The notes below the pieces were generated by a model that worked only from the letters and a program-made list of their open reading frames with translations, searched no databases and was not told the origin of the DNA. Below are positions 1-64,000 of a stretch of DNA of 64,000 bases, piece by piece. Origin of the DNA: Brucella grignonensis (GTDB lineage Bacteria; Pseudomonadota; Alphaproteobacteria; Rhizobiales; Rhizobiaceae); assembly GCF_002252505.1 (NCBI RefSeq), contig NZ_NNRL01000163.1:439981-503980 (forward strand), given 5' to 3'. The position numbers and the translations under genes are program-made. The stretch's first letter is position 1, and the number at the start of each line of letters is the position of its first letter.

Positions 1-29
1 TGCTGGAACTGGCCAGCAACGAAGTTTAA
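1..29 (+). CDS. 3' end of an upstream gene (partial)
   Basis: An open frame enters from the left edge and ends in a TAA at 27-29, reading LELASNEV at its C-terminus. A strong hairpin terminator follows about 30 bases later, which supports this being a true gene end. Eight residues are too few to name the product. Confidence 0.45.
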
Positions 30-61
30 CACGCAATCCAATTCATCAAATCGGGACTGAA

Positions 62-88
62 AACGCCGCCCAACCGGGCGGCGTTTTT
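62..88 (+). terminator. Rho-independent terminator
   Basis: A perfect 10-bp GC-rich stem (62-71 with 76-85, loop AACC) runs into a T-tract. It closes the gene that enters from the left edge and insulates it from the CoA transferase operon that starts at 180. Confidence 0.9.
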
Positions 89-129
89 GCATTCAAAGCC
101 CAAATTCGGTCTTGCCTTCCATAAATCCA

Positions 130-152
130 TATGTGAAGACTATATTTACATA
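130..152. promoter_or_regulatory. Candidate operator upstream of the CoA transferase operon
   Basis: A near-palindrome TATGTGAA-N7-TTTACATA lies about 30 bases upstream of the start codon at 180. A looser, similar AT-rich element (around 4308-4330) lies in the IclR/binding-protein divergent region. This suggests, but does not show, that the IclR regulator encoded at 3432-4226 controls both operons. The resemblance between the two sites is weak. Confidence 0.3.
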
Positions 153-179
153 AGAAATTCATGAGGAGGGAATTTCCCG

Positions 180-1337
180 ATGTCGGAAAGCGAACTGCCG
201 CTGAGCGGGCTTGTCGTTGTTGATATGAGCCAGTTTCTGTCGGGGCCTTATTGCTCGTTGCGTCTGATGGATCTGGGCGCACGCGTCATCAAGATTGAAC
301 GGCCCGATGGTGGCGATCTCTCGCGCAGGCTTTATCTGAGTGACACGGAGATCGGCGGTGATTCCACGATTTTTCATGCGATCAATCGCGGCAAGGACAG
401 CCTTGCGATTGACCTCAAAAATCCTGACGATCTGGCAGCATTGAAAAAGCTTCTCACACAGGCCGATGTGGTTATTCAGAATTTCCGTCCCGGTGTCATC
501 AAGCGTCTTGGCCTTGATTACGAGGCAGCCAAAGAAATCAATCCGCGTCTCGTCTATGCATCGATCAGCGGCTATGGCGAAGAAGGGCCATGGGTCGGGC
601 GTCCGGGGCAGGATCTGCTGGCGCAGGCGCGCTCAGGCCTCATGTGGCTCAATGGTGATGAAGGGCAGGGACCGGTGCCATTCGGTCTGGCGGTTGCCGA
701 TATGCTGGCGGGGGCCGCGGCCGCACAGGGAATTCTCGCAGCGCTGGTTCGCCGCGGCATCACCAATAGAGGCTCGCATGTCGAAACCAGCCTTCTCGAA
801 GCGCTGGTTGATTTCCAGTTTGAAGTGCTGACCACCCACCTTAACGATGGTCGCCGCCTGCCAAAGCGGTCCGATTTCCGCAGCGCGCATGCCTATCTTG
901 CAGCACCTTACGGTGTCTATCCAGCAGCGGACGGTTATCTGGCGATTGCCATGATGCCGATTGCGAAACTCGCACCACTGCTTGAAACCGATACGCTTTC
1001 GCCTTTCATTGAGGATGCGAAACTGGCTTTTGCCAAGCGCGATGAGATCAAGCGTCTGATTGCTGATTGTATTGCCACGAAGACGGTCGATGAATGGCTC
1101 GCCATTCTGGAACCAGCTGATATCTGGTGCGCTCGCGTTCTCAACTGGGAAGAACTACTTGCAAGCGAAGGTTTTTCAACCCTCGATCTGCTCCAGACGG
1201 TAACGCGTGAGGATGATGTTTCCATCACCACCACACGTTCCCCACTGCGCATCAATGGACAGCGTCCGAAGGTGGCACGTGCTGCACCGCGCATTGGCGA
1301 AAACAGCAAAGAAATTCGCGAGGAATTCGGTCTATGA
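180..1337 (+). CDS. CaiB/BaiF family (class III) CoA transferase
   Basis: The 385-residue protein has the full-length class III CoA-transferase layout: an N-terminal Rossmann-like segment with GARVIKIERP (33-42), then NFRPGVIKRLG (101-111) and SGYGEEGPW. The catalytic Asp of the family aligns with D174 in AVADMLAGA. It should move CoA between two carboxylic acids in the cytoplasm; the substrates cannot be read from sequence. The start follows a good GAGGAGG ribosome site. Its stop overlaps the next gene's start (ATGA), so the two are translationally coupled. It sits upstream of a fucose-type cluster, where a CoA transferase is not expected. The sugar pathway has no obvious CoA step, so its metabolic role is open. 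Confidence 0.85.
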   Translation: MSESELPLSGLVVVDMSQFLSGPYCSLRLMDLGARVIKIERPDGGDLSRRLYLSDTEIGGDSTIFHAINRGKDSLAIDLKNPDDLAALKKLLTQADVVIQNFRPGVIKRLGLDYEAAKEINPRLVYASISGYGEEGPWVGRPGQDLLAQARSGLMWLNGDEGQGPVPFGLAVADMLAGAAAAQGILAALVRRGITNRGSHVETSLLEALVDFQFEVLTTHLNDGRRLPKRSDFRSAHAYLAAPYGVYPAADGYLAIAMMPIAKLAPLLETDTLSPFIEDAKLAFAKRDEIKRLIADCIATKTVDEWLAILEPADIWCARVLNWEELLASEGFSTLDLLQTVTREDDVSITTTRSPLRINGQRPKVARAAPRIGENSKEIREEFGL

Positions 1338-2458
1338 GCACGATCAAGCTGAAAGGCATGACCTGGAGCCACCCGCGCAGCTATGATCCGATGGTTGCCG
1401 GTGCCGAGCAGTGGCTCGCGGACAAGGGCGTCGAAATCGAGTGGGAAAAGCGGTCGCTACAGGATTTCGAGACCTTTCCGGTCGAGGAACTGGCGTGCAA
1501 TTTCGATATGATCGTGATCGACCATCCGCATGTGGGCCAGATCACCAAGGAAGGCTGTCTGCTGCCGCTTGATGTGCCGGGCCGCGAAACGGAACTGAAA
1601 AAGCTTGCCGAAGGTTCGGTCGGCCAGTCCTTCCCAAGCTATAACTGGCAGGGGCGGCAATGGGCATTTCCGCTTGATGCCGCCACACAGGTTCAGGCAT
1701 GGCGTCCCGATCTGATGGATAGTCCTGCAAGCTCATGGGGTGAAGTTCTGCGCCTTGCGCGCGCCGGGAAAGTTCTGCTGCCACTGCGCTCACCGCATTC
1801 GCTGATGTGCTTTTATACACTCGTTGCCAATGCCGGAACGCCTTGCGCGGTTGAAGGCGAACTGATCTCTGTTGAGGATGGCGCGAAAGCTTTTGAGCAA
1901 CTGCGCGAGATCGCTTCGCTGGTAAAGCCGGAATGCTTCGGCATGGATCCGATTGCCGTGTTTGAAGAAATGGCAGAGCTGGAATCCGAAATCGCGTGCT
2001 CACCCCTGATCTACGGCTATGTGAATTATGCCATGCCGGGTTTCCGCGACCGCCTGATCCGCTTTGCCGATGTTCCAGCGGGTCCAGCAGGTGTTGCAGG
2101 CTCGGCTCTGGGCGGTACGGGTATTGCTGTTTCAGCCTTCAGCAAGCATCCTGAATCGGCAATCGACTTTGCTTACTGGATTGCAAGCGGTGACGTACAG
2201 AAGGGGCTTTATGCGGCCTCCAATGGTCAGCCGGGACATGCGGAAGCATGGGAAGACGACACTGTGAATGCGGCGACGTCTGACTTCTACCGCGACACGC
2301 GCGCGACACTGGAAGGCGCATGGGTACGTCCGCGTCACGATGGCTATATGCCGTTTCAGGAAGCGGCATCGGAACGCATCAACAAGGGCTTGCTGGACAA
2401 TGAGAAGGCGGAAGATGTCGTTGCCGATCTCAATCGGCTTTTCCGCGAAAGCTTTTAA
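1334..2458 (+). CDS. Solute-binding-protein homologue lacking a signal peptide
   Basis: A 374-residue protein resembling family 1 extracellular solute-binding proteins: an N-terminal KGMTWSHPRSYDPMV segment, a hinge-like region with DVPAGPAGVAGSALGGTG, and a C-terminal YMPFQEAASERI segment typical of sugar-binding proteins. Unlike true periplasmic members it has no hydrophobic N-terminal signal; the first residues are MSTIKLKGM. It overlaps the CoA transferase gene by 4 bases and has no permease of its own in this two-gene operon, which ends at a terminator. It may be a cytoplasmic ligand-binding protein or a repurposed enzyme. An upstream alternative start that would restore a signal peptide is not possible, because the CoA transferase occupies that sequence. 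Confidence 0.7.
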   Translation: MSTIKLKGMTWSHPRSYDPMVAGAEQWLADKGVEIEWEKRSLQDFETFPVEELACNFDMIVIDHPHVGQITKEGCLLPLDVPGRETELKKLAEGSVGQSFPSYNWQGRQWAFPLDAATQVQAWRPDLMDSPASSWGEVLRLARAGKVLLPLRSPHSLMCFYTLVANAGTPCAVEGELISVEDGAKAFEQLREIASLVKPECFGMDPIAVFEEMAELESEIACSPLIYGYVNYAMPGFRDRLIRFADVPAGPAGVAGSALGGTGIAVSAFSKHPESAIDFAYWIASGDVQKGLYAASNGQPGHAEAWEDDTVNAATSDFYRDTRATLEGAWVRPRHDGYMPFQEAASERINKGLLDNEKAEDVVADLNRLFRESF

Positions 2459-2470
2459 TTCAACAAATTG

Positions 2471-2496
2471 GCTGGCGGTTAATCCGCCAGCTTTAT
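2471..2496 (+). terminator. Terminator between convergent genes
   Basis: An 8-bp stem (2471-2478 with 2484-2491, loop TTAAT) is followed by TTTAT. It lies between the plus-strand binding-protein homologue and the minus-strand amidohydrolase and may serve both. Confidence 0.75.
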
Positions 2497-2501
2497 CAAT
2501 T

Positions 2502-3362
2502 TTATAGCTTCCAGAGACGCGTTGCATTCTCGGAGAGAAGCAGCGCTTTTTCGTCGTCGCTGCATCCTTCAAGAAGCGCATGGGTTGTGGCCACCCAAGT
2601 CGAAAGTCCGGCATCGACACTGCTCGCCCCCGGAACTGCTAAAGTGCAGACGGGCCAGTCGCTGCCCCACACAATCCGCTCCCAACCGAAGGCCTGAATG
2701 ACGTGCTCCACATAGGGGCACACGGTGTCGACGGTCCAGCTTTCAGCATCGGCATAGGCAACCACGCCGGAAATCTTGGCCGTCACATTGTCGCGCTGCG
2801 CAATCTCGTTAATGCCCTTCTGCCAGACTTCCAGCGCACCTGACTTGATGTCCGGCACGCCGCAATGATCGAGCACGAATTGCACGTCCGGGGCAAGATC
2901 GGCAAGTGCCGTCACTTTGTCGATCTGGTGTGGGAGTGTGCAGAGATCAAAGGTCAGGCCAGTGCCTTCCAGCCGCTTGATATTCTCGCGGAAAAGAACA
3001 CCCTCAGAAACGTCATCGGGTACGACATGCAGCACGCGGCGAAAGCCTTTGACGAAAGGATTGCCAAGCTGCAATTCGAGATATTCGGGAAAGCCTGGCT
3101 CTTCCGGGCGGCAGGAGGCAATTGCACCTTTTATAAAGCCACCATTCGCGATTGAAATATCCTGAACATGGTGCGTCTCGGCTTGAATGCTATCAGCGGC
3201 AACATCCACTTCCATGTGCAGCGCTGCCTTGATGCCGCAGCGTTCGGCCTGCTTCCGATAGGTCTCAAACAGAAAGTCGCGGTTGAGCGCCGGGACATCC
3301 CCCAGCCATGGATAGTTGAGCGCGCTTTTGTCTATCAGATGCAGATGGGTATCGATAATCAT
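2502..3362 (-). CDS. Amidohydrolase-fold lactonase, probable L-fucono-1,5-lactonase
   Basis: The 286-residue protein belongs to the COG3618 amidohydrolase family. Metal-ligand motifs are visible: DTHLHL (D4, H6, H8), LDHCGVPD (165-171) and WGSDWP with D235. Relatives in the Xanthomonas-type L-fucose pathway hydrolyse L-fucono-1,5-lactone to L-fuconate. That assignment is supported by the fuconate dehydratase, SDR, FAH hydrolase and mutarotase on the opposite strand. It lies 69 bases downstream of the IclR gene on the same strand, so it may be co-transcribed with it. Its ribosome site is part of a perfect inverted repeat (see 3363-3409). Substrate is inferred from context; a different sugar lactone is possible. 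Confidence 0.8.
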   Translation of the reverse strand: MIIDTHLHLIDKSALNYPWLGDVPALNRDFLFETYRKQAERCGIKAALHMEVDVAADSIQAETHHVQDISIANGGFIKGAIASCRPEEPGFPEYLELQLGNPFVKGFRRVLHVVPDDVSEGVLFRENIKRLEGTGLTFDLCTLPHQIDKVTALADLAPDVQFVLDHCGVPDIKSGALEVWQKGINEIAQRDNVTAKISGVVAYADAESWTVDTVCPYVEHVIQAFGWERIVWGSDWPVCTLAVPGASSVDAGLSTWVATTHALLEGCSDDEKALLLSENATRLWKL

Positions 3363-3409
3363 GAAAACTCTCCTCCTCCGTTATATTTTCAAAAAAGAAG
3401 AGAGTTTTC
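3363..3409 (-). promoter_or_regulatory. Hairpin that can mask the lactonase ribosome site
   Basis: A perfect 10-bp inverted repeat (GAAAACTCTC at 3363-3372, its complement at 3400-3409) sits in the IclR-lactonase spacer. On the minus-strand transcript the 3' arm covers the bases directly before the ATG and part of the GGAGGAGGAG ribosome site. Folding would therefore reduce initiation. This is a structural inference. Confidence 0.45.
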
Positions 3410-3431
3410 AAATAAGAATTGTTGGCGCTGT

Positions 3432-4226
3432 TTAATCAGTTGTTCCGATATCGGAACCAACCAGCTTCGACAGGTCTTTGACAGTCTTTTGCAGCAGATT
3501 GATCGTCTGTGTGATGTCGGGTGCAGCGGTCGAATTGACGAGCGTGACATAGGGACAGGTGAGCGCTGCAATGCATGTGCCGTCCGGCCCGAGAATCGGT
3601 GCCGACAGGTTATAGACGCCAGCCACCTGTGCACTTGGCATCATCTCATAGCCGCGCTCGCGAATCTGGTCGAGGCGCTCATAGAAGCTATCGTCAAGCT
3701 GTGCACTTTCGCCGCCTTTCACATATTCCGCGATCATCATCTTGCGCTCTTCCGGTGAACGGAAGGCCAAAAGCACATGGCCGGAACCTGTATCAAACAG
3801 GCTGATATGCGAACCGACGCGGATCGAAATACCCCAATAGTCCGGGGCTTCCTGCTGGGCGATCACCACAACAGAACCGCGGTCGAAAACCGCGAGCTGG
3901 TTGGCTTGCTTTGAGCGGTCTGCGAGTTCGCGCATGAAGGGCGTGGCGAATGATGCAAGTCTGCGCACCGGCGCATGCAGATGTGCAAGACCGAATAGTT
4001 TCAGCGTCAGAGAATAACGGTCGCCTTCGAGCTTGGTCACATAACCGCGCTTCACCAGCCGGTCGAGCATCCGATAAAACTCGTTGGGGCTGCGGTCGAG
4101 ATATTTGGCAATCTCGGCTTGACTTAAGCCGCCATCGACGCTCGCCAGCAATTCGAGAATATCCAGCCCCTTGTCCAGCGCAGGCGCGCGGTAGCGATCA
4201 TCCGTTTCCAAACTGGTCCCCTTCAT
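3432..4226 (-). CDS. IclR-family transcriptional regulator
   Basis: The 264-residue protein has an N-terminal winged helix (ALDKGLDILELLASVDGG, then SQAEIAKYLDRSPNEFYRMLDRLVKRGYV at about 39-67) and a C-terminal IclR effector domain with GSHISLFDTGSGHVLLAF and a late PILGPDG segment. It is divergent from the sugar ABC transporter operon across a 153-base spacer and precedes the lactonase on its own strand. It most likely senses a sugar acid and controls both sides, since IclR proteins often bind such acids; the ligand is not visible from sequence. Confidence 0.88.
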   Translation of the reverse strand: MKGTSLETDDRYRAPALDKGLDILELLASVDGGLSQAEIAKYLDRSPNEFYRMLDRLVKRGYVTKLEGDRYSLTLKLFGLAHLHAPVRRLASFATPFMRELADRSKQANQLAVFDRGSVVVIAQQEAPDYWGISIRVGSHISLFDTGSGHVLLAFRSPEERKMMIAEYVKGGESAQLDDSFYERLDQIRERGYEMMPSAQVAGVYNLSAPILGPDGTCIAALTCPYVTLVNSTAAPDITQTINLLQKTVKDLSKLVGSDIGTTD

Positions 4227-4379
4227 GAATAGCCTTCTTCATATACGAACATCGCAAGTGATGAAAGTCGTGAACGCAGCGAAAGCGCCTTGACCGGCTG
4301 TGAATATTATGTTTGCATATAAATACACAATTTACAATTGGGTGCGGGCACGGGAGGTGCCCGTCATGAGGAGGAAAGC

Positions 4380-5696
4380 ATGAGGAATTTTACGACATCT
4401 GTGCTGGCAGGTTCAGTCCTGCTTGCGCTGGGTATGGTTTCTGCGGGGGCTGCGGAACTTCCGGGCAAATTTGAAGGCGTTACAATTGACGCCAAGCTCA
4501 TTGGTGGTCAGCAGTATGAAGCGCTGTATTCGCGCATTGCCGAATGGGAAAAAGCGACTGGTGCCAAGGTCAATATCCTGTCCAAGAAGAACCACTTCGA
4601 GCTGGACAAGGAAATCAAGTCGGACATTGCATCCGGCTCGATCAATTGGTGCGTTGGTTCCAACCACTCGTCCTTTGCACCACAATATCCTACCCTTTAT
4701 GCCGACCTGAACGCTTTGGTTCCAAAGGAAGAAATCGAAGGCTTCGTGCCATCGGTCATCAAGGCGTCGACGCTTAACGACAAGCTGATCATGCTGCCGC
4801 GGGCGCAATACGACGTCTCGGCGCTCTACTATCAGAAGAGCCTCTACGAAGATGACGCCAAGAAGGCGGCATTCAAGGAAAAATACGGCTACGATCTGGC
4901 GCCGCCAAAGACCTGGAAGGAAGTTTCCGATCAGGCTGTATTCTTCGCTGACCCGCCAAATTTCTACGGCACGCAGTTTGCGGGCAAGGAAGAAGCGATC
5001 AATGGCCGCTTCTATGAAATGCTGGTGGCTGAAGGCGGCGAATATCTCAAGGACGGCAAGCCTGCTTTCAACTCTGAAGCCGGTGTTCGTGCGCTCGACT
5101 GGTTCGTCAATCTTTACAAGGCCAAGGCCGTTCCTGCAGGCACCACCAACTATCTGTGGGATGAGTTGGGCGCTGGCTTTGCATCCGGCACCATTGCACT
5201 CAATCTGGATTGGCCGGGCTGGGCGACCTATTTCAACGATCCAAAGTCGTCGAAAGTCGCAGGCAATGTCGGTATCGCCGTCGCGCCGGAAGGTTCATCG
5301 GGTAAGCGCACTGGCTGGTCGGGTCATCATGGCTTCTCGGTCACTGAAACCTGCAACAATAAAGAAGCTGCCGCATCGCTCGTCTGGTTCCTGACCAATG
5401 AGGATTCGCAGAAGCAGGAATCGGCTGCTGGTACGCTGCCAACCCGCACCGCCGTCTGGGATTATGTCATCGAACAGGCTGCTTCCGATCCATACAAGAA
5501 GGAAGTGCTTTCGGTGTTCCAGGAAACGGCAAAGACCGCTTTCCCGGTTCCGCAGACCCCATCCTGGATCGAAATTTCCAACGCTGTTTATCCTGAGCTT
5601 CAGGCAGCTATCCTTGGTGACAAGACCTCACAGCAGGCGCTTGATGATGCAGCCAAGAAGGCAACGCAGATCCTTGAGGATGCTGGCGAGCTTTAA
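4380..5696 (+). CDS. Sugar ABC transporter substrate-binding protein (family 1)
   Basis: The 438-residue periplasmic protein begins with a clear signal peptide (MRNFTTSVLAG then a hydrophobic core, cleavage near AGAAE). The rest is a typical MalE/UgpB-like sugar-binding fold. I choose the ATG at 4380 because GAGGAGGAAAGC precedes it; an upstream in-frame start at 4338 would add residues in front of the signal peptide. A hairpin (4345-4351 with 4357-4363) lies in the leader just before the ribosome site. It is the first gene of the long catabolic operon and should capture the sugar, most likely L-fucose or a fucoside, for the two permeases downstream. Confidence 0.88.
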   Translation: MRNFTTSVLAGSVLLALGMVSAGAAELPGKFEGVTIDAKLIGGQQYEALYSRIAEWEKATGAKVNILSKKNHFELDKEIKSDIASGSINWCVGSNHSSFAPQYPTLYADLNALVPKEEIEGFVPSVIKASTLNDKLIMLPRAQYDVSALYYQKSLYEDDAKKAAFKEKYGYDLAPPKTWKEVSDQAVFFADPPNFYGTQFAGKEEAINGRFYEMLVAEGGEYLKDGKPAFNSEAGVRALDWFVNLYKAKAVPAGTTNYLWDELGAGFASGTIALNLDWPGWATYFNDPKSSKVAGNVGIAVAPEGSSGKRTGWSGHHGFSVTETCNNKEAAASLVWFLTNEDSQKQESAAGTLPTRTAVWDYVIEQAASDPYKKEVLSVFQETAKTAFPVPQTPSWIEISNAVYPELQAAILGDKTSQQALDDAAKKATQILEDAGEL

Positions 5697-5727
5697 GCCC
5701 GCCGTTTGATTTAAACTATGACTTCAT

Positions 5728-5751
5728 GGCCCGCTCTAACCGGGGCGGGCC
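5728..5751 (+). other. Stem-loop between binding protein and permease genes
   Basis: The arms GGCCCGC (5728-5734) and GCGGGCC (5745-5751) pair perfectly, followed by ACTTTT. Such structures after a binding-protein gene commonly cause partial termination or protect the upstream message, giving more binding protein than permease. That role is inferred. Confidence 0.6.
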
Positions 5752-5784
5752 ACTTTTGCGCTTAATGACCGCTTCGGAAGAACA

Positions 5785-6678
5785 ATGTTTAAACGAATTT
5801 CCCCGCCGGTTCTGCTTTTGCTTCCGGCCTTCATCATTCTCGCAGCGGTGGTTCTGTTTCCCCTCGCGCTTTCGCTCTATTCAAGCTTCACGCCGTTCCG
5901 GCTGACGCGTCCTGAAAGCCTGTTCAACTTCATCGGCTTGCGTAACTATCAGCGCATCATGAGTGATTGGGTGTTCTGGGCTGCATTCATCCGCACGGTG
6001 ATTTTCCTCACCATCGCGCTCAATCTGGAAATGCTGCTCGGCCTTGGCTTAGCGCTGCTCATCAATAAGGCCACCCACGGTCAGCGTGTTTTGCGCACGC
6101 TGATGATGTTCCCGATGATGTTTTCGCCGGTGCTCGTTGGCTTCCAGTTCAAGTTCATGTTCAACGACAATATCGGTCTCGTGAACAATGCGCTGCAATC
6201 TCTGGGCATCACCAGCCAGGCTATTCCATGGCTGATCGACGGCAATCTGGCGCTGTTTGCGATTTTGCTGGCAGAAGTCTGGATGTCGACCTCGGTGTTC
6301 GCAATCCTTATTCTGGGCGGTCTTCTGTCCATGCCGCAGGACCCGGTTGAAGCGGCCCGCGTTGATGGCTGCACGCCATGGCAGACCTTCCGCTATGTCA
6401 TCTGGCCTTATCTGATGCCATTTGCCTTTATCGCAATGACCATTCGTTCGCTCGATGTAGCGCGTGCCTATGACATCGTGAAGATCATGACCGATGGTGG
6501 CCCGGCACGGCGAACCGAGCTGATCTGGACGCTGGTCGGACGCACGGCCTATTCGGATGCGCAGATGGGCTTGGCCAATGCCATGGCTTATGTCGCGATC
6601 CTGCTCTCGATCCTCTTCACCGTAATGTTCTTCCGCAAGCTTGCAGCCGCACGCGCGCAAATTGGAGCGGAGTGGTAA
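5785..6678 (+). CDS. Sugar ABC transporter permease (MalF/UgpA type)
   Basis: The 297-residue inner-membrane protein has about six hydrophobic segments and the cytoplasmic EAA loop EAARVDGCTPWQTFRYVIWP that contacts the ATPase. The first transmembrane segment starts within the first 10 residues. It pairs with the second permease, whose start lies directly after its stop. Together with the genes at 4380, 6681 and 7567 it makes a complete CUT1-type importer. Confidence 0.9.
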   Translation: MFKRISPPVLLLLPAFIILAAVVLFPLALSLYSSFTPFRLTRPESLFNFIGLRNYQRIMSDWVFWAAFIRTVIFLTIALNLEMLLGLGLALLINKATHGQRVLRTLMMFPMMFSPVLVGFQFKFMFNDNIGLVNNALQSLGITSQAIPWLIDGNLALFAILLAEVWMSTSVFAILILGGLLSMPQDPVEAARVDGCTPWQTFRYVIWPYLMPFAFIAMTIRSLDVARAYDIVKIMTDGGPARRTELIWTLVGRTAYSDAQMGLANAMAYVAILLSILFTVMFFRKLAAARAQIGAEW

Positions 6679-6680
6679 TC

Positions 6681-7559
6681 ATGGCTTCCAAAACCCTCTC
6701 TAATGATCAGCATCGTCTGCTACGTCGCGTCAAGAAAGTCGCCTATCTCATCGGCCTGTTTCTCGCGATGACGATCATTTGTCTGCCCGGTCTGTGGATC
6801 GTGCTGTCCTCGCTGCGCCCGCCGGTCGAAATCATGGCAAAGCCACCGGTCTGGATTCCGCAGGAAATCACGCTTGATGCTTATTATGCGATGTTTTCGG
6901 GTGCTGGCGGCGGCGGTATTCCGGTCTGGGATTATTTCCGCAACTCGCTGATTATCTCGGTCACATCCACCATCATCGCGCTGATTGTCGGTGTTTCAGG
7001 TGGCTATGCCTTTGCGCGCTTCCGCTTCTGGGGCAAGTCGACAACCTTCCTCGGCCTCATGCTGACGCGCTCGGTGCCGGGCATTGCCTTGTCGCTACCG
7101 CTCTTCATGCTCTATTCGCGCATCGGCATTATCGACACGCATTTTGGTCTGATCGTCACCTATGTGGCGCTCAATGTGCCATTCACGATCTGGCTGATCG
7201 ACGGCTTCTTCCGTCAGGTGCCGAAGGATCTGGCGGAAGCAGCCCAGATTGACGGCTGCACACGCTGGCAGGCCTTCTGGCAGGTGGAGTTTCCACTCGC
7301 TGGTCCCGGCATTGCGACCGCAGGCATTTTTGCCTTCCTCACTTCGTGGAACGAATATGCGCTGGCGTCCCAGCTTACCCGTTCCGTCAATTCCAAGACC
7401 CTTCCTGTTGGTCTTCTCGATTACACCGCTGAATTCACCATCGACTGGCGTGGCATGTGTGCGCTGGCGGTCGTGATGATTATTCCGGCGCTGACCCTCA
7501 CATTCATCGTTCAGAAGCATCTTGTTGCTGGTCTGACGTTCGGCGCGGTTAAAGGTTGA
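6681..7559 (+). CDS. Sugar ABC transporter permease (MalG/UgpE type)
   Basis: A 292-residue membrane protein with the EAA loop EAAQIDGCTRWQAFWQVEFP and the FLTSWNEYALA segment common in MalG-type permeases. I take the ATG at 6681 because GGAGCGGAG sits at a good distance upstream; a GTG at 6672 in the same frame is possible and would overlap the previous stop. It forms the second half of the transmembrane channel. Confidence 0.9.
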   Translation: MASKTLSNDQHRLLRRVKKVAYLIGLFLAMTIICLPGLWIVLSSLRPPVEIMAKPPVWIPQEITLDAYYAMFSGAGGGGIPVWDYFRNSLIISVTSTIIALIVGVSGGYAFARFRFWGKSTTFLGLMLTRSVPGIALSLPLFMLYSRIGIIDTHFGLIVTYVALNVPFTIWLIDGFFRQVPKDLAEAAQIDGCTRWQAFWQVEFPLAGPGIATAGIFAFLTSWNEYALASQLTRSVNSKTLPVGLLDYTAEFTIDWRGMCALAVVMIIPALTLTFIVQKHLVAGLTFGAVKG

Positions 7560-7566
7560 TATTACA

Positions 7567-8658
7567 ATGGCTCAGCTTTCCATTAAAAATCTCGTCAAGC
7601 GCTATGGTACAATCGAAGTGGTGCATGGCATCAATCTCGAAATCGCCGACAAGGAATTTGTAGCGCTTGTTGGCCCATCCGGCTGTGGCAAGTCCACGAC
7701 GCTGCGCATGATCGCGGGTCTTGAAAGCATCTCCGATGGTGCGCTCGAAATCGGCGGCAAGGTGGTCAACGATCTGCCACCGCGTGATCGCAACATCTCC
7801 ATGGTGTTCCAGTCCTATGCGCTTTATCCGCATATGTCGGTGCGAGAGAACATGGGCTTCTCGCTCAAAATCGCCAAGCAGCCGCAGGCGGAAATCGACC
7901 GACGCGTCAATGAAGCCTCCGCCATTCTTGGCCTCGAAGCGCTGATGGAACGCCGTCCGGCACAGCTTTCGGGCGGTCAGCGCCAGCGTGTTGCCATGGG
8001 TCGCGCCATCGTGCGCAACCCCGAAGTGTTTCTGTTCGACGAACCGCTTTCCAACCTCGACGCGAAGCTGCGCACGCAGATGCGCACCGAGATCAAAAAG
8101 CTTCATGCCAAGGTGCAGTCAACGGTTGTTTACGTGACGCATGATCAGGTCGAGGCCATGACACTGGCCGACCGCATCGTCATCATGCGCGATGGCCATA
8201 TCGAGCAGGTCGGAACACCGGATGAAGTGTTCAAGCGTCCGGCCACGCAGTTTGTTGCGGGCTTTATCGGCTCACCGCCGATGAATATGGCTGAGGCAAC
8301 CGTGCAGGGTTCGGAACTGGTCTTTGCCAGTGGCGACCGCCTGCCAGTGCCGGCACAGTTCAAGGCCAAGGTCACGGATGGCTCCAAGGTCACGTTCGGC
8401 CTGCGCCCGGATGATCTGTTTCCGAAAGGCCACGGGCTTTCATCGGGAGACGCCGTTCATGAGGGCGAATTGCGCGTTTCGATCACCGAGCCGCTTGGCA
8501 ATGAAACGCTGGTCTTTGTCGAATTTGCTGGCAAGGAATGGGTGGCGCGTATGCTCAACCCGCGTCACCTCAATTCCGGTGAAGCGATTTCCATGCATTT
8601 TGATCTGTCGCAGGCGCATCTGTTTGATGCGGCAAGCGGCAAGAGTCTGGCGGTATAG
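7567..8658 (+). CDS. Sugar ABC transporter ATP-binding protein (UgpC/MsmK type)
   Basis: The 363-residue ATPase shows Walker [10 protein letters not shown] (about 37-45), the signature [13 protein letters not shown], Walker [14 protein letters not shown] and the switch His in [16 protein letters not shown]-terminal TOBE-type regulatory region follows (FGLRPDDLF onward). It powers the importer formed by the preceding three genes. UgpC-type ATPases are sometimes shared between importers; a second one is encoded at 55014-56087. Confidence 0.92.
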   Translation: MAQLSIKNLVKRYGTIEVVHGINLEIADKEFVALVGPSGCGKSTTLRMIAGLESISDGALEIGGKVVNDLPPRDRNISMVFQSYALYPHMSVRENMGFSLKIAKQPQAEIDRRVNEASAILGLEALMERRPAQLSGGQRQRVAMGRAIVRNPEVFLFDEPLSNLDAKLRTQMRTEIKKLHAKVQSTVVYVTHDQVEAMTLADRIVIMRDGHIEQVGTPDEVFKRPATQFVAGFIGSPPMNMAEATVQGSELVFASGDRLPVPAQFKAKVTDGSKVTFGLRPDDLFPKGHGLSSGDAVHEGELRVSITEPLGNETLVFVEFAGKEWVARMLNPRHLNSGEAISMHFDLSQAHLFDAASGKSLAV

Positions 8659-8660
8659 TT

Positions 8661-9776
8661 ATGGCGCGTATTGAAAAAGTTGAACTGCGCATGGTCGACC
8701 TTCCACCGAAGGTCAAGCGCACCGATGCGATCCAGAGCTTTGTCAGCCAGGAAACACCAATCGTCACCATCACCGATAGCGATGGTGCGGTCGGTACGGG
8801 CTACAGCTACACCATTGGCACCGGCGGCTCGTCCGTCATGCGCCTGTTGAACGACCATCTGGTGCCGCTGATCATCAATGAGGATGCGGATTGCATCGAG
8901 GCGATCTGGCGTAAGCTCGAATTTGCAACCCACGCCACAACCATCGGCGCGATCACCGCTTTGGCGCTCGCGGCCATTGATACGGCACTCTGGGATTTGC
9001 GTGCGAAAAAACAGAACCTGCCGCTGTGGAAGCTTGCAGGTGGTGCCAAGGATCGCTGTCCGCTTTATACGACCGAAGGCGGCTGGCTGCATATCGAAAA
9101 AGAAGCGCTGGTTGAGGATGCACTGCAAGCCAAAGCCAATGGCTTTTCTGGCTCCAAGGTGAAGATCGGCAAGCCGCATGGGTCGGAAGACTATGCGCGT
9201 CTTTCTGCTGTTCGTGCAGCCGTAGGCGATGGCTTTGAAATCATGACCGATTGCAATCAGGGCTTTACGGTGGACGAAGCGATCCGTCGCGCCGAGCGTC
9301 TGAAAGAACTTGATCTGGCGTGGATTGAAGAGCCGCTTCCGGCGGATGATCTTGACGGTCATATCCGCCTGACCCGTTCCACACCGACACCGATTGCAGT
9401 TGGTGAATCGATCTATTCGATCCGCCATTTCCGCGAATATATGCAGAAGGGCGCTTGCTCCATCGTGCAGGTGGATGTGGCGCGTATTGGCGGCATCACG
9501 CCATGGCTGAAAGTGGCACACGCCGCAGAAGCGTTCGACATTCCGGTCTGCCCGCACTTCCTGATGGAACTGCATGTCAGCCTCACCTGTGCCGTTCAGA
9601 ACGGGCGCTATGTCGAATATATTCCGCAGCTTGATGATCTGACCACCAAGGGCATGGAAATCCGTGATGGCCACGCTATTGCGCCGTCCGAGCCGGGCAT
9701 TGGCATTTCGTGGGATTGGGATGCTGTGCGTGCGCGGTCGGTTTCCGAATTCACCCGCGAGATCGTGAGGTCGTAA
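8661..9776 (+). CDS. Mandelate racemase/muconate lactonizing enzyme family protein
   Basis: The 371-residue enolase-superfamily protein has the mandelate-racemase subgroup residues: KxK at K166/K168, Mg ligands D197 (TDCNQ), E223 (WIEEP) and E249 (VGES), D272 and a general base H299 (CPHF). It should abstract the alpha proton of a sugar acid and either dehydrate or epimerise it. It is distinct from the L-fuconate dehydratase-like protein at 13432. The cluster may therefore process a second acid sugar, or this may be an epimerase feeding the main route. Its stop overlaps the next start by one base. Confidence 0.85.
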   Translation: MARIEKVELRMVDLPPKVKRTDAIQSFVSQETPIVTITDSDGAVGTGYSYTIGTGGSSVMRLLNDHLVPLIINEDADCIEAIWRKLEFATHATTIGAITALALAAIDTALWDLRAKKQNLPLWKLAGGAKDRCPLYTTEGGWLHIEKEALVEDALQAKANGFSGSKVKIGKPHGSEDYARLSAVRAAVGDGFEIMTDCNQGFTVDEAIRRAERLKELDLAWIEEPLPADDLDGHIRLTRSTPTPIAVGESIYSIRHFREYMQKGACSIVQVDVARIGGITPWLKVAHAAEAFDIPVCPHFLMELHVSLTCAVQNGRYVEYIPQLDDLTTKGMEIRDGHAIAPSEPGIGISWDWDAVRARSVSEFTREIVRS

Positions 9777-10108
9777 TGGCGCAGCGAATGGGCATGGTGA
9801 TCGGGCTGAAGCCTGAGAAAATCGCAGAATATAAAAAGCTGCACGCGAGCGTGTGGCCGGAAATTCTGGCGCTCATTTCCGAATGCAACATCACCAATTA
9901 TACGATCTTTCTGAAAGAACCGGAAAATCTCCTGTTCGGCACATGGGACTATGTCGGCACCGACTTTGAGGCCGACATGAAGAAGATGGCCGATAATCCG
10001 AAAAATCAGGAATGGTGGTCCGTCTGCATGCCATGTCAGAAGCCGCTCGAAACCCGCAAAGAGGGCGAGTGGTGGGCGATGATGGAAGAGGTATTCCATC
10101 ATGACTGA
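9776..10108 (+). CDS. L-rhamnose mutarotase family protein (probable L-fucose mutarotase role)
   Basis: The 110-residue protein belongs to the RhaM (DUF718) family: MVIGLKPEKIAEYKKLHA at the N-terminus, VWPEIL, an internal NYTIFL strand, and a tail with NQEWWSVCMPCQKPL. RhaM-type enzymes interconvert alpha and beta anomers of 6-deoxy-hexoses. I start it at 9776, where ATG overlaps the preceding TAA by one base; longer in-frame starts run into the enolase gene. It probably supplies the correct pyranose anomer to the sugar dehydrogenase. Its last 8 bases overlap the next gene. Confidence 0.85.
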   Translation: MAQRMGMVIGLKPEKIAEYKKLHASVWPEILALISECNITNYTIFLKEPENLLFGTWDYVGTDFEADMKKMADNPKNQEWWSVCMPCQKPLETRKEGEWWAMMEEVFHHD

Positions 10109-11180
10109 GGTTTTCGATCCGAAGACCCTGCGCCAGTGGTGGGCCAAGCCCACACAGCCAAAGCCTATCGTGATTTTCGGTGCAGGCAGTATCGTCGGTG
10201 ACGCGCATCTGCCTGCTTATCAAAAGGGCGGCTTTCCGGTTGCAGGTATTTTCGATCCCAATCTGGACAAGGCATCGGCACTTGCCGACCAATGGGGCGT
10301 GAAAGCTTTTGGAAGCCTTGAAGAAGCGATTGCTGTCGAAGGCGCGATCTTTGATCTCGCTACGCCACCATCGGCCCATGCTTCGATCCTCGCACAATTG
10401 CCGGAAGGCTCCGCTTGTCTCATCCAAAAGCCGATGGGCAGCGATCTTGTTGCAGCCACGGAAATTCTGAAAGTTTGCCGTGCGCGCAATCTCAAAGCTG
10501 CGGTCAATTTCCAGCTACGCTTTGCGCCGATGATGTTGGCACTTTATGATGCTGTCGATAAGGGCTTGCTTGGTGAAGTGGTGGATTTCGACGCGTGGCT
10601 GGCGCTTGCGACCCCTTGGGGTCTGTGGCCGTTCCTGAAAGGTCTGCCGCGCATCGAGATTGCCATGCATTCGATCCACTATCTGGATTTCATCCGCGGC
10701 CTGCTCGGCAATCCGCTTGGCGTTCACGCCAAAACGATTGGCCACCCGAACCACGATGTGGCCCAGACTCGCACTGCCGCGATCCTCGATTATGGCGACC
10801 GGGTCCGCTGCGCGCTGTCGGTCAATCACGATCATGATTTCGGCCGCAAGTTTCAGGCCTGCGAGTTCCGCATCTGCGGCACCGAGGGTGCTGCCTATGT
10901 GAAACTGGGCGTCAATCTCGACTATCCGCGCGGCGAACCGGACGAGCTCTGGATCAAGCCAAAAGGCGAGGGCGATTGGGTGCAGGTAGAGCTTCAAGGC
11001 GCTTGGTTCCCGGACGCATTCTTAAACCGCATGGCGCAGTTGCAGCGCTTTGGAACCGGCGAAGATGCAGAACTGATCGGCTCGGTCGAAGATGCTTGGC
11101 ACACCATGGCACTGGTCGAGGCCGCCTATCAGTCGAGCGCCGCGCCCGCCACGCCGCTTGCCGCAAAACCGGAGGTCTGA
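10101..11180 (+). CDS. Gfo/Idh/MocA-family oxidoreductase
   Basis: The 359-residue protein has a Rossmann dinucleotide site, [14 protein letters not shown] (about 25-38), the family motif QKPMG (here [10 protein letters not shown], the EKP-type lysine) and a C-terminal alpha/beta domain with [13 protein letters not shown]. Members are NAD(P)-dependent dehydrogenases of sugars or cyclitols. It could be the sugar 1-dehydrogenase missing from the fucose route, but such enzymes are usually other families, so this is inference. Translationally coupled to the mutarotase by an 8-base overlap. Confidence 0.8.
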
Positions 11181-11182
11181 TT

Positions 11183-11629
11183 ATGGCCGAACAGAAAATC
11201 TACTACGAAGATTATGAAATGAACCATGTGCGCCTCACCACGGGCCGCACCATCACCGAAACGGATTTCGTGGTTCACGCCGGGCATACGGGCGATTTCT
11301 TTCCACACCATATGGATGCGGAATTCGCCAAGACCCTGCCGGGTGGTCAGCGCATTGCCCACGGCACAATGATCTTTGCAATTGGTGTCGGATTGACCGC
11401 AACGCTGATCAATCCGGTTGCATTTTCCTATGGTTATGATCGTCTGCGCTTTATTCGTCCGGTTCATATCGGAGATACGATCCGCACGCGCGTGACAATC
11501 AGCGCTAAGGAAGATGACCCGAAGAGGGCCAATATGGGCCGCGTTACCGAGCGGTGCGAAGTGCTTAATCAGCGGGATGAAGTGGTGCTGGCTTGCGACC
11601 ACATCCTGCTTGTCGAACGGAAGGCTTGA
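11183..11629 (+). CDS. MaoC-like hot-dog dehydratase
   Basis: A 148-residue single hot-dog protein with the hydratase region [17 protein letters not shown] and [11 protein letters not shown], matching the MaoC pattern of a catalytic Asp and His before an AHG turn. It starts at 11183 two bases after the preceding stop, behind GGAGG. MaoC proteins hydrate or dehydrate acyl-CoA or, in some catabolic clusters, sugar-acid-like substrates. Together with the CaiB transferase at 180 it hints at a CoA-thioester branch in this cluster. Confidence 0.82.
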
Positions 11630-11631
11630 AA

Positions 11632-12366
11632 ATGACGATACGATTTGATGGAAAAACCGCACTGGTGACAGCCGCAGCACAAGGCATTGGCCGCGCCAGC
11701 GTGCTGGCCTTTGCGGAAGCGGGTGCCAAGGTCTATGCGACCGATATCAACGAGGCCGCACTCAAGGAAATCGAAGGCGTTTCGGGCATTATCACCCGCA
11801 AGCTCAACGTGCTTGACGAGGTGGAAGTGAAGGCAGCGGTCGCCGAGATCGGCCAGGTCGATATCCTGTTCAACTGCGCGGGCGTCGTCCATGGCGGCTC
11901 AATCCTTGAGATGAAGGACGAAGATCTCGACTTTGCCGTCAATCTCAACGTCAAGGCCATGATCCGCACCATTCAGGCCGTGCTGCCGGGCATGCTGGAA
12001 CGCAAGGATGGCGCCATCGTCAACATGGCGTCGGTTGCTTCGAGCGTCAAAGGCGTGCCGAACCGGTTTGCTTATGGCGTCACCAAGGCGGCTGTCATCG
12101 GCCTCACCAAGGCTGTCGCTGCCGACTATGTTGCCAAGGGCGTCCGCTGCAACGCCATCTGCCCCGGTACGGTTGAAAGCCCGTCGCTTCAGGACCGTCT
12201 GCGTGCGCAGGGCGATTATGAAGAACAGCGCGCGGCATTCATCGCGCGTCAGCCAATTGGCCGTATCGGCCAGCCGGAAGAAATCGCCGATCTGGCGGTC
12301 TATCTCGCGGGTGCGACCTATACCACCGGTCAGGCTTATAACATTGATGGAGGCTGGACGATCTAG
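11632..12366 (+). CDS. Short-chain dehydrogenase, probable 2-keto-3-deoxy-L-fuconate dehydrogenase
   Basis: The 244-residue SDR has TAAAQGIGRA for the NAD(P) site, an NCAG motif, catalytic Ser in NMASVASSV, the YGVTK active-site pair, and a C-terminal PIGRIGQPEEIADLAVYLA. It resembles the 4-dehydrogenase that oxidises 2-keto-3-deoxy-L-fuconate in the Xanthomonas L-fucose pathway. The neighbouring FAH hydrolase and fuconate dehydratase support this. L-fucose 1-dehydrogenase is the main alternative. Confidence 0.82.
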   Translation: MTIRFDGKTALVTAAAQGIGRASVLAFAEAGAKVYATDINEAALKEIEGVSGIITRKLNVLDEVEVKAAVAEIGQVDILFNCAGVVHGGSILEMKDEDLDFAVNLNVKAMIRTIQAVLPGMLERKDGAIVNMASVASSVKGVPNRFAYGVTKAAVIGLTKAVAADYVAKGVRCNAICPGTVESPSLQDRLRAQGDYEEQRAAFIARQPIGRIGQPEEIADLAVYLAGATYTTGQAYNIDGGWTI

Positions 12367-12370
12367 GGTA

Positions 12371-12501
12371 GTCGATATTCAGGCTCTGGCGGCCTGCAAA
12401 TGGCATTTTTCTTCGCTTTCGGTGCTCATGTACCTTTAAGTACATTCCGCTCCGGTTCTCGAAAAACACCATTTTCGGCACGCCATAACCTGAATTTCGA
12501 C
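12371..12501. repeat. 131-base imperfect palindrome in the SDR-FAH gap
   Basis: The left arm (from GTCGATATTCAGG at 12371) and right arm (CCTGAATTTCGAC at 12489-12501) pair imperfectly along their whole length around a perfect core ATGTAC-CTTTAA-GTACAT (12428-12445). It fills the only large gap in the operon. Size and form recall the dispersed palindromic repeats described in Brucella, but I cannot compare sequences. The transcript would fold into a long hairpin between two co-directional genes. Confidence 0.7.
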
Positions 12502-12552
12502 AGCTCTAGGCATTCCACCGCCACCAATTCTATCCCCACAAGGAGTAAACTC

Positions 12553-13398
12553 ATGAAATTTCTTCGCTATGGCGAAACCGGTCAGGAAAAGCCGGGCCTT
12601 CTCGATGCGGACGGCAATATCCGTGATCTTTCCGCGCATGTCAGCGATTTGTCGGGTGCCGTTCTCAGCCCTGAAGCACTCGCCAAGCTCGGTTCACTGG
12701 ATGTCAATGCGCTGCCAAAAGTCGAAGGCAACCCACGCCTTGGCCCATGCGTTGCAGGCACCGGCAAGTTCATCTGCATCGGCCTCAACTATGCCGATCA
12801 CGCAGCAGAATCCGGCATGGCTGTACCACCAGAGCCGGTCATCTTCATGAAGGCAACCTCGGCAATCGTCGGTCCGAATGATGATCTGCTGATCCCGCGC
12901 GGTTCGGAAAAGACCGACTGGGAAGTCGAACTCGGCATCGTCATCGGCAAGACTGCGAAATATGTTTCGGAAGATGATGCGCTTGATTATGTCGCGGGCT
13001 ACTGCACGCTGCATGACGTTTCGGAACGCGCATTCCAGATCGAGCGCGCCGGTCAGTGGACCAAGGGCAAATCCTGCGACACGTTCGGCCCGACCGGCCC
13101 ATGGCTGGTGACGAAGGACGAGGTTGCCGATCCGCAGAACCTTGGCATGTGGCTCAAGGTCAATGGCGAAACCATGCAGGACGGCTCGACCAAGACCATG
13201 GTCTATGGCGTACGCCACCTCGTTTCCTATCTCTCGCAGTTCATGTCTTTGCAGCCGGGCGATATCATCTCCACCGGCACGCCTCCTGGCGTTGGCATGG
13301 GCATGAAGCCACCGCGCTATCTCAAGGCTGGCGATGTTGTCGAACTCGGCATCGAAGGTCTCGGCACGCAAAAGCAGAACGTGCGCGCTGACGTTTAA
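12553..13398 (+). CDS. Fumarylacetoacetate hydrolase family protein, probable 2,4-diketo-3-deoxy-L-fuconate hydrolase
   Basis: The 281-residue protein carries the FAH-family core: CIGLNYADHAAESG, FMKATSAIVGPND, the metal-binding DWEVELGIVIG, and the VSERAFQIE helix. C-terminal GDIISTGTPPGVG is also typical. The expected reaction is hydrolytic cleavage of a diketo deoxy-sugar acid to pyruvate and lactate, the last step of the pathway. The start follows AAGGAG and lies 51 bases after the palindromic repeat at 12371-12501. Confidence 0.86.
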   Translation: MKFLRYGETGQEKPGLLDADGNIRDLSAHVSDLSGAVLSPEALAKLGSLDVNALPKVEGNPRLGPCVAGTGKFICIGLNYADHAAESGMAVPPEPVIFMKATSAIVGPNDDLLIPRGSEKTDWEVELGIVIGKTAKYVSEDDALDYVAGYCTLHDVSERAFQIERAGQWTKGKSCDTFGPTGPWLVTKDEVADPQNLGMWLKVNGETMQDGSTKTMVYGVRHLVSYLSQFMSLQPGDIISTGTPPGVGMGMKPPRYLKAGDVVELGIEGLGTQKQNVRADV

Positions 13399-13431
13399 CT
13401 TTTTTGAGCATGCTCTGATCACGGATAAATC

Positions 13432-14709
13432 ATGACGAAAATCACTGATCTGCGCGTCTTCGATCTCCGCTTCCCGACTTCGCAAAGTCTGGACGGCTCT
13501 GACGCGATGAACCCGGACCCGGACTATTCGGCAGCCTATGTTATCCTCGATACGGATGACGAGGCGCTGAAGGGCCATGGCCTGACCTTCACCATTGGAC
13601 GCGGCAACGACATTTGCTGTCAGGCGATTCTCGCCATGCGTCATCTGGTCGTGGGTGCCTCGATGGATGATTTCCTCGCGGCCCCCGGCAAGTTCTGGCG
13701 CTACCTGACCGGTGACAGCCAGCTGCGCTGGATCGGTCCGGACAAGGGCGCGATGCATCTTGCCACCGGCGCTGTCGTCAACGCCTTCTGGGATTTGGCG
13801 GCAAAGCAGGCTGGCAAGCCGGTATGGCGGCTTGTCGCCGACATGTCGCCGGAAGAGATCGCCGATATTGTCGATTATCGCTACCTCACCGATGCGCTGA
13901 CCCGCGACGAAGCTGTCGAAATTCTGCGTAAAGCGGGAGCCGGCAAGGCCGAGCGTATCGCGAAGCTCGAAGCCAAGGGTTATCCTTGCTACACGACGTC
14001 TGCTGGCTGGCTCGGCTATGACGATGACAAGCTGCGTCGTCTTTGCCAGGAAGCCATCGACGAGGGTTTCAATCATGTGAAGATGAAGGTTGGCCGCGAT
14101 CTGGAAGACGATATTCGTCGTCTCACCATCGCGCGCGAAGTAATCGGCCCGGATCGTTATCTGATGATCGACGCCAATCAGGTCTGGGAAGTCGATCAGG
14201 CAATCGAATGGGTCAACAAGCTTGCCTTCTCCAAGCCGTTCTTCATCGAAGAACCGACCAGCCCGGATGATGTTGCAGGCCATCGCAAGATCCGCGAAGC
14301 CATTGGCGATGTGAAGGTTGCGACTGGTGAAATGTGCCAGAACCGCATCATGTTCAAGCAGTTCATCGCGGAAGGCGCTATCGACATCGTTCAGATCGAT
14401 TCATGCCGTATGGGTGGCCTGAATGAAGTTCTGTCCGTGCTGCTGATTGCTGCCAAGTACAACAAGCCGGTTTGGCCACATGCGGGTGGCGTTGGCCTGT
14501 GTGAATATGTGCAGCACCTTTCCATGATCGACTATGTGGCCGTTTCCGGCACCATGGATGGTCGTGTGATCGAATATGTCGATCACCTGCACGAACACTT
14601 CATCGAGCCATGCATCATCAAGGATGCGGCTTATATGCCACCATCGCTGCCGGGCTTCTCGATTGAAATGAAACCGCAGTCGATTGCGGAATATACGTTC
14701 AAGGGTTGA
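13432..14709 (+). CDS. L-fuconate dehydratase (enolase superfamily)
   Basis: A 425-residue mandelate-racemase-subgroup enzyme whose length and motifs fit L-fuconate dehydratase: KMK at K217/K219, Mg ligands D247 (IDANQ), E273 (FIEEP) and E300 (ATGEM), D323 and general base H350 in VWPHAGG. N-terminal FDLRFPTSQSLDGSDAMNPDPD is characteristic of the FucD/ENOSF1 group. It converts L-fuconate to 2-keto-3-deoxy-L-fuconate. This is the clearest marker of the pathway in the window. Last gene of the operon, closed by a terminator 30 bases on. Confidence 0.9.
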   Translation: MTKITDLRVFDLRFPTSQSLDGSDAMNPDPDYSAAYVILDTDDEALKGHGLTFTIGRGNDICCQAILAMRHLVVGASMDDFLAAPGKFWRYLTGDSQLRWIGPDKGAMHLATGAVVNAFWDLAAKQAGKPVWRLVADMSPEEIADIVDYRYLTDALTRDEAVEILRKAGAGKAERIAKLEAKGYPCYTTSAGWLGYDDDKLRRLCQEAIDEGFNHVKMKVGRDLEDDIRRLTIAREVIGPDRYLMIDANQVWEVDQAIEWVNKLAFSKPFFIEEPTSPDDVAGHRKIREAIGDVKVATGEMCQNRIMFKQFIAEGAIDIVQIDSCRMGGLNEVLSVLLIAAKYNKPVWPHAGGVGLCEYVQHLSMIDYVAVSGTMDGRVIEYVDHLHEHFIEPCIIKDAAYMPPSLPGFSIEMKPQSIAEYTFKG

Positions 14710-14738
14710 GAGCCAATTTTCGGCTTATCGTAAAATAA

Positions 14739-14770
14739 AAAGCCGCGCTGGAAAGCGCGGCTTTGTTTTT
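14739..14770 (+). terminator. Terminator of the fucose-type operon
   Basis: An 11-bp GC-rich stem (14739-14749 with 14754-14764, loop GGAA) is followed by GTTTTT. It ends the plus-strand operon and sits against the stop codon of the convergent transporter gene, so it may act in both directions. Confidence 0.92.
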
Positions 14771-15209
14771 AGAGGAAGCGGATCATCAATGCGCCGGAAA
14801 GCAACAGCACCGCACCAACAATGCGCCCGGCGGTGATTTCACGCACCGCAACGCCCATGAAGCCGATGCGGTCAGCAGCCAGTCCGGCCATCAATTGTCC
14901 AGCAACAGCAAGCCCCATCACGGCAGCAGCCCCGATACGCGGCGTCAGCAACACCGATGCGGTCACATAGATACAGCCAAGCGCACCGCCAGCCACGAAC
15001 AGCCAGCCCGCAGGCACGTTGAACGCTGGCATCGCACCCGTCGCGCGCGCGGTAATTCCGGCGATAACGGCAAGGATGACGGCACCGGAAAGAAACGAAA
15101 TCGCAGCAGCTGTTACCGGCGATCCCAATCCACGAGCCAGTGCGGCATTGATTGGCGCCTGAATAGCAATACAGGCACCCGAAAGAATGCCGAACAAGGT
15201 CCAGATCAT
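14769..15209 (-). CDS. Small multi-pass transporter of the DMT superfamily (DUF606/YdcZ-like)
   Basis: The 146-residue hydrophobic protein has five transmembrane segments and the AIQAPINAALAR motif seen in DUF606 proteins. I start at 15209 (MIWTLFG) because GGGGA lies just before it; the frame extends upstream to 15236. Function of the family is not established. It converges on the fucose-type operon and seems unrelated to it. Confidence 0.7.
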   Translation of the reverse strand: MIWTLFGILSGACIAIQAPINAALARGLGSPVTAAAISFLSGAVILAVIAGITARATGAMPAFNVPAGWLFVAGGALGCIYVTASVLLTPRIGAAAVMGLAVAGQLMAGLAADRIGFMGVAVREITAGRIVGAVLLLSGALMIRFL

Positions 15210-15377
15210 GGAAAATCCCCGCAAGATGTTAAACAAGCCGTTTGATGACAGGCGATATGCGCTGAAGCCTACCAGATAACATTCCCAATTATCTGTGGGA
15301 TGCAGTGGTCGCAGAAGACGTGCTGCAGATCAATCGCAGCAAAACAACAAGCCTCAGCCTCACTGAAAAGTGAAGCC

Positions 15378-15861
15378 TTATTTCTGTTCGCCGACAGAGA
15401 TCAGGTTTTTACCGCGCCGCTTGGCGTCATACATCAGTGCATCAGCTGCATAGAGAGCTGCCGTTACATCTGTCGGAGCCATGGTGAAGCTCACAAGGCC
15501 CATCGAAAAGCTCACGGGAAAGCCTTCACGCGCAACGGCATCATCAAACAAAGCCTTGATCTGCTGCGCTTCGGCAAGATCGCTTGCCTTTGTCCCGCCC
15601 AGACGCAGCACGATGAATTCATCGCCACCGGAACGTGCACTGACTTCATCCGGACGATTGCGCCCGGCCAGTGTTTCGCCGATCAGCTGCAGCAACTCGT
15701 CGCCAGCAGCGTGGCCACGCTCGTCATTGACTTGTACCGGTCGACATCAAAATAAAGCAGCGAGCCGGTGTTTGTGGCGTAGAAGCATGTCTCTCATCAA
15801 GAAAATTGGGCTGTTGCGATCAACTATCAAATGCGTGCCAGCCACTTGCTGAACGATCAGG
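15378..15861 (-). pseudogene. Decayed GGDEF (diguanylate cyclase) gene
   Basis: The readable 3' part (15378 to about 15695) encodes the second half of a GGDEF domain with the signature ARSGGDEFIV and the MYDAKRRGKN end. Upstream the expected N-terminal half is still visible but in other frames: YFDVDRYKS, then a shift into NDERGHAAGDELL, and LMRDMLLRHKHRLA in a third frame. At least two frameshifts separate these pieces near 15760 and 15735, so no full cyclase can be made. No sensory domain is seen before the bluB gene end at 15880. A sequencing error cannot be excluded, but two independent shifts argue for real decay. Confidence 0.75.
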
Positions 15862-15879
15862 CCAGCGGATGATTGTGAT

Positions 15880-16503
15880 CTATGATGTGCTCCAATGGAG
15901 GGGCGTATTTTCTTGCCATCCGTTCTCGTGCAGGAGGGGCGTATCGCTGGCGAAGCATGGCCAGCCGATACACAGATAAAAACTGAAATTCCAATGTTCT
16001 GGCGTGCTGAACAGGTGCTTCATTGCGTGTGGATCGAGAATAGAAACCATGCCGACACCAAGTCCGAGTGAACGGGCTACCAGATTGAGATTCTGGACTG
16101 CCATCGCTGTGCTTTGCTCCAGTGTGGTAGCCATTGTCTGTCGCCCGAGACCATGACCTTCAGCGGGGTCTGTTTCGGTGAAAATGGCGAGTTGAACCGG
16201 GGCTGTGCGGATAGCTTCCAGCTTCAGTTTCTCATATTCCCTGGCACGAGCCGGGTCGTAGATATTTGCTGCATCGCGGTTTGATTTTTCAAATAGATGA
16301 TGCACCGCCTCGCGCATTTTGGCGCTCTGGACGGCAAAGATTCTCCATGGCCGTGAATTTCCAACGGATGGTGCATAGGCCATTGCCTGTTGCAGCTTTT
16401 CGAGAATTTCATCGGAAACAGGATCAGATAGAAAATGGCGCACATCTCGCCGCCACCGCAGAATGCGGAAGAGAACATCTTGATCGGCAGGGGAAAATTT
16501 CAT
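15880..16503 (-). CDS. bluB: 5,6-dimethylbenzimidazole synthase
   Basis: The 207-residue flavin enzyme has the BluB hallmarks: WRRDVRHF near residue 17, APSVGNSRPWRIF, HGLGRQTMATTLEQST, GLGVGMVSILDP and the C-terminal LHENGWQEN. It fragments reduced FMN with oxygen to make the lower ligand of vitamin B12. It stands alone here, flanked by the GGDEF remnant and tRNA-Phe. Generic nitroreductases lack this combination of motifs. Confidence 0.88.
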   Translation of the reverse strand: MKFSPADQDVLFRILRWRRDVRHFLSDPVSDEILEKLQQAMAYAPSVGNSRPWRIFAVQSAKMREAVHHLFEKSNRDAANIYDPARAREYEKLKLEAIRTAPVQLAIFTETDPAEGHGLGRQTMATTLEQSTAMAVQNLNLVARSLGLGVGMVSILDPHAMKHLFSTPEHWNFSFYLCIGWPCFASDTPLLHENGWQENTPLHWSTS

Positions 16504-16586
16504 GAGTATTCCGGATTAAACTCACCGAATATCAGGTAACCGCTAAAGTGCTGCGCAATATCAGAAGATCATTGTCAGGAGAAAGA

Positions 16587-16662
16587 TGGTGCCCGGAGAC
16601 GGATTTGAACCGCCGACACGCGGATTTTCAATCCGCTGCTCTACCAACTGAGCTATCCGGGC
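16587..16662 (-). tRNA. tRNA-Phe (GAA)
   Basis: On the minus strand a complete cloverleaf begins GCCCGGATAGCTCAG, with anticodon stem GCGGATT-GAA-AATCCGC and a T arm GGCGGTTCAAATCCG; CCA is encoded. The anticodon GAA reads Phe codons. Confidence 0.97.
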
Positions 16663-16829
16663 ATCCTTGCAGTGATTTCTCACCGTGTGGCGGTGTTGGT
16701 GTCCGCCGGAAGTGGGTGGGTTATAGCATTAAATTTCGCGCTGTCCAGCACCCCATCGCAATTTTTATAAGATTTCTTATAAACACGCTAAAGTGCCGAT
16801 TTCACTGTGGAAATCGACGTTACCCAGCC

Positions 16830-17045
16830 TCAGTTGTCGTTTTCTTCCTCTTCTTCAATCGTTTTTCCAGGAATGACATAGCTTCCCGAAAGCCAGCGAT
16901 TGAGATCGATGCTTTTGCAACGTGGCGAGCAGAACGGATACGTATCACGAACTGATGGCTTACCACATTCAGGGCAGGGGCGAGTCGGGCGCAACGGTGT
17001 AACGCGCGAACCGGCAGCTGCAGATATATCTTTCTTGTCGCTCAT
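16830..17045 (-). CDS. yacG: DNA gyrase inhibitor YacG
   Basis: A 71-residue zinc protein with CPEC and CSPRC pairs around YPF and the [16 protein letters not shown] segment of YacG. It binds GyrB and restrains gyrase in E. coli. The acidic tail EEEEENDN is usual. I start at MSDKKD (17045), eight bases after the maf stop, rather than at the in-frame ATG inside maf. Confidence 0.92.
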
Positions 17046-17053
17046 GGGAATTC

Positions 17054-17686
17054 TCAGACCTTGCCGTTTATCCAATTGGTATAAATCGGATAGTCACCAT
17101 CGGCCAACAAGCTTACAGTTTCCTGCAAGGGGAGGCCAACCACATTGGTATATGATCCAACCAGCTTGACCACAAAGCTGCCTGCAAGCCCCTGAACGGC
17201 ATAACCACCGGCCTTGCCGCGCCATTCGCCCGAAGCGAGATAGGCGTCAATCTGTTTGCGCGTCAACCGCTCGAAACGCAGGCGCGTTTCTACAAGCGTC
17301 TGACGCAGGTTGCCGTTGGGCAGAATAAGGCACACGCCGGTGAAAACCTTATGCGTGCGTCCTGACAAAAGGCGCAAACATTCCCGTGCTTCGTCGTTGA
17401 TCTCTGCCTTGGGCAGGACACGACGTCCCACGGCAACAACCGTGTCAGCCGCCAGAACAAAAGCATTGGCGAAGTTTTCATCGCCCTTCAATTGTTCCTG
17501 TGCGGCTTTTGCCTTTTCACGCGCAAGACGACGCGCCAGTGAACGCGGATGTTCCGCGCGCTCAGGCGTTTCGTCAATATCTGCTGGCTGAATATGATCT
17601 GGCTCAATGCCGACCTGCCCCAGAAGCTCGATCCTGCGGGGAGAGCCGGAGGCAAGAACTAGCTTATGTTGCGCGCTCATAGACAA
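17054..17686 (-). CDS. maf: Maf-like nucleoside triphosphate pyrophosphatase
   Basis: The 210-residue protein has the Maf signature [14 protein letters not shown] near the N-terminus, LAREKA, the VLAADTVV segment and [11 protein letters not shown] near the end. It hydrolyses non-canonical or excess NTPs to monophosphates. A start six bases in (MSAQHK) is equally plausible. Stands between infA and yacG, the order usual in Rhizobiales. Confidence 0.93.
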
Positions 17687-17728
17687 GGCTTTTCCTGGAA
17701 CTAAGTTTCCTGAAAGATAGGCGGCTGC

Positions 17729-17947
17729 TTACTTGAAGCGGTATGTGATACGGCCTTTGGTCAGGTCGTAAGGGGTCATTTCGACCAGAACCTTGTCGCC
17801 AGCCAGAACGCGAATGCGGTTTTTGCGCATGCGGCCTGCGGTGTGCGCAATAATTTCATGTTCGTTTTCGAGCTTCACACGGAACATTGCATTCGGCAGC
17901 AGTTCCGTAACAACGCCCGGAAATTCGAGGACTTCTTCTTTCGCCAT
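17729..17947 (-). CDS. infA: Translation initiation factor IF-1
   Basis: The 72-residue S1-like OB-fold protein [13 protein letters not shown]...GRITYRFK is full-length IF-1, with AMFRVKLEN and [17 protein letters not shown]. It blocks the A site of the 30S subunit during initiation. The frame extends upstream but MAKEEV at 17947 is the family start. Confidence 0.97.
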
Positions 17948-18059
17948 GCGATACCTGTTACTTTCTTTGATAGATTGGCCCGACATCGGGCCGCAGCTTT
18001 AAATTTGGCCGGAACCTATATGATTAGACAGCATTTGTGAACAACCGAATTGGGCGATG

Positions 18060-18533
18060 TTATTTTGGGGCCAATCGCTCTGTGATTTGCCGCTTCAGGC
18101 GGTCTCGCACGTCACGATATGCATTCATGATCTGCTCGCGACTTCCCGTCATAAGCGTTGGATCAGGCGTGGGCCAATATTCCACATCGACGGAAAAGCC
18201 ACGCATCCGTTCAAGCACCGTATGATGCGCGAGCGGGGTAAGCGTGATGATAAGATCAAAATAGCCGTCCGCCAATTCTTCGAGTCCGCGCGGTTGCCGG
18301 GCATCGAGCGACAGGCCTTCTTCAATGAGCACGGCATCGACAAACGGATCGCGCTCGCCACGTTGAACACCGGCAGAAGCGATATACATATTGGGTGGAA
18401 GCAGTTTTCTTGCAAGAAGTTCGGCAATTGGCGAACGAATAGAATTCTTGCCACAGACGAAAAGTACAGAAGTGGGCCGTTTAGCGACTTCGCTTTCTTC
18501 TGTTGGGACAATCGCTTCCTGATTGCTCATCAA
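18060..18533 (-). CDS. Low-molecular-weight protein tyrosine phosphatase family protein
   Basis: The 157-residue protein has the P-loop C27-GKNSI-R33-S (CX5R) and a late WPTPDPT with the general-acid Asp. That fits the LMW-PTP/arsenate-reductase fold, though the loop sequence differs from the classic CLGNICRS. It sits between infA and the UPF0262 gene. Its physiological substrate is unknown. Confidence 0.8.
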   Translation of the reverse strand: MMSNQEAIVPTEESEVAKRPTSVLFVCGKNSIRSPIAELLARKLLPPNMYIASAGVQRGERDPFVDAVLIEEGLSLDARQPRGLEELADGYFDLIITLTPLAHHTVLERMRGFSVDVEYWPTPDPTLMTGSREQIMNAYRDVRDRLKRQITERLAPK

Positions 18534-18536
18534 GGA

Positions 18537-19019
18537 TCAGCCCCGCCAGTGCAGCACGCAGACGAGCGTGAAAAGACGCCGTGCGGTCGCAAAATCGACT
18601 TCGATCTTGCCGTTCAGTCTAGTTTGCAGAGTCTGCGAGCCTTCATTGTGCAAGCCGCGCCGTCCCATGTCGATCGCCTCGATCTTGCTGGGGCTCGCTG
18701 AGCGAATGGCCTCATAATAGCTTTCGCAAACGAGAAAATAGTCGCGCACAACGCGTCTCAATGGGGTTAACGAGAGAATGTGAGTTGCAACATCGTCACC
18801 GCTTTCACGCATGATGGAAAAAATCAAACGTGATTCCATCAGCGAAAGCTTCAGTTTGTACGGCCCGCCAGTATGGTCACCCACCGGATGAAACGCATTT
18901 TCTTCAATCAGGTCAAAAATCGCGACCGCGCGTTCGTGCTCGACGTCAGGCGTCGAGCGGCCGATGGAATCATCGAGCTCGACGTCAACAAGGCGGGCAT
19001 TAGGAACGCCGGCGGTCAT
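18537..19019 (-). CDS. UPF0262 family protein
   Basis: The 160-residue protein matches the alphaproteobacterial UPF0262 family ([25 protein letters not shown] at the N-terminus; [19 protein letters not shown] at the C-terminus). Function unknown. It follows hisD by six bases and precedes the phosphatase by three, so it is probably in the hisD operon. Confidence 0.85.
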
Positions 19020-19025
19020 GATACC

Positions 19026-20318
19026 TCATAGATTAAGCCGGATGGCGACAGATTGTGCGTGGGCGTCGAGGCCTTCAGCACGGGCGATTTCGATGGCTGC
19101 GGGACCGAGGGCACGCAACTGATCCGGGCCGAGTTTAAGAAGCGATGTGCGTTTCATGTAATCCAGAACCGACAGGCCAGACGAGAAACGCGCAGAGCGT
19201 GCTGTGGGCAGAACGTGGTTACAGCCGCCGACATAGTCGCCGATCACTTCCGGCGTATAGGCGCCTATAAACACCGAACCGGCGTTGCGGATTTTTGGCA
19301 AAAGCGCTTCCGGATCTGCCGTGGCGATTTCCAGATGCTCCGCAGCAATGCGGTTTGCCAGCGGAATGGCCGCTTCAAAATCGTCAACCAGAATGACGGC
19401 ACCGAAATCGCGCCAGCTTGCGGCGGCAGTCTCAGCACGCGGCAAAGTCTTGAGCTGACGCTCCACAGCCTCTTCAACAGCTCTTGCGAAAGGCTCGTCG
19501 TTCGTCATGAGAATCGACTGCGCCGCTGTGTCATGTTCTGCCTGTGCCAGAATGTCGGCGGCCAGCCAATCTGGATTGTTGTCCTTGTCGGCAATCACCA
19601 GAACTTCGGAAGGTCCTGCAATCATATCGATGCCGACAGTGCCGAACACAATGCGCTTGGCCGCAGCAACATATGCATTGCCGGGACCGACGATCTTGGC
19701 CACCGGCGCAATGGTTTCCGTGCCATAAGCGAGCGCCGCAATAGCCTGCGCACCGCCGACGCGGTAGATTTCCGACACACCTGCAAGACGGGCCGCAACC
19801 AGAACCAGTGGGTTGAGCTTGCCATCGGGTGAGGGAACAACCATGACGATGCGCTCGACGCCTGCGACCTTCGCGGGCACGGCATTCATCAGCACCGAAC
19901 TTGGATAGCTTGCCGTGCCGCCCGGCACATAAAGACCAACCGCTTCGATGGCTGTCCAGCGGGAACCGAGTTCTACACCAAGTGCGTCGGTATAACGGTC
20001 GTCCTTTGGGAGCTGACGCGCATGATGCTTTTCGATGCGTTCATGGGCAAGTTTGAGAGCTTCGATGGTCGAAGCAGGCGCCTGATCGAAAGCCGTATCG
20101 ATTTCCGCTTCCGTCACCCGGATACCGGTCTTATTCAAATCGATACGATCAAACCGCTGCGAATATTCAATAAGCGCTGTATCGCCTTCGCGACGCACGT
20201 GATCAACGATTTCGCGGGCAGCCCGATCCACATCTTCCGAGACCTCGCGCTTGCCGGTGAGGAAAGCTGCAAACTTCTGTTCAAAATCGGGATCGGTTTG
20301 TCTTAGCGTCGTGACCAC
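19026..20318 (-). CDS. hisD: Histidinol dehydrogenase
   Basis: The 430-residue enzyme has the expected motifs: VPGGTASYPSSVLMNAVPAKVAGV, the VGPGNAYVAAAKR segment, IAGPSEVLV, the QAEHDT zinc-site region and GGCNHVLPT. It catalyses the last two steps of histidine synthesis, L-histidinol to L-histidine with NAD. Other his genes are not adjacent. Confidence 0.97.
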   Translation of the reverse strand: MVTTLRQTDPDFEQKFAAFLTGKREVSEDVDRAAREIVDHVRREGDTALIEYSQRFDRIDLNKTGIRVTEAEIDTAFDQAPASTIEALKLAHERIEKHHARQLPKDDRYTDALGVELGSRWTAIEAVGLYVPGGTASYPSSVLMNAVPAKVAGVERIVMVVPSPDGKLNPLVLVAARLAGVSEIYRVGGAQAIAALAYGTETIAPVAKIVGPGNAYVAAAKRIVFGTVGIDMIAGPSEVLVIADKDNNPDWLAADILAQAEHDTAAQSILMTNDEPFARAVEEAVERQLKTLPRAETAAASWRDFGAVILVDDFEAAIPLANRIAAEHLEIATADPEALLPKIRNAGSVFIGAYTPEVIGDYVGGCNHVLPTARSARFSSGLSVLDYMKRTSLLKLGPDQLRALGPAAIEIARAEGLDAHAQSVAIRLNL

Positions 20319-20386
20319 GCTGGTATTCCTTTAATTGTCAGTCTGGGCGGTGCCCGTCAGGTATGCGAAGCAGATGTCAGCGGCAA

Positions 20387-20836
20387 TCAGGCGTCGTGTC
20401 GCGGCAGGGAATTTGTTTCCCAGGCTGGTCCCACATCCGTCAGCTGCGCTTCAATGCATTCCACATCCAGACGGATAGCTGCATTTGCCGAAAAAGTCAG
20501 TTCCAATGTTCCGGCAGGTGCCTCACCGGGAATGAAACGAATAGCAAGCAGCGAGAGAACCTCATCCGGCTTCTGTCGATCAATGCCGGTGGCTTTCGCA
20601 ACCGTCACACGATTGAAATGCAAAGCTGCCCGGCGGCGCTGATACTGGGGTTTGCGAAACAGCTTTGGCTTCGCTTCTTCCCACGCAAAACGGTTGGCAG
20701 TCAGGACAAAGCGCTTGTCCTTCGCGAGATATTGAAGATCGGAGACTTTTAGGACTGCATCCTGAAGATGGGCGGACAGGACCTGCAAATCCTCCTCATC
20801 CAGCGCCACAAGCTTCAACATTTCCATATCTGGCAT
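20387..20836 (-). CDS. DUF2948 family protein
   Basis: The 149-residue protein reads LVALDEEDLQVLSAHLQDAVLKV, then FVLTANRFAWE, and RRRAALHFNRV, as in the alphaproteobacterial DUF2948 family. No function is known. It lies between murA and hisD on the same strand, an order conserved in the group. Confidence 0.82.
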   Translation of the reverse strand: MPDMEMLKLVALDEEDLQVLSAHLQDAVLKVSDLQYLAKDKRFVLTANRFAWEEAKPKLFRKPQYQRRRAALHFNRVTVAKATGIDRQKPDEVLSLLAIRFIPGEAPAGTLELTFSANAAIRLDVECIEAQLTDVGPAWETNSLPRHDA

Positions 20837-20939
20837 CGTTCCCTACTGTTCTTCAGTCTTAGGCAAGTCAACTTTACATGCCAGCAGAAAAAAATCGACA
20901 GGCTTTTCAGCCTGTTGATTAATCTGCCTGCAATAAAAG

Positions 20940-20967
20940 AAAAGCCGGAAACTTATTTCCGGCTTTT
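20940..20967 (-). terminator. Terminator after murA
   Basis: A perfect 12-bp stem (20940-20951 with 20956-20967) rich in AAAAGCCGG lies six bases past the murA stop on the minus strand. It is followed on that strand by a T-rich run. Confidence 0.85.
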
Positions 20968-20973
20968 AAGCAA

Positions 20974-22266
20974 TTAACCGCTGATGCGTTCGACATTCGC
21001 GCCGCAACGCGAGAGCTTTTCTTCCAGACGCTCAAAGCCGCGATCAAGGTGATAGACGCGGTTGACGATGGTTTCACCTTCGGCTGCAAGACCTGCAATG
21101 ACGAGAGAAACCGAAGCGCGCAGATCGGTTGCCATAACCTGAGCGCCCTTGAGACGTTCGACGCCTTCAACTGTCGCGGTCTGACCGGACAGCGAAATCT
21201 TTGCGCCAAGGCGCGCCAGTTCCTGTACGTGCATAAAGCGATTCTCGAAAATCGTTTCGGTAATGCGCGACGTTCCCTTTGCCATGGTCATCAGGCCCAT
21301 GAACTGCGCCTGAAGATCGGTCGGGAAACCGGGGAATGGATCGGTCGTTACGTCAACCGGGTGAATACCGTGACCATTGCGCACAACGCGCAGGCCGCTG
21401 TTGGTTTCGGTGATTTCAGCACCGGCTTTGCGCAGCGTATCGAGTGCTGCGGTCAGCTGACTTGCCTCAGCACCTTCGAGCAGAACGTCGCCACCGGTCA
21501 TGGCCACAACCATGGCATACGTGCCGGTTTCAATGCGATCAGGAATGACGCGAACGCGTGCACCAGACAGGCTTGTCACGCCCTGAACATGGATCGCTTC
21601 GGTGCCAGCACCGGTGATTTTTGCACCCATTGCGTTGAGGCAGTCGGCCAGATTGACCACTTCTGGCTCGCGCGCAGGATTTTCAATGATTGTTTCGCCC
21701 TTGGCAAGCACGGCTGCCATCAGCATCACATGGGTTGCGCCGACCGAAACCTTCGGGAAGCGATAGCGTGCGCCGACGAGACCGCCCTTTGGCGCGCGCG
21801 CCTTGGCATAACCGTTTTCAATGTCGATTTGTGCACCGAGAGCCTGAAGGCATTCGAGCAGCAGGTCAACCGGGCGCGTACCGATGGCACAACCGCCAGG
21901 CAGCGATACTGTGGCTTCTCCCATACGAGCAAGGAGCGGTCCGATAACCCAGAAGCTCGCACGCATCTTGGAAACCAGCTCATAAGGAGCAACGGTGTCG
22001 ACGATATTACGGGCTGTGAAATGGATGGTGCGCGAGTAAGCACCATTCTGGTGTTCGCGGCGGCCGTTGACCGAATAATCAACGCCATGATTGGAAAGAA
22101 TGCGGATCAGCTGTTCGACATCGGCGAGATGCGGCACGTTTTCGAGCGTCAGCGTATCGTCGGTGAGAAGAGAGGCGATCATCAAAGGAAGCGCAGCATT
22201 TTTCGCGCCGGAGATGGGAATGACGCCGTTGAGCTTGTTGCCGCCGACGATTTTGATGCGATCCAT
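20974..22266 (-). CDS. murA: UDP-N-acetylglucosamine 1-carboxyvinyltransferase
   Basis: The 430-residue enzyme opens with [20 protein letters not shown] and has the active-site loop [13 protein letters not shown] with C126, the residue that fosfomycin alkylates. It adds enolpyruvate to UDP-GlcNAc, the first committed step of peptidoglycan synthesis. Confidence 0.97.
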
Positions 22267-22526
22267 GCTGTTTCACCTTCTGGGCCGAAGCCATTTGCCC
22301 GGTAATTGATTTTTGCAAGTTCCGCAGCGTTCAGGCCTGCGGTGTTGCATTATGAAATGACTGTTCTTGCGGCGGAATTACGTCGATCACGAATCATAGC
22401 CGAACCGCAACGCCATCAAGAATTGAATTGTGCTTTTATCGCAGCCACTCGCTATCTTCAAGAAAGGCTTTGCCGGCTGCGGTTTTGTTCCGCCTGATAT
22501 ACTAACCTTGAAAATTGAACCGTATG

Positions 22527-22706
22527 TTAATCGGTGTCGTCTTTTCCTGCAGTGATGCCAGTATTACGTTCGTCGGCATCGCCGGCGCGGCGCGAACGGG
22601 TTTGTGCTTTACGACGTGCCAGATTCGCCCGAAGCTGCTCTGCAAGCCGCTTTTTGCGCCTGTCCGCCTGATTTTGTTTTTCGTCGTGGGTGTCATCTTC
22701 GTTCAT
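22527..22706 (-). CDS. Small charged protein upstream of murA
   Basis: A 59-residue frame reads MNEDDTHDEKQNQADRRKKR then LAEQLRANLARRKAQTRSRR and ends GKDDTD. The basic middle and acidic ends resemble small Rhizobiales proteins of unknown function that I recall beside murA. It is 260 bases upstream of murA on the same strand. Function unknown. Confidence 0.6.
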   Translation of the reverse strand: MNEDDTHDEKQNQADRRKKRLAEQLRANLARRKAQTRSRRAGDADERNTGITAGKDDTD

Positions 22707-22853
22707 GAGGGCTGTTTACTACGGCAGAATGCGCACGAAAAGCACCTTCTGTGGAGGTGGGCGGGGGATTTCCACATTATGTGAAAATAATTGTGATTGG
22801 TTGCTTGCGATTTGCGTAATGATGTGTCAGAAGTCCGCCGCGTTCAAGAGAAT

Positions 22854-22928
22854 GCTGCGGTAGCTCAGTGGTAGAGCACTCCATTGGTAATGGAGAGGTC
22901 GAGAGTTCAATCCTCTCTCGCAGCACCA
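22854..22928 (+). tRNA. tRNA-Thr (GGT), integration site
   Basis: A full cloverleaf begins GCTGCGGTAGCTCAG, with anticodon arm CTCCA-TTGGTAA-TGGAG (anticodon GGT) and an encoded CCA at 22926-22928. Its last 23 bases form the attL core; the tRNA remains intact after integration. Confidence 0.96.
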
Positions 22929-22929
22929 G
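22906..22929 (+). other. attL core
   Basis: The 24 bases from TTCAATCC to CACCAG, comprising the T-arm end, acceptor 3' strand and CCA of tRNA-Thr plus one base, are repeated exactly at 40183-40206. These mark the left recombination site. Confidence 0.93.
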
Positions 22930-22987
22930 CGCAACCCCCTGAAATCGTTAGAACCCCTTGCGCCATAAGGCGTTTTACCCATATTCA

Positions 22988-23009
22988 TGTCACAAATCGT
23001 GTCACAAAA
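22988..23009. repeat. Candidate integrase arm sites, left
   Basis: Two TGTCACAAA copies lie 12 bases apart (22988 and 23000), just inside attL and before the integrase start. The same motif recurs near attR at 40092-40109. Paired arm sites at both ends are typical for tyrosine integrases; binding is inferred. Confidence 0.5.
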
Positions 23010-24586
23010 TGGGTGTGGGTATGGCGGGCAAAGTTAGGCATCTTAAAGAGCGCAATGGGCGTTATTCAGCCCGGCTCGTCGTTCCGAAGAATCTCAGATC
23101 AATTGTCGGCAAGGCAGAACTCGAAACGCAATTAGGTGCGGATCGACGGCAGGCGCTAATTAAACTGCCAAGTGCTGTTGCGGCGTTACAAGGTCAAATT
23201 GCAATCGCAGAGCAACAGGCAATGCCAAAATCCGGCCCTGTTTCTTTGCGCTTTCCGTTATCGATTGAGCAGATTGCGAACCGGCATTATCAATCGCTAA
23301 TTATCTTTGATGAACAGATACGCCAAAGCGACCCGCGTTTCTCAAACATTGGTTTTGATGACGTATTCGTTGAAAACTTACGTGCCGGGATCGCGGGCCG
23401 CTTAAACGATGACCAGCTAGAAAATCTGGTAGGTGATCGAATTAATCGGTTTCAATTGCTCGGCAATACGGACGTTCAAAAAGGCTCACTGGACTGGCGC
23501 AAGCTGGCGATAGCTCTATGCGTTTCGGAGTATGAAGCCCTTTCACGATCAGCCGAACGCGACGAAGGAATTTTCAACGGAACGCCAGAGCATCCTATGC
23601 TTGTGAAGGCTATCGACGCGCCAGAGCCGCAACAGCCTGTTGACTTGATGGATTTGCTAGACGGCTATGTGAATCAGCTAGAGCGCCAAGGGAAGGGCAA
23701 AGAAGCCCGGAAGCGCTGGACCCCTGTTTTCACTGATTTGATGAAGTTCGTCGGGCATAACGATGCTTTGCGCATTACTGATGATAATATCAGGAATTGG
23801 CGAAACAAGAAGTTGGAAACGCTTGCAGCTAAAACCGTCTCGGACGTTTACATGGCAAGCGTTCGCGCCGTTCTGAATTGGGCAGTTGAAGAAAAGAAAA
23901 TACCGGAGAACCCAACTAAAGGCGTGAAAGTCAAAAAGCCGAAACAAGCGCAGTCTCGTGAAAAGGGCTTTCGCGATGATGAAGCTTTAGCAATCCTCAA
24001 AGCTTGCAGAGCTTACACGCCTATTCATCGAGATAATCCAAGCAATCGGGAATCTGAAAAGATGACCGCTGCAAAGAAGTTTGCTTCAATTTTGTGCGCG
24101 TTCACTGGCGCTCGTATCACCGAAATTATGCAGTTGCGAAAAGAGGACGTGCGCAAGGAAGGAGATATATCGGTGATTAGAATAGCGCCTGATGCGGGAT
24201 CGGTTAAATCTTTCACCTATCGCGATGTTCCTTTGCACCCGCAGATCATCGCAGAGGGCTTTTTAGAATTTGTGGATCGCTCAAAGTCTGGGCCGCTATT
24301 CCATTCCAATACCCCAGATAAAGCTCTCTCAGGTGCGAGAACCGTTGCTGGACGTGTCAGTCAGTGGCTGCATGAGATTAAAGTGATACCGGAAGGGTTA
24401 CAGCCTAACCACGCATGGCGGCATCGTTTCAAAACCATTGGAACAGAACTTGGCGTTTCTCAACGTGTCATTGATGCTATCCAAGGTCACGCAAGCCGAA
24501 CGGCAGGCGAGAACTATGGCGATGTGACCATACTGGCAAAAACTAGAGTTATGACGCAGTTTCCAAGTTACGAATTAGATCAGTAA
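23009..24586 (+). CDS. Tyrosine recombinase (integrase)
   Basis: The 525-residue integrase has an N-terminal KVRHLKERNGRYSARLVVPKNL domain, a core-binding region around 250-330, and a C-terminal catalytic domain. Visible catalytic residues are R369 (GARITEI), the HAWRHRF box and the nucleophile Y503 in ENYGDV. I start at MGVGMAGK (23009); an in-frame ATG at 22958 would translate the sequence beside the att site, and an ATG at 23021 is possible. It should insert and excise the element at the tRNA-Thr 3' end. Confidence 0.92.
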   Translation: MGVGMAGKVRHLKERNGRYSARLVVPKNLRSIVGKAELETQLGADRRQALIKLPSAVAALQGQIAIAEQQAMPKSGPVSLRFPLSIEQIANRHYQSLIIFDEQIRQSDPRFSNIGFDDVFVENLRAGIAGRLNDDQLENLVGDRINRFQLLGNTDVQKGSLDWRKLAIALCVSEYEALSRSAERDEGIFNGTPEHPMLVKAIDAPEPQQPVDLMDLLDGYVNQLERQGKGKEARKRWTPVFTDLMKFVGHNDALRITDDNIRNWRNKKLETLAAKTVSDVYMASVRAVLNWAVEEKKIPENPTKGVKVKKPKQAQSREKGFRDDEALAILKACRAYTPIHRDNPSNRESEKMTAAKKFASILCAFTGARITEIMQLRKEDVRKEGDISVIRIAPDAGSVKSFTYRDVPLHPQIIAEGFLEFVDRSKSGPLFHSNTPDKALSGARTVAGRVSQWLHEIKVIPEGLQPNHAWRHRFKTIGTELGVSQRVIDAIQGHASRTAGENYGDVTILAKTRVMTQFPSYELDQ

Positions 24587-24691
24587 AATTGATTTATTAA
24601 GCAATAATAATCAAAAATATTGATATTTAGGATTCACAACGATTCTCGTTTGTGAGAGAATAAGCCATGTTCAAAAGCATGGTTTGAAGTT

Positions 24692-25915
24692 GTGTTGAGT
24701 AAAAGTTTTGGCCGCGTATTTAAGGCAATAGGTTTTTCAATGGATCGGAAGGCATATAAGCTTTCCGATCCCGATGCTTATTCACTGTTCGGATTAACGC
24801 CTACCGTCTCAGGCTCTAATGTTAGTGGCAACAATGCCATTAATGTTCCAGCCGTCTTACAGGCTGTTCGCCTTATCTCTGAAAATATCGGCTCACTGCC
24901 ATGCAAGTTTTATCACGATGATGAACTAGGCAAAACAGCCACTAAAGATCACCCGGTATTCAAGATCGTTCACAACCGGGCTAACGGCTGGACAAGCGCA
25001 GGGCAGCTACGCACCGATCTAACGAAAGACGCGCTTATTCATGGCGGCGGCTTTGCAAAGGTTATTCGCTATCCAGACGGCAGACCATATGAGTTGGTAC
25101 GCCTAAAGCCCGGCACCGTTTCCGTTCTTGAAGATAGCCTTGCAGATTTGCCGCCAGTGTATCGTATCACTGAAGCAAGCGGCACCGTTGATTATCCGCA
25201 CACCGAAATTCTGCATATCAAGCCTTTTGGTGACAGATCACCCGTATCATATGGCCGCGAAGCGATTGGCCTATCTGCTACGCTGGAGCGCCACGGCTCT
25301 AAGTTTTTTGGATCAGGTACGCGGGCAAGCTGCATTATCTCGAATGATAAACCGCAGGCAACCACACTCGGCGCAACCGCAATTGCCAACGTCAAGAAAT
25401 CCTATCTCGCTTGGCAGTCTGGTCAAACGAATGAACCGCTAATTCTGGACGCTGGATTTAAGGCCGAATATCCGGCTATGACCTCGACCGATGCGCAGTA
25501 TCTCGAAAATCGCGTTTTCCAGATTGATGACATTGCCCGCATTTTTGGCGTTCCGTCTACCATGTTGTTTGAGCTTACACGCGGCACATGGGCGAACACG
25601 GAAGAAATGGCCCGTTCGTTCATGCAGCTTTGCTTGCGCCCTTGGCTCGACCGCTGGCAGGACGCTTATTCGACAGTGTTGCTCACAGAAGATGAGCAAG
25701 ACGCGCACAGCTTTGAATTTGTCATTGATGACCTACAACGCGCCGATGCATCCGCCCGCGCCGAAATCTTCAACAAGCTGATCGCTGCCCGCGTCATGAC
25801 CCCTAATGAGGTCCGCGCCACCATGAACATGCAGCCACTACCCGGCGGCGATGAGTTGGCGAACCCCTACACCACAACCAGCCCGAAGGCAGATTCCGCA
25901 AAGGATGAAACCTAA
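24692..25915 (+). CDS. HK97-type phage portal protein
   Basis: The 407-residue protein has NVPAVLQAVRLISENIGSLPC, then a central DALIHGGGFAKVIR and HIKPFGDRSPVSYGREAIG, and the late IFGVPSTMLFE, all typical of HK97 portals. The portal ring is the DNA entry channel of the capsid. It starts with a GTG; an ATG at 24740 is an alternative. Unusually it directly follows the integrase; terminase genes come 5 kb later. Confidence 0.88.
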   Translation: MLSKSFGRVFKAIGFSMDRKAYKLSDPDAYSLFGLTPTVSGSNVSGNNAINVPAVLQAVRLISENIGSLPCKFYHDDELGKTATKDHPVFKIVHNRANGWTSAGQLRTDLTKDALIHGGGFAKVIRYPDGRPYELVRLKPGTVSVLEDSLADLPPVYRITEASGTVDYPHTEILHIKPFGDRSPVSYGREAIGLSATLERHGSKFFGSGTRASCIISNDKPQATTLGATAIANVKKSYLAWQSGQTNEPLILDAGFKAEYPAMTSTDAQYLENRVFQIDDIARIFGVPSTMLFELTRGTWANTEEMARSFMQLCLRPWLDRWQDAYSTVLLTEDEQDAHSFEFVIDDLQRADASARAEIFNKLIAARVMTPNEVRATMNMQPLPGGDELANPYTTTSPKADSAKDET

Positions 25916-26085
25916 TGAGAACGGATGAAGAGCGCCTCGCAGATGTCTTACAGGCACGAACAGCGAAGCTTGAACGCGATATGATGCGCGGCAAGAATGC
26001 TCATGATGCGAAGGCGTATCAGGAAGCGAAACAGAAGCTTTTTGATGATGCGCAAGCGAACATGCAACGCTTGGTGAACCGATAA
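25915..26085 (+). CDS. 56-residue protein matching the tape measure N-terminus
   Basis: The start overlaps the portal stop by one base and the stop overlaps the next start by one base, so it is tightly packed into the operon. The protein reads RTDEERLADVLQARTAKLER, then DMMRGKNAHDAK. Its first 28 residues closely match the tape measure protein's start (TDEERLSIVLQAKVDKLERD, then MQRGKNA). The rest is a charged helix. It may be a scaffold-like factor or a duplication of the tape measure N-terminus; no family is recognised. Confidence 0.75.
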   Translation: MRTDEERLADVLQARTAKLERDMMRGKNAHDAKAYQEAKQKLFDDAQANMQRLVNR

Positions 26086-26465
26086 TGATCACCGCGTTCA
26101 TTGGCGACAAAGAGCGCCAGCTTAAAATCATACCAGAGCATATTGCAGAACTCGAAAAGCTGACAACCTCGGCTATCGGCGTTTTATATACCCGCGTTCT
26201 TAATGCAGCTTTTAGCTATGGCGACTTGATCACGATTATCCGGCTCGGACTGATCGGCGGCGGCACGAGCGAACAAGAAGCACTTCACCTCACCGAAACA
26301 TATATCAAGCCACGCCCAATCATGCAGACCCTGCCAATTGCGCTAGACCTCATGGAATTGGTTTGGAGCGGTGAAGTCCTATCAGATGCGCCCGACAACG
26401 CGGCAGACGATGAGGAAAGCTTGCGGGCCGCTATAAATGATGCGCTTGAACAGGTAGCACCATGA
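26085..26465 (+). CDS. GTA gp10-like tail assembly chaperone
   Basis: The 126-residue protein resembles the gp10 family of Rhodobacter-type gene transfer agents: a helix LKIIPEHIAELEKLT, then ITIIRLGLIGGGTSEQEA and a late TYIKPRPIMQTLPIALDLM. In the family this sits in the tail module; here it lies between portal and capsid genes. It suggests that the element makes, or once made, a tail. Confidence 0.7.
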   Translation: MITAFIGDKERQLKIIPEHIAELEKLTTSAIGVLYTRVLNAAFSYGDLITIIRLGLIGGGTSEQEALHLTETYIKPRPIMQTLPIALDLMELVWSGEVLSDAPDNAADDEESLRAAINDALEQVAP

Positions 26466-28003
26466 ACGAACGCCTCGAAATCAAAGCGGCCTTTTCTGTC
26501 ACCGATACGGGCGAAATTAGCGGCCTTGCATGGCCTTTCGGTTCCGCTGATCGCGTAGGCGACCAGATCGAACAAGGCGCATTCAAAGCAATGCCTACAA
26601 CCCTGCCAATGCTGTTTGCGCACGATCAGACGCAAGTTGTCGGGGTATGGGATCAGATCGCGGAAACCTCGGACGGCCTATCAGTTAAAGGCCGCTTGCT
26701 GATTGATGACGTTGAACGTGCGCGTGAAGTTCGCGCCATGATCCGCGCCAAAGCAGTCACCGGCCTTTCTATCGGCTTCCAGACTAAGAAAGCCGCACCG
26801 TTGCGCAACGGGCGCAGCATCACAGCCCTTGAGTTGCATGAAATCTCTATCGTTCCGGTTCCTTGTCACCCCGGCGCGAAAATCACTTCATTGAAGGCCG
26901 TTGGTGATGCGGCATTAGATATTTCCAAGGAACAAAAAATGGAAAACCTGAATACCGAAACCGCACCGGAAGCCAAGGCAGACCCGGTTATTGATCAGAA
27001 GGCTTTCGACGCAATGAAAGCCCGCCTCGACAATCTGGAGGCAAAGGCGAACCGCCCGCAGCCTTCCAATAACAACCAGCCACGCGCTGTTAATGACAAT
27101 GGTGATGAGCGCAAAGCTTTTGCCGATTACGTGCGCAGCGGACGCATTGAAGAAAAGGCGCTGGCATTCGGCACCCCTTCAACGGGCGGCATTGTCGCGC
27201 CTGATAGCGTCTCGACTTCGATCATCGAAAAGCTGGCTGAATTTTCGCCAATGCGCCAGCTTGCATCATCTATCAGCATGAGCGGCCCGCTTTTGCAGCT
27301 TCCGCGCCTCGTCAATGAAATTGACCCGGAAGAAGTTGGCGAAATGGAAGATCGCCCGGAAGACGAACCAAGCTTTGACCAGATCGACCTAAAGCCGTTT
27401 GAAATGGCTGTTATCGTTCCAGTGACCCGCATTTTGCTTGAAGACGCGCAGATCGATCTTGAGAGCTATCTTTCAGGCCACATTGCCCGCAAATTCGGAC
27501 AGAAAGAAGCATCTTGGTTTGTGAACGGCAATGGCACCACGCAGGCAGAAGGCGTTCTCAAGTCCACTGACATTGTTGCGAAGGAAGTTGAAGCAATCGA
27601 CGCTGACGCGCTGATTGACCTCTTTTATAATATCAAGACCGGCTATTCGCAGCGCGGTGCATGGCTTATGAACCGCTCGACAATGGCGACCGTTCGCAAG
27701 CTTAAAGACACAGACGGCTCTTATTTGTGGCAGCCTTCCATTGCAGCGGACGTTCCACCAACATTGCTTGGCCGTCCGGTATATGAAGCCGTGGACATGC
27801 CAAACGCTGACAAGGAAGCAACGCCTATCGTCTTTGGTGACTTCCAGAGCGGCTACACGATTGCAGATCGCGTTGGCTTCACAACCTTGCGTGACGAACT
27901 CACCGGCGCAGCCAATGGCATTATCAAGCTTCACGCCCGCCGCCGCGTAGGTGGTCGAGTGACGATTGGTGAAGCGCTGACAAAACTCAAGATCGCAGCC
28001 TAA
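26462..28003 (+). CDS. Prohead protease-major capsid fusion (HK97 type)
   Basis: The 513-residue protein has an S78-type protease in residues 1-150 (GLAWPFGSADRVGDQI, LFAHDQTQVVG, ELHEISIVPVPCHPGAKI). A charged linker around 160-210 follows (EAKADPVIDQ and NRPQPSNNNQPRAVND). Residues 220-513 are an HK97-type capsid (GGIVAPDSVSTSIIEKLAEFSPMRQL, IVPVTRILLEDAQIDLESYL, WFVNGNG). Fusions of this kind occur in some phages and satellites. Protease action should free the mature capsid subunit. Confidence 0.88.
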   Translation: MNERLEIKAAFSVTDTGEISGLAWPFGSADRVGDQIEQGAFKAMPTTLPMLFAHDQTQVVGVWDQIAETSDGLSVKGRLLIDDVERAREVRAMIRAKAVTGLSIGFQTKKAAPLRNGRSITALELHEISIVPVPCHPGAKITSLKAVGDAALDISKEQKMENLNTETAPEAKADPVIDQKAFDAMKARLDNLEAKANRPQPSNNNQPRAVNDNGDERKAFADYVRSGRIEEKALAFGTPSTGGIVAPDSVSTSIIEKLAEFSPMRQLASSISMSGPLLQLPRLVNEIDPEEVGEMEDRPEDEPSFDQIDLKPFEMAVIVPVTRILLEDAQIDLESYLSGHIARKFGQKEASWFVNGNGTTQAEGVLKSTDIVAKEVEAIDADALIDLFYNIKTGYSQRGAWLMNRSTMATVRKLKDTDGSYLWQPSIAADVPPTLLGRPVYEAVDMPNADKEATPIVFGDFQSGYTIADRVGFTTLRDELTGAANGIIKLHARRRVGGRVTIGEALTKLKIAA

Positions 28004-28005
28004 AC

Positions 28006-28641
28006 ATGAGAACGCAGCCCGCAAATGCTTTGAACATAGTGACGGCTTTAAAACCCTCATTGCGGGCTGCATTGCGTCTCACGCAGGAATTTGGCGACCT
28101 TGAGAAAGTCTTAGCTGATATTCTCGAAGGCAAGCTTGAAACACTGGCGAAAATTATCCTAATCGCCAGTGGCAGCGAAAACCACGCTAAATTCCTGCAT
28201 GAGATTGCAACACATGGCGCAAAGCAAATTCCAGCTTTGCAGCCTTATTTCGTTACATTCATTCATGGCCTGATTGCGGACATTCCGGCGATGCGTGACG
28301 TATCACCCGCAACAGCAGATGCGCCGCAACACAAAGCCTCAAACAAAACACCCCAAACGCCAGCCGAATATTATCAGCGTTTATTCCAGATCGGCACCGG
28401 CGTTCTCGGATGGACACCTTTAGACACATGGAACGCCACACCGACAGAAATCGTCCTGGCTTATCAAGGTCGCACCGAATTTATCGCGGACATTCTGAAA
28501 TCCGTATTCGGCACCTCAGAAGATACCGGCCCGCAGATCGACAAGATCGACAAAGAAAGTCTCGAAACCCTTATCGCCAGCGGCAGGCAAGACCCGACCT
28601 TTGATCGCGCAGGACTGCAAGCACTAAGGGAAGCGCTATGA
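28006..28641 (+). CDS. Probable tail assembly chaperone of fused type
   Basis: A 211-residue protein whose first part, ALRLTQEFGDLEKVLADI, loosely resembles the gp10-type chaperone. Its second part (about 125-165) reads YYQRLFQIGTGVLGWTPLDT then WNATPTEIVLAYQGR, matching the small gp10.1-type family (rcc01693-like). In gene transfer agents these two pieces are neighbouring genes; here they appear joined. It follows the capsid gene by two bases. Assignment rests on motif resemblance. Confidence 0.6.
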   Translation: MRTQPANALNIVTALKPSLRAALRLTQEFGDLEKVLADILEGKLETLAKIILIASGSENHAKFLHEIATHGAKQIPALQPYFVTFIHGLIADIPAMRDVSPATADAPQHKASNKTPQTPAEYYQRLFQIGTGVLGWTPLDTWNATPTEIVLAYQGRTEFIADILKSVFGTSEDTGPQIDKIDKESLETLIASGRQDPTFDRAGLQALREAL

Positions 28642-28973
28642 GCAAGCCCGCTTATCTATGCGTATGTGGCAAGGTAGTGCCGGGCAACACCCGTTGCGAG
28701 TGCCAGATTATCAATGATCGCAGGCGCAGGGATCGCCACGACCGCAAACGCCCGAACGCCTCACAGCGCGGATATAATCGCGAGTGGCGTGAAGCAAGAG
28801 CCTTATTCCTGCAAGCATTCCCGAAGTGCCGTTGTGGTGAGCCTGCAACCGTTGTTGATCATATCATTCCACACAAAGGCAACATGAAACTCTTTTGGAA
28901 CCGTGCCAACTGGCAACCCCTTTGTGAGCATTGCCATAACTCATGGAAGCAAAAGCAGGAGCGCCAGCAATGA
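28638..28973 (+). CDS. HNH endonuclease
   Basis: The 111-residue protein has two zinc-binding Cys sets (CVCG..CEC) and an HNH box with VVDHIIPHKGN, NRANWQPLCEHCHNSWK. HNH proteins beside terminases support DNA cutting during packaging. Here it lies about 2 kb before the terminase genes and overlaps its neighbours by four bases on each side. Confidence 0.9.
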   Translation: MSKPAYLCVCGKVVPGNTRCECQIINDRRRRDRHDRKRPNASQRGYNREWREARALFLQAFPKCRCGEPATVVDHIIPHKGNMKLFWNRANWQPLCEHCHNSWKQKQERQQ

Positions 28974-29428
28974 CACCAGCCGACACGCTCACCTTTGACA
29001 ACACTACACAGCCTATCACCGAATGGGCGCTCGATTACGGGATCACAGCCAAGATCATCATTGACCGCCTCAATCGTGGCTGGACAGCAGAGCAAGCAAT
29101 AACAATCCCGATGCATGTAGCACCTAAACAAAGGCTTATATCGCCGGAACTGAAGAAATATATCCACCGCAGACCTCGCCTAAAAAGATCAGCAAACAAA
29201 GATAATCCGGTCAAGAAACGTAAAATAAAAACGATCGATGCATTCGGTGAAAGTAGATCAATTGAGCAATGGTCTAAGTTAGTAGGCATAAGTTATAAGA
29301 TAATAATGCTTAGATTGTGTGAAGGGATTGAAATCGAAGATGCTTTGACAATGCCTTTGAAGCCAAAGGGAAGAAAGAAAGTAAAGGTCAATGTATCTAG
29401 TGAGGCCGGGGGTGGCAAAGAACTTTAG
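28970..29428 (+). CDS. Protein with two helix-turn-helix-like repeats
   Basis: The 152-residue protein contains two similar units: ITEWALDYGITAKIIIDRLNRGW with EEQ-type tail (EQAITIPM), and IEQWSKLVGISYKIIMLRLCEG with EDALTMPL. Each looks like a HTH in a form seen in phage DNA-binding proteins. The middle is very basic (KKRKIKT). It overlaps HNH by four bases and may be a small regulator or nuclease partner. The 3' half is clearly more AT-rich than the neighbouring genes. Confidence 0.6.
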   Translation: MTPADTLTFDNTTQPITEWALDYGITAKIIIDRLNRGWTAEQAITIPMHVAPKQRLISPELKKYIHRRPRLKRSANKDNPVKKRKIKTIDAFGESRSIEQWSKLVGISYKIIMLRLCEGIEIEDALTMPLKPKGRKKVKVNVSSEAGGGKEL

Positions 29429-29506
29429 AAAGTGACGTGGACACCGGCGGGGGGAGGAACGCGCTAGAGATTCACTTAAATAATATTTTCAACAGAGTTT
29501 CATTTT

Positions 29507-29818
29507 ATGAGTATCGTATCTGTTAATTTACTTGTGTCACAGTTGAACCTTTTAGGCGCTGAAATCGACGCCGAATTTCTTCAACATAAGATCGATGCGG
29601 CAGAGAGCTTTATCCAAGCCTACATTGGCCGCAAATTCTCGGACATTCCAGAAGTCGGCGCAGACCTCAAAGAAGCGGTGTTGCAGCTTGCAGCGCACCT
29701 TTATGAGCATCGCGAAGCTGTTCTAATCGGCGTTAATGCGAACGAACTGCCATATGGCGTAGGTGAAATGATCCGCCATTATCGTCTCGAATGGTTTGGA
29801 GAAGATCATGGTGAGTGA
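29507..29818 (+). CDS. Head-tail connector, gp6-like
   Basis: The 103-residue protein has the DNA-packaging connector layout: VNLLVSQLNLLGAEID, AAESFIQAYIGRKF, and ELPYGVGEMIRHYR. It forms the ring under the portal. The ribosome site is weak. A 78-base gap before it contains no gene. Confidence 0.8.
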   Translation: MSIVSVNLLVSQLNLLGAEIDAEFLQHKIDAAESFIQAYIGRKFSDIPEVGADLKEAVLQLAAHLYEHREAVLIGVNANELPYGVGEMIRHYRLEWFGEDHGE

Positions 29819-30245
29819 TCTTGACCGGATTTTGGGGAAGATGGACCGCATAACAAGCGCCACAAAAGAGGCCGTTAAGCCCGCCCTTATCAAATCAGCG
29901 AATGAGATTGCCAGCTTGCAACGCGCCCTTGCGCCAGTTGAAACAGGCGACCTCAAGAACTCTATCTCTATCACCGGCCCCAACGAACCGACACCCGCAT
30001 ATTCACAACCGGGCGGCTCACGCATGGCTGGACCAGATGAGACGATTATCACGGCGGGCAATTCAGACGTTCGTTATCCGCACCTTGTCGAATACGGCAC
30101 CTCGGAAGCCGATGCGCAGCCGTTCTTTTGGCCCGGTTACTACCTCGGACGCGACAAAGCCAAGCGCCGCATAAAAGCAGCAGCACGAAAGGCTATTCGC
30201 GAAACTTGGAACAACAACAAGCCCGGAGGTGACAGTGATGTTTGA
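29808..30245 (+). CDS. HK97 gp10-like neck/tail-completion protein
   Basis: The 145-residue protein has NEIASLQRALAPVETGDLKNSIS and VRYPHLVEYGTSEADAQPFFWPGY, the pattern of gp10-type proteins that join head and tail. Start at 29808 chosen because TTGGAGAAG precedes it; it overlaps the connector gene. Its C-terminus is basic. Confidence 0.83.
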   Translation: MVSDLDRILGKMDRITSATKEAVKPALIKSANEIASLQRALAPVETGDLKNSISITGPNEPTPAYSQPGGSRMAGPDETIITAGNSDVRYPHLVEYGTSEADAQPFFWPGYYLGRDKAKRRIKAAARKAIRETWNNNKPGGDSDV

Positions 30246-30654
30246 ACCTACACTGGCACTACAGACCGCTATTCGCGCCCGCCTAATCATGAAGCCGGAA
30301 CTGACGGCGCTTGTGCCTGCAAACAATATCCGCAGCGGCGCAACCAGACCAGACACCACGCCAAGCATTATCATCGCAGACGGCACCACGTCATTGCATG
30401 GTTATGACTATACCGCACAGCGTTGCGCGTGGGTAAATCTTGACCTGCATATCTGGACGCTCGATAGCGAACAAGACTTGGTAAAGCAGATCACCGGCGA
30501 AGTTATGGCCGCGCTAGACAAGCAAAGTTTGAACATTGAAGGCGGCTATTGCGACCATTTCAGGCCCACTAGCACCCGCTTTATGCGTGACCCCGATCCA
30601 GCTTACGGCCACGCTGTTCTATCCGTTGAAGCCCTTGTTAGGTGGTTCGTGTGA
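30238..30654 (+). CDS. DUF3168-type tail terminator
   Basis: The 138-residue protein has ALQTAIRARLIMKPELTALV, SIIIADGTTSLHGYD and WVNLDLHIWT, as in DUF3168 proteins that cap the tail tube. A GGAGGTGACAG ribosome site precedes the ATG at 30238. Its presence implies interaction with a tail, though no tail tube gene is found nearby. Confidence 0.78.
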   Translation: MFEPTLALQTAIRARLIMKPELTALVPANNIRSGATRPDTTPSIIIADGTTSLHGYDYTAQRCAWVNLDLHIWTLDSEQDLVKQITGEVMAALDKQSLNIEGGYCDHFRPTSTRFMRDPDPAYGHAVLSVEALVRWFV

Positions 30655-30968
30655 TGCAGTCCGGTAAACTAGATCGACAGATCACAATTGAGCGCCAGAC
30701 TGAAACCGTCTCACCGTCTGGATCGGTTCGCAAAACGTGGCAAATCATTGCAACGTTGCGCACTGAGATCGTGCAGCAATCCGCAACCGAGTTTCTAACC
30801 GGCTTCGGAGAGGCGGAGAGTGGCACAATTATTTTCCGCACCCGATACCTTGCAGGGATCACAACCGCAGACCGCATTATCTATGAAGGCGGCAATTACA
30901 ATCTCAAGGAGATTAAAGAGATAGGCAGGCGGCGCGGGCTTGAGCTAAGGGGAGTTGCGACCCGATGA
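30654..30968 (+). CDS. Phage head-tail adaptor
   Basis: A 104-residue protein with SGKLDRQITIERQTE at the N-terminus and YEGGNYNLKEIKEIGRRRGLELRG at the end, the usual head-tail joining (stopper) pattern. Its ATG overlaps the previous TGA, and its end overlaps the small terminase start. Confidence 0.85.
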   Translation: MQSGKLDRQITIERQTETVSPSGSVRKTWQIIATLRTEIVQQSATEFLTGFGEAESGTIIFRTRYLAGITTADRIIYEGGNYNLKEIKEIGRRRGLELRGVATR

Positions 30969-31375
30969 GAGTGCATAGCCGTGGTGTGAAACCACCTTTG
31001 AAATCTGACGCTGACGCACTCACCAAAGCACCAGCCGCGCCAGCGCACCTATCGCCTGAAGCAAAAGCCGAATGGAAGCGTGTCATGCCGCAGCTTATTG
31101 AGCGGCGTATCCTGACACGCGGCGACCTTTCCGGCATCGAAGCTTATTGCAATGCAGTTGGCGCAGCCCGCCAGATCACAGACCATATGCGCACCCTTGC
31201 GCTGCCCGATCTTAAACTAGGCGGCTTGCAAATCCGCTACATGCAGACGGCCCGACAGTTGGCCGCTGAATACGGCCTGACACCGACCAGCCGAACCCGG
31301 ATTGGCAATTCACCAACGGAAGACGACGACGATGACAACCCGCTTTTAATCGGCAGGAACCATAAACATGATTAA
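30965..31375 (+). CDS. Terminase small subunit (P27 family)
   Basis: The 136-residue protein begins VHSRGVKPP and has LSPEAKAEWKRVMPQLIERRILTRGD and ARQLAAEYGLTPTSRTRIG, as in P27-type small terminases. An acidic run EDDDDDN follows. It recognises the packaging site in the DNA. Overlaps the large subunit by eight bases. Confidence 0.87.
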   Translation: MRVHSRGVKPPLKSDADALTKAPAAPAHLSPEAKAEWKRVMPQLIERRILTRGDLSGIEAYCNAVGAARQITDHMRTLALPDLKLGGLQIRYMQTARQLAAEYGLTPTSRTRIGNSPTEDDDDDNPLLIGRNHKHD

Positions 31376-32963
31376 GAGCGCATTCCCGCACTGGATTTAT
31401 GACGGTTCGCCAATCCCTGACCCGACCGGCCGCGGTCAACTTGCTGTTGATTTTATCAATGCGTTGAAGCACCCGAAAAGCACAGCACCGAAAAAGCGCT
31501 TCCAGTTGTATGACTGGCAAGAGCGAATTGTTCGCGCCATTTACAGCCCCGTTGATGAAGACGGTGAACGGCTAATTCGCGAAGTTTTCCTATTTATTCC
31601 CCGCGGCAATCGCAAGACCTCGCTTGCCGCCGCCCTTGCAATGTTGCACCTCTTTGGACCTGAAGCAGTGCCAGCCGGTGAAATCCTATTCGCCGCTTCA
31701 GATCGCCAGCAAGCCGGTATTGGTTTTAATGAAGCTGTTGGTATGGTGCGTTCTGATAAGCGCATTGAGAATGTCAGCCGCATTTACGACAGCACTACCA
31801 GTTTAAAGACGGTCATTAACAAGATCGATCGATCAACCCTTAAAGCCGTGTCGAGTGACGGCAAGGCACAACACGGCACCACGCCAAGTTTCGTTCTAGC
31901 CGATGAGATTCATTTATGGGGCAATCGTGATCTTTGGGAAGCGCTTCAATCTGGCATGTCTAAGCGCAAAGGCGGCCTGACGATCACAGCCACTACCGCA
32001 GGCCGTGGACGCGATACACTGGCAGCAGAGCGCTATGATTATGCGCGGAAGGTAGCAACCGGCGAAGTTATAGACCCCTCATTTTTACCTATTCTTTTTG
32101 AGATGGAACCTGAAGAAGATTGGACGAATGAAGATGTTTGGCACCGCGTCAATCCGGGGTTAAAAGATGATTTTCAGGATATTAAAAAGCTACGCACTGA
32201 AGTGCGCGAAGGGCTTTCAAATCCGCGTAAAGCATTTGAATTTCAACAATTCCATTTGAATAAATGGCACGGCAACAGCCGTGACCCGCTATTCGATATG
32301 ACAACATATGACGCAGGAAAGCAGGAACTTGATTTTGAGCGCCTTAAAAAGCTGCCTTGTTATCTTGGCGTTGATCTATCCGTATCGGGCGACCTGACGG
32401 GCATTGTCGCCGCTTGGCGCGATGATGATAACGACACAGTCACTATTCACCCTTGGATATTTGCACCGGGCGAAACCCTGATTGAACGGCAGCAAGTCGA
32501 AGGATTGCCCTATACCTATTGGCAGGATGAGGGCTTAATTCACGTCATCGACGGCCCCATTATTGAGCCGGAAGTTATTGCAGATAAAATCCGCGAACTT
32601 TGCCAGACGTATGACGTGCAAGAGATCGCGTTTGATCCGCACTTAGCGCGTGTCACCATGCAACGTCTGCATGATGAGGGCTTGCCAGTTGTGGAAATGC
32701 GGCAAGGCCCGCTCACCATGACCCCGGCTATTGGCGCACTTGAGCGCACCGTGAACGGGCGCAAGATTAGACACAGCGGCCACCCCGTATTGCGCCAGCA
32801 TTTCGACAGCGTGGCGGTGAGCCGATCCGATACCGGCATAATCAGGATGCACAAAAGCAGCCGCAGCACCCGCATTGACGGGGCAGTTGCCGCAGCAATG
32901 GCAGTGGGCCGCGCACTCGAATTAGATGCACCCGCTTCAATTTATGAAACTATGGAATTTTAA
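31368..32963 (+). CDS. Terminase large subunit
   Basis: The 531-residue protein has FQLYDWQERIVRAIY, Walker A-like FIPRGNRKTS, the Walker B-like FVLADEIHLW and the nuclease-domain segment YLGVDLSVSGDLTG. It is the ATP-driven packaging motor and nuclease. It follows the head genes, a reversed order relative to most HK97-type phages, in which terminases precede the portal. Confidence 0.92.
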   Translation: MIKSAFPHWIYDGSPIPDPTGRGQLAVDFINALKHPKSTAPKKRFQLYDWQERIVRAIYSPVDEDGERLIREVFLFIPRGNRKTSLAAALAMLHLFGPEAVPAGEILFAASDRQQAGIGFNEAVGMVRSDKRIENVSRIYDSTTSLKTVINKIDRSTLKAVSSDGKAQHGTTPSFVLADEIHLWGNRDLWEALQSGMSKRKGGLTITATTAGRGRDTLAAERYDYARKVATGEVIDPSFLPILFEMEPEEDWTNEDVWHRVNPGLKDDFQDIKKLRTEVREGLSNPRKAFEFQQFHLNKWHGNSRDPLFDMTTYDAGKQELDFERLKKLPCYLGVDLSVSGDLTGIVAAWRDDDNDTVTIHPWIFAPGETLIERQQVEGLPYTYWQDEGLIHVIDGPIIEPEVIADKIRELCQTYDVQEIAFDPHLARVTMQRLHDEGLPVVEMRQGPLTMTPAIGALERTVNGRKIRHSGHPVLRQHFDSVAVSRSDTGIIRMHKSSRSTRIDGAVAAAMAVGRALELDAPASIYETMEF

Positions 32964-32965
32964 AA

Positions 32966-35623
32966 ATGGCTATTACAGATGAAGAACGCCTTTCAATCGT
33001 ATTGCAGGCGAAAGTTGATAAGCTTGAGCGCGATATGCAGCGCGGTAAAAATGCGGTTCGCAGGAACACGAAAGACATGGAAACCGCTGCAAAACGATCA
33101 GCGGATAACATGGAGAAGTCTTTCGCCAATTCAGGCAGCAAGATCGCAGAGAAACTACAGCTTGCGTTCAAGCCAATTCTTGCAGGTGGTGCAATTGCAG
33201 CCGCTGCAACGGCCTTTAAGCAGATCGCGGGAACAATCGCAGAAGTGGGCCGTGAAGCTGATAAGGCGCGTGTTTCAACTAAAATCTGGCAACAGTGGAC
33301 CTATGTTGCAAAAGCTACAGGCGCGTCAATCGACGGCGTGACCGATGCACTCAAGGAACTGAACATTCGCGGTGATGAGTTTGTTCAAACTGGCAAAGGT
33401 GGCGCAGCCGAAGCATTTGAAAGGCTCGGTTATACTGCCTCGGACGTGGCGGAACGCCTGAAAGACCCTTCCGCATTCCTTGATGAAATTATCGGCAAGC
33501 TGCAAAAGATGGACAAGGCGGCACAGGCGCGAAACCTTGATGAGCTATTCGGCGGCACTGGCGCGGAAGAGCTTTCCAAGATGCTTGGTTTGTCCGTAGA
33601 TCAGATAAAAAAACTTCGGAGTGAAGCCGCTCTATTCACTGACGAACAGATTGAATCTGCCAAAAAAGTTGATGCTGAATTTGAAACGCTATGGCGCAAC
33701 GTGCAAGTTTACGCAAAGCAAGCTGCCCTTGAGAGCCTGTCATATATGGACAAGCTTATAAACGCTATCTCATGGATTAAGGGCGATAGCTACATTTCCA
33801 ATGTTCGCGATAAGGCAATTCAGGATTACAACAATCGCCAGAACTCACCGGAATACAAGGCGCAGCAGCTAAACAAGCTATATAAAGAGCGCCAGATTAT
33901 TCTTGATAAGATCGCAGAGCTTGAATCAAAATCTGATTTTGATGATGCGATCGACGGCCTTGCGGTTCAACGGTTGAAAGATGATCTTGCAGCTTTAAAC
34001 AGCAAGATCACCGAACTATCGCCAAGCACAAATACGCTCACCACGGCTATTCAGGATGCAGGAAATTCATTCAACAGCAGCGCCAGCGCAGCAGCCAATT
34101 TCAAATCAGCGCTCACCGATTTGAAATCAATGGTGCCAGAGCTTAAAGCTGAATTGGATGAACTGGCGAAGCTGGACGCTATTGACGCGGCTTTTGAAAA
34201 AGCCGTGAAGAATGCCAAAACGCCAGCCGATATTGAGACTGCGAACCGTATCAGGGACCGCGCCCGTACGGTTGCGCAGTATGGCGTTCAGAAAGATATG
34301 CTCGGACTGATCGGCGCAGCCGAAGGCACCGACAAAGGCCGTGGCTATAACGAGACGCTTGGATATGGAAAATTCACCGGCGGCAATCGCAACCTTACTG
34401 CAATGACACTTAATGAAGTCATGGCGCTGCAAAAGCAGATGCTGGCGCACCCGGATAACACTTTCAATTCGTCGGCACTTGGACGCTACCAGATCACGCG
34501 CCAGACCTTGCAGGACTTCATGCCTCGCCTTGGTTTGGCAGGGGATCACCTATTCGACCAGAACACGCAGGATGCGATTGCTCAGGCAATTCTAGCCTCG
34601 ACGGGTGGCAGCGTTGAAAAGCTTCGCGGACGTTGGGAGGGATTGCGCAATGTTGATGCTGGCACGATCAGCGCTGCCTATGGCGGCACACAAACGGTTC
34701 CTGACAAGATTGCACCGTCCGAAAGCCAGCAGAAAGCCGCAGACGATGCGAAACGCGCCACAGAAGCCCGCCAGCAGCTAAACGATAGTTTGCGCGAAAG
34801 TCAGAGCCTTGCGGAAGTAGAACGCCGCACAGTGGGATTATCTGCGCAGCAAAGGCAAATCGAATTAGAGGTGTTCCAGCGTATTCAGGCCGCAAAGCGT
34901 TCCGGCGTGAATTTGTCAGATCAGGAAATCCAGAAAATCCGCGAACAGGTGGCAGCTACAGCCGGACTACGAGCGGAAACCGAACGCTTGCAGACTGACA
35001 TGCAGAACGCCGATCAAGCCAAAATGTTCTTTGCGCAGAGCTTCACGCAGTCATTAAGCGGCCTAATCACGGGAACAACCAGCCTATCAGATGCGGTTAA
35101 AAACTTAGCGAACAGTCTCATGGATGCTGTTTTGCAAGCTGCATTGCTTGGACAAGGCCCGCTTGCTTCATTGTTTGGCGGCGGTTCCGGCATCCTCGGC
35201 AGCATATTAGGCTTCGCAGACGGCGGTTATACCGGGCGCGGCGGCAAGCATGAACCGGCAGGCGTGGTGCATAAGGGCGAATATGTCATGAGCGCAGCAG
35301 CCGTTAAGCGGCTTGGCGTGAAAAACCTCGAAGCCCTTCACGTCAACGCCAAGCGTGGCTATGCGGAAGGCGGTTATGTAGACCGCACGGCCTTTGCGCG
35401 TCCGGCTGGCATGAACACAACAAATATGACGAACAACGCGCCAGCCTTCAATATTTCCGCACCTGTCACCGTGAATGCATCAGGCGGCACACCTGAACAG
35501 AACGCCGATCTTGCAAAGCAGACCTCAAAGGCGATGGAAGCGACAATGAGAAGCGTGGTTGCTGATGAAATTGCAAGGCAGCGCCGCCCCGGTAACATGC
35601 TCAATAATCGTGGACGGAATTGA
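32966..35623 (+). CDS. Tape measure protein with internal lysozyme-like domain
   Basis: The 885-residue protein has a coiled N-terminus, an Ala-rich hydrophobic stretch near 70-85 and long helices. A lambda-R-like muramidase segment lies at about 446-560 (IGAAEGTDKGRGYNETLGYG, SSALGRYQITRQTL). The C-terminus has the typical tape measure end (FADGGYTGRGGKHEPAGVVH, then EYVMSAAAVKRLG). Such proteins set tail length and help DNA entry through the cell wall. No tail tube gene accompanies it in the element. Confidence 0.83.
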   Translation: MAITDEERLSIVLQAKVDKLERDMQRGKNAVRRNTKDMETAAKRSADNMEKSFANSGSKIAEKLQLAFKPILAGGAIAAAATAFKQIAGTIAEVGREADKARVSTKIWQQWTYVAKATGASIDGVTDALKELNIRGDEFVQTGKGGAAEAFERLGYTASDVAERLKDPSAFLDEIIGKLQKMDKAAQARNLDELFGGTGAEELSKMLGLSVDQIKKLRSEAALFTDEQIESAKKVDAEFETLWRNVQVYAKQAALESLSYMDKLINAISWIKGDSYISNVRDKAIQDYNNRQNSPEYKAQQLNKLYKERQIILDKIAELESKSDFDDAIDGLAVQRLKDDLAALNSKITELSPSTNTLTTAIQDAGNSFNSSASAAANFKSALTDLKSMVPELKAELDELAKLDAIDAAFEKAVKNAKTPADIETANRIRDRARTVAQYGVQKDMLGLIGAAEGTDKGRGYNETLGYGKFTGGNRNLTAMTLNEVMALQKQMLAHPDNTFNSSALGRYQITRQTLQDFMPRLGLAGDHLFDQNTQDAIAQAILASTGGSVEKLRGRWEGLRNVDAGTISAAYGGTQTVPDKIAPSESQQKAADDAKRATEARQQLNDSLRESQSLAEVERRTVGLSAQQRQIELEVFQRIQAAKRSGVNLSDQEIQKIREQVAATAGLRAETERLQTDMQNADQAKMFFAQSFTQSLSGLITGTTSLSDAVKNLANSLMDAVLQAALLGQGPLASLFGGGSGILGSILGFADGGYTGRGGKHEPAGVVHKGEYVMSAAAVKRLGVKNLEALHVNAKRGYAEGGYVDRTAFARPAGMNTTNMTNNAPAFNISAPVTVNASGGTPEQNADLAKQTSKAMEATMRSVVADEIARQRRPGNMLNNRGRN

Positions 35624-35634
35624 CAATAGCAATC

Positions 35635-35676
35635 AATCTCACTATTAATATTGAATTAACTATTAATAGTGAGATT
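35635..35676. promoter_or_regulatory. Perfect 16-bp palindrome, candidate operator
   Basis: AATCTCACTATTAATA (35635-35650) and its exact complement (35661-35676) surround a 10-base loop, ending four bases before the start codon at 35681. The very AT-rich symmetry and position fit an autoregulatory operator; a terminator for the tape measure gene is less likely because no T-tract follows. Confidence 0.6.
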
Positions 35677-35680
35677 ATAA

Positions 35681-36139
35681 GTGCAACCTCAACAATTATT
35701 CCCACTTCCTTATGAGCGTGGTTTGCAGCTTCGTCAGATTGCAGAAACTAAACAAACCACGCCTTCCGTTTTGCTTTTAGGATTGATCAAGCAAGCTATA
35801 GCTGACGGCATCATATCGCCAGACATTCCAGAGTTTCATATAGCGCACGTTAAAAGCGACGATGCGTTCCTGATTGGCTTCGGTGATGATCCAAAAGAAA
35901 AAATGAGCCGCGAGATCGCAGAGCAATTAAGCGATGCTATTTTTAGCGCCGCGACCTCGCAGGACAAATTCCAAGACATGCAAATCGATAGGCACTTCGT
36001 TGTGTCGCGTAAAACGAGCGGCGTTCGTGTGACGATCCCGGCTAATGGAATGACACGATCTTATAACCGCGACTTAGCAATCGATATAGCAAAGCAAATA
36101 GACCGCGCTATCGATGCGATTGAAGATCAACAAGAATAA
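35681..36139 (+). CDS. Hypothetical protein with possible ribbon-helix-helix N-terminus
   Basis: The 152-residue protein starts with a GTG directly after a palindrome. Its first 45 residues (LPYERGLQLRQIAETKQTTPSVLLLGLIKQ) could form a strand-helix-helix DNA-binding unit. The rest (SDDAFLIGFGDDPKEKMSRE, VRVTIPANGMTR) is not recognised. Because no CI-like repressor exists in the element, this may be its regulator of replication or of the late genes; that is inference. Confidence 0.55.
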   Translation: MQPQQLFPLPYERGLQLRQIAETKQTTPSVLLLGLIKQAIADGIISPDIPEFHIAHVKSDDAFLIGFGDDPKEKMSREIAEQLSDAIFSAATSQDKFQDMQIDRHFVVSRKTSGVRVTIPANGMTRSYNRDLAIDIAKQIDRAIDAIEDQQE

Positions 36140-36174
36140 AACCGGAAGCAGCACGTTTTAATATCTTTAATAAA

Positions 36175-36207
36175 GAAACCACCGCCAGAGGAAATAACGG
36201 TGGTTTC
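36175..36207. other. Inverted repeat upstream of rep gene
   Basis: GAAACCACCG (36175-36184) pairs with CGGTGGTTTC (36198-36207). It lies 25 bases before the initiator's GTG start. On the minus strand it is followed by TTTATT, so it could terminate leftward transcripts, or act as a protein-binding or leader structure for the rep gene. Confidence 0.5.
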
Positions 36208-36232
36208 AATAGTAAACTAGGAGAAGAGCAAA

Positions 36233-37516
36233 GTGCCTTGTGCTCTTAATGAAGATAATACGATAGAATTAGTTTGGGATCAACTTAATTCTGTTCAAAG
36301 AGTGGAAACTATAGATAATCGAACAGCGTTGCTTTTAGCATCACTTGACGATCTTTTAGATGATCCAGAGTCGGAGTTAGATCAAAAGCCAATTGAAGGA
36401 ATTTTGACGCCTTCAATCGAAAGCCTTTTTCCCCTTTCAAATGATAAGTTTGAAGGAAATTTGACGCTTACGGATGATGAGATTGAGCAACTTTTCGACA
36501 CTACAATTGAAGGAAAAATGACGCCTGAAATTGACCCGTCAAAATTCCTGAACCGCGAAGCTGAAAAATCAGAAATTATTCAACAAAATCAATGCGAAGA
36601 TACCGGCACCGATGCATTTCAACCAGTATCAGAAAATAACACCTCTTTTACTCCCTATAACGAAGTAGAAGAAATAGAGAAATTAGCACTATTAGAAATC
36701 GCCAGCGGCGCGGCAAATCTAACCACCCGTCAAAATTCCTTCAATTCAAAACCACACGGCGAACAGCGCCCGCAATTGCCCGCCACTTCAACCAGCACCC
36801 TCTATGGCGCTTTTGGTGATTATGAAGATGCACCGCAACAAAGCAGGGCAATTGCTGGCAGCGCCAAGCCAACACCATACACCGTTGCCCGCGACCATTC
36901 TCTAGCCACCTACCCGGACAGGAAGGGGCTTAAACACTTCCTTGCACCTGAAAACCTAACAGACCCATTTCAACACAGATGGAAAAGCCTCACCGACAGG
37001 AAACGCAAATTCGTTCTTGCCTCAATGCAGGCGCATGAACAGAACGGTTGGTTTTTCAGCTTAGACTTTCATGAGGACCGCGTTGCAGAGCTTTTGAAAT
37101 CATCATCCCCGGCAATGCTCTTTGCAGATAGGCACCTCAAGAAACGCTTACTTGAGTGTTTTGGCTACGTTCCGGCAATCGCACTAGCGCTTGAGTTTGA
37201 CAGCAAAGGCAAGCTTCACACGCATGGTCTATGCATCCCGGATATGGAGAAACCAGACCCTGATTTTAAAGATAAGCTGGCAGAGGCTTTGCGCTTATCT
37301 GCGTCACGTATTTACAGACGCAAGGCACTCTATCCAACCCTTGCAAACGTGAAGCCTATCGCAGAGCCGCTTGGCTTGGCCGAATATATCCTCAAGGACG
37401 TATCCCGGACAACGAAGAAACTAAACACAGACGACAAAGGGGCTACTTACATAAGCACTGAAATGAAGAATATGAATAAAAATTACCATGATACTATCAG
37501 GTCGATTATTAATTGA
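36233..37516 (+). CDS. HUH-type replication initiator (Rep)
   Basis: The 427-residue protein has an HUH-like metal motif KGKLHTHGL (H329, H331) and a downstream YILK (Y385, K388), the YxxK tyrosine arrangement of rolling-circle initiators. The first 120 residues contain three similar short units (IEGILTPS, FEGNLTLT, IEGKMTPE) repeating every 19 residues, encoded by the direct repeats described separately. It starts with a GTG behind AGGAGAAGA. It should nick the element's origin and start replication after excision. Family naming beyond HUH is not possible from sequence alone. Confidence 0.72.
   Translation: MPCALNEDNTIELVWDQLNSVQRVETIDNRTALLLASLDDLLDDPESELDQKPIEGILTPSIESLFPLSNDKFEGNLTLTDDEIEQLFDTTIEGKMTPEIDPSKFLNREAEKSEIIQQNQCEDTGTDAFQPVSENNTSFTPYNEVEEIEKLALLEIASGAANLTTRQNSFNSKPHGEQRPQLPATSTSTLYGAFGDYEDAPQQSRAIAGSAKPTPYTVARDHSLATYPDRKGLKHFLAPENLTDPFQHRWKSLTDRKRKFVLASMQAHEQNGWFFSLDFHEDRVAELLKSSSPAMLFADRHLKKRLLECFGYVPAIALALEFDSKGKLHTHGLCIPDMEKPDPDFKDKLAEALRLSASRIYRRKALYPTLANVKPIAEPLGLAEYILKDVSRTTKKLNTDDKGATYISTEMKNMNKNYHDTIRSIIN
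36393..36746. repeat. Iteron-like repeats inside rep
   Basis: A 19-base motif of the form TTGAAGGAAWWWTGACGCC occurs at 36393, 36450 and 36507, exactly 57 bases apart. The inverted motif occurs completely at 36728-36746 (CGTCAAAATTCCTTCAATT) and in part at 36537-36549. Regular phasing and mixed orientation are typical of initiator binding sites. Because 57 bases is 19 codons, the spacing also yields a protein repeat, so both roles must be considered. Confidence 0.7.
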
Positions 37517-37524
37517 AGTAAAAA

Positions 37525-37569
37525 TAACTAACTTGTTAGTTAGAGAAAAAATAATAATATATTATTATT
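37525..37569. other. AT-rich palindromes behind rep, candidate origin
   Basis: TAACTAAC-TT-GTTAGTTA (37525-37542) is a perfect hairpin, followed closely by the perfect 20-base AT palindrome at 37550-37569. Both lie within 60 bases of the Rep stop. A hairpin plus easily melted AT DNA next to a rep gene suggests an origin; a transcription terminator is the main alternative. Confidence 0.45.
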
Positions 37570-37656
37570 TATAGATGCTATTGCAAAGCGAATAAAACTA
37601 TTCCTATTACTGGACGGCAGCGCCGAAGCGCACCGCTTTTAACAGGAGTAGAACTT

Positions 37657-38136
37657 ATGACAGTTACAGCTTTTCTCTCGCAGGAACACAGAAACGAAGT
37701 TGCTGGCCTCACACTGGCAGCAATCGCAGCGCTTACAAAAGCCGCCGCCTATCTGCCAGCCAACACACATGCAGACACATTCAAAGACATTCTCGGAAAC
37801 GCAGAGCGCACAGAGTTGCTCGACGTAGCATTCCGGCACCTCACCGCGCACGATCAGACCCTAGCAAATGCTTTGTTAGAAGTGGCTAGTGACCAGCAGC
37901 TAGAATCCACACAGCGAGTCACTGAATCGCTTGATTCAGATATGGCGCATTCCGCTATTGAAGTTGATGAGAGGGCTTGGCGGGCTTGTATGGCGGAAAT
38001 TAAGGCGATTATCACCGCGCCTTACAATGGTGGCGCAGGAATTGGCTATGATCCGTTAGGTGAGATCAGCTTGGCGCTGACGAAACACTTGAATGTTGTT
38101 CCCGGTAGTGGGGCAGAGTGCCAGAGTGCAGCTTGA
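37657..38136 (+). CDS. Hypothetical protein, element cargo
   Basis: The 159-residue protein begins MTVTAFLSQEHRNEVAGLTL, has an Ala-rich helical middle and an acidic stretch (SAIEVDERAWRACMAEIKAI). The ribosome site AACAGGAG is good. No domain is recognised and no signal or membrane segment is seen. It follows the candidate origin and may be part of element maintenance or cargo. Confidence 0.55.
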   Translation: MTVTAFLSQEHRNEVAGLTLAAIAALTKAAAYLPANTHADTFKDILGNAERTELLDVAFRHLTAHDQTLANALLEVASDQQLESTQRVTESLDSDMAHSAIEVDERAWRACMAEIKAIITAPYNGGAGIGYDPLGEISLALTKHLNVVPGSGAECQSAA

Positions 38137-38483
38137 AAGCTATGTCAGATTGTCGCACCCAAATTCGCCAATTGTTCTCCATAAGAATTTAGTATCAATG
38201 GGAGGTCCTTTCAAAATCAGAAGGACTAAAATCAAATGCGCTTATCGTCATATCCGGCACTAGCTGCCATGAGCGGACAAGATCGCTCAAACATTCAATC
38301 ACAATCAACAGAACCCGGCTTTGTAGCTTTATAATTTGCAAGCCACACAAAATGCACGTCCGCCAGATCGCGGAATAGCATAGGGCTAAATTTGCCCTTT
38401 GAACGGGAACGGCAAAGTTCGGCGTCCAAACTTCGCTTTGCCGCCCCTCATTCTTAAACATCGCAAACACAGGAGTATCAGCG
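38137..38483. other. Gap of 347 bases with inverted repeat
   Basis: No convincing gene on either strand. It includes an inverted repeat CGGCAAAG (38410-38417) with CTTTGCCG (38436-38443), just before the ribosome site of the 38484 gene, and a GC-mixed left part. It may hold the promoter or regulator site for that gene. Confidence 0.5.
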
Positions 38484-38963
38484 ATGAACGACATTAACAC
38501 CCCGGCAACTGAAACTGCAATGATTGAAGACTTTCGCTTACAGTTGATCACGGTCAATGGACTTGCGGCTGGTCTCATGGTTAGCGCTGATTATTTTAAA
38601 AAAGAGATCGAAAAGCACGGCTTAGACAACGATCTATCAATCCTTAGCGTTGCCAAAAATCTTTGCGATGTGGTCGCGGAAGAGGTGATAAACACTTCGA
38701 ATGATGATTTATTGTTTATGCAATATTCTAATATGGTGTCTGGCTTCACTGATGAACAAATAAAAGCCTTTTATTGGGCAAAGATCGGTTATCAGGATCG
38801 GCTTGCAACATTGTTCGTTCCGCACACAGCAGCGCATTTTTTTCGCGATATGATTGCAATGGCGTTTGCAATTTACAGCTTACATTCGCCTGCTACAGAT
38901 TCGGACGTTGGTGAAAGCTGGTTTCCATTTGATAGAACAACCGCAAATCAGGCTGCGATATGA
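38484..38963 (+). CDS. Hypothetical helical protein, element cargo
   Basis: The 159-residue protein is mainly helical and acidic (MNDINTPATETAMIEDFRLQ; EIEKHGLDNDLSILSVAKNL) with a late VPHTAAHFFRDMIAMAFAIY segment that is hydrophobic but too polar for a clear membrane span. The ribosome site ACAGGAG is good. It lies near the attR side, where satellites often carry cargo genes; no function can be named. Confidence 0.55.
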   Translation: MNDINTPATETAMIEDFRLQLITVNGLAAGLMVSADYFKKEIEKHGLDNDLSILSVAKNLCDVVAEEVINTSNDDLLFMQYSNMVSGFTDEQIKAFYWAKIGYQDRLATLFVPHTAAHFFRDMIAMAFAIYSLHSPATDSDVGESWFPFDRTTANQAAI

Positions 38964-39015
38964 AGTTATTTAGCGCAGGAGTCTGATCGATTGTTTTAGG
39001 AGAAGCCTTACAAAT

Positions 39016-39039
39016 GCCCCCACCATAATGCGTGGGGGC
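39016..39039. terminator. Probable terminator between convergent cargo genes
   Basis: GCCCCCAC (39016-39023) pairs with GTGGGGGC (39032-39039), giving a strong 8-bp stem between the plus-strand 38484 gene and the minus-strand pair. The T-tracts on both sides are short. Confidence 0.6.
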
Positions 39040-39046
39040 TATATCT

Positions 39047-39445
39047 TCAAATCGGGCGCGCATAGTCGCCAACTACAGCCTCAATAGTAAGTCTGGTTGA
39101 GTCACGGACCTCTTCAACTTCCTCTACGGTATCCCCATTACCTAAAAGCATATACCCGAACTCCTTACGGCGTATTGTTCTTTTAGGGCCGGTTGTTACT
39201 TCAAATTCGTTGCTAATTAGAGTGCTGAATTTTTCCTGAACATGGTCGGCTTTTGCTCGGCCACGAACTATTTCTAGAACTCCTAAATCTTCACCTGTAT
39301 CTGGATCAGATATTTTTTCACCTAATGAGAATACTAGAAACAAGTCACCAGGTTTAATTCCGTGATCTAGTCCGCGATTAATTACTATTTTATATTCATC
39401 AAGAACGGTTACTACCTTTGGTGTCTTTCCGTATTCATCACTCAT
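39047..39445 (-). CDS. Small protein resembling the FlgT C-terminal fold
   Basis: The 132-residue protein has INRGLDHGIKPGDLFLVFSL, then DPDTGEDLGVLEIVRGRAKA and ADHVQEKFSTLIS. The pattern 'GIKPGD, TGE, LG, kfS' resembles the C-terminal domain of FlgT and related beta-barrel modules. No flagellar genes are near. It follows the membrane protein on the same strand with a 4-base overlap and is likely its partner. The GC content is much lower than the host flanks, suggesting recent transfer. Confidence 0.55.
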   Translation of the reverse strand: MSDEYGKTPKVVTVLDEYKIVINRGLDHGIKPGDLFLVFSLGEKISDPDTGEDLGVLEIVRGRAKADHVQEKFSTLISNEFEVTTGPKRTIRRKEFGYMLLGNGDTVEEVEEVRDSTRLTIEAVVGDYARPI

Positions 39446-39966
39446 TCTGGCTTTCTCCGATACAGTCCGGGGCGTATTAAAAGATCATTACGGTGATTTT
39501 TTAATATATTATCGCTTTCCGCTTTCGATGAATCATTTGTATAATCACTTTTCACGACTTGTATTTGTACGTTCTTGTTATTCTGTACGTTTATAACTTC
39601 ACCAACGCATAAAAGTACTTCAAAATCATCTTTTAATACGTGTATTGAAGTCATTACGCCCATACTAAGCCAAGGTGCATTTTCAACAAGAAGTATTACA
39701 TTCCCATTTTTTTGATCCATCACCTTTTTTACTGCTGGATTTTTCATATATTCAGGAGGTTTTCTTTCTAGAATATACCAGCCCATATACAGAATTATTT
39801 CCAGTTGAAAGGCGATAAAAAGCAGTTGGTACTTATTATTTAACGCCCATTCGAGATTGCCAAATAGGGCATAGATTCCAGCGAAGCCAGCGATTACTGC
39901 AAAAATACCACCCAACACTTTAATGTGCGCTAAAACTGTAGACTTAATTTTATAAATGTCCGCCAC
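39442..39966 (-). CDS. Two-span membrane protein, cargo partner
   Basis: The 174-residue protein has two N-terminal hydrophobic spans (about 15-32 and 46-64, VLGGIFAVIAGFAGIYALF and LLFIAFQLEIILYMGWYIL) followed by a soluble C-terminal half. It is the first gene of the minus-strand pair next to attR; its AT content is high. No family is recognised. A two-gene unit of membrane protein plus small beta domain in a satellite cargo site is reminiscent of anti-phage cassettes, but that is only a hypothesis. Confidence 0.6.
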   Translation of the reverse strand: MADIYKIKSTVLAHIKVLGGIFAVIAGFAGIYALFGNLEWALNNKYQLLFIAFQLEIILYMGWYILERKPPEYMKNPAVKKVMDQKNGNVILLVENAPWLSMGVMTSIHVLKDDFEVLLCVGEVINVQNNKNVQIQVVKSDYTNDSSKAESDNILKNHRNDLLIRPGLYRRKPE

Positions 39967-40091
39967 AAATAATCTCGAATCGCGATTAATTCCCCATCTC
40001 TAATGGCACTACCCTCTAGTGTTTGGTCAAGCTTCTCAATTTGGGATTGCGCATTTATTATCCACAGGCTCAAATGTCCCATTTTATACCC

Positions 40092-40109
40092 CGTCACAAT
40101 GTCACAAAG
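40092..40109. repeat. Candidate integrase arm sites, right
   Basis: CGTCACAAT followed by TGTCACAAAG in the 40092-40109 stretch matches the TGTCACAAA pair found just inside attL. It lies about 75 bases inside attR. Confidence 0.5.
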
Positions 40110-40182
40110 TTATAAATTAGTTAGCCCTAATAAGATAATAAAAACAACGGTTTGAAACGCCATTGCGAGAGAGTATCGACAA

Positions 40183-40206
40183 TTCAATCCTCTCTCGCAG
40201 CACCAG
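40183..40206 (+). other. attR core
   Basis: An exact 24-base copy of the tRNA-Thr 3' end (TTCAATCC to CACCAG), preceded by a degenerate T-arm-like stretch (GAGAGAGTATCGACA). It marks the right edge of the element. Confidence 0.93.
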
Positions 40207-40456
40207 TTTCCTGCAAGTTGGAAACCAAGACCGTATCCCCTGAGATAAAAGATCGAACTTCACAATGATAGATATCATTACTGTTCGCCATGATCTGCGA
40301 TTTGATTTTGCGAATGAAAAAGCAAATTCATCTCACTTGGCGTAGCTTCCTCACAGGCGGAAATCCTGCAGGAGTTTCTTAACTAAGTGGCTGAATAGTT
40401 TTCATAAATCAGCGGTTTCACTAATCCTGAAAGCATCAATTTTTGTAGAGAAAGAA

Positions 40457-40533
40457 TGGCGCACCCGAAAGGATTCGAACCTCTGACCCCCAGATTCGTA
40501 GTCTGGTGCTCTATCCAGCTGAGCTACGGGTGC
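40457..40533 (-). tRNA. tRNA-Arg (ACG)
   Basis: On the minus strand the cloverleaf begins GCACCCGTAGCTCAGCTGG, with anticodon loop CTACGAA (anticodon ACG) and an encoded CCA. The anticodon's A34 is normally deaminated to inosine to read CGN codons. Confidence 0.96.
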
Positions 40534-40887
40534 TTGCCTGTGTGCCGCGATTGCTGCGGCGATGGGCGGTTGATAATCGGACGGATTACTAAAAGCAAGC
40601 ACCTTCTTGGAAAAAAATGCGCTTATGTGAAGTTTTCTTATCAATGCCCGGCTTTGCGGGCTTTTTGAGCCTGTTTCGGATTGGGGAAAACGCGCGAAAG
40701 CCAGGCAATGGCATGAATTCAGGACGAGACAGCAATCGCACAGCGGGAATCATGCAGTGAATCAGCTCACTAGCAACTTGATGAATCGAGTGGATTTTTT
40801 GAATTTGACGTTTGAAATGGCACTTATGTCGGGCGAGATTCAATCCGCTAATACGTGTCACGTTTCATCGTATTCATACGAAACGCT
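40534..40887. other. Gap of 354 bases with a terminator-like hairpin
   Basis: No gene is supported. A short stem GCCCG (40646-40650) with CGGGC (40657-40661) is followed by TTTTT and looks like a plus-strand terminator without an upstream gene. It may be a leftover of a lost gene, or act weakly on the sensor kinase transcript. Confidence 0.5.
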
Positions 40888-42456
40888 TTAAGCAGCATTG
40901 CTTCCGTGCTGATTGCTGCGTCTTTCGCCCCAATTAGGCAAGTCAGGAAGGCGAATCTCGAAATGCGCGCCTATAGGCCGATCTTCACGCAGTTCGATCG
41001 TGCCGCCATGTGCGCGCACCAATTCCTGCGCGATTGCAAGCCCAAGCCCTGTGCCGTCGCTGCGTGTAGAGCCTTTAAACGCTGTAAAGAGATTATCACG
41101 CGCTTTCTGCGGTAGGCCAGGACCAGTGTCTTCTACGCCGATAATCGTCATCGTGCCTATTCTACCTGCAGAAAGTGTTAAGCGCTTGATGGTAGACACA
41201 TCGCTGCGCCGGTCACGCTCCATCGCCTGCACGGAGTTGCGGCACAGATTATGCAGCACACGAAACAGCTGCTCGGAATCGACATTCAACTCGAAATTAA
41301 CGGGGATGAGATTTTCGAACTCAATCCCGCTTTCCGTTTTCAGATTGAGTGTTTCCTGCACGTCAAGAACGACGGTGCTCAATTGTACGCGGCGCGGGGT
41401 AGGTGGGGCCTCTTGAGAGCGACCATAGGCCATCACGCTTTCGGAGTAATTGATGGCGCGGCTCAGCGTGTGAATAAGCTTTGGCGCAAAACGTTGCACC
41501 ATCGGATCCTCGGTATAGGCCAGTCGGTCCGACATGAGCTGTGCCGATGCCAAAATGTTGCGCATATCATGATTGATCTTGGAGACCGCGAGGCCGAGAT
41601 CGGCCAGATGTTTCTGTTCTTTCAGTGTGCGCTGCAAATCGCTTTGGATATGCGCGATCTGCCGTTGTGCGATGCCGAACTCATCCTTGCGGTTTTCGGG
41701 TATCAGAATCCGGGTGGGATTGTCGGGTGCCGAGGCAAAATCAATCATATTGCGATGCATAAGGCGTACGGGGCGCAGAAGCATTTCGTGAATGATGAGA
41801 TAAATGAGGCTTGCGGCTATGACTGAGATAAGCAGAGAGATGATTGCAACGTTGGTCGCATAACTCAGCATGGCATGGCGCAGCGGCGCATCCGAAGTGA
41901 CGATTTCGATAATACGTCCCGGATTGGCAGAAGGCGGATTCGATCCATAAATACGCAATGTGCGATTGCCACCGTTAAAGAGCGTTCCAAACGCATCCCA
42001 GATGGCAGCGGCTTCACTGATATTATTGAGATCGACAACCTGATCGATAGTACCCGGCATTTCGCTCATCGCCAGAAGATGAGACGCATCCGCCTCGCGC
42101 AAAGCAATCGCCTTGGTCCCGGTTGCGAGCAGCACCTTGTCCTGCACTTCGCGTGGAATATTGATATTGCCACTTGCGATAAGCACTTCGCTCACTGCAT
42201 CCACGGTGTCGAGGCGCGAACTCATCCAGCGCACCCGCATATTGGCGATGGATGGAACGAAGATCAGAACTTCAGCGATAAGAACAGCGAGAGCGGTTAG
42301 AATAAGAAGCTTGCTTGAAAGCCGGTTGCGCCAGCGAAGGCGCGTGAAATGGATGGGCGAAGTCTTATCATCCTTTGGAGATGCCACAGCGGGAGACTGC
42401 GGGGCTGCATCGGCAACGACCCCACCCGTATCCATTGTTTTTTCAACAGCCGCCAT
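40888..42456 (-). CDS. Orphan sensor histidine kinase
   Basis: The 522-residue protein has two membrane segments (about 50-70 and 200-225) around a periplasmic sensor domain, a HAMP-like linker (LLRPVRLMHRNMIDFA), an H-box SKINHDMRNILASA, and ATPase motifs NLCRNSVQA (N), VEDTGPGLP (G1) and GTGLGLAIA (G2). No response regulator gene is next to it. It probably phosphorylates a partner encoded elsewhere; the stimulus is unknown. The N-terminal 45 residues are a disordered Ala/Pro-rich tail. Confidence 0.85.
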   Translation of the reverse strand: MAAVEKTMDTGGVVADAAPQSPAVASPKDDKTSPIHFTRLRWRNRLSSKLLILTALAVLIAEVLIFVPSIANMRVRWMSSRLDTVDAVSEVLIASGNINIPREVQDKVLLATGTKAIALREADASHLLAMSEMPGTIDQVVDLNNISEAAAIWDAFGTLFNGGNRTLRIYGSNPPSANPGRIIEIVTSDAPLRHAMLSYATNVAIISLLISVIAASLIYLIIHEMLLRPVRLMHRNMIDFASAPDNPTRILIPENRKDEFGIAQRQIAHIQSDLQRTLKEQKHLADLGLAVSKINHDMRNILASAQLMSDRLAYTEDPMVQRFAPKLIHTLSRAINYSESVMAYGRSQEAPPTPRRVQLSTVVLDVQETLNLKTESGIEFENLIPVNFELNVDSEQLFRVLHNLCRNSVQAMERDRRSDVSTIKRLTLSAGRIGTMTIIGVEDTGPGLPQKARDNLFTAFKGSTRSDGTGLGLAIAQELVRAHGGTIELREDRPIGAHFEIRLPDLPNWGERRSNQHGSNAA

Positions 42457-42884
42457 ACGTTAAATCCAAATCGACAGGCTGTGTGGCTGCAATGCGGCCG
42501 TGCCTTATTCAGAAAGCTCATCACAATGCGAACATACAAATACCGCCTTCTATATATGGTGGCGTGAGATAATTCCAACCGGCTTTGTCTCTTTTGATTG
42601 AAACAGGTCCATTGCATTCCTTTGTCAGCATTACCGAAATTTAACTCGACGTGTGGAATCGCGACGTGCAAACTCGCAAAAAGAGAAGTCCGTGATGCCC
42701 CAATTCCGCGCTTTCGACGCAACTTATTGGGCGATCATTATTTTGATACTGTTTGCTGCATATCCTGTGTCTAGAGCGTCGTGCTTTGTGCCACCTAAGA
42801 GGGTGCCGAGTGCTCTAAAGCGAATATGGATGGTTTGATCAGAGGCCCGTCGATGACTTAGACGAGGCCCTGCCGGAGAGTTGA
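42457..42884. other. Divergent gap of 428 bases before the efflux operon
   Basis: It separates the sensor kinase and the RND operon and should contain both promoters. A 47-codon frame at 42695-42838 starts MPQFRAFDATYWAIIILILF and could code for a small membrane peptide. It has a modest ribosome site, but I do not consider it supported. A direct repeat GAGGCCC brackets GTCGATGACTTAGAC near 42842-42869. Confidence 0.5.
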
Positions 42885-44021
42885 ATGAAGTCTTGGAAGC
42901 AGATTGTTCTGTGCCTGCTTATTGTTAGTGCCGCTGGAGGCGGTTGGTACATCTATAAAAATAAAGACTCCTCGGCGCAAACGGCATCAGGCGCAGCTCC
43001 CGGAAAACAGACGCATGGATCATCTTCGGGACGAGGCGCTCCGCTCGTTGTTGTTGAACCGGCAGGTGAAGAGACGATCAACAATCGCCTGACAGCCATT
43101 GGCTCGGCGCGAGCACTCAGCACAGTTTCAGTCACGCCTTATTCGAGCGGTTATATGAATGAGCTGCTTGTGAAAGCGGGTGATTTCATTAAGGCGGGTG
43201 ATCCGATTGCTGTACTTGATAACGAGACCGAGACCATTGCGGTCAGTAAAGCACAGATCGCGCTGAAAGATGCTGAAACCACACGCCAGCGCATCGCGCG
43301 TTTGCGCGCCACGAATACGGCAACGGTGGTACAGGAAGTTGAAGCTGATCTGGCTTTGTCTAACGCCAAGCTTGTGCTGGACGATGCGCAGCTTGCATTA
43401 AGCCGCCGCACGGTGCGCGCGCCGATTTCCGGTGTTGTTGGTATTCTGCCGGTTAATGCGGGAAACTATGTCACCGCACAAACTTCAATTGCCCGCATTG
43501 ATGATCGCTCCAAGGTGTTGATCGATATCTGGGTGCCCGAACGCTTTGCACCGCAGATCAAGGTTGGCCAGCCGCTTACAGCCGAATCCACCGCATTTCC
43601 CGGTGTGACGCATAAGGGCGAAATCAACGCCGTTGATAATATGCTCGATGAGGCGAGCCGCACATTGCATGTTCGCGCGGAGATCAACAACGATCAGGAC
43701 CGTTTGCGTGCCGGCATGTCGTTTTCGGTGACTGTTTTGTTCCCTGGAGATAACTATCCTTCCGTTGACCCGCTGGCTATCCAGTGGGGTGCCGATGGCT
43801 CTTACGTCTGGCGCGTTGAAGAGGGTGTCGCAAAGAAGGTGGCCGCGCGCATTGTGCAGCGTAATTCAACCAACATATTGATCGATGGTGCAGTTAAGCA
43901 AGGTGACATGATCGTTACACAAGGCGTGCAGACCGTGCGCGACGACGCGCCGGTGCGCGTACTGGATGAGCAAGGGACAGCCCGCATTGATCCGTCCGCC
44001 AAAAGCCGTGCTGCAGGGTGA
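42885..44021 (+). CDS. RND efflux periplasmic adaptor (membrane fusion protein)
   Basis: The 378-residue protein has an N-terminal membrane anchor (about 5-22), the lipoyl half VKAGDFIKAGDPIAVLDN, a helical hairpin, then RRTVRAPISGVVGILPVNAG and the beta-barrel region. It links the RND pump to an outer membrane channel. No channel gene is nearby. The next gene follows after nine bases. Confidence 0.9.
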   Translation: MKSWKQIVLCLLIVSAAGGGWYIYKNKDSSAQTASGAAPGKQTHGSSSGRGAPLVVVEPAGEETINNRLTAIGSARALSTVSVTPYSSGYMNELLVKAGDFIKAGDPIAVLDNETETIAVSKAQIALKDAETTRQRIARLRATNTATVVQEVEADLALSNAKLVLDDAQLALSRRTVRAPISGVVGILPVNAGNYVTAQTSIARIDDRSKVLIDIWVPERFAPQIKVGQPLTAESTAFPGVTHKGEINAVDNMLDEASRTLHVRAEINNDQDRLRAGMSFSVTVLFPGDNYPSVDPLAIQWGADGSYVWRVEEGVAKKVAARIVQRNSTNILIDGAVKQGDMIVTQGVQTVRDDAPVRVLDEQGTARIDPSAKSRAAG

Positions 44022-44030
44022 GGATAAAGC

Positions 44031-47000
44031 GTGAGCAATCCTAATTCGCATTCTGGCAATACCGGTGGGTCGACAGCGCTGTTTATTCGACGTCCGGTCT
44101 TTGCCTTCGTCATCAATGTTCTGATTATCGTTGCTGGCCTTGCGGCCTTTACCGGCGTCGATATTCGTGAATTGCCCGATGTGGACCGTCCTGTCGTGAC
44201 AATCAGCACGGATTTCAGTGGCGCTTCGGCCGAAACCATCGATCGGCAGCTGACACAGGTTTTGGAAAATGCAGTTGCCCGCGTATCGGGCGTGAAATCT
44301 ATTTCTTCAACATCGTCGTTTGAACGCAGCCGCGTCACGGTTGAGTTCAACGACGGCGTTGATCTCAATGTCGCTGCGGCCGATATGCGTGACGCCATTT
44401 CACGCGTGGCAAACAATGTGCCGGAGGAAGCCGATCCTTCGCGCATCATCAAGGCAGACTCCAACGCCGATCCGGTCATGCGCCTTGCAGTTACGTCCGA
44501 CACGATGGCGGTCGACGATATGACTGTGCTGGTGGAAGATCAGATTCAGGATGTTCTTTCGGCTGTTCCAGGCGTTGCCGATGTGCAGATCTATGGTAAT
44601 CGCGACAAGATTTTCCGCATCGATATCATTCAGGCGCGCCTGGCGAGTTACGGATTAACCATTGCGGATATTTCGAGCGCGCTTTCATCCATGGGTCTTG
44701 ATGCGCCTGCGGGGTCGTTGCGCAGTTCAGATCAGTCGATTGTGGTTCGCGCCACGGCCAATCTCGAGCGACCAGAAGATTTCGAGAACGTCTATATTAA
44801 AGGGCGCACGCAAATTCGCGATGTGGCAACAGTCACGCTTGGTCCGGACATTGAAAGTTCGGCAGTGCGTTCAAATGGTATAACGGCTATTGGCCTTGGC
44901 ATCGTGCGTCAGGCGCAGTCGAATACGCTCGATATCTCGGAAGGTATCCGGGCAGCCGTCGCCAATCTGAAAAATACGTTGCCGCCCGGCGTCAATGTGA
45001 CGGTTACCAGTGACGATGCCAGCTTCATTAACGGCGCTATCCACGAAGTTGAGATTGCGCTCATCGCCTCCGTCATCATCGTTGTCGTGATCATCTTCAT
45101 GTTTCTCTGGGATATCCGCGCGACACTTATCCCGGCTCTGGCCATGCCTGTGGCATTGATCGGCACGATTGCGGCAATCTATCTCAGCGGGTTCTCGGTC
45201 AATATTCTCACATTGCTGGCGCTCGTGCTTGCGACCGGCCTTGTGGTGGATGACGCGATTGTGGTGCTCGAAAATATCGTGCGGCGACGCAATCAGGGCA
45301 TGGGACCACGCGCGGCTGCGGTTCTGGGCACACAGGAAGTGTTCTTCGCTGTCATCGCAACGACACTTACACTTGTGGCTGTGTTTGTGCCGATTTCCTT
45401 CCTGCCGGGACAAGCTGGCGGTCTTTTCCGCGAGTTTGGTTTTGTGCTGGCAATCGCTATCTTACTGTCATCCATTGTTGCGCTGACATTGTGTCCGATG
45501 CTGGCATCGCGGTTCCTTAAAGAGGGTGTTGAAACCTCTGAAGGCGGCGGCCATGGTCCAAAATTTCTGCGTCGGATCGGCAGTGGTTTGGCAAGCTTCT
45601 ATCGTAAGAGCCTCCATGCCTGTCTTTCTGCCCCGTTCATTGTCGTTCTGGTCGCAATACTTTTTGCCGGTGCGTCCTATGTCGGTTTCGGTATGCTGAG
45701 ACAGGAGCTGACACCGACGGAAGATCGCGCAGTCGCCATTCTGCGTATCAATGGTCCGCAGGGTATCAGCGTTGAATTTCTTCAATCGCAGCTCGAAAAG
45801 ATCGAAACAGCGATCCAGCCTTTGCGCGATAGTGGTGAAATTCTGACCACCTATGGCATTGCTGGGTCGGGCGGGTCGTCGAATAACGGCTTTATGGTCC
45901 TGACACTGGCGCCGTGGAAAGAGCGTAGCCGCTCGCAGCAGGAAATCATGGCCGATATCACTGCGCGTGTACGCGGGATTACGGCGGTGCGCATCTTCAC
46001 GGCACAGCCTAACAGCCTGGGCATCCGCGGTGCAGGCAATGGCTTGCAGTTTGCGGTACTCGGTACGGATTATGCGAAACTGCGTCCTGCGACTGACGCT
46101 ATCGTTGCGGCGCTTGAAAAAGACCCGCGTTTTGTGCAGCCACGTCTGTCGGTTGAAGCAACGCAACCCCAGCTCTCGGTCGAGATCAATCGTGAGCGCG
46201 CATCCGATCTTGGCATTGATATCACAGGTCTTGCCAATGCGGTTCAGGCGGTACTTGATGGTCGCAAAATCGGATCGGTCTATGTCGGTGACAGAAGTTT
46301 CGATGTGAAACTTGTAGCGACCACCAATCCGATCAACGACCCGACGGATCTGGAAAATGTTTTCCTGAAGACAACGGATGGTCGTTATGTGCCGATGTCT
46401 TCTATCGCGTCAGTGGTCGAAAAAGCAGTTCCGCCACAGCTCAACCGCGAAGAACGACAGCGTTCTATTGCAATCACGACTGACCTGCGCAGCGATTTCG
46501 CTTTGGGCGATGCCTATGCCGCCGCATTGCAAATAGCCGCACCGCTGTTGCCACCCGGCGCGCATATTATTCCGCTGGCTGAGGCCTCGACACTGAGCGA
46601 AACATCGACCGGTATTGCGCTGGTGTTTGGCTTTGCCATCATCATTATCCTGCTGGTGCTGGCTGCACAGTTCGAAAGCTTTGTGAGTGCGCTCATCGTT
46701 ATGGCAACCGTGCCGCTGGGACTTGGCTGCGCGGTTTTCGCGATGATCCTAACCGGCACCAGTCTTAATGTTTACAGTCAGATCGGACTTGTGCTGCTTG
46801 TCGGTATCATGGCCAAGAACGGCATTCTGATTGTCGAGTTTGCCGATCAGTTGCGTGACAAGGGTATGAATGTTCGTGAGGCCATTGAAGAGGCGGCCAA
46901 TATCCGCCTGCGCCCGGTCTGTATGACCATGATTTGTTCGGTCCTCGGTGGCGTGCCGTTGATTCTGGCAAGTGGCGCGGGGGCTGAAGCCCGTGTGGCG

Positions 47001-47171
47001 CTTGGCTGGGTGATCGTTGGTGGCTTGGGTCTGGCCACGATCGCAACACTGTTTGTGACGCCGGTTGCCTATCTTCTTCTTGGCCGCTTCACCAAGCCAA
47101 GAATTGAAGAAGAAGCGCGGCTTGAGCGCGAGCTGGTCAGGGCCGTCGCACTGGAAGAAAAGCTCAAATAA
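44031..47171 (+). CDS. RND efflux pump permease (HAE1/AcrB-like)
   Basis: The 1046-residue permease has two large periplasmic loops, twelve expected membrane spans and the proton-relay motif GLVVDDAIVVLEN with the paired Asp. FIRRPVFAFVINVLIIVAGL opens the first span. The gene starts with a GTG behind GAGGATAAAG. It should export drugs or toxic organics from the periplasm using the proton gradient. The divergent sensor kinase is a candidate for its control, but no regulator is adjacent. Confidence 0.92.
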   Translation: MSNPNSHSGNTGGSTALFIRRPVFAFVINVLIIVAGLAAFTGVDIRELPDVDRPVVTISTDFSGASAETIDRQLTQVLENAVARVSGVKSISSTSSFERSRVTVEFNDGVDLNVAAADMRDAISRVANNVPEEADPSRIIKADSNADPVMRLAVTSDTMAVDDMTVLVEDQIQDVLSAVPGVADVQIYGNRDKIFRIDIIQARLASYGLTIADISSALSSMGLDAPAGSLRSSDQSIVVRATANLERPEDFENVYIKGRTQIRDVATVTLGPDIESSAVRSNGITAIGLGIVRQAQSNTLDISEGIRAAVANLKNTLPPGVNVTVTSDDASFINGAIHEVEIALIASVIIVVVIIFMFLWDIRATLIPALAMPVALIGTIAAIYLSGFSVNILTLLALVLATGLVVDDAIVVLENIVRRRNQGMGPRAAAVLGTQEVFFAVIATTLTLVAVFVPISFLPGQAGGLFREFGFVLAIAILLSSIVALTLCPMLASRFLKEGVETSEGGGHGPKFLRRIGSGLASFYRKSLHACLSAPFIVVLVAILFAGASYVGFGMLRQELTPTEDRAVAILRINGPQGISVEFLQSQLEKIETAIQPLRDSGEILTTYGIAGSGGSSNNGFMVLTLAPWKERSRSQQEIMADITARVRGITAVRIFTAQPNSLGIRGAGNGLQFAVLGTDYAKLRPATDAIVAALEKDPRFVQPRLSVEATQPQLSVEINRERASDLGIDITGLANAVQAVLDGRKIGSVYVGDRSFDVKLVATTNPINDPTDLENVFLKTTDGRYVPMSSIASVVEKAVPPQLNREERQRSIAITTDLRSDFALGDAYAAALQIAAPLLPPGAHIIPLAEASTLSETSTGIALVFGFAIIIILLVLAAQFESFVSALIVMATVPLGLGCAVFAMILTGTSLNVYSQIGLVLLVGIMAKNGILIVEFADQLRDKGMNVREAIEEAANIRLRPVCMTMICSVLGGVPLILASGAGAEARVALGWVIVGGLGLATIATLFVTPVAYLLLGRFTKPRIEEEARLERELVRAVALEEKLK

Positions 47172-47176
47172 AATTA

Positions 47177-47208
47177 AACCCCGGAAGAGCAATCTTCCGG
47201 GGTTCTTT
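47177..47208 (+). terminator. Terminator between RND pump and NMT1-type gene
   Basis: A perfect 12-bp stem (47177-47188 with 47193-47204, loop GCAA) is followed by CTTTTG. It serves the pump gene and probably also the convergent operon. Confidence 0.92.
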
Positions 47209-47222
47209 TGTTATGTGCTTTG

Positions 47223-48221
47223 TTACTTCTTCATCGCATCCGTGATCTTGGACGTCCATGCGCCTTCCGGCTTCTTGGTAATAACCGGATCGGAGCCGCC
47301 GCCAAGCAATGTGTTGACCGTGCGGTCCGCTGCCGCCACATCGAGCGTGCCGTCAGAGCCATCAATCAGCTTGGCAATTTCCTTGACCATGCGTTCCTGA
47401 ACTTTCTGTGTCTGCGCACCGGAAGCATCATTCTCGAGAATGATTTCAGCAGCTTCAGCCGGGTTCTCGGACGCATATTGCCAGCCCTTCATCGAAGCGC
47501 GGACAAAACGGGCGAGCTTGTCGACCATTGCAGGATCGTCGAGGCTCTTATCAAGAACGTAAAGTCCATCCTCCAGCGTGGCGACGCCCTGTTCTTCATA
47601 TGGGAACACGACGAGCTGATCGGCTGGGATACCGGCATCAATCACCTGCCAATATTCATTATAGGTCATGGTGGAAATGCAGTCGGCCTGCTTCTGGATC
47701 AGCGGATCGACGTTAAAGCCCTGCTTGAGCACGGTCACGCCATCCTTGCCGCCTTCGGTCGGAATTTTCAGGTGGCTCATCCACGACAAGAATGGATATT
47801 CATTGCCACCGAACCAGACGCCAAGCGTGCGGCCCTTAAAATCTTCCGGCTTGGTGATGTTGGTGTCCTTGCGACAGGTCAGCATCATACCGGACTTCTT
47901 GAATGGCTGTGCGATATTGACGAGCGGAACACCCTTTTCGCGGGTGGCGAGCGCAGACGGCATCCAGTCGACCACCACATCCGCACCACCACCGGCGATC
48001 ACTTGCGGAGGAGCCACGTCGGGGCCGCCCGGCTTGATTTCCACGTCGAGATTTTCGGCTTCGTAAAAGCCTTTGTCCTTGGCAACGTAATAGCCTGCAA
48101 ACTGTCCCTGCGTCACCCATTTGAGCTGCAAGGTCAGCTTGTCAGCTGCCATTGCCGAGCTGCTCATGAGTGCGAGCGCCAGTCCGGCTGTTCCAAGGCA
48201 TAGAGAAATTGCCTTTTTCAT
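47223..48221 (-). CDS. NMT1/THI5-like ABC substrate-binding protein
   Basis: The 332-residue periplasmic protein has a signal peptide (MKKAISLCLGTAGLALALMS, cleavage near AMAAD) and the family start LTLQLKWVTQGQFAGYYVA. YWPTMTYN-like motif is MTYNEYW, and GGNEYPFLSW is present. The family binds pyrimidine-like compounds and relatives. It is the last gene of the minus-strand operon with dihydropyrimidinase, so uracil, hydantoin or a dihydropyrimidine is the likely ligand. Start chosen behind GAGGAGAAC. Confidence 0.85.
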   Translation of the reverse strand: MKKAISLCLGTAGLALALMSSSAMAADKLTLQLKWVTQGQFAGYYVAKDKGFYEAENLDVEIKPGGPDVAPPQVIAGGGADVVVDWMPSALATREKGVPLVNIAQPFKKSGMMLTCRKDTNITKPEDFKGRTLGVWFGGNEYPFLSWMSHLKIPTEGGKDGVTVLKQGFNVDPLIQKQADCISTMTYNEYWQVIDAGIPADQLVVFPYEEQGVATLEDGLYVLDKSLDDPAMVDKLARFVRASMKGWQYASENPAEAAEIILENDASGAQTQKVQERMVKEIAKLIDGSDGTLDVAAADRTVNTLLGGGSDPVITKKPEGAWTSKITDAMKK

Positions 48222-48279
48222 TTCAGTTCTCCTCTGGTTAAGGCTCTGCATTATTCTTGCAGATGCCAAATATTCAGGC

Positions 48280-49140
48280 TTACCCCCTCCTGTAAGAAGG
48301 GTGCCAGAATGTCATTCTGCGCTCGATCAGTGCGATCAGCCCATAAGAGAGCGATCCCGCAAGAGCGGCTACAAAGATTTCGGCCCAGACCATGTCGACA
48401 TTCATGCGTCCGATTTCAGCCGATATGCGGAAGCCCATCCCAACAATTGGTGTGCCGAAAAACTCGGCGACAATCGCGCCAATTAGCGCCAGCGTGGAGT
48501 TGATCTTGAGCGCATTGAAGATGAAAGGCATGGCCGCTGGCAGGCGCAGTTTGATAAGTGTCTGCCAATAGTTCGAGCCATAGGTCTGCATCAGATCGCG
48601 CTCCATCGAACCACTAGCCGCTAGTCCCGCAACTGTGTTCACGAGCATTGGGAAGAAGGTCATGATGATGACGACTGCTGCCTTCGATTGCCAGTCGAAG
48701 CCGAACCACATCACCATAATAGGTGCGACGCCGACAATGGGAAGGGCGGCAGCGAGATTGCCAAGCGGCAGCAGGCCTTTTCGCAAAAAGGGTACGCGAT
48801 CAGCGATGATGGCGGTGATAAAGCCTAAACCGCAGCCCGCAATATAGCCGATAATGACGGCCTTCATGAAGGTCTGCTGGAAGTCAGCCCACAGGATCGG
48901 AACCGAACTCGTAATCCGCGCCCATATGACTGACGGAGCAGGCAACAGCACTTGCGGTACGGCAAACAATCGAACGGTGACTTCCCACAGAACGAGCATC
49001 GCGATGCCGAAAAGGGCAGGGACGGCAATGTCCAGCAGCTTTTGGGCGTGTGGGTTGCGCGCCTTGAGGCTTGCCACCCAACCCACAATTGCCCAGGAGA
49101 CGGCAATCAGCGCGATAATGATTATGACATTCATCATCAT
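48280..49140 (-). CDS. ABC transporter permease (pyrimidine-type importer)
   Basis: The 286-residue inner-membrane protein has the inner-membrane loop ERDLMQTYGSNYWQTLIKLRLPAAMPF and GAIVAEFFG. I start at 49140 (MMMNVI), where ATGA overlaps the stop of the previous gene; the frame continues upstream but there reads low-complexity shadow of that gene. It pairs with the permease at 49137. Confidence 0.88.
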   Translation of the reverse strand: MMMNVIIIIALIAVSWAIVGWVASLKARNPHAQKLLDIAVPALFGIAMLVLWEVTVRLFAVPQVLLPAPSVIWARITSSVPILWADFQQTFMKAVIIGYIAGCGLGFITAIIADRVPFLRKGLLPLGNLAAALPIVGVAPIMVMWFGFDWQSKAAVVIIMTFFPMLVNTVAGLAASGSMERDLMQTYGSNYWQTLIKLRLPAAMPFIFNALKINSTLALIGAIVAEFFGTPIVGMGFRISAEIGRMNVDMVWAEIFVAALAGSLSYGLIALIERRMTFWHPSYRRG

Positions 49141-50030
49141 GCCGTTGCCCTTTCCGGTCTTGCGCCCATGCGCCGATTGACGAGGCGTGCGATCAGTCCG
49201 ACAAGCGCCACCAACACACCCGCCATGATGGCTGCTGCGATGAGTGCGGCCCATATCTGAACCGTCTGGCCGTAATAGGAACCAGCCAGCAAACGTGCGC
49301 CGAGACCAGCGACGGCACCTGTCGGCAGCTCGCCGACGATAGCCCCCACCAGGCTGATAGCAACTGCAATCTGCATCGATGTGAACAGGAAGGGCATTGC
49401 AGCGGGCCAGCGTAGTTTCCAGAACACCTGATTGCGCGATGCATTGTAAGTCCGCATCAGATCGAGATGCATCACATCGGGCGAGCGCAAGCCTTTCACC
49501 ATGCCCACGGCGACGGGGAAGAAAGACAGATAGGTCGATATGATGGCCTTTGGCAGCAAGCCCGATATCCCAATCGCATTCAGCACCACGATAATCATCG
49601 GTGCGATGGCGAGGATGGGGATTGTCTGCGAGGTGATGATCCACGGCATCAGGCTTTTGTCGAGCGTGCGCGAATGCACAATGCCGACCGCCAGCAACAC
49701 GCCAAGCGCCGATCCGAGCACGAAACCGAGCAAGGTCGATGAGAGCGTTACCCAGCCATGATAGACAAGGCTGCGCTTGGAGCTAGGCTTCACATCAAAG
49801 ACGGTTTTCCAGATTTCTTCCGCCACTTGATGCGGAGCAGGCAGGACCGGGCGATCCTGATGCATCGTATTGGCAACGATTGTCGAGAATGAAATCTCGG
49901 TTCCGGCGCGCTCTGCCTGATCGCGCTCAAACGGCGCGTTGAGAAAGACCGCAAGCAGATACCAAAGCCCGATGATAGCCAGCAGAACCGTCGTCACCGG
50001 AATGAATTTGTCGCGAAAAAAGGCTGTCAT
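49137..50030 (-). CDS. ABC transporter permease (pyrimidine-type importer)
   Basis: The 297-residue protein has one N-terminal span, an unusually long periplasmic segment (about 35-90) and the loop HLDLMRTYNASRNQVFWKLRWPAAMPF that contacts the ATPase. It is the first permease after the ATPase in the operon. Its stop overlaps the second permease's start. Confidence 0.88.
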   Translation of the reverse strand: MTAFFRDKFIPVTTVLLAIIGLWYLLAVFLNAPFERDQAERAGTEISFSTIVANTMHQDRPVLPAPHQVAEEIWKTVFDVKPSSKRSLVYHGWVTLSSTLLGFVLGSALGVLLAVGIVHSRTLDKSLMPWIITSQTIPILAIAPMIIVVLNAIGISGLLPKAIISTYLSFFPVAVGMVKGLRSPDVMHLDLMRTYNASRNQVFWKLRWPAAMPFLFTSMQIAVAISLVGAIVGELPTGAVAGLGARLLAGSYYGQTVQIWAALIAAAIMAGVLVALVGLIARLVNRRMGARPERATA

Positions 50031-50084
50031 TGCCGCCCCCCTTCACCCGATTGTTGCCCCCGCTGTTTAATCATGCCCCCTGAT

Positions 50085-50936
50085 TTAATCATGGATGTGC
50101 CCCAGCCGCAGGCCTTCGCGCACACGATGGGCGATTTTGAGAAACGCTTCCGATTCACGAATATCAAGCGTCCGATCCGGTCCCAGATCGCAGTCGATGA
50201 TTTCATGAATGCGGCCTGGACGCGGGCTCATCACGACTATCTTGGTCGACAGAAAGACCGCTTCGGGAATGGAATGCGTCACAAAGATTACAGTCTTCTG
50301 CGTTGCGGCCCAGAGTTTGAGAAGCTGTTCGTTGAGGTGATCGCGAACGATCTCATCCAGCGCGCCAAAAGGCTCGTCCATCAGCAGCATGTCCGGGTCG
50401 AACGACAGCGCACGGGCAATTGATGCCCGCTGCTGCATCCCGCCGGAAAGCTGCCATGGAAATTTCTTGCCGAAGCCGGCAAGGTTCACCAGTGCGAGGT
50501 TCTTTTCAATCCGTGCTTTGCGTTCGGCAGCAGCATAGCCCATCACCTCAAGCGGCAGGCTGATATTGTCTTCGATGGTGCGCCATGGAAAGAGCGCTGC
50601 TGCCTGAAAAACATAGCCGTAGGAGCGATCAAGACGCGCCTGTTCCGGCGTTTTGCCGTTGACCGTGACAGAACCTGAGGTTGGCTGTTCAAGGTCGGCC
50701 ACCACACGCATCAAGGTGGTTTTCCCACAACCCGACGGACCAATGAAGGAAACAAATTCGCCACGCTTGATAGCGAGATTGATGTCGGACAGCGCGTGAA
50801 CCGGACCGTCATTGGTTTCAAACACCAATGAAAGGTCCTTGATGTTGATCACGGTCTGCGCATTTTCCAGGCCCATTTCCGGGGCCATGCTGTTTTCCAA
50901 ATTCATGCGCGGTTCCCGAAGCTGAGCTAGAGCCAT
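50085..50936 (-). CDS. ABC transporter ATP-binding protein (SsuB/TauB-like)
   Basis: The 283-residue ATPase has Walker A GPSGCGKTT, the signature LSGGMQQRASIARAL, Walker B MLLMDEPFGALDE and the switch VTHSIPEAVFLS. This is the nitrate/sulfonate/taurine-type ATPase form that matches NMT1-like binding proteins. It follows dihydropyrimidinase by three bases. Confidence 0.9.
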   Translation of the reverse strand: MALAQLREPRMNLENSMAPEMGLENAQTVINIKDLSLVFETNDGPVHALSDINLAIKRGEFVSFIGPSGCGKTTLMRVVADLEQPTSGSVTVNGKTPEQARLDRSYGYVFQAAALFPWRTIEDNISLPLEVMGYAAAERKARIEKNLALVNLAGFGKKFPWQLSGGMQQRASIARALSFDPDMLLMDEPFGALDEIVRDHLNEQLLKLWAATQKTVIFVTHSIPEAVFLSTKIVVMSPRPGRIHEIIDCDLGPDRTLDIRESEAFLKIAHRVREGLRLGHIHD

Positions 50937-50939
50937 GTA

Positions 50940-52409
50940 TCAGACCCCTATCGGCATATGTTCGGCGCTGCGTTCCACCTTGCGTGGAGCAACGATTTCT
51001 TTCCACTGCGACAGTGCTTTGTTGGCGGCCCCATTGGGTTCACGCTCGACAAAGCGTCCGTCGCCCGGCTGCGCAGTCACATGGCCATTGTCATAGGCGA
51101 GACGTCCGCGCGAGAATGTCTTGACCGGCAAGCCTTTCAGCTCAAAACCTTCAAACACATTGTAATCAATGGAAGAATGCTGCGTTTTGGCCGATATTTT
51201 CTTGGTGGCCTCGGGATCCCAGATGATCAGATCAGCATCGGCCCCCGGCAGGACTGCACCCTTCTGCGGGTAGATATTGAGGATTTTCGCAATATTGGTC
51301 GAGGTCACAGCCACAAACTCGTTTGGCGTCAGACGTCCGGTGCGAACGCCGCGCGTCCAGAGCACGGGCAACCGTTCTTCAAGCCCACCTGTGCCGTTCG
51401 GAATTTTGGTGAAATTACCGATGCCATTGCGCTTCTGCTCGGTGGTAAAGGCGCAGTGATCAGTCGCCACAACTTGCAGACTACCGGATGCCAGACCCGC
51501 CCAGAGACTATCCTGATTGACCTTATCGCGGAATGGCGGCGACATCACGCGGCGCGCGGCATAGTCCCAGTCGCGGTTGTGATATTCGCTTTCATCCAAC
51601 GTCAGATGCTGGATCAGCGGCTCGCCATAAACCCGCATGCCTTTCTGGCGGGCGCGGCGGATTGCTTCATGCGCTTGTTCGCAGGATGTGTGCACCACAT
51701 AGAGCGGAACACCGGCCTGATCGGCAATCATGATGGCGCGGTTTGTGGCTTCACCTTCCACCTCCGGTGGACGCGAATAGGCGTGCGCCTCTGGTCCGTC
51801 ATTGCCAGCAGCCAAAAGCTTGGCCTGCAATTGCGCAACGATATCGCCATTTTCCGCGTGAACGAGTGGCATGGCGCCAAGCTCGGCACAGCGCTGGAAC
51901 GATGCGAACATCTCGTCATCATTGACCATCAAGGCGCCCTTATAGGCCATGAAGTGCTTGAAGGTGTTTATGCCACGCTTCACCACTTCCGGCATTTCAT
52001 TGAAGGCGCGTTCACTCCAGCCGGTGATTGCCATGTGGAAGGAATAGTCGGTGCGGGCCTTGCCTGCCTTCTGGAACCATTCCTGCAGCGCATCGAGCAG
52101 GTTGCCTTCCGGTCCGGGCAGAACGAAATCCACGACCATCGTCGTGCCGCCAGCAAGGGCTGCAGCGGTGCCGGTATCGAAGTCGTCGGATGAATAGGTG
52201 CCCATGAAGGGCATCTGCAAATGCGTATGCGGGTCGATGCCGCCGGGCATGATGTAACAGCCCGATGCATCAATGGTTTCATCGCCGGTCAGATTATCGC
52301 CCACGGCTACAATCTTCTCGCCTTCGATGAGAACGTCGGCTTTAAAGGTGCGGTCTGCCGTAATCACGGTGCCGCCTTTGATGACCTTACTTGCCCCAGA
52401 ACTAACCAT
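50940..52409 (-). CDS. Dihydropyrimidinase / D-hydantoinase
   Basis: The 489-residue amidohydrolase has the metal motif GGIDPHTHLQMPFMG, the carbamylated-Lys region FKHFMAYKGALM, and HAENGD, as in dihydropyrimidinases. It opens the ring of dihydrouracil to N-carbamoyl-beta-alanine. Start at 52409 (MVSSGAS) chosen because GGGGA lies in front; an upstream in-frame start at 52445 exists. It lies between beta-ureidopropionase and transporter genes, supporting a pyrimidine catabolic role. Confidence 0.93.
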   Translation of the reverse strand: MVSSGASKVIKGGTVITADRTFKADVLIEGEKIVAVGDNLTGDETIDASGCYIMPGGIDPHTHLQMPFMGTYSSDDFDTGTAAALAGGTTMVVDFVLPGPEGNLLDALQEWFQKAGKARTDYSFHMAITGWSERAFNEMPEVVKRGINTFKHFMAYKGALMVNDDEMFASFQRCAELGAMPLVHAENGDIVAQLQAKLLAAGNDGPEAHAYSRPPEVEGEATNRAIMIADQAGVPLYVVHTSCEQAHEAIRRARQKGMRVYGEPLIQHLTLDESEYHNRDWDYAARRVMSPPFRDKVNQDSLWAGLASGSLQVVATDHCAFTTEQKRNGIGNFTKIPNGTGGLEERLPVLWTRGVRTGRLTPNEFVAVTSTNIAKILNIYPQKGAVLPGADADLIIWDPEATKKISAKTQHSSIDYNVFEGFELKGLPVKTFSRGRLAYDNGHVTAQPGDGRFVEREPNGAANKALSQWKEIVAPRKVERSAEHMPIGV

Positions 52410-52470
52410 GTTCGTCGTTCCCCTTTTTGGTTTTGTTGCGAACATTCAGCAGTATTGGATGGTGGGAATG

Positions 52471-53718
52471 TTATCTCACAATTTCAGCGGTCTCCAATAC
52501 GGCATGAAGCAGCACATCAGCGCCAGCCGATGCCCATTCTTTAGAAATATCTTCGTCTTCGTTGTGGCTGAGACCATCCACGCATGGACACATGACCATG
52601 GCAGTCGGTGCCACACGATTGATCCAGCAGGCGTCGTGACCGGCACCTGAAACGATGTTGCGATGGCTGTAACCAAGCCGTTCAGCTGCATTGCGGATTG
52701 CAGTGACACAGCCCTCATCAAAGGTGACGGGATCGAAGTGGCCTGCCACTTCAATCTCGATGCCGATGCCAATTTCCTCAGCGATCTTCGGTGCTTCGGC
52801 CTCGAAACGCGCTTTCATGGCATCGAGTGTTTTCTGATCCGGTGAGCGGAAATCGACGGTGAAAACGATCTGACCCGGCAGGACATTGCGTGAATTTGGC
52901 GAGACTTCGATATGGCCAACACCACCAACAGCATCCGGCTGATGCGACATGGCGATTTCGTTGACGAGCTGCAGCATCTTGCCCAAGCCCAGGCTTGCAT
53001 TCTTGCGCATTTTCATCGGTGTCGAGCCGGTATGCGCTTCCTTGCCGGTCAAGGTCACCTGAAGCCACCATAGGCCCTGACCGTGGGTGACAACGCCAAT
53101 GTCCTTGTGCTCGATCTCAAGGATCGGGCCTTGTTCGATATGGAGCTCGAACATGGAGTGGATTTTGCGCGTTCCTACCGGCTCATCGCCCTTCCAGCCA
53201 ATACGCTCCAGCTCATCGATAAATTTCTTGCCTTTGGCGTCCGTGCGTTCATAGGCCCAATCCTGCTCATGCACACCGGCGAAAACGCCGGAAGCGAGCA
53301 TTGCTGGCGCAAAACGCGTGCCTTCTTCATTGGTCCAGTTGACCACGACGATAGGGCGCTTTGTCTTGATATTGGTGTCATTCAATGTGCGCATGACTTC
53401 AAGCCCGCCCAGCACTCCGAGCACACCGTCATATTTGCCGCCTGTCGGCTGCGTGTCGAGATGGCTGCCCATATAGACCGGATCAGCATCCGCATCTTCG
53501 CCGGGACGGAGGAAGAACATATTGCCCATCGTGTCGACGATCATCGACAATCCGGCTTTTTCACACCATGATTGGAAAAGCTGACGGCCTTCACTGTCTT
53601 CATCGGTCAGCGTCTGGCGGTTATTGCCACCACGAATACCAGGGCCAATTTTGGCCATATCCATCAGGCTGTCCCACAGCCTGTCGCCATTGACCTTGAG
53701 ATTACTGGAGAGCGCCAT
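52471..53718 (-). CDS. Zn-dependent N-carbamoyl-beta-alanine amidase (beta-ureidopropionase)
   Basis: The 415-residue M20-type hydrolase has MGSHLDTQPTGGKYDGVLGV, WTNEEGTRFAPAMLASGVFAG, a central THGQGLWWLQVTLTGKEAHTGSTP and late SGAGHDACW. These are the N-carbamoylase/allantoate amidohydrolase group motifs. Next to dihydropyrimidinase the likely reaction is N-carbamoyl-beta-alanine to beta-alanine, CO2 and ammonia. Start at 53718 lies behind GGAGG. It is the first gene of the operon controlled from the RutR box region. Confidence 0.9.
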   Translation of the reverse strand: MALSSNLKVNGDRLWDSLMDMAKIGPGIRGGNNRQTLTDEDSEGRQLFQSWCEKAGLSMIVDTMGNMFFLRPGEDADADPVYMGSHLDTQPTGGKYDGVLGVLGGLEVMRTLNDTNIKTKRPIVVVNWTNEEGTRFAPAMLASGVFAGVHEQDWAYERTDAKGKKFIDELERIGWKGDEPVGTRKIHSMFELHIEQGPILEIEHKDIGVVTHGQGLWWLQVTLTGKEAHTGSTPMKMRKNASLGLGKMLQLVNEIAMSHQPDAVGGVGHIEVSPNSRNVLPGQIVFTVDFRSPDQKTLDAMKARFEAEAPKIAEEIGIGIEIEVAGHFDPVTFDEGCVTAIRNAAERLGYSHRNIVSGAGHDACWINRVAPTAMVMCPCVDGLSHNEDEDISKEWASAGADVLLHAVLETAEIVR

Positions 53719-53841
53719 ATTGCTCTGCCTCCACATTTCAAGCATGCACCAACGGTGGCATTGCTGCCAGCGTTTCGCATGTTATGTTGTTCCCACGACC
53801 TGGCTCTTTGGCCTCAATCTTCTTGCAGCAATTGCAAAAAC

Positions 53842-53857
53842 TTGACTAGTTGGTCAA
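53842..53857. promoter_or_regulatory. RutR operator box
   Basis: TTGACTAGTTGGTCAA differs by one base from the RutR consensus TTGACCANNTGGTCAA known from E. coli. It lies between the beta-ureidopropionase start (53718) and the RutR homologue start (53930), where it could repress both divergent promoters in the absence of uracil. Confidence 0.8.
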
Positions 53858-53929
53858 AATGCAGGCTAGAAGAGCGTTCGACACTGGTCAAGCGGTTTTA
53901 AGAAATTTTGCCTCACGAAAAGGTGCTAA

Positions 53930-54622
53930 ATGGTCACAGATGCGACAGCTCCCGCCGATGCCCCCGTTGAAGCAGTTGCGAACGAAAAGGCGGAAGGTGC
54001 GACGCGCATTCAGGCGATCAACCGCAGGCTCATTCTGGACGCCGCATTGGATGTTTTTTCCGCCTATGGCTTTCGTGGTTCGACGGTCGATCAGATCGCC
54101 GAGAAGGCAGGCATGTCGAAGCCAAACCTGCTTTATTATTTTCCGCGCAAGCAGAATATCTATGTAACGGTTCTTGAAGAAACGCTCACCGAGTGGCTTG
54201 GTCCATTTGAAAGCATCGACCCGCAAGGCGATCCGCTTGAGGAGCTTCGGAACTATATCACGCAGAAGCTTGAGCTTTCGGCCAAACGGCCGGAAGCATC
54301 GCGGCTGTTTGCCAATGAAATTCTACATGGCGCACCGGCAATTACCGAATTTCTGAAAGGCCATCTGAAAGATCTGGTCGATGACAAGGCGCGGGTCATT
54401 CATCAATGGATCGAGGAAAAGCGTATTGCGCCGATCGATCCCTATCACCTGATTTTCACGATCTGGGCGGTGACACAGCATTATTCCGACTTCTCGGTTC
54501 AGGTCGCAGCCATACTTGGCAAGCGTACGGAAGAACCTGATTTTTATGAGCAGACGGCGCGCTCCATTGCGGCAATCATTCTTGACGGTGTGCGTGTTCG
54601 CGACGATGTTTCGTCATCATGA
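53930..54622 (+). CDS. rutR: TetR-family regulator, RutR homologue
   Basis: The 230-residue protein has a TetR HTH (LILDAALDVFSAYGFRGSTV, then DQIAEKAGMSKPNLLYYFPRK) and a RutR-like C-terminal domain with KLELSAKRPEASRLFANEIL and FTIWAVTQHYSDFSVQVAAI. In E. coli RutR releases DNA when uracil or thymine binds. The divergent operon is pyrimidine catabolic and the spacer holds a RutR box, so this assignment is strong. Its stop overlaps the NUDIX start by four bases. Confidence 0.88.
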   Translation: MVTDATAPADAPVEAVANEKAEGATRIQAINRRLILDAALDVFSAYGFRGSTVDQIAEKAGMSKPNLLYYFPRKQNIYVTVLEETLTEWLGPFESIDPQGDPLEELRNYITQKLELSAKRPEASRLFANEILHGAPAITEFLKGHLKDLVDDKARVIHQWIEEKRIAPIDPYHLIFTIWAVTQHYSDFSVQVAAILGKRTEEPDFYEQTARSIAAIILDGVRVRDDVSSS

Positions 54623-55013
54623 AAACGATTCTTATTGCAGCAGCCATTGTCCGTGATGAAGCGGGCCGTTTCCTCCTCGTGCGCAAGCGCGGCAGCGAGA
54701 TTTTTTTCCAGCCCGGTGGCAAGATCGATGCAGGCGAGCAGCCTGAAACAGCCCTTATCCGCGAGATAGAGGAAGAGCTTGGTATTCTGATTGACGAGAG
54801 CCAGTTAAGCTATGCTGCGAAAATGTCAGCGCCTGCAGCTAACGAGCTTGATGCAACGGTTGAAGCAGAGCTGTTTCACCTCTCGCTGAAAGAAGGGCAG
54901 GTTCCTGCCGCTTCCAGTGAAATTGAAGAGCTGATCTGGCTCAAGGCTGGCGATCAAACCCGGCCTGTTGCCCTGCTTTCGCAGAGCATCCAGGCGCGGT
55001 TTTCGGATGCTGA

Positions 55014-55017
<4 letters not shown>
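54619..55017 (+). CDS. NUDIX hydrolase
   Basis: The 132-residue protein contains the NUDIX box [24 protein letters not shown] (about 33-56; the GX5EX7REUXEEXGU pattern). It hydrolyses a nucleoside diphosphate derivative; the substrate is unknown. It is coupled to rutR through ATGA and converges on the ATPase gene with an overlap of the two stop codons. Confidence 0.88.
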
Positions 55018-56087
<1,070 letters not shown>

Positions 56088-56102
56088 AGGGAAGATCCTT
56101 TC

Positions 56103-56203
56103 AGAGCATTTCTTGTCTAAGATCAACCGTTAGAAATGCTCTATCTATCTGTTTTAACGCATGTCTTTATCCCAAAACCGGTTCCCACTTTTGGGAGACA
56201 TGC
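56103..56203. repeat. Rhizobiales-type intergenic repeat element
   Basis: Two hairpins: AGAGCATTTC (56103-56112) with its complement (56133-56142), and GCATGTCT with TCCCAAAA (56159-56177) pairing with TTTTGGGA and AGACATGC (56189-56203). I recognise the CCCAAAAGTGGGAACCGG block as widely dispersed in Brucella and related genomes. It lies between permease and ATPase genes and ends one base before the permease stop codon. Confidence 0.85.
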
Positions 56204-56204
56204 T

Positions 56205-57038
56205 CTAGCCTTTGACCGCGCCAGCCGTGAGGCCCTGCACGAGATATCGTTGAATGAGGAAGAAGAAGAGACAGGCCGGGATCAGCGCGAGCACGCCCGC
56301 TGCCATCATCTGTCCGAAATCGACCGAGAATTTTGAGACGAAGCTCAAAAGCCCGACCGGGAACGTGGCTGAATCATTACCGGAAATCAGCATCAGCGCG
56401 AACAGAAGCTCGCTCCACGCTGCGGTGAAAACAAAGCCAAGCGTTGCTGCAATGCCAGGCAGGGTCAGCGGCAGAATAATCTGGCGGAAAGCCATGAACT
56501 GCGTTGCGCCGTCGATCTTGGCGGCTTCTTCGAGATCCTTCGGAATGCCGTCGAAGAACGATTGCATCAGGAAGGTTGCAAAAGGCACATTGAATGCCGA
56601 ATAGACGATGATGAGGCCGATCAGGCTGTTGGTGAGACCGAGCGGTGCCATGATTTTGTAAATCGGCGCGATCAGCATCACGAGCGGAAACATCTGTGTC
56701 AGCAGCATCAGCGCCACAATCCAGTATTTGGCGCGGAAGTTGAAACGTGACAGCGCATAGCCGGAGAGCGATGCCAGCAGCGTAACAATAATAGCGGTTG
56801 AGCCGGACACGATCAGGCTGTTGCGGAAGAACAGCGGAAATGAGCTGTTATTCAACACATGGCTGAAGTGATCGAACGTCATGCGCGATGGCCATAGCCG
56901 CACGCCTTCGCTGTAAAGCAAATCATTGGGTGTGACGGAAACCTTCACCAGCCAGAAGATCGGAAACAGCGCGAACAGAACAAACAGCAGAATGGCAATG
57001 CGATGCGCGCCAACAAGGAGGAGTTTACGGTTGGTCAT
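56205..57038 (-). CDS. Sugar ABC transporter permease (MalG type)
   Basis: The 277-residue inner-membrane protein has the EAA loop EEAAKIDGATQFMAFRQIILP and a late FLIQRYLVQGLTAGAVKG end usual for MalG. It lies after the MalF-type permease with a four-base spacer. Its stop codon abuts the repeat element. Confidence 0.9.
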   Translation of the reverse strand: MTNRKLLLVGAHRIAILLFVLFALFPIFWLVKVSVTPNDLLYSEGVRLWPSRMTFDHFSHVLNNSSFPLFFRNSLIVSGSTAIIVTLLASLSGYALSRFNFRAKYWIVALMLLTQMFPLVMLIAPIYKIMAPLGLTNSLIGLIIVYSAFNVPFATFLMQSFFDGIPKDLEEAAKIDGATQFMAFRQIILPLTLPGIAATLGFVFTAAWSELLFALMLISGNDSATFPVGLLSFVSKFSVDFGQMMAAGVLALIPACLFFFLIQRYLVQGLTAGAVKG

Positions 57039-57042
57039 GGCC

Positions 57043-57996
57043 TCAGTCCTTGTTCAGCAGCGTCTGGCGCAACAGCACGATGAGCATTGAATAGACCATC
57101 AGCAGGACAAGCAGGACCATCGCAATCGCCGAGGCATAGCCGAAATCGAGCCGTTTGAAGGCCTGCGTGAAGATGTAGCTGGCGACGATCTGGGTCCGGT
57201 CGGCAGGCCCGCCGCCGGTCATCACGACGATCAGATCGGCACTGTTGGCAATCCAGACGGTGCGCAGCAAAATGGTGATAGCCATGGTTGGCGCAAGGTA
57301 AGGAAGCGTGATCGAGAGAAAACGCTGCACGGGGCCAGCGCCATCAATCGCTGCTGCTTCATAAAGATCGCGGGGGATGGCCTGCAAAGCGGCCAGCATG
57401 GTGATGGCAAAGAACGGAATACCCCACCATACACCGGCGGTAATGATGCCCCACATGGCCAGATTGGGGTCGGACAGGATGTTGTCTGGTGCGCTCAGAA
57501 TGCCGATTGCATGTAGCCAGTGCGGCAGCGGACCGATCACCGGATTGAACAGCCACGCCCAGTTAAGGCCGGTGAGGAAAGTCGGCACAGCCCATGGCAG
57601 GAAGATCAATGCCTGCGCCAGCCCACGTCCGGCGAATGGTTTGTCGAGCAGCAGGGCAAGAATAAGCCCGAACACGAATTGCAGCAGCACCGAACAGCCG
57701 GTCCACCAGAGTGTGTTTTTCAAAGAACGATAGAAAGCCTGATCCGTTGCAAGTTCGCGGAAATGATCAAGCCCTACATAGCCACCCGAAAACGGGTTAA
57801 GCAACTGAATGTCGCGAAAGGCATAGGAGACGCCGAGGACCAGTGGAACCAGCATGATGGCGCCGATGAGGATCAGTGCGGGCGCGCTGTAAAGATAAGG
57901 CTCGGAGGCGTGCGCAAGTCGCTGCAGAAAGCTGCGGCGGTCCTGCCTTGGCACGTCGTTGCGCACCGGGGCCTTTATGGAAGCGGTGTCGTTCAT
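57043..57996 (-). CDS. Sugar ABC transporter permease (MalF type)
   Basis: The 317-residue membrane protein has a first span after a 35-residue basic N-terminus and the loop YEAAAIDGAGPVQRFLSITLP. It follows the binding protein gene by 74 bases and makes the channel with the 56205 permease. Confidence 0.9.
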   Translation of the reverse strand: MNDTASIKAPVRNDVPRQDRRSFLQRLAHASEPYLYSAPALILIGAIMLVPLVLGVSYAFRDIQLLNPFSGGYVGLDHFRELATDQAFYRSLKNTLWWTGCSVLLQFVFGLILALLLDKPFAGRGLAQALIFLPWAVPTFLTGLNWAWLFNPVIGPLPHWLHAIGILSAPDNILSDPNLAMWGIITAGVWWGIPFFAITMLAALQAIPRDLYEAAAIDGAGPVQRFLSITLPYLAPTMAITILLRTVWIANSADLIVVMTGGGPADRTQIVASYIFTQAFKRLDFGYASAIAMVLLVLLMVYSMLIVLLRQTLLNKD

Positions 57997-58070
57997 CGTT
58001 TTTCCCTTCGCGGGGCTGCATCATTCGCTTTGCAGGCGCGGTCTTCCACGCCTGCAAGCTGTTCATGGTG

Positions 58071-59330
58071 CTATTGCTTTGAAAGGTGCTTCTGCTGTGC
58101 CTTGGTCAGATATTCTGCCCACTGATCGGCCAGCTGATCCGGCGTGATGTCACCGAGAAGCGCTTCCTGCGAGGTCTTGATGACGAGCGAATCCTTGAAG
58201 AAGGCAAATTCTTCCAGATAGGTCGGCATGACGGTTGGAACGACGTTCTTGTCAGCCAGTTCATCGAACCAGCCCTTGAACTGCTCGCCGCTATAGAACG
58301 GATCGTTCTGAGCAGATTTGAGAACCGGCAATGCACCGGTGCGCTTGTTCCATTCGATATTGCCTTCCGGACCTTCAAGCATCGAGATCAGCTTCCAGGA
58401 GAGGTCCTTGTACTGGCTACCGCTCATCATCGACCAGCCGGCAAAACCGATGGTCGGGAAGGTTTTGCCAGCCGGGCCCTTTGGCATGATGGTGACGCCG
58501 AAATCTTCCGGCTTCATGCGTTCGGCAATGGCGATCAGCGCATCTGGATCTTGGTTGAGGAAGGCGCAGGTGCCGCTATAGAAACCGGCGACGGTTTCGT
58601 TGAAGCCCCAGTTAACGCTGTCCTTCGGTGCAAGGCCGTTCTTGTAGAGATCGACCATCCAGGTGATGCCCTTTTTCCAGCCTTCGCTGTTCATGGTCGA
58701 GGTGCCGTCTTCGTTGAAGAACTTATTGTCACCGGCCATGGATGCAGCAAAAATCACCCAGCCATTGAGGCCGCCGGGGCCACCACGCATACAGAAGCCG
58801 GACTTGCCGGGAAGGGCTGCGATCTTTTTGGAGGCTTCGACAAATTCGTCCATCGTCTTTGGCGGCTCGGACACACCAGCCTCAGACAGCAGCTTCTTGT
58901 TGTAGAACATGGCGTTCAGATAGAAGCCGTAAGGCAGCGTATAGGCCGTGTTGTTGACACTGCGGCCAAGCTCAAGTGCGCGCTCGGTCAGGTCTGGCGT
59001 GGTTTCCCACTTTTCAAGATATGGTTCGAGGTTTTCCAGCATGCCATTGTTGGCATAGAGCGACACCCAGGTGTCCGGCATTTCCATGACGTCGGGAATT
59101 TCACCGGCCGAAACCATGGTTGCAAATTTCTGGAAGGACTCGCCCCATGGCAACGAAATGATTTCGACCTTGGTGCCCGGATTGGCTGCCTCAAACTTGG
59201 CAACGATGGATTCAAGCGTCTTGGTGCGCTCCGGGCTGGTGATGACTTCAACAAGCTTTAGAGTGGTATCGGCGAGTGCCGTGCCGCTCAAAAGCATGGT
59301 TGCGAATGCGGCTGCTATTAGTTTTTTCAT
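58071..59330 (-). CDS. Sugar ABC transporter substrate-binding protein
   Basis: The 419-residue protein has a signal peptide (MKKLIAAAFATMLLSG, cleavage near ALAD) and the family pattern FEAANPGTKVEIISLPWGE and DVMEMPDTW. It binds an unknown sugar or polyol. It lies between the PLP enzyme and permease genes on the same strand, in the order usual for CUT1 importers. Confidence 0.9.
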   Translation of the reverse strand: MKKLIAAAFATMLLSGTALADTTLKLVEVITSPERTKTLESIVAKFEAANPGTKVEIISLPWGESFQKFATMVSAGEIPDVMEMPDTWVSLYANNGMLENLEPYLEKWETTPDLTERALELGRSVNNTAYTLPYGFYLNAMFYNKKLLSEAGVSEPPKTMDEFVEASKKIAALPGKSGFCMRGGPGGLNGWVIFAASMAGDNKFFNEDGTSTMNSEGWKKGITWMVDLYKNGLAPKDSVNWGFNETVAGFYSGTCAFLNQDPDALIAIAERMKPEDFGVTIMPKGPAGKTFPTIGFAGWSMMSGSQYKDLSWKLISMLEGPEGNIEWNKRTGALPVLKSAQNDPFYSGEQFKGWFDELADKNVVPTVMPTYLEEFAFFKDSLVIKTSQEALLGDITPDQLADQWAEYLTKAQQKHLSKQ

Positions 59331-59365
59331 TGCAGTTCCCCTTATTGCTCCTCACTAGATTTTCG

Positions 59366-60535
59366 CTATTCGGTCGATGCTGCGAGCGCTCCTTCGATAT
59401 CTCGCCACAGCGCTTCCGTTCCTTCCAGTCCGACATGCAGGCGCACGGAGCGCGGGTCGATGCCGAACGTATGTGCCGAATTTGGCTGTGCTTTCTGCTG
59501 CAGCACGACTTCGCCCGGCACGATCAGGCTTTCATGTCCACCCCAGCTCACGCCGAGCTTGAACAGATCGAGATGATTGCAGAATTCGCGAATGTTCACG
59601 CCTTCCCGGAAGATGACCGAGAACAGGCCGGACGTGCCCTTGAGACCCGCAGGCAGGCGATTGGCGAGTGCCGGGTGGCAGACGGTCTCAACCAGATCTA
59701 GCGCCTGAAGACGCTTTGCAATTTCCAGTGCCGAAGCCTCATGCGCCTTCATGCGCGTCGGCAAGGTGCGCATACCGCGCACCAGAAGCCACGCATCAAA
59801 CGGTGAAAGCTTGCCGCCGAGATATGGATAGGTTTCCGCCCGGATTGTATTGATCAGGGCTTTCGACCCGGTCACGACACCGGCCACGACATCGCTATGG
59901 CCGCCGAGATATTTCGATGCCGAATGCACGACGAGATCAACGCCAAGCGACAGCGGGCGCTGGAAGATCGGGCTGGCCCAGCTGTTGTCGATGATGCTCA
60001 ACACGCCATGCTGCCTGGCAATCGTTGCCAGGGCGCCGACATCATGGGCTTCCATGACCCAGCTCGTCGGGCTTTCCATATAGAAGAGTTTTGCACCGGG
60101 CAGGGCTTTTGCAACCGCTTCCTCGTCACGTCCGTCGACATAATCGACCTGCACCTGCATGCGCTTCAAAATGGTGCCAAACAGGCGGAATGCATCAGGA
60201 TAGACATGGCGCACGGCAACAATGCGATCACCGGGATTGACGAAGGCCAGCACACTTGAAGAGATCGCAGCCATGCCGCTGGCAAAGCCCAGCGCATCTT
60301 CGCCGCCTTCAAGTTTGGCCAGCATTTCTTCAAATGCCCGCACGGTCGGGTTGAGGCCGCGCGTGTAGATCGGGCGAACCTTTTCGCCGCGATAGGAGGC
60401 GACCATGTCGTCATAGCTTGGGAAGGTGAAAAGCGAAGTCTGCACGATGGGCGGAACCACGGCGTCGTAGGCATTGCCTTCATCATGGGCAACCGTAAGC
60501 GCTGCGAAATCCAGCGGATCCATCCCGTCGGTCAT
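59366..60535 (-). CDS. PLP-dependent transsulfuration-family enzyme (Cys/Met metabolism)
   Basis: The 389-residue protein has YTRGLNPTVRAFEEMLAKLE, the FASGMAAISSSVL turn, and the PLP lysine in HSASKYLGGHSDV. It belongs to the cystathionine gamma-synthase/lyase/methionine gamma-lyase group. Together with a GntR regulator and a sugar-type importer it may act on a modified amino acid or be unrelated to sulfur. Its start overlaps the GntR gene stop (ATGA). Confidence 0.85.
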   Translation of the reverse strand: MTDGMDPLDFAALTVAHDEGNAYDAVVPPIVQTSLFTFPSYDDMVASYRGEKVRPIYTRGLNPTVRAFEEMLAKLEGGEDALGFASGMAAISSSVLAFVNPGDRIVAVRHVYPDAFRLFGTILKRMQVQVDYVDGRDEEAVAKALPGAKLFYMESPTSWVMEAHDVGALATIARQHGVLSIIDNSWASPIFQRPLSLGVDLVVHSASKYLGGHSDVVAGVVTGSKALINTIRAETYPYLGGKLSPFDAWLLVRGMRTLPTRMKAHEASALEIAKRLQALDLVETVCHPALANRLPAGLKGTSGLFSVIFREGVNIREFCNHLDLFKLGVSWGGHESLIVPGEVVLQQKAQPNSAHTFGIDPRSVRLHVGLEGTEALWRDIEGALAASTE

Positions 60536-61248
60536 TTGGACATTTCCTTGATGTCTTCCTCGACAATGTCGAGGATCTTGAGTGTTTCCTGCCGTGCGGC
60601 TTCAGGGTCCTGAGCCACGATGGCGTTGAAGAGCGTGCGGTGGAACGGAAAGGTCCGCCGCGCGAAGTCGATCCGCTCGAACGGATGATCCCAGAAGCGC
60701 AAAAAGGCTTCCCGCATCTGTTCGAGCAATTGTCTGAAAAGCGGATTGTGAGTCGCGTCATAAATGGCGAGGTGAAAGGCCAGATCTTCCGGGCCTGACG
60801 TGCCTTCCGCGATATGAACGCGCTCCATCTCATTGAGATTGCGTTCGATGATAACGAGGTCTTCTGCCGTGCGTTTGCGGGCGGCGACCATGCTGGCCTC
60901 GGCTTCGATGCCACGGCGTACTTCAAGCGATTGCAGCAATGCATCGCGCAATTGCGCGGGGTCGAATGAAAGCGGCATATGAATGGTTGCCGCCGAAATC
61001 GGCTTGAGCAGATAGGTGCCGCTGCCTTTGCGGGCTTCGATCACACCCAGCGCCTGAAAGTGCCGGATTGCTTCGCGAATGGTGGAGCGCCCCACGGCCA
61101 GCGCGGTCATCAATTCACGTTCGGCGGGAAGGCGATCTCCGGCCTGAAGCTGCGCTGTCGCGATGTAGTTGGCGAGCGCATCCGTTACCTGCCGGGCGCG
61201 ATCCATCGGCGGTAATGGCGCTATCTGCAGCAGCCTGCGATCTTTCAT
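60532..61248 (-). CDS. GntR-family regulator (FadR subfamily)
   Basis: The 238-residue protein has a winged helix (LQAGDRLPAERELMTALAVG, then RSTIREAIRHFQALGVIEARKGSG) and an all-helical FadR-type effector domain. It heads the PLP enzyme and importer operon and is divergent from the aldo/keto reductase operon, so it probably controls both. The ligand is unknown, but FadR-type members often sense acids or sugar acids. Confidence 0.87.
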   Translation of the reverse strand: MKDRRLLQIAPLPPMDRARQVTDALANYIATAQLQAGDRLPAERELMTALAVGRSTIREAIRHFQALGVIEARKGSGTYLLKPISAATIHMPLSFDPAQLRDALLQSLEVRRGIEAEASMVAARKRTAEDLVIIERNLNEMERVHIAEGTSGPEDLAFHLAIYDATHNPLFRQLLEQMREAFLRFWDHPFERIDFARRTFPFHRTLFNAIVAQDPEAARQETLKILDIVEEDIKEMSK

Positions 61249-61339
61249 TCTGCCTCCATTTCACAGATTGGCCCAGAGATCAGCCCGGAGTCTCAACGCA
61301 CAATCAGGTCAGAGCCGGTTCCCTTATTGGTTCTTAAAT

Positions 61340-61350
61340 TGGTCTGACAT
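61340..61350. promoter_or_regulatory. Candidate GntR/FadR-type operator
   Basis: TGGTCTGACAT differs by one base from the TNGTNNNACNA pattern typical of FadR-type operators. It lies in the 268-base divergent spacer between the regulator (starts 61248) and the aldo/keto reductase (starts 61517). Single occurrence, so weak. Confidence 0.35.
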
Positions 61351-61516
61351 CATAGTAATATCGACAGGAATTCGAGACTGTCAAGCGCGGTTTATTTGCA
61401 CGTGAATAGACTGTTTGCATGCGCATGCTTTTCCGATTGCGCTTCGGCAAGCTTGCTCCTATCAATCGCTGGAAGAGGAGTGCGGTGCGTCGAGCGCCGT
61501 TGTTAAGGAGATATCC

Positions 61517-62545
61517 ATGCAATTGAAGGCATCCGAAAAGCGGACGCTTGGCCGTACCGGTCTGACTGTAACCGCGCTTGGTCTGGGAACCGCGCCTTTG
61601 GGCGGACTGTATGCGCCGGTTTCGCGTGCTGATGCGGACGCTTTGCTGGAAGCTGGTTGGGACAGCGGTATCCGTTATTTCGACAGCGCACCAATGTATG
61701 GCTATGGCCGATGCGAGCACCTTCTTGGCGATATGCTGCGTGAAAAACCCGAGCGCGCCGTCATTTCCACCAAGGTCGGGCGTCTGATGACCAATGAGCG
61801 TGCTGGTCGCACGCTGCCACCATCACCGCCAAAGAATCCGCTCGATTCGGGCTGGCACAATGGCCTCAACTTCCGTGAGGTTTTCGATTACAGCTATGAC
61901 GGCGTCATGCGGAGCTTCGATGATAGCCAGCAGCGTCTCGGCTTTCCTGAAATCGATCTGCTTTATGTCCATGACATTGGCCGTGTGACCCATGGCGACA
62001 GACACGAGCTTCACTGGAACGCGCTGACCAAGGGGGGTGGCTTCCGTGCGCTGACCGAGTTGCGCGCGGCAGGTAATATCAAGGGCTTTGGTCTTGGTGT
62101 GAACGAATGGCAGATCATTCGCGATGCGCTGGAAGAGGCTGATCTTGATTGCTCGCTTCTGGCTGGGCGCTATTCGCTGCTCGATCAGGTTTCTGAAAAA
62201 GAGTTCCTGCCGCTGGCGCAAAAGCGTGGCATGGCGCTGGTGATTGCCGGCGTGTTCAACTCCGGCATTCTGGCCGCACCGCGCGGCGGCGAACAGAAGT
62301 TCGACTATGCCGATGCACCTGCTGAAATCATTGCACGCACCAATCGCCTGCATGATATTTGCGATGAGTATCATGTGCCGCTCGCCGCTGCCGCCATGCA
62401 GTTTCCGTTAAGGCATGAGGCCGTCAGCTCCATTCTGATTGGTGTCCGTTCGCCGGAACAGATCAGGCAAAATGTGGTCTGGTTCGAGCAGTCTATCCCG
62501 GATGAATTCTGGCAGACCTTGCACTCTGAAGGTCTTATTTCGTAA
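61517..62545 (+). CDS. Aldo/keto reductase, L-fucose/D-threo-aldose dehydrogenase-like
   Basis: The 342-residue protein has RTLGRTGLTVTALGLGTAPL, FDSAPMYGYGRCE (catalytic Asp and Tyr), ISTKVGRL (Lys) and LLYVHDIG (His). This sequence form matches D-threo-aldose/L-fucose 1-dehydrogenases and pyridoxal dehydrogenase, not generic reductases. It could supply the first oxidation of L-fucose for the island at 0.2-14.7 kb, though it lies 47 kb away and is not co-transcribed with it. Start at 61517 follows AAGGAG. Confidence 0.8.
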   Translation: MQLKASEKRTLGRTGLTVTALGLGTAPLGGLYAPVSRADADALLEAGWDSGIRYFDSAPMYGYGRCEHLLGDMLREKPERAVISTKVGRLMTNERAGRTLPPSPPKNPLDSGWHNGLNFREVFDYSYDGVMRSFDDSQQRLGFPEIDLLYVHDIGRVTHGDRHELHWNALTKGGGFRALTELRAAGNIKGFGLGVNEWQIIRDALEEADLDCSLLAGRYSLLDQVSEKEFLPLAQKRGMALVIAGVFNSGILAAPRGGEQKFDYADAPAEIIARTNRLHDICDEYHVPLAAAAMQFPLRHEAVSSILIGVRSPEQIRQNVVWFEQSIPDEFWQTLHSEGLIS

Positions 62546-62547
62546 TC

Positions 62548-63468
62548 ATGACGTCCAAGATTCTCTGCGTCGGTGCCCTCACGATGGACACCATTTTCCG
62601 CCTCGACACGCTTCCCGAACAGGCGGGCAAATATCTGCCGCGCGAGGCGGTCGAGATTGCAGCTGGCATGGCTTCAAGTGCTGCTGCCGCGATTGCCCGG
62701 CTTGGCGGCGATGTGGCGCTCTGGGCTTCTGCGGGGACTGATCCGGTGGGTGATCGTGCCGTCGCAGAACTGGAAGCCGAAGACATTGATTGTTCCTATA
62801 TCCGACGGCTGGAAGGTGCGCGCACGGCATTTTCTTCGATCCTCGTCGATGCGAATGGCGAACGCATCATCGTGCCTTTTTATGATCGCAGGCTTGCAAG
62901 CCCGGCTCAATTGGTGCCGCCAATCGCGGCCGGAACCTATGCTGCCGTGATGACCGATGTGCGCTGGCCGTGGGCTGCGGAAACGGCGCTGCGCGCGGCT
63001 CGCGATGCAGGCATTCCGGCGATACTTGATGCCGATACGGCACCTGTTGAATTGCTTGAAACGCTGCTGCCGCTTGCAACCCATATTGTTGCGTCAGAAC
63101 CTGCTGCAATCAGCGTCGCGGGCACGCCTGATTTGCGTGAATGTGTCCGCATTCTCAGCAACCGCTATGATGTTTTCACATCTGTCACGGCTGGCGCAGA
63201 TGGCTGCTATTGGACGGAAGGCGCTAATCAGCCTGTTTCCCATGTCGCTGGTTTCACCGTCGATGCTGTGGATACGCTGGCTGCGGGCGATGTGTTCCAT
63301 GGCGCTTTCGCGCATGGTCTGGTGGAAGGAAAGCCGATGACCGACATCATCCGCTTTGCCAATGCAGCCGCTGCAATCAAATGCGCACGCTTCGGCGGAC
63401 GTGCCGGTTCGCCAAGCCATAGCGAAGTTATCAGCTTTATCGAAAGCGGTATCGTTCCCGCTCAATAA
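62548..63468 (+). CDS. PfkB-family sugar kinase
   Basis: The 306-residue kinase has an N-terminal KILCVGALTMDTIFRLD, a central GVRWPWAAE-type substrate region and the ATP/catalytic motif DTLAAGDVFHGAFAHGL with the general-base Asp. It would phosphorylate a sugar or 2-keto sugar acid. It follows the aldo/keto reductase by two bases and precedes a DHDPS-like aldolase. Confidence 0.88.
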   Translation: MTSKILCVGALTMDTIFRLDTLPEQAGKYLPREAVEIAAGMASSAAAAIARLGGDVALWASAGTDPVGDRAVAELEAEDIDCSYIRRLEGARTAFSSILVDANGERIIVPFYDRRLASPAQLVPPIAAGTYAAVMTDVRWPWAAETALRAARDAGIPAILDADTAPVELLETLLPLATHIVASEPAAISVAGTPDLRECVRILSNRYDVFTSVTAGADGCYWTEGANQPVSHVAGFTVDAVDTLAAGDVFHGAFAHGLVEGKPMTDIIRFANAAAAIKCARFGGRAGSPSHSEVISFIESGIVPAQ

Positions 63469-63578
63469 ACATCGAAACGCTCTTCCAAAAAGTGCAATTG
63501 CGCACTGAACTCGAATTGACTCTTTACTAACATGTTAGTATGTGCAAACTTAAAGTTCAAATTTGGGAGGAGCCAGTT

Positions 63579-64000
63579 TTGGCACACAATAATTCTGGTC
63601 AGGAGCGCTTTGGGCTCTCTGCAGCGCTTACGACGCCATTCGATGCAGATGGCAAAATCGATGTCAGCCGTGCGCTGAAGCACGCACGCGCACGCCTCGA
63701 CAGCGGCTGTTCAAGCGTAACCTTGTTTGGCACCACTGGCGAAGGGTCATCGATTGCCGATGCTGAGCGCGTAGCGCTTCTCGATGCCTTCATCGCGCAG
63801 GGTTTCCCGGCTGCGAACATCGTTGTCGGCGTCATGGAAAATTCGATTGCCGATGCGGTCCTGCAGTCGGCCGATGCGCTGCGTCGCGGCTGCAAGGCTA
63901 TTCTTCTGGCACCGCCTTCCTATTTCAAGAATCTCTCCGACGAAGGTCTGTTCAACTGGTTCTCGGCAGTCTTCAAAGGTCTGGGCAGCAATGCCCGCAG
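63579..64000 (+). CDS. DHDPS-family aldolase/lyase (5' part, runs off the window)
   Basis: From a TTG at 63579, behind GGGAGGAG, the frame stays open to the window end. It reads LSAALTTPFDADGKIDVSRA, LFGTTGEGSSIADAER and AILLAPPSYFKN, as in dihydrodipicolinate synthase-like enzymes that split or form 2-keto-3-deoxy sugar acids. With the kinase and aldo/keto reductase it suggests a second sugar-acid route. The active-site lysine lies beyond the edge. Confidence 0.85.
   Translation, partial: MAHNNSGQERFGLSAALTTPFDADGKIDVSRALKHARARLDSGCSSVTLFGTTGEGSSIADAERVALLDAFIAQGFPAANIVVGVMENSIADAVLQSADALRRGCKAILLAPPSYFKNLSDEGLFNWFSAVFKGLGSNAR

What the first reader, a model, noticed from the sequence alone, without database searches (positions are those of the whole stretch)
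22906..40206. Compact element with head, packaging and tape measure genes but no tail tube, lysis or repressor
The element combines an HK97-type head, both terminase subunits, an HNH nuclease, tail terminator, two tail chaperones and a tape measure protein with an HUH replication initiator. The tail tube, tip, fibres, lysis cassette and CI-like repressor are absent. Terminases follow the head genes. This resembles the capsid-forming satellites known from other bacteria, here in a Brucella/Ochrobactrum-like host. It may use a helper phage tail, or be a reduced prophage in which the tail genes were lost. Keeping a tape measure protein argues that some tail is still built or modified.
Basis: partly seen in the sequence, partly recalled or inferred. 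Interest (0 to 1): 0.78.

Follow-up and report, generated by a model that had tools for sequence, protein, structure and literature searches.

The report
Capsid-making satellite with its own tail ruler
This 17.3-kb piece of DNA looks like a phage satellite that makes its own virus head and its own tail-length ruler but probably borrows the rest of the tail from another phage, and many similar elements sit in related bacteria.

Summary
A 17.3-kb element (22906-40206) sits in tRNA-Thr between 24-bp repeats; 3 of 35 same-genus genomes show the empty site. It has integrase, portal, protease-capsid fusion, connectors, HNH, both terminases, two tail-assembly chaperones, an 885-aa tape measure protein (TMP) with a lysozyme domain, and an HUH-type Rep. 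No tail tube, tip, lysis or repressor gene was recognised.

It is not a prophage that lost its tail in one strain. Of 108 dereplicated loci with TerL at 52% identity or more, 103 have the TMP directly behind TerL; of 88 held on both sides, 87 have a chaperone, and none matched tube, distal-tail or tip profiles from same-genus prophages at E<=0.01. In 43 of 119, att repeats span 16.5-18.9 kb. Among 50,697 phage records the best-ranked terminases are only 32-35% identical.

Best reading: a capsid-forming satellite that builds a chimeric tail from its own TMP, chaperones and terminator plus a helper's tube and tip. That mechanism was shown for Vibrio PLEs in 2026, and a legend in that paper mentions cf-PICIs with putative tmp. 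So: a new variant of a known kind. Helper, excision and particles are untested.

The parts
22854..22928 (+). tRNA-Thr(GGT), integration target
   Evidence: ARAGORN and Rfam
22906..22929 (+). attL, 24-bp direct repeat copy inside the tRNA 3' end
   Evidence: exact repeat; empty site in 3 of 35 same-genus genomes
22958..24586 (+). tyrosine integrase
   Evidence: PF00589 E 2e-7, phrog_1 E 3e-31
24692..25915 (+). portal
   Evidence: PF04860 E 2e-77
25915..26085 (+). 56-aa ORF resembling the N-terminus of the TMP
   Evidence: 53% over TMP residues 4-50, E 6e-5; as a separate gene labelled only in the window and in L186, an IMG/VR contig with identical TerL
26085..26465 (+). tail assembly chaperone, GTA-gp10 type
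   Evidence: PF11836 Phage_TAC_11 E 3e-18; helical model pLDDT 90; viral-library matches named tail assembly chaperone
26462..28003 (+). prohead protease fused to HK97 major capsid protein
   Evidence: PF04586 E 2e-20 and PF05065 E 6e-71
28006..28641 (+). tail assembly chaperone with a C-terminal TAC_6 domain
   Evidence: PF09550 E 3e-5, phrog_7493 E 4e-17; 44% over 32 aa to a 63-aa gene just before the TMP of a prophage region
28638..28973 (+). HNH endonuclease
   Evidence: PF01844, phrog_2323 E 7e-25
28943..29428 (+). accessory protein similar to an HNH-endonuclease family; variable position in relatives
   Evidence: phrog_3377 E 2e-14; maps
29507..29818 (+). head-tail connector (gp6/Ad1)
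   Evidence: PF05135, phrog_40
29796..30245 (+). HK97 gp10-like neck / tail completion
   Evidence: PF04883, phrog_5
30229..30654 (+). tail terminator (gp17 type)
   Evidence: PF11367 E 4e-15, phrog_176
30642..30968 (+). head closure Hc1
   Evidence: PF05521 E 1e-17, phrog_25
30965..31375 (+). terminase small subunit
   Evidence: PF05119, phrog_83 E 1e-23
31368..32963 (+). terminase large subunit
   Evidence: PF03354/PF20441, phrog_9 E 2e-133
32966..35623 (+). tape measure protein, 885 aa, with a lysozyme domain about 438-574
   Evidence: phrog_10574 E 4e-85; residues 445-574 are 60% identical to Sinorhizobium phage tail lysozymes; dN/dS about 0.13 with dS near saturation
35681..36139 (+). unknown 152-aa protein, recurrent after the TMP in relatives
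   Evidence: no Pfam match above cut-off and no PHROG; profile hits in 60 of 201 loci
36233..37516 (+). HUH-type replication initiator (Rep)
   Evidence: conserved H-x-H-G and Y-x-x-K; model and fold search
37657..38136 (+). unknown
   Evidence: only weak Pfam matches below cut-off
38484..38963 (+). unknown
   Evidence: no family
39047..39445 (-). unknown, FlgT C-terminal-like
   Evidence: PF16538 E 1e-4, below cut-off; phrog_27728, unknown function
39442..39966 (-). unknown
   Evidence: no NCBIfam or PADLOC hit at E<=0.01; no PHROG among the two families that I can assign to it
40183..40206 (+). attR, 24-bp direct repeat copy

Best explanation
A phage satellite of the capsid-forming kind that also supplies the ruler of its tail. 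Proposed cycle: the integrase excises the element at tRNA-Thr; the HUH Rep replicates it; TerS/TerL with HNH package about 17.3 kb into a head made from its own portal and protease-capsid fusion; its own connectors, closure and terminator finish the neck. A helper siphophage supplies major tail protein, tip and fibres. The satellite's TMP, held by its two chaperones, is taken into the helper's tip complex through its C-terminal part, helper tube protein polymerises along it, and the satellite's terminator caps that tail so that it fits the satellite head: a chimeric tail whose length and head end are set by the satellite. The helper also lyses the cell; the TMP's lysozyme domain may open the wall at entry. 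Shown here by sequence: gene content, precise integration, conservation of TMP and chaperones, no recognisable other tail gene. Inferred: helper dependence, the chimeric tail, rolling-circle replication, the C-terminus as the helper contact.
For: Precise att and empty site. 103 of 108 dereplicated relatives (TerL >=52%, more than 2 kb held to the right) have a TMP behind TerL; of the other five, four contigs end within 2.8 kb and one (L156) lacks it. tac6-type chaperone in 87 of 88 loci with more than 8 kb left and 2 kb right of TerL. In 70 genome-contig loci TMP and chaperones co-occur (51 both, 8 TMP only, 3 chaperone only, 8 neither; p 0.00016); tblastn finds both ends of a TMP in the 3 chaperone-only loci, so these look like losses of my ORF overlap filter. 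dN/dS of the TMP about 0.13, against 0.18 for the capsid and 0.16 for TerL. Tube, distal-tail and tip profiles from same-genus prophage regions hit nothing in that clade at E<=0.01, while PHROGs name such genes in two of those regions. TMPs of two same-genus prophage regions (L270, L280) and of L269 are 39-41% identical to residues 640-805 here. 43 att-bounded relatives are 16.5-18.9 kb long, which fits a packaging limit; the search accepted only 12-25 kb in stretches of at most 21.6 kb. Precedent: PLEs build chimeric tails with their own TMP and TAC (PMC12987554).
Against: No helper, excision, particle or read evidence was available. A search of the host assembly with PF05065 shows only two HK97 capsids, this one and that of its gene transfer agent, so no resident HK97-type helper is apparent. 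A very divergent tube protein among the unknown genes cannot be excluded. No repressor, AlpA or primase of the PICI kind was recognised in the window. Some cousins outside the clade do carry a tube or distal-tail gene.
Confidence: 0.66

Rival explanations
1. Ordinary cf-PICI-like satellite that takes complete helper tails; TMP and chaperones act as interference factors that tie up helper tube and tip proteins, not as structural parts.
For: PLE11 Rta shows that a satellite can restrict tail assembly. Loci without a TMP hit exist outside the clade: 9 of 22 at TerL 48-52%.
Against: The TMP is full length (median 882 aa measured from the TerL end, n=100) and comes with chaperones and a terminator, which a mere decoy would not seem to need; PLE tmp deletions cut transduction.
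Confidence: 0.14
2. Reduced or dying prophage that lost tail and lysis genes in this strain.
For: Single-locus view: head and TMP without tube, tip or lysis.
Against: The same gene set recurs with att sites across many genera. The 15 genes compared with the nearest relative have dN/dS of 0.07-0.40 (dS often near saturation). In the phage collection all 2,261 records with a TerL match are below 60% identity, and the 30 best by coverage times identity are 32-35% identical.
Confidence: 0.04
3. The tail donor is the host's gene transfer agent, so this is a satellite of a GTA.
For: The chaperone at 26085 is in a GTA-gp10 family (that TAC_6 is the GTA gp10.1 family is recalled). The TMP matches the RcGTA tape model at residues 660-759 (E 1.5e-6). 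The host has a GTA-like tube, tape and, by order and size, tip genes. Relatives are, by record title, Rhizobiales and Rhodobacterales.
Against: 7 of 35 genomes carrying the element's terminase clade lack a GTA tape gene at E<=1e-10, against 99 of 265 others (p 0.06, confounded by kinship); the nearest relative's host, G025, lacks it. Same-genus prophage TMPs share more sequence. GTA tapes are mostly about 200 aa against 885.
Confidence: 0.06
4. A self-sufficient minimal phage whose tube, tip and lysis genes are too divergent to recognise.
For: Five unknown genes remain (35681, 37657, 38484, 39047, 39442); cousins L090/L094 carry a tube gene and L076/L164/L081 a distal-tail-like gene.
Against: Four of the five unknown genes have profile hits in only 1-5 of 201 loci; only 35681 is common (60 loci). 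No tip profile hit at E<=0.01 in any of 201 loci.
Confidence: 0.1

Closest known systems
Capsid-forming PICIs (cf-PICI; Alqurainy et al. 2023, not held here, known through passages of citing papers)
   Same: Integrase, HK97 head, portal, protease, connectors, HNH and both terminases in a small integrative element without tail tube, tip or lysis
   Different: Adds TMP and two chaperones; protease-capsid fusion; HUH Rep; no AlpA/Stl recognised. A legend in PMC12987554 says that a sampling of cf-PICIs encode putative tmp; which ones could not be seen
PICI-like elements (PLE) of Vibrio cholerae
   Same: Own TMP and TAC with helper-supplied tube and baseplate: chimeric tail
   Different: PLEs remodel helper capsids and use a contractile-tailed lytic phage; here the head is self-made and the homologous prophage tails look siphophage-like
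RcGTA-type gene transfer agents
   Same: HK97 head, a related chaperone family, a weakly related TMP domain
   Different: GTA has the full tail and a short tape; this element has integrase, att sites and Rep
Satellite-plasmid cf-PISP of Vibrio (PMC13230959)
   Same: Own head and packaging genes, no tail genes
   Different: Episomal; the word 'tape' does not occur in its main text

Membership tests
cf-PICI | Small integrative element with integrase and att repeats | tested here: met
cf-PICI | Own capsid, protease, portal and head-tail connectors | tested here: met
   definition from a passage of PMC10690885
cf-PICI | Own TerS, TerL and HNH | tested here: met
cf-PICI | No tail genes, whole tail taken from the helper | tested here: not met
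   TMP and two chaperones present; tube, tip, fibres not recognised. Some cf-PICIs are said to have putative tmp
cf-PICI | PICI regulation and replication genes (Stl/AlpA, primase-type Rep; recalled) | tested here: not met
   no regulator family in the window; Rep is HUH-like
cf-PICI | Capsid falls in a known cf-PICI radiation | not tested
   reference sequences not at hand
cf-PICI | Induced and mobilised by a helper phage | not testable with these tools
   needs induction experiments
Chimeric-tail satellite (as PLE) | Encodes TMP and TAC but not the whole tail | tested here: met
Chimeric-tail satellite (as PLE) | Satellite TMP is in the particle and needed for transfer | not testable with these tools
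   needs particles
PLE | Remodels a helper capsid instead of encoding one | tested here: not met
   own HK97 capsid
Defective prophage | Relatives are complete prophages with the same head genes | tested here: not met
Gene transfer agent | Full tail module, no integrase or att | tested here: not met

The most novel reading that the evidence does not exclude
An old, Alphaproteobacteria-wide satellite lineage in which the tail ruler, its chaperones and the terminator belong to the satellite while tube and tip are borrowed, with cousins that hold none, TMP only, TMP plus tube, or TMP plus a distal-tail gene: a natural series in which satellites gain or lose tail autonomy gene by gene, and the ruler decides which tails fit satellite heads.
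Probability: 0.5. Interest if true: 0.75.

Novelty: new variant of a known kind. Interest (0 to 1): 0.62.

Why it matters
[quoted passage not shown] Here is a large, non-Vibrio family in which a self-made head goes with a self-made ruler, at a fixed gene position and apparently under selection. It lets one ask directly why a satellite needs its own TMP: to match its terminator and neck, to set length, to control DNA entry, or to escape tail-targeting defences. The graded cousins could show the order in which tail genes are gained or lost.

Tried and rejected
Reduced prophage: rejected, see rivals. 26085 as a tail tube (Pfam/PHROG description): rejected by its helical model; the PDB library gave no match below E 3, while the viral library gave three matches at E<=0.001, one of them named tail assembly chaperone, and further down both chaperone and 'tail tube' names. 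GTA as helper: co-occurrence p 0.06, left as a rival. A sewage record of 18 kb (MW091529) looked similar but is annotated with a tail module. The cf-PICI definition papers could not be opened by DOI. PADLOC gave no name for six Rep/unknown proteins, and NCBIfam none above its cut-off for ten proteins.

Limits of the counts: scans of 143 non-core ORFs from 16 att-bounded elements show only 25 of 79 PHROG and 25 of 31 Pfam families, so absence of lysis genes in relatives is not fully tested. Of 160 related-loci loci, 158 had a called TerL and 143 stayed after dereplication. The gta10 profile may cross-match tac6, so its 87 of 88 is an upper bound; as best label it appears in 38 of 70 genome loci and 37 of 48 viral loci. 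Loci held are at most 21.6 kb and att pairs were accepted only 12-25 kb apart, so longer elements could not show. Four of the 40 fetched loci had only 15-16-bp repeats and were not counted as att. dS is near saturation. One search's profiles were rebuilt on the larger set.
Full report
What is there. The element runs from 22906 to 40206 in the window (G000:C66). A 24-bp repeat lies at the 3' end of tRNA-Thr(GGT) and at 40183-40206. A query of the two joined flanks matches nearly end to end in G020, G027 and G007, 3 of 35 same-genus genomes, so this is a precise insertion of 17,277 bp. Its GC is 49% against 55% in the flanks. The nearest relative (G025) lies on a contig of the same length, 900,136 bp, as one of Ochrobactrum sp. 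Q0168, and G025 is rated same genus, so the host is Brucellaceae of the Ochrobactrum kind (inference).

Genes. Integrase, portal, 56-aa ORF, chaperone, protease-capsid fusion, chaperone, HNH, accessory gene, four connector/neck/terminator genes, TerS, TerL, TMP, unknown, HUH Rep, two unknowns, and two genes on the other strand. The TMP has a lysozyme domain, 60% identical over residues 445-574 to tail lysozymes of Sinorhizobium phages. The chaperone at 26085 is described by Pfam and PHROGs as a tail tube, but its model (pLDDT 90) is a hairpin and six helices; of its three viral-library matches at E<=0.001 the one with a functional name is a tail assembly chaperone. In the same-genus prophage region L280 its homologue stands between a PHROG-named major tail protein and the TMP; L270 has the same order by size and position. 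The Rep has conserved H-x-H-G and Y-x-x-K and an HUH-like model.

What is missing. The 77 other ORFs of 45 aa or more were scanned against PHROGs: two families, both of unknown function. Profiles of tube, distal tail, two further tail genes and the tip protein, built from three same-genus prophage regions (the host GTA was added for two of the five), gave no hit at E<=0.01 in the window or in the window clade.

Relatives. In 300 related genomes, 92 have a TerL match at E<=1e-20, and 35 (my count from the listing) at about E<=1e-98. I fetched 40 regions; in 16 of them an att repeat of 17 bp or more bounds an element of 16.6-18.5 kb. Of 158 such loci with a called TerL, 143 stayed after dereplication; 108 have TerL at 52% or more and over 2 kb to the right, and 103 of these have the TMP behind TerL. 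Of the other five, four contigs end within 2.8 kb and one, L156, lacks it. Of 88 loci with over 8 kb left and 2 kb right, 88 have portal and HNH, 87 the tac6 chaperone, 85 an integrase, 83 a fused capsid, 31 this Rep, none the GTA tube. Att repeats of 17 bp or more were found in 43 of 119 loci of the clade, in 40 of the 55 held for over 8 kb on both sides; spans are 16,485-18,874 bp (only 12-25 kb was accepted). The repeat finding is not chance: 48 of 66 real pairs against 14 of 330 swapped pairs (shared tRNA sequence may explain some of the swapped hits).

Not a known phage lineage. In 50,697 phage records TerL matches 2,261, all below 60%; the 30 best by coverage times identity are 32-35% identical. 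The capsid behaves alike: 843 records, all below 60%, the 12 listed at 33-38%. None of the 80 listed IMG/VR contigs is longer than 27,054 bp.

Cousins. Outside the clade the picture varies: L090 and L094 carry a tail-tube protein (TerL 44% and 42%), L076/L164 and L081 a distal-tail-like gene behind the TMP (TerL 50% and 49%), L078 a weak tube match below cut-off, and 9 of 22 loci at 48-52% have no TMP hit.

Mechanism. The TMP is conserved (69% to G025, 51-53% to three others) with dN/dS about 0.13 (dS near saturation). Residues 640-805 are 39-41% identical to TMPs of three same-genus prophage-like regions (L269, L270, L280); its N-terminal part resembles TMPs of other phages and prophages (phi2LM21, L278). 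That fits a ruler that must match a borrowed tail tip (C-terminal contact with the tip is recalled, not from a call). PMC12987554 (passages read) shows that PLEs make chimeric tails, that tmp deletions cut transduction, and says in a legend that a sampling of cf-PICIs encode putative tmp. I therefore call this a new variant of a known kind. Passages were read of PMC12987554, PMC10690885, PMC12409344, PMC13230959 and PMC11389934.

Limits. No experimental data; no helper identified; a search of the host assembly found only one other HK97 capsid, that of its GTA. The GTA-helper idea is weakly tested.

Noticed in passing
window 25915-26085: A 56-aa ORF resembles the TMP N-terminus (53% over residues 4-50) and sits between portal and chaperone; as a separate gene it was labelled only in the window and in L186, an IMG/VR contig with identical TerL. 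Possible duplicate or mimic of the TMP start.
   Followed up: partly
L076 13058-13666 (oriented), L164 13558-14166, L081 13249-13872 (oriented): Cousin elements (L164 is Falsochrobactrum tianjinense) carry a distal-tail-like gene directly behind the TMP.
   Followed up: partly
L090 12956-13501 and L094 6654-7085 (oriented): Cousin elements carry their own tail-tube protein (Phage_tail_2, E 6e-19 in L090).
   Followed up: partly
window 28943-29428 and the HNH-connector interval of relatives: The interval between HNH and the first connector looks like a variable accessory site: ORFs of about 100-440 aa without a common label lie there in relatives.
   Followed up: no
window 39047-39966: Two opposite-strand genes of unknown function at the right end, with profile hits in only 2 and 1 of 201 loci; candidate cargo.
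   Followed up: no
L279 8503-12191 (G029): A different arrangement gp10-TMP-unknown-terminator in a same-genus genome, perhaps another satellite type.
   Followed up: no
L149: A record titled Exiguobacterium profundum MAG carries a family member with a split TMP; the title may be a misassignment.
   Followed up: no
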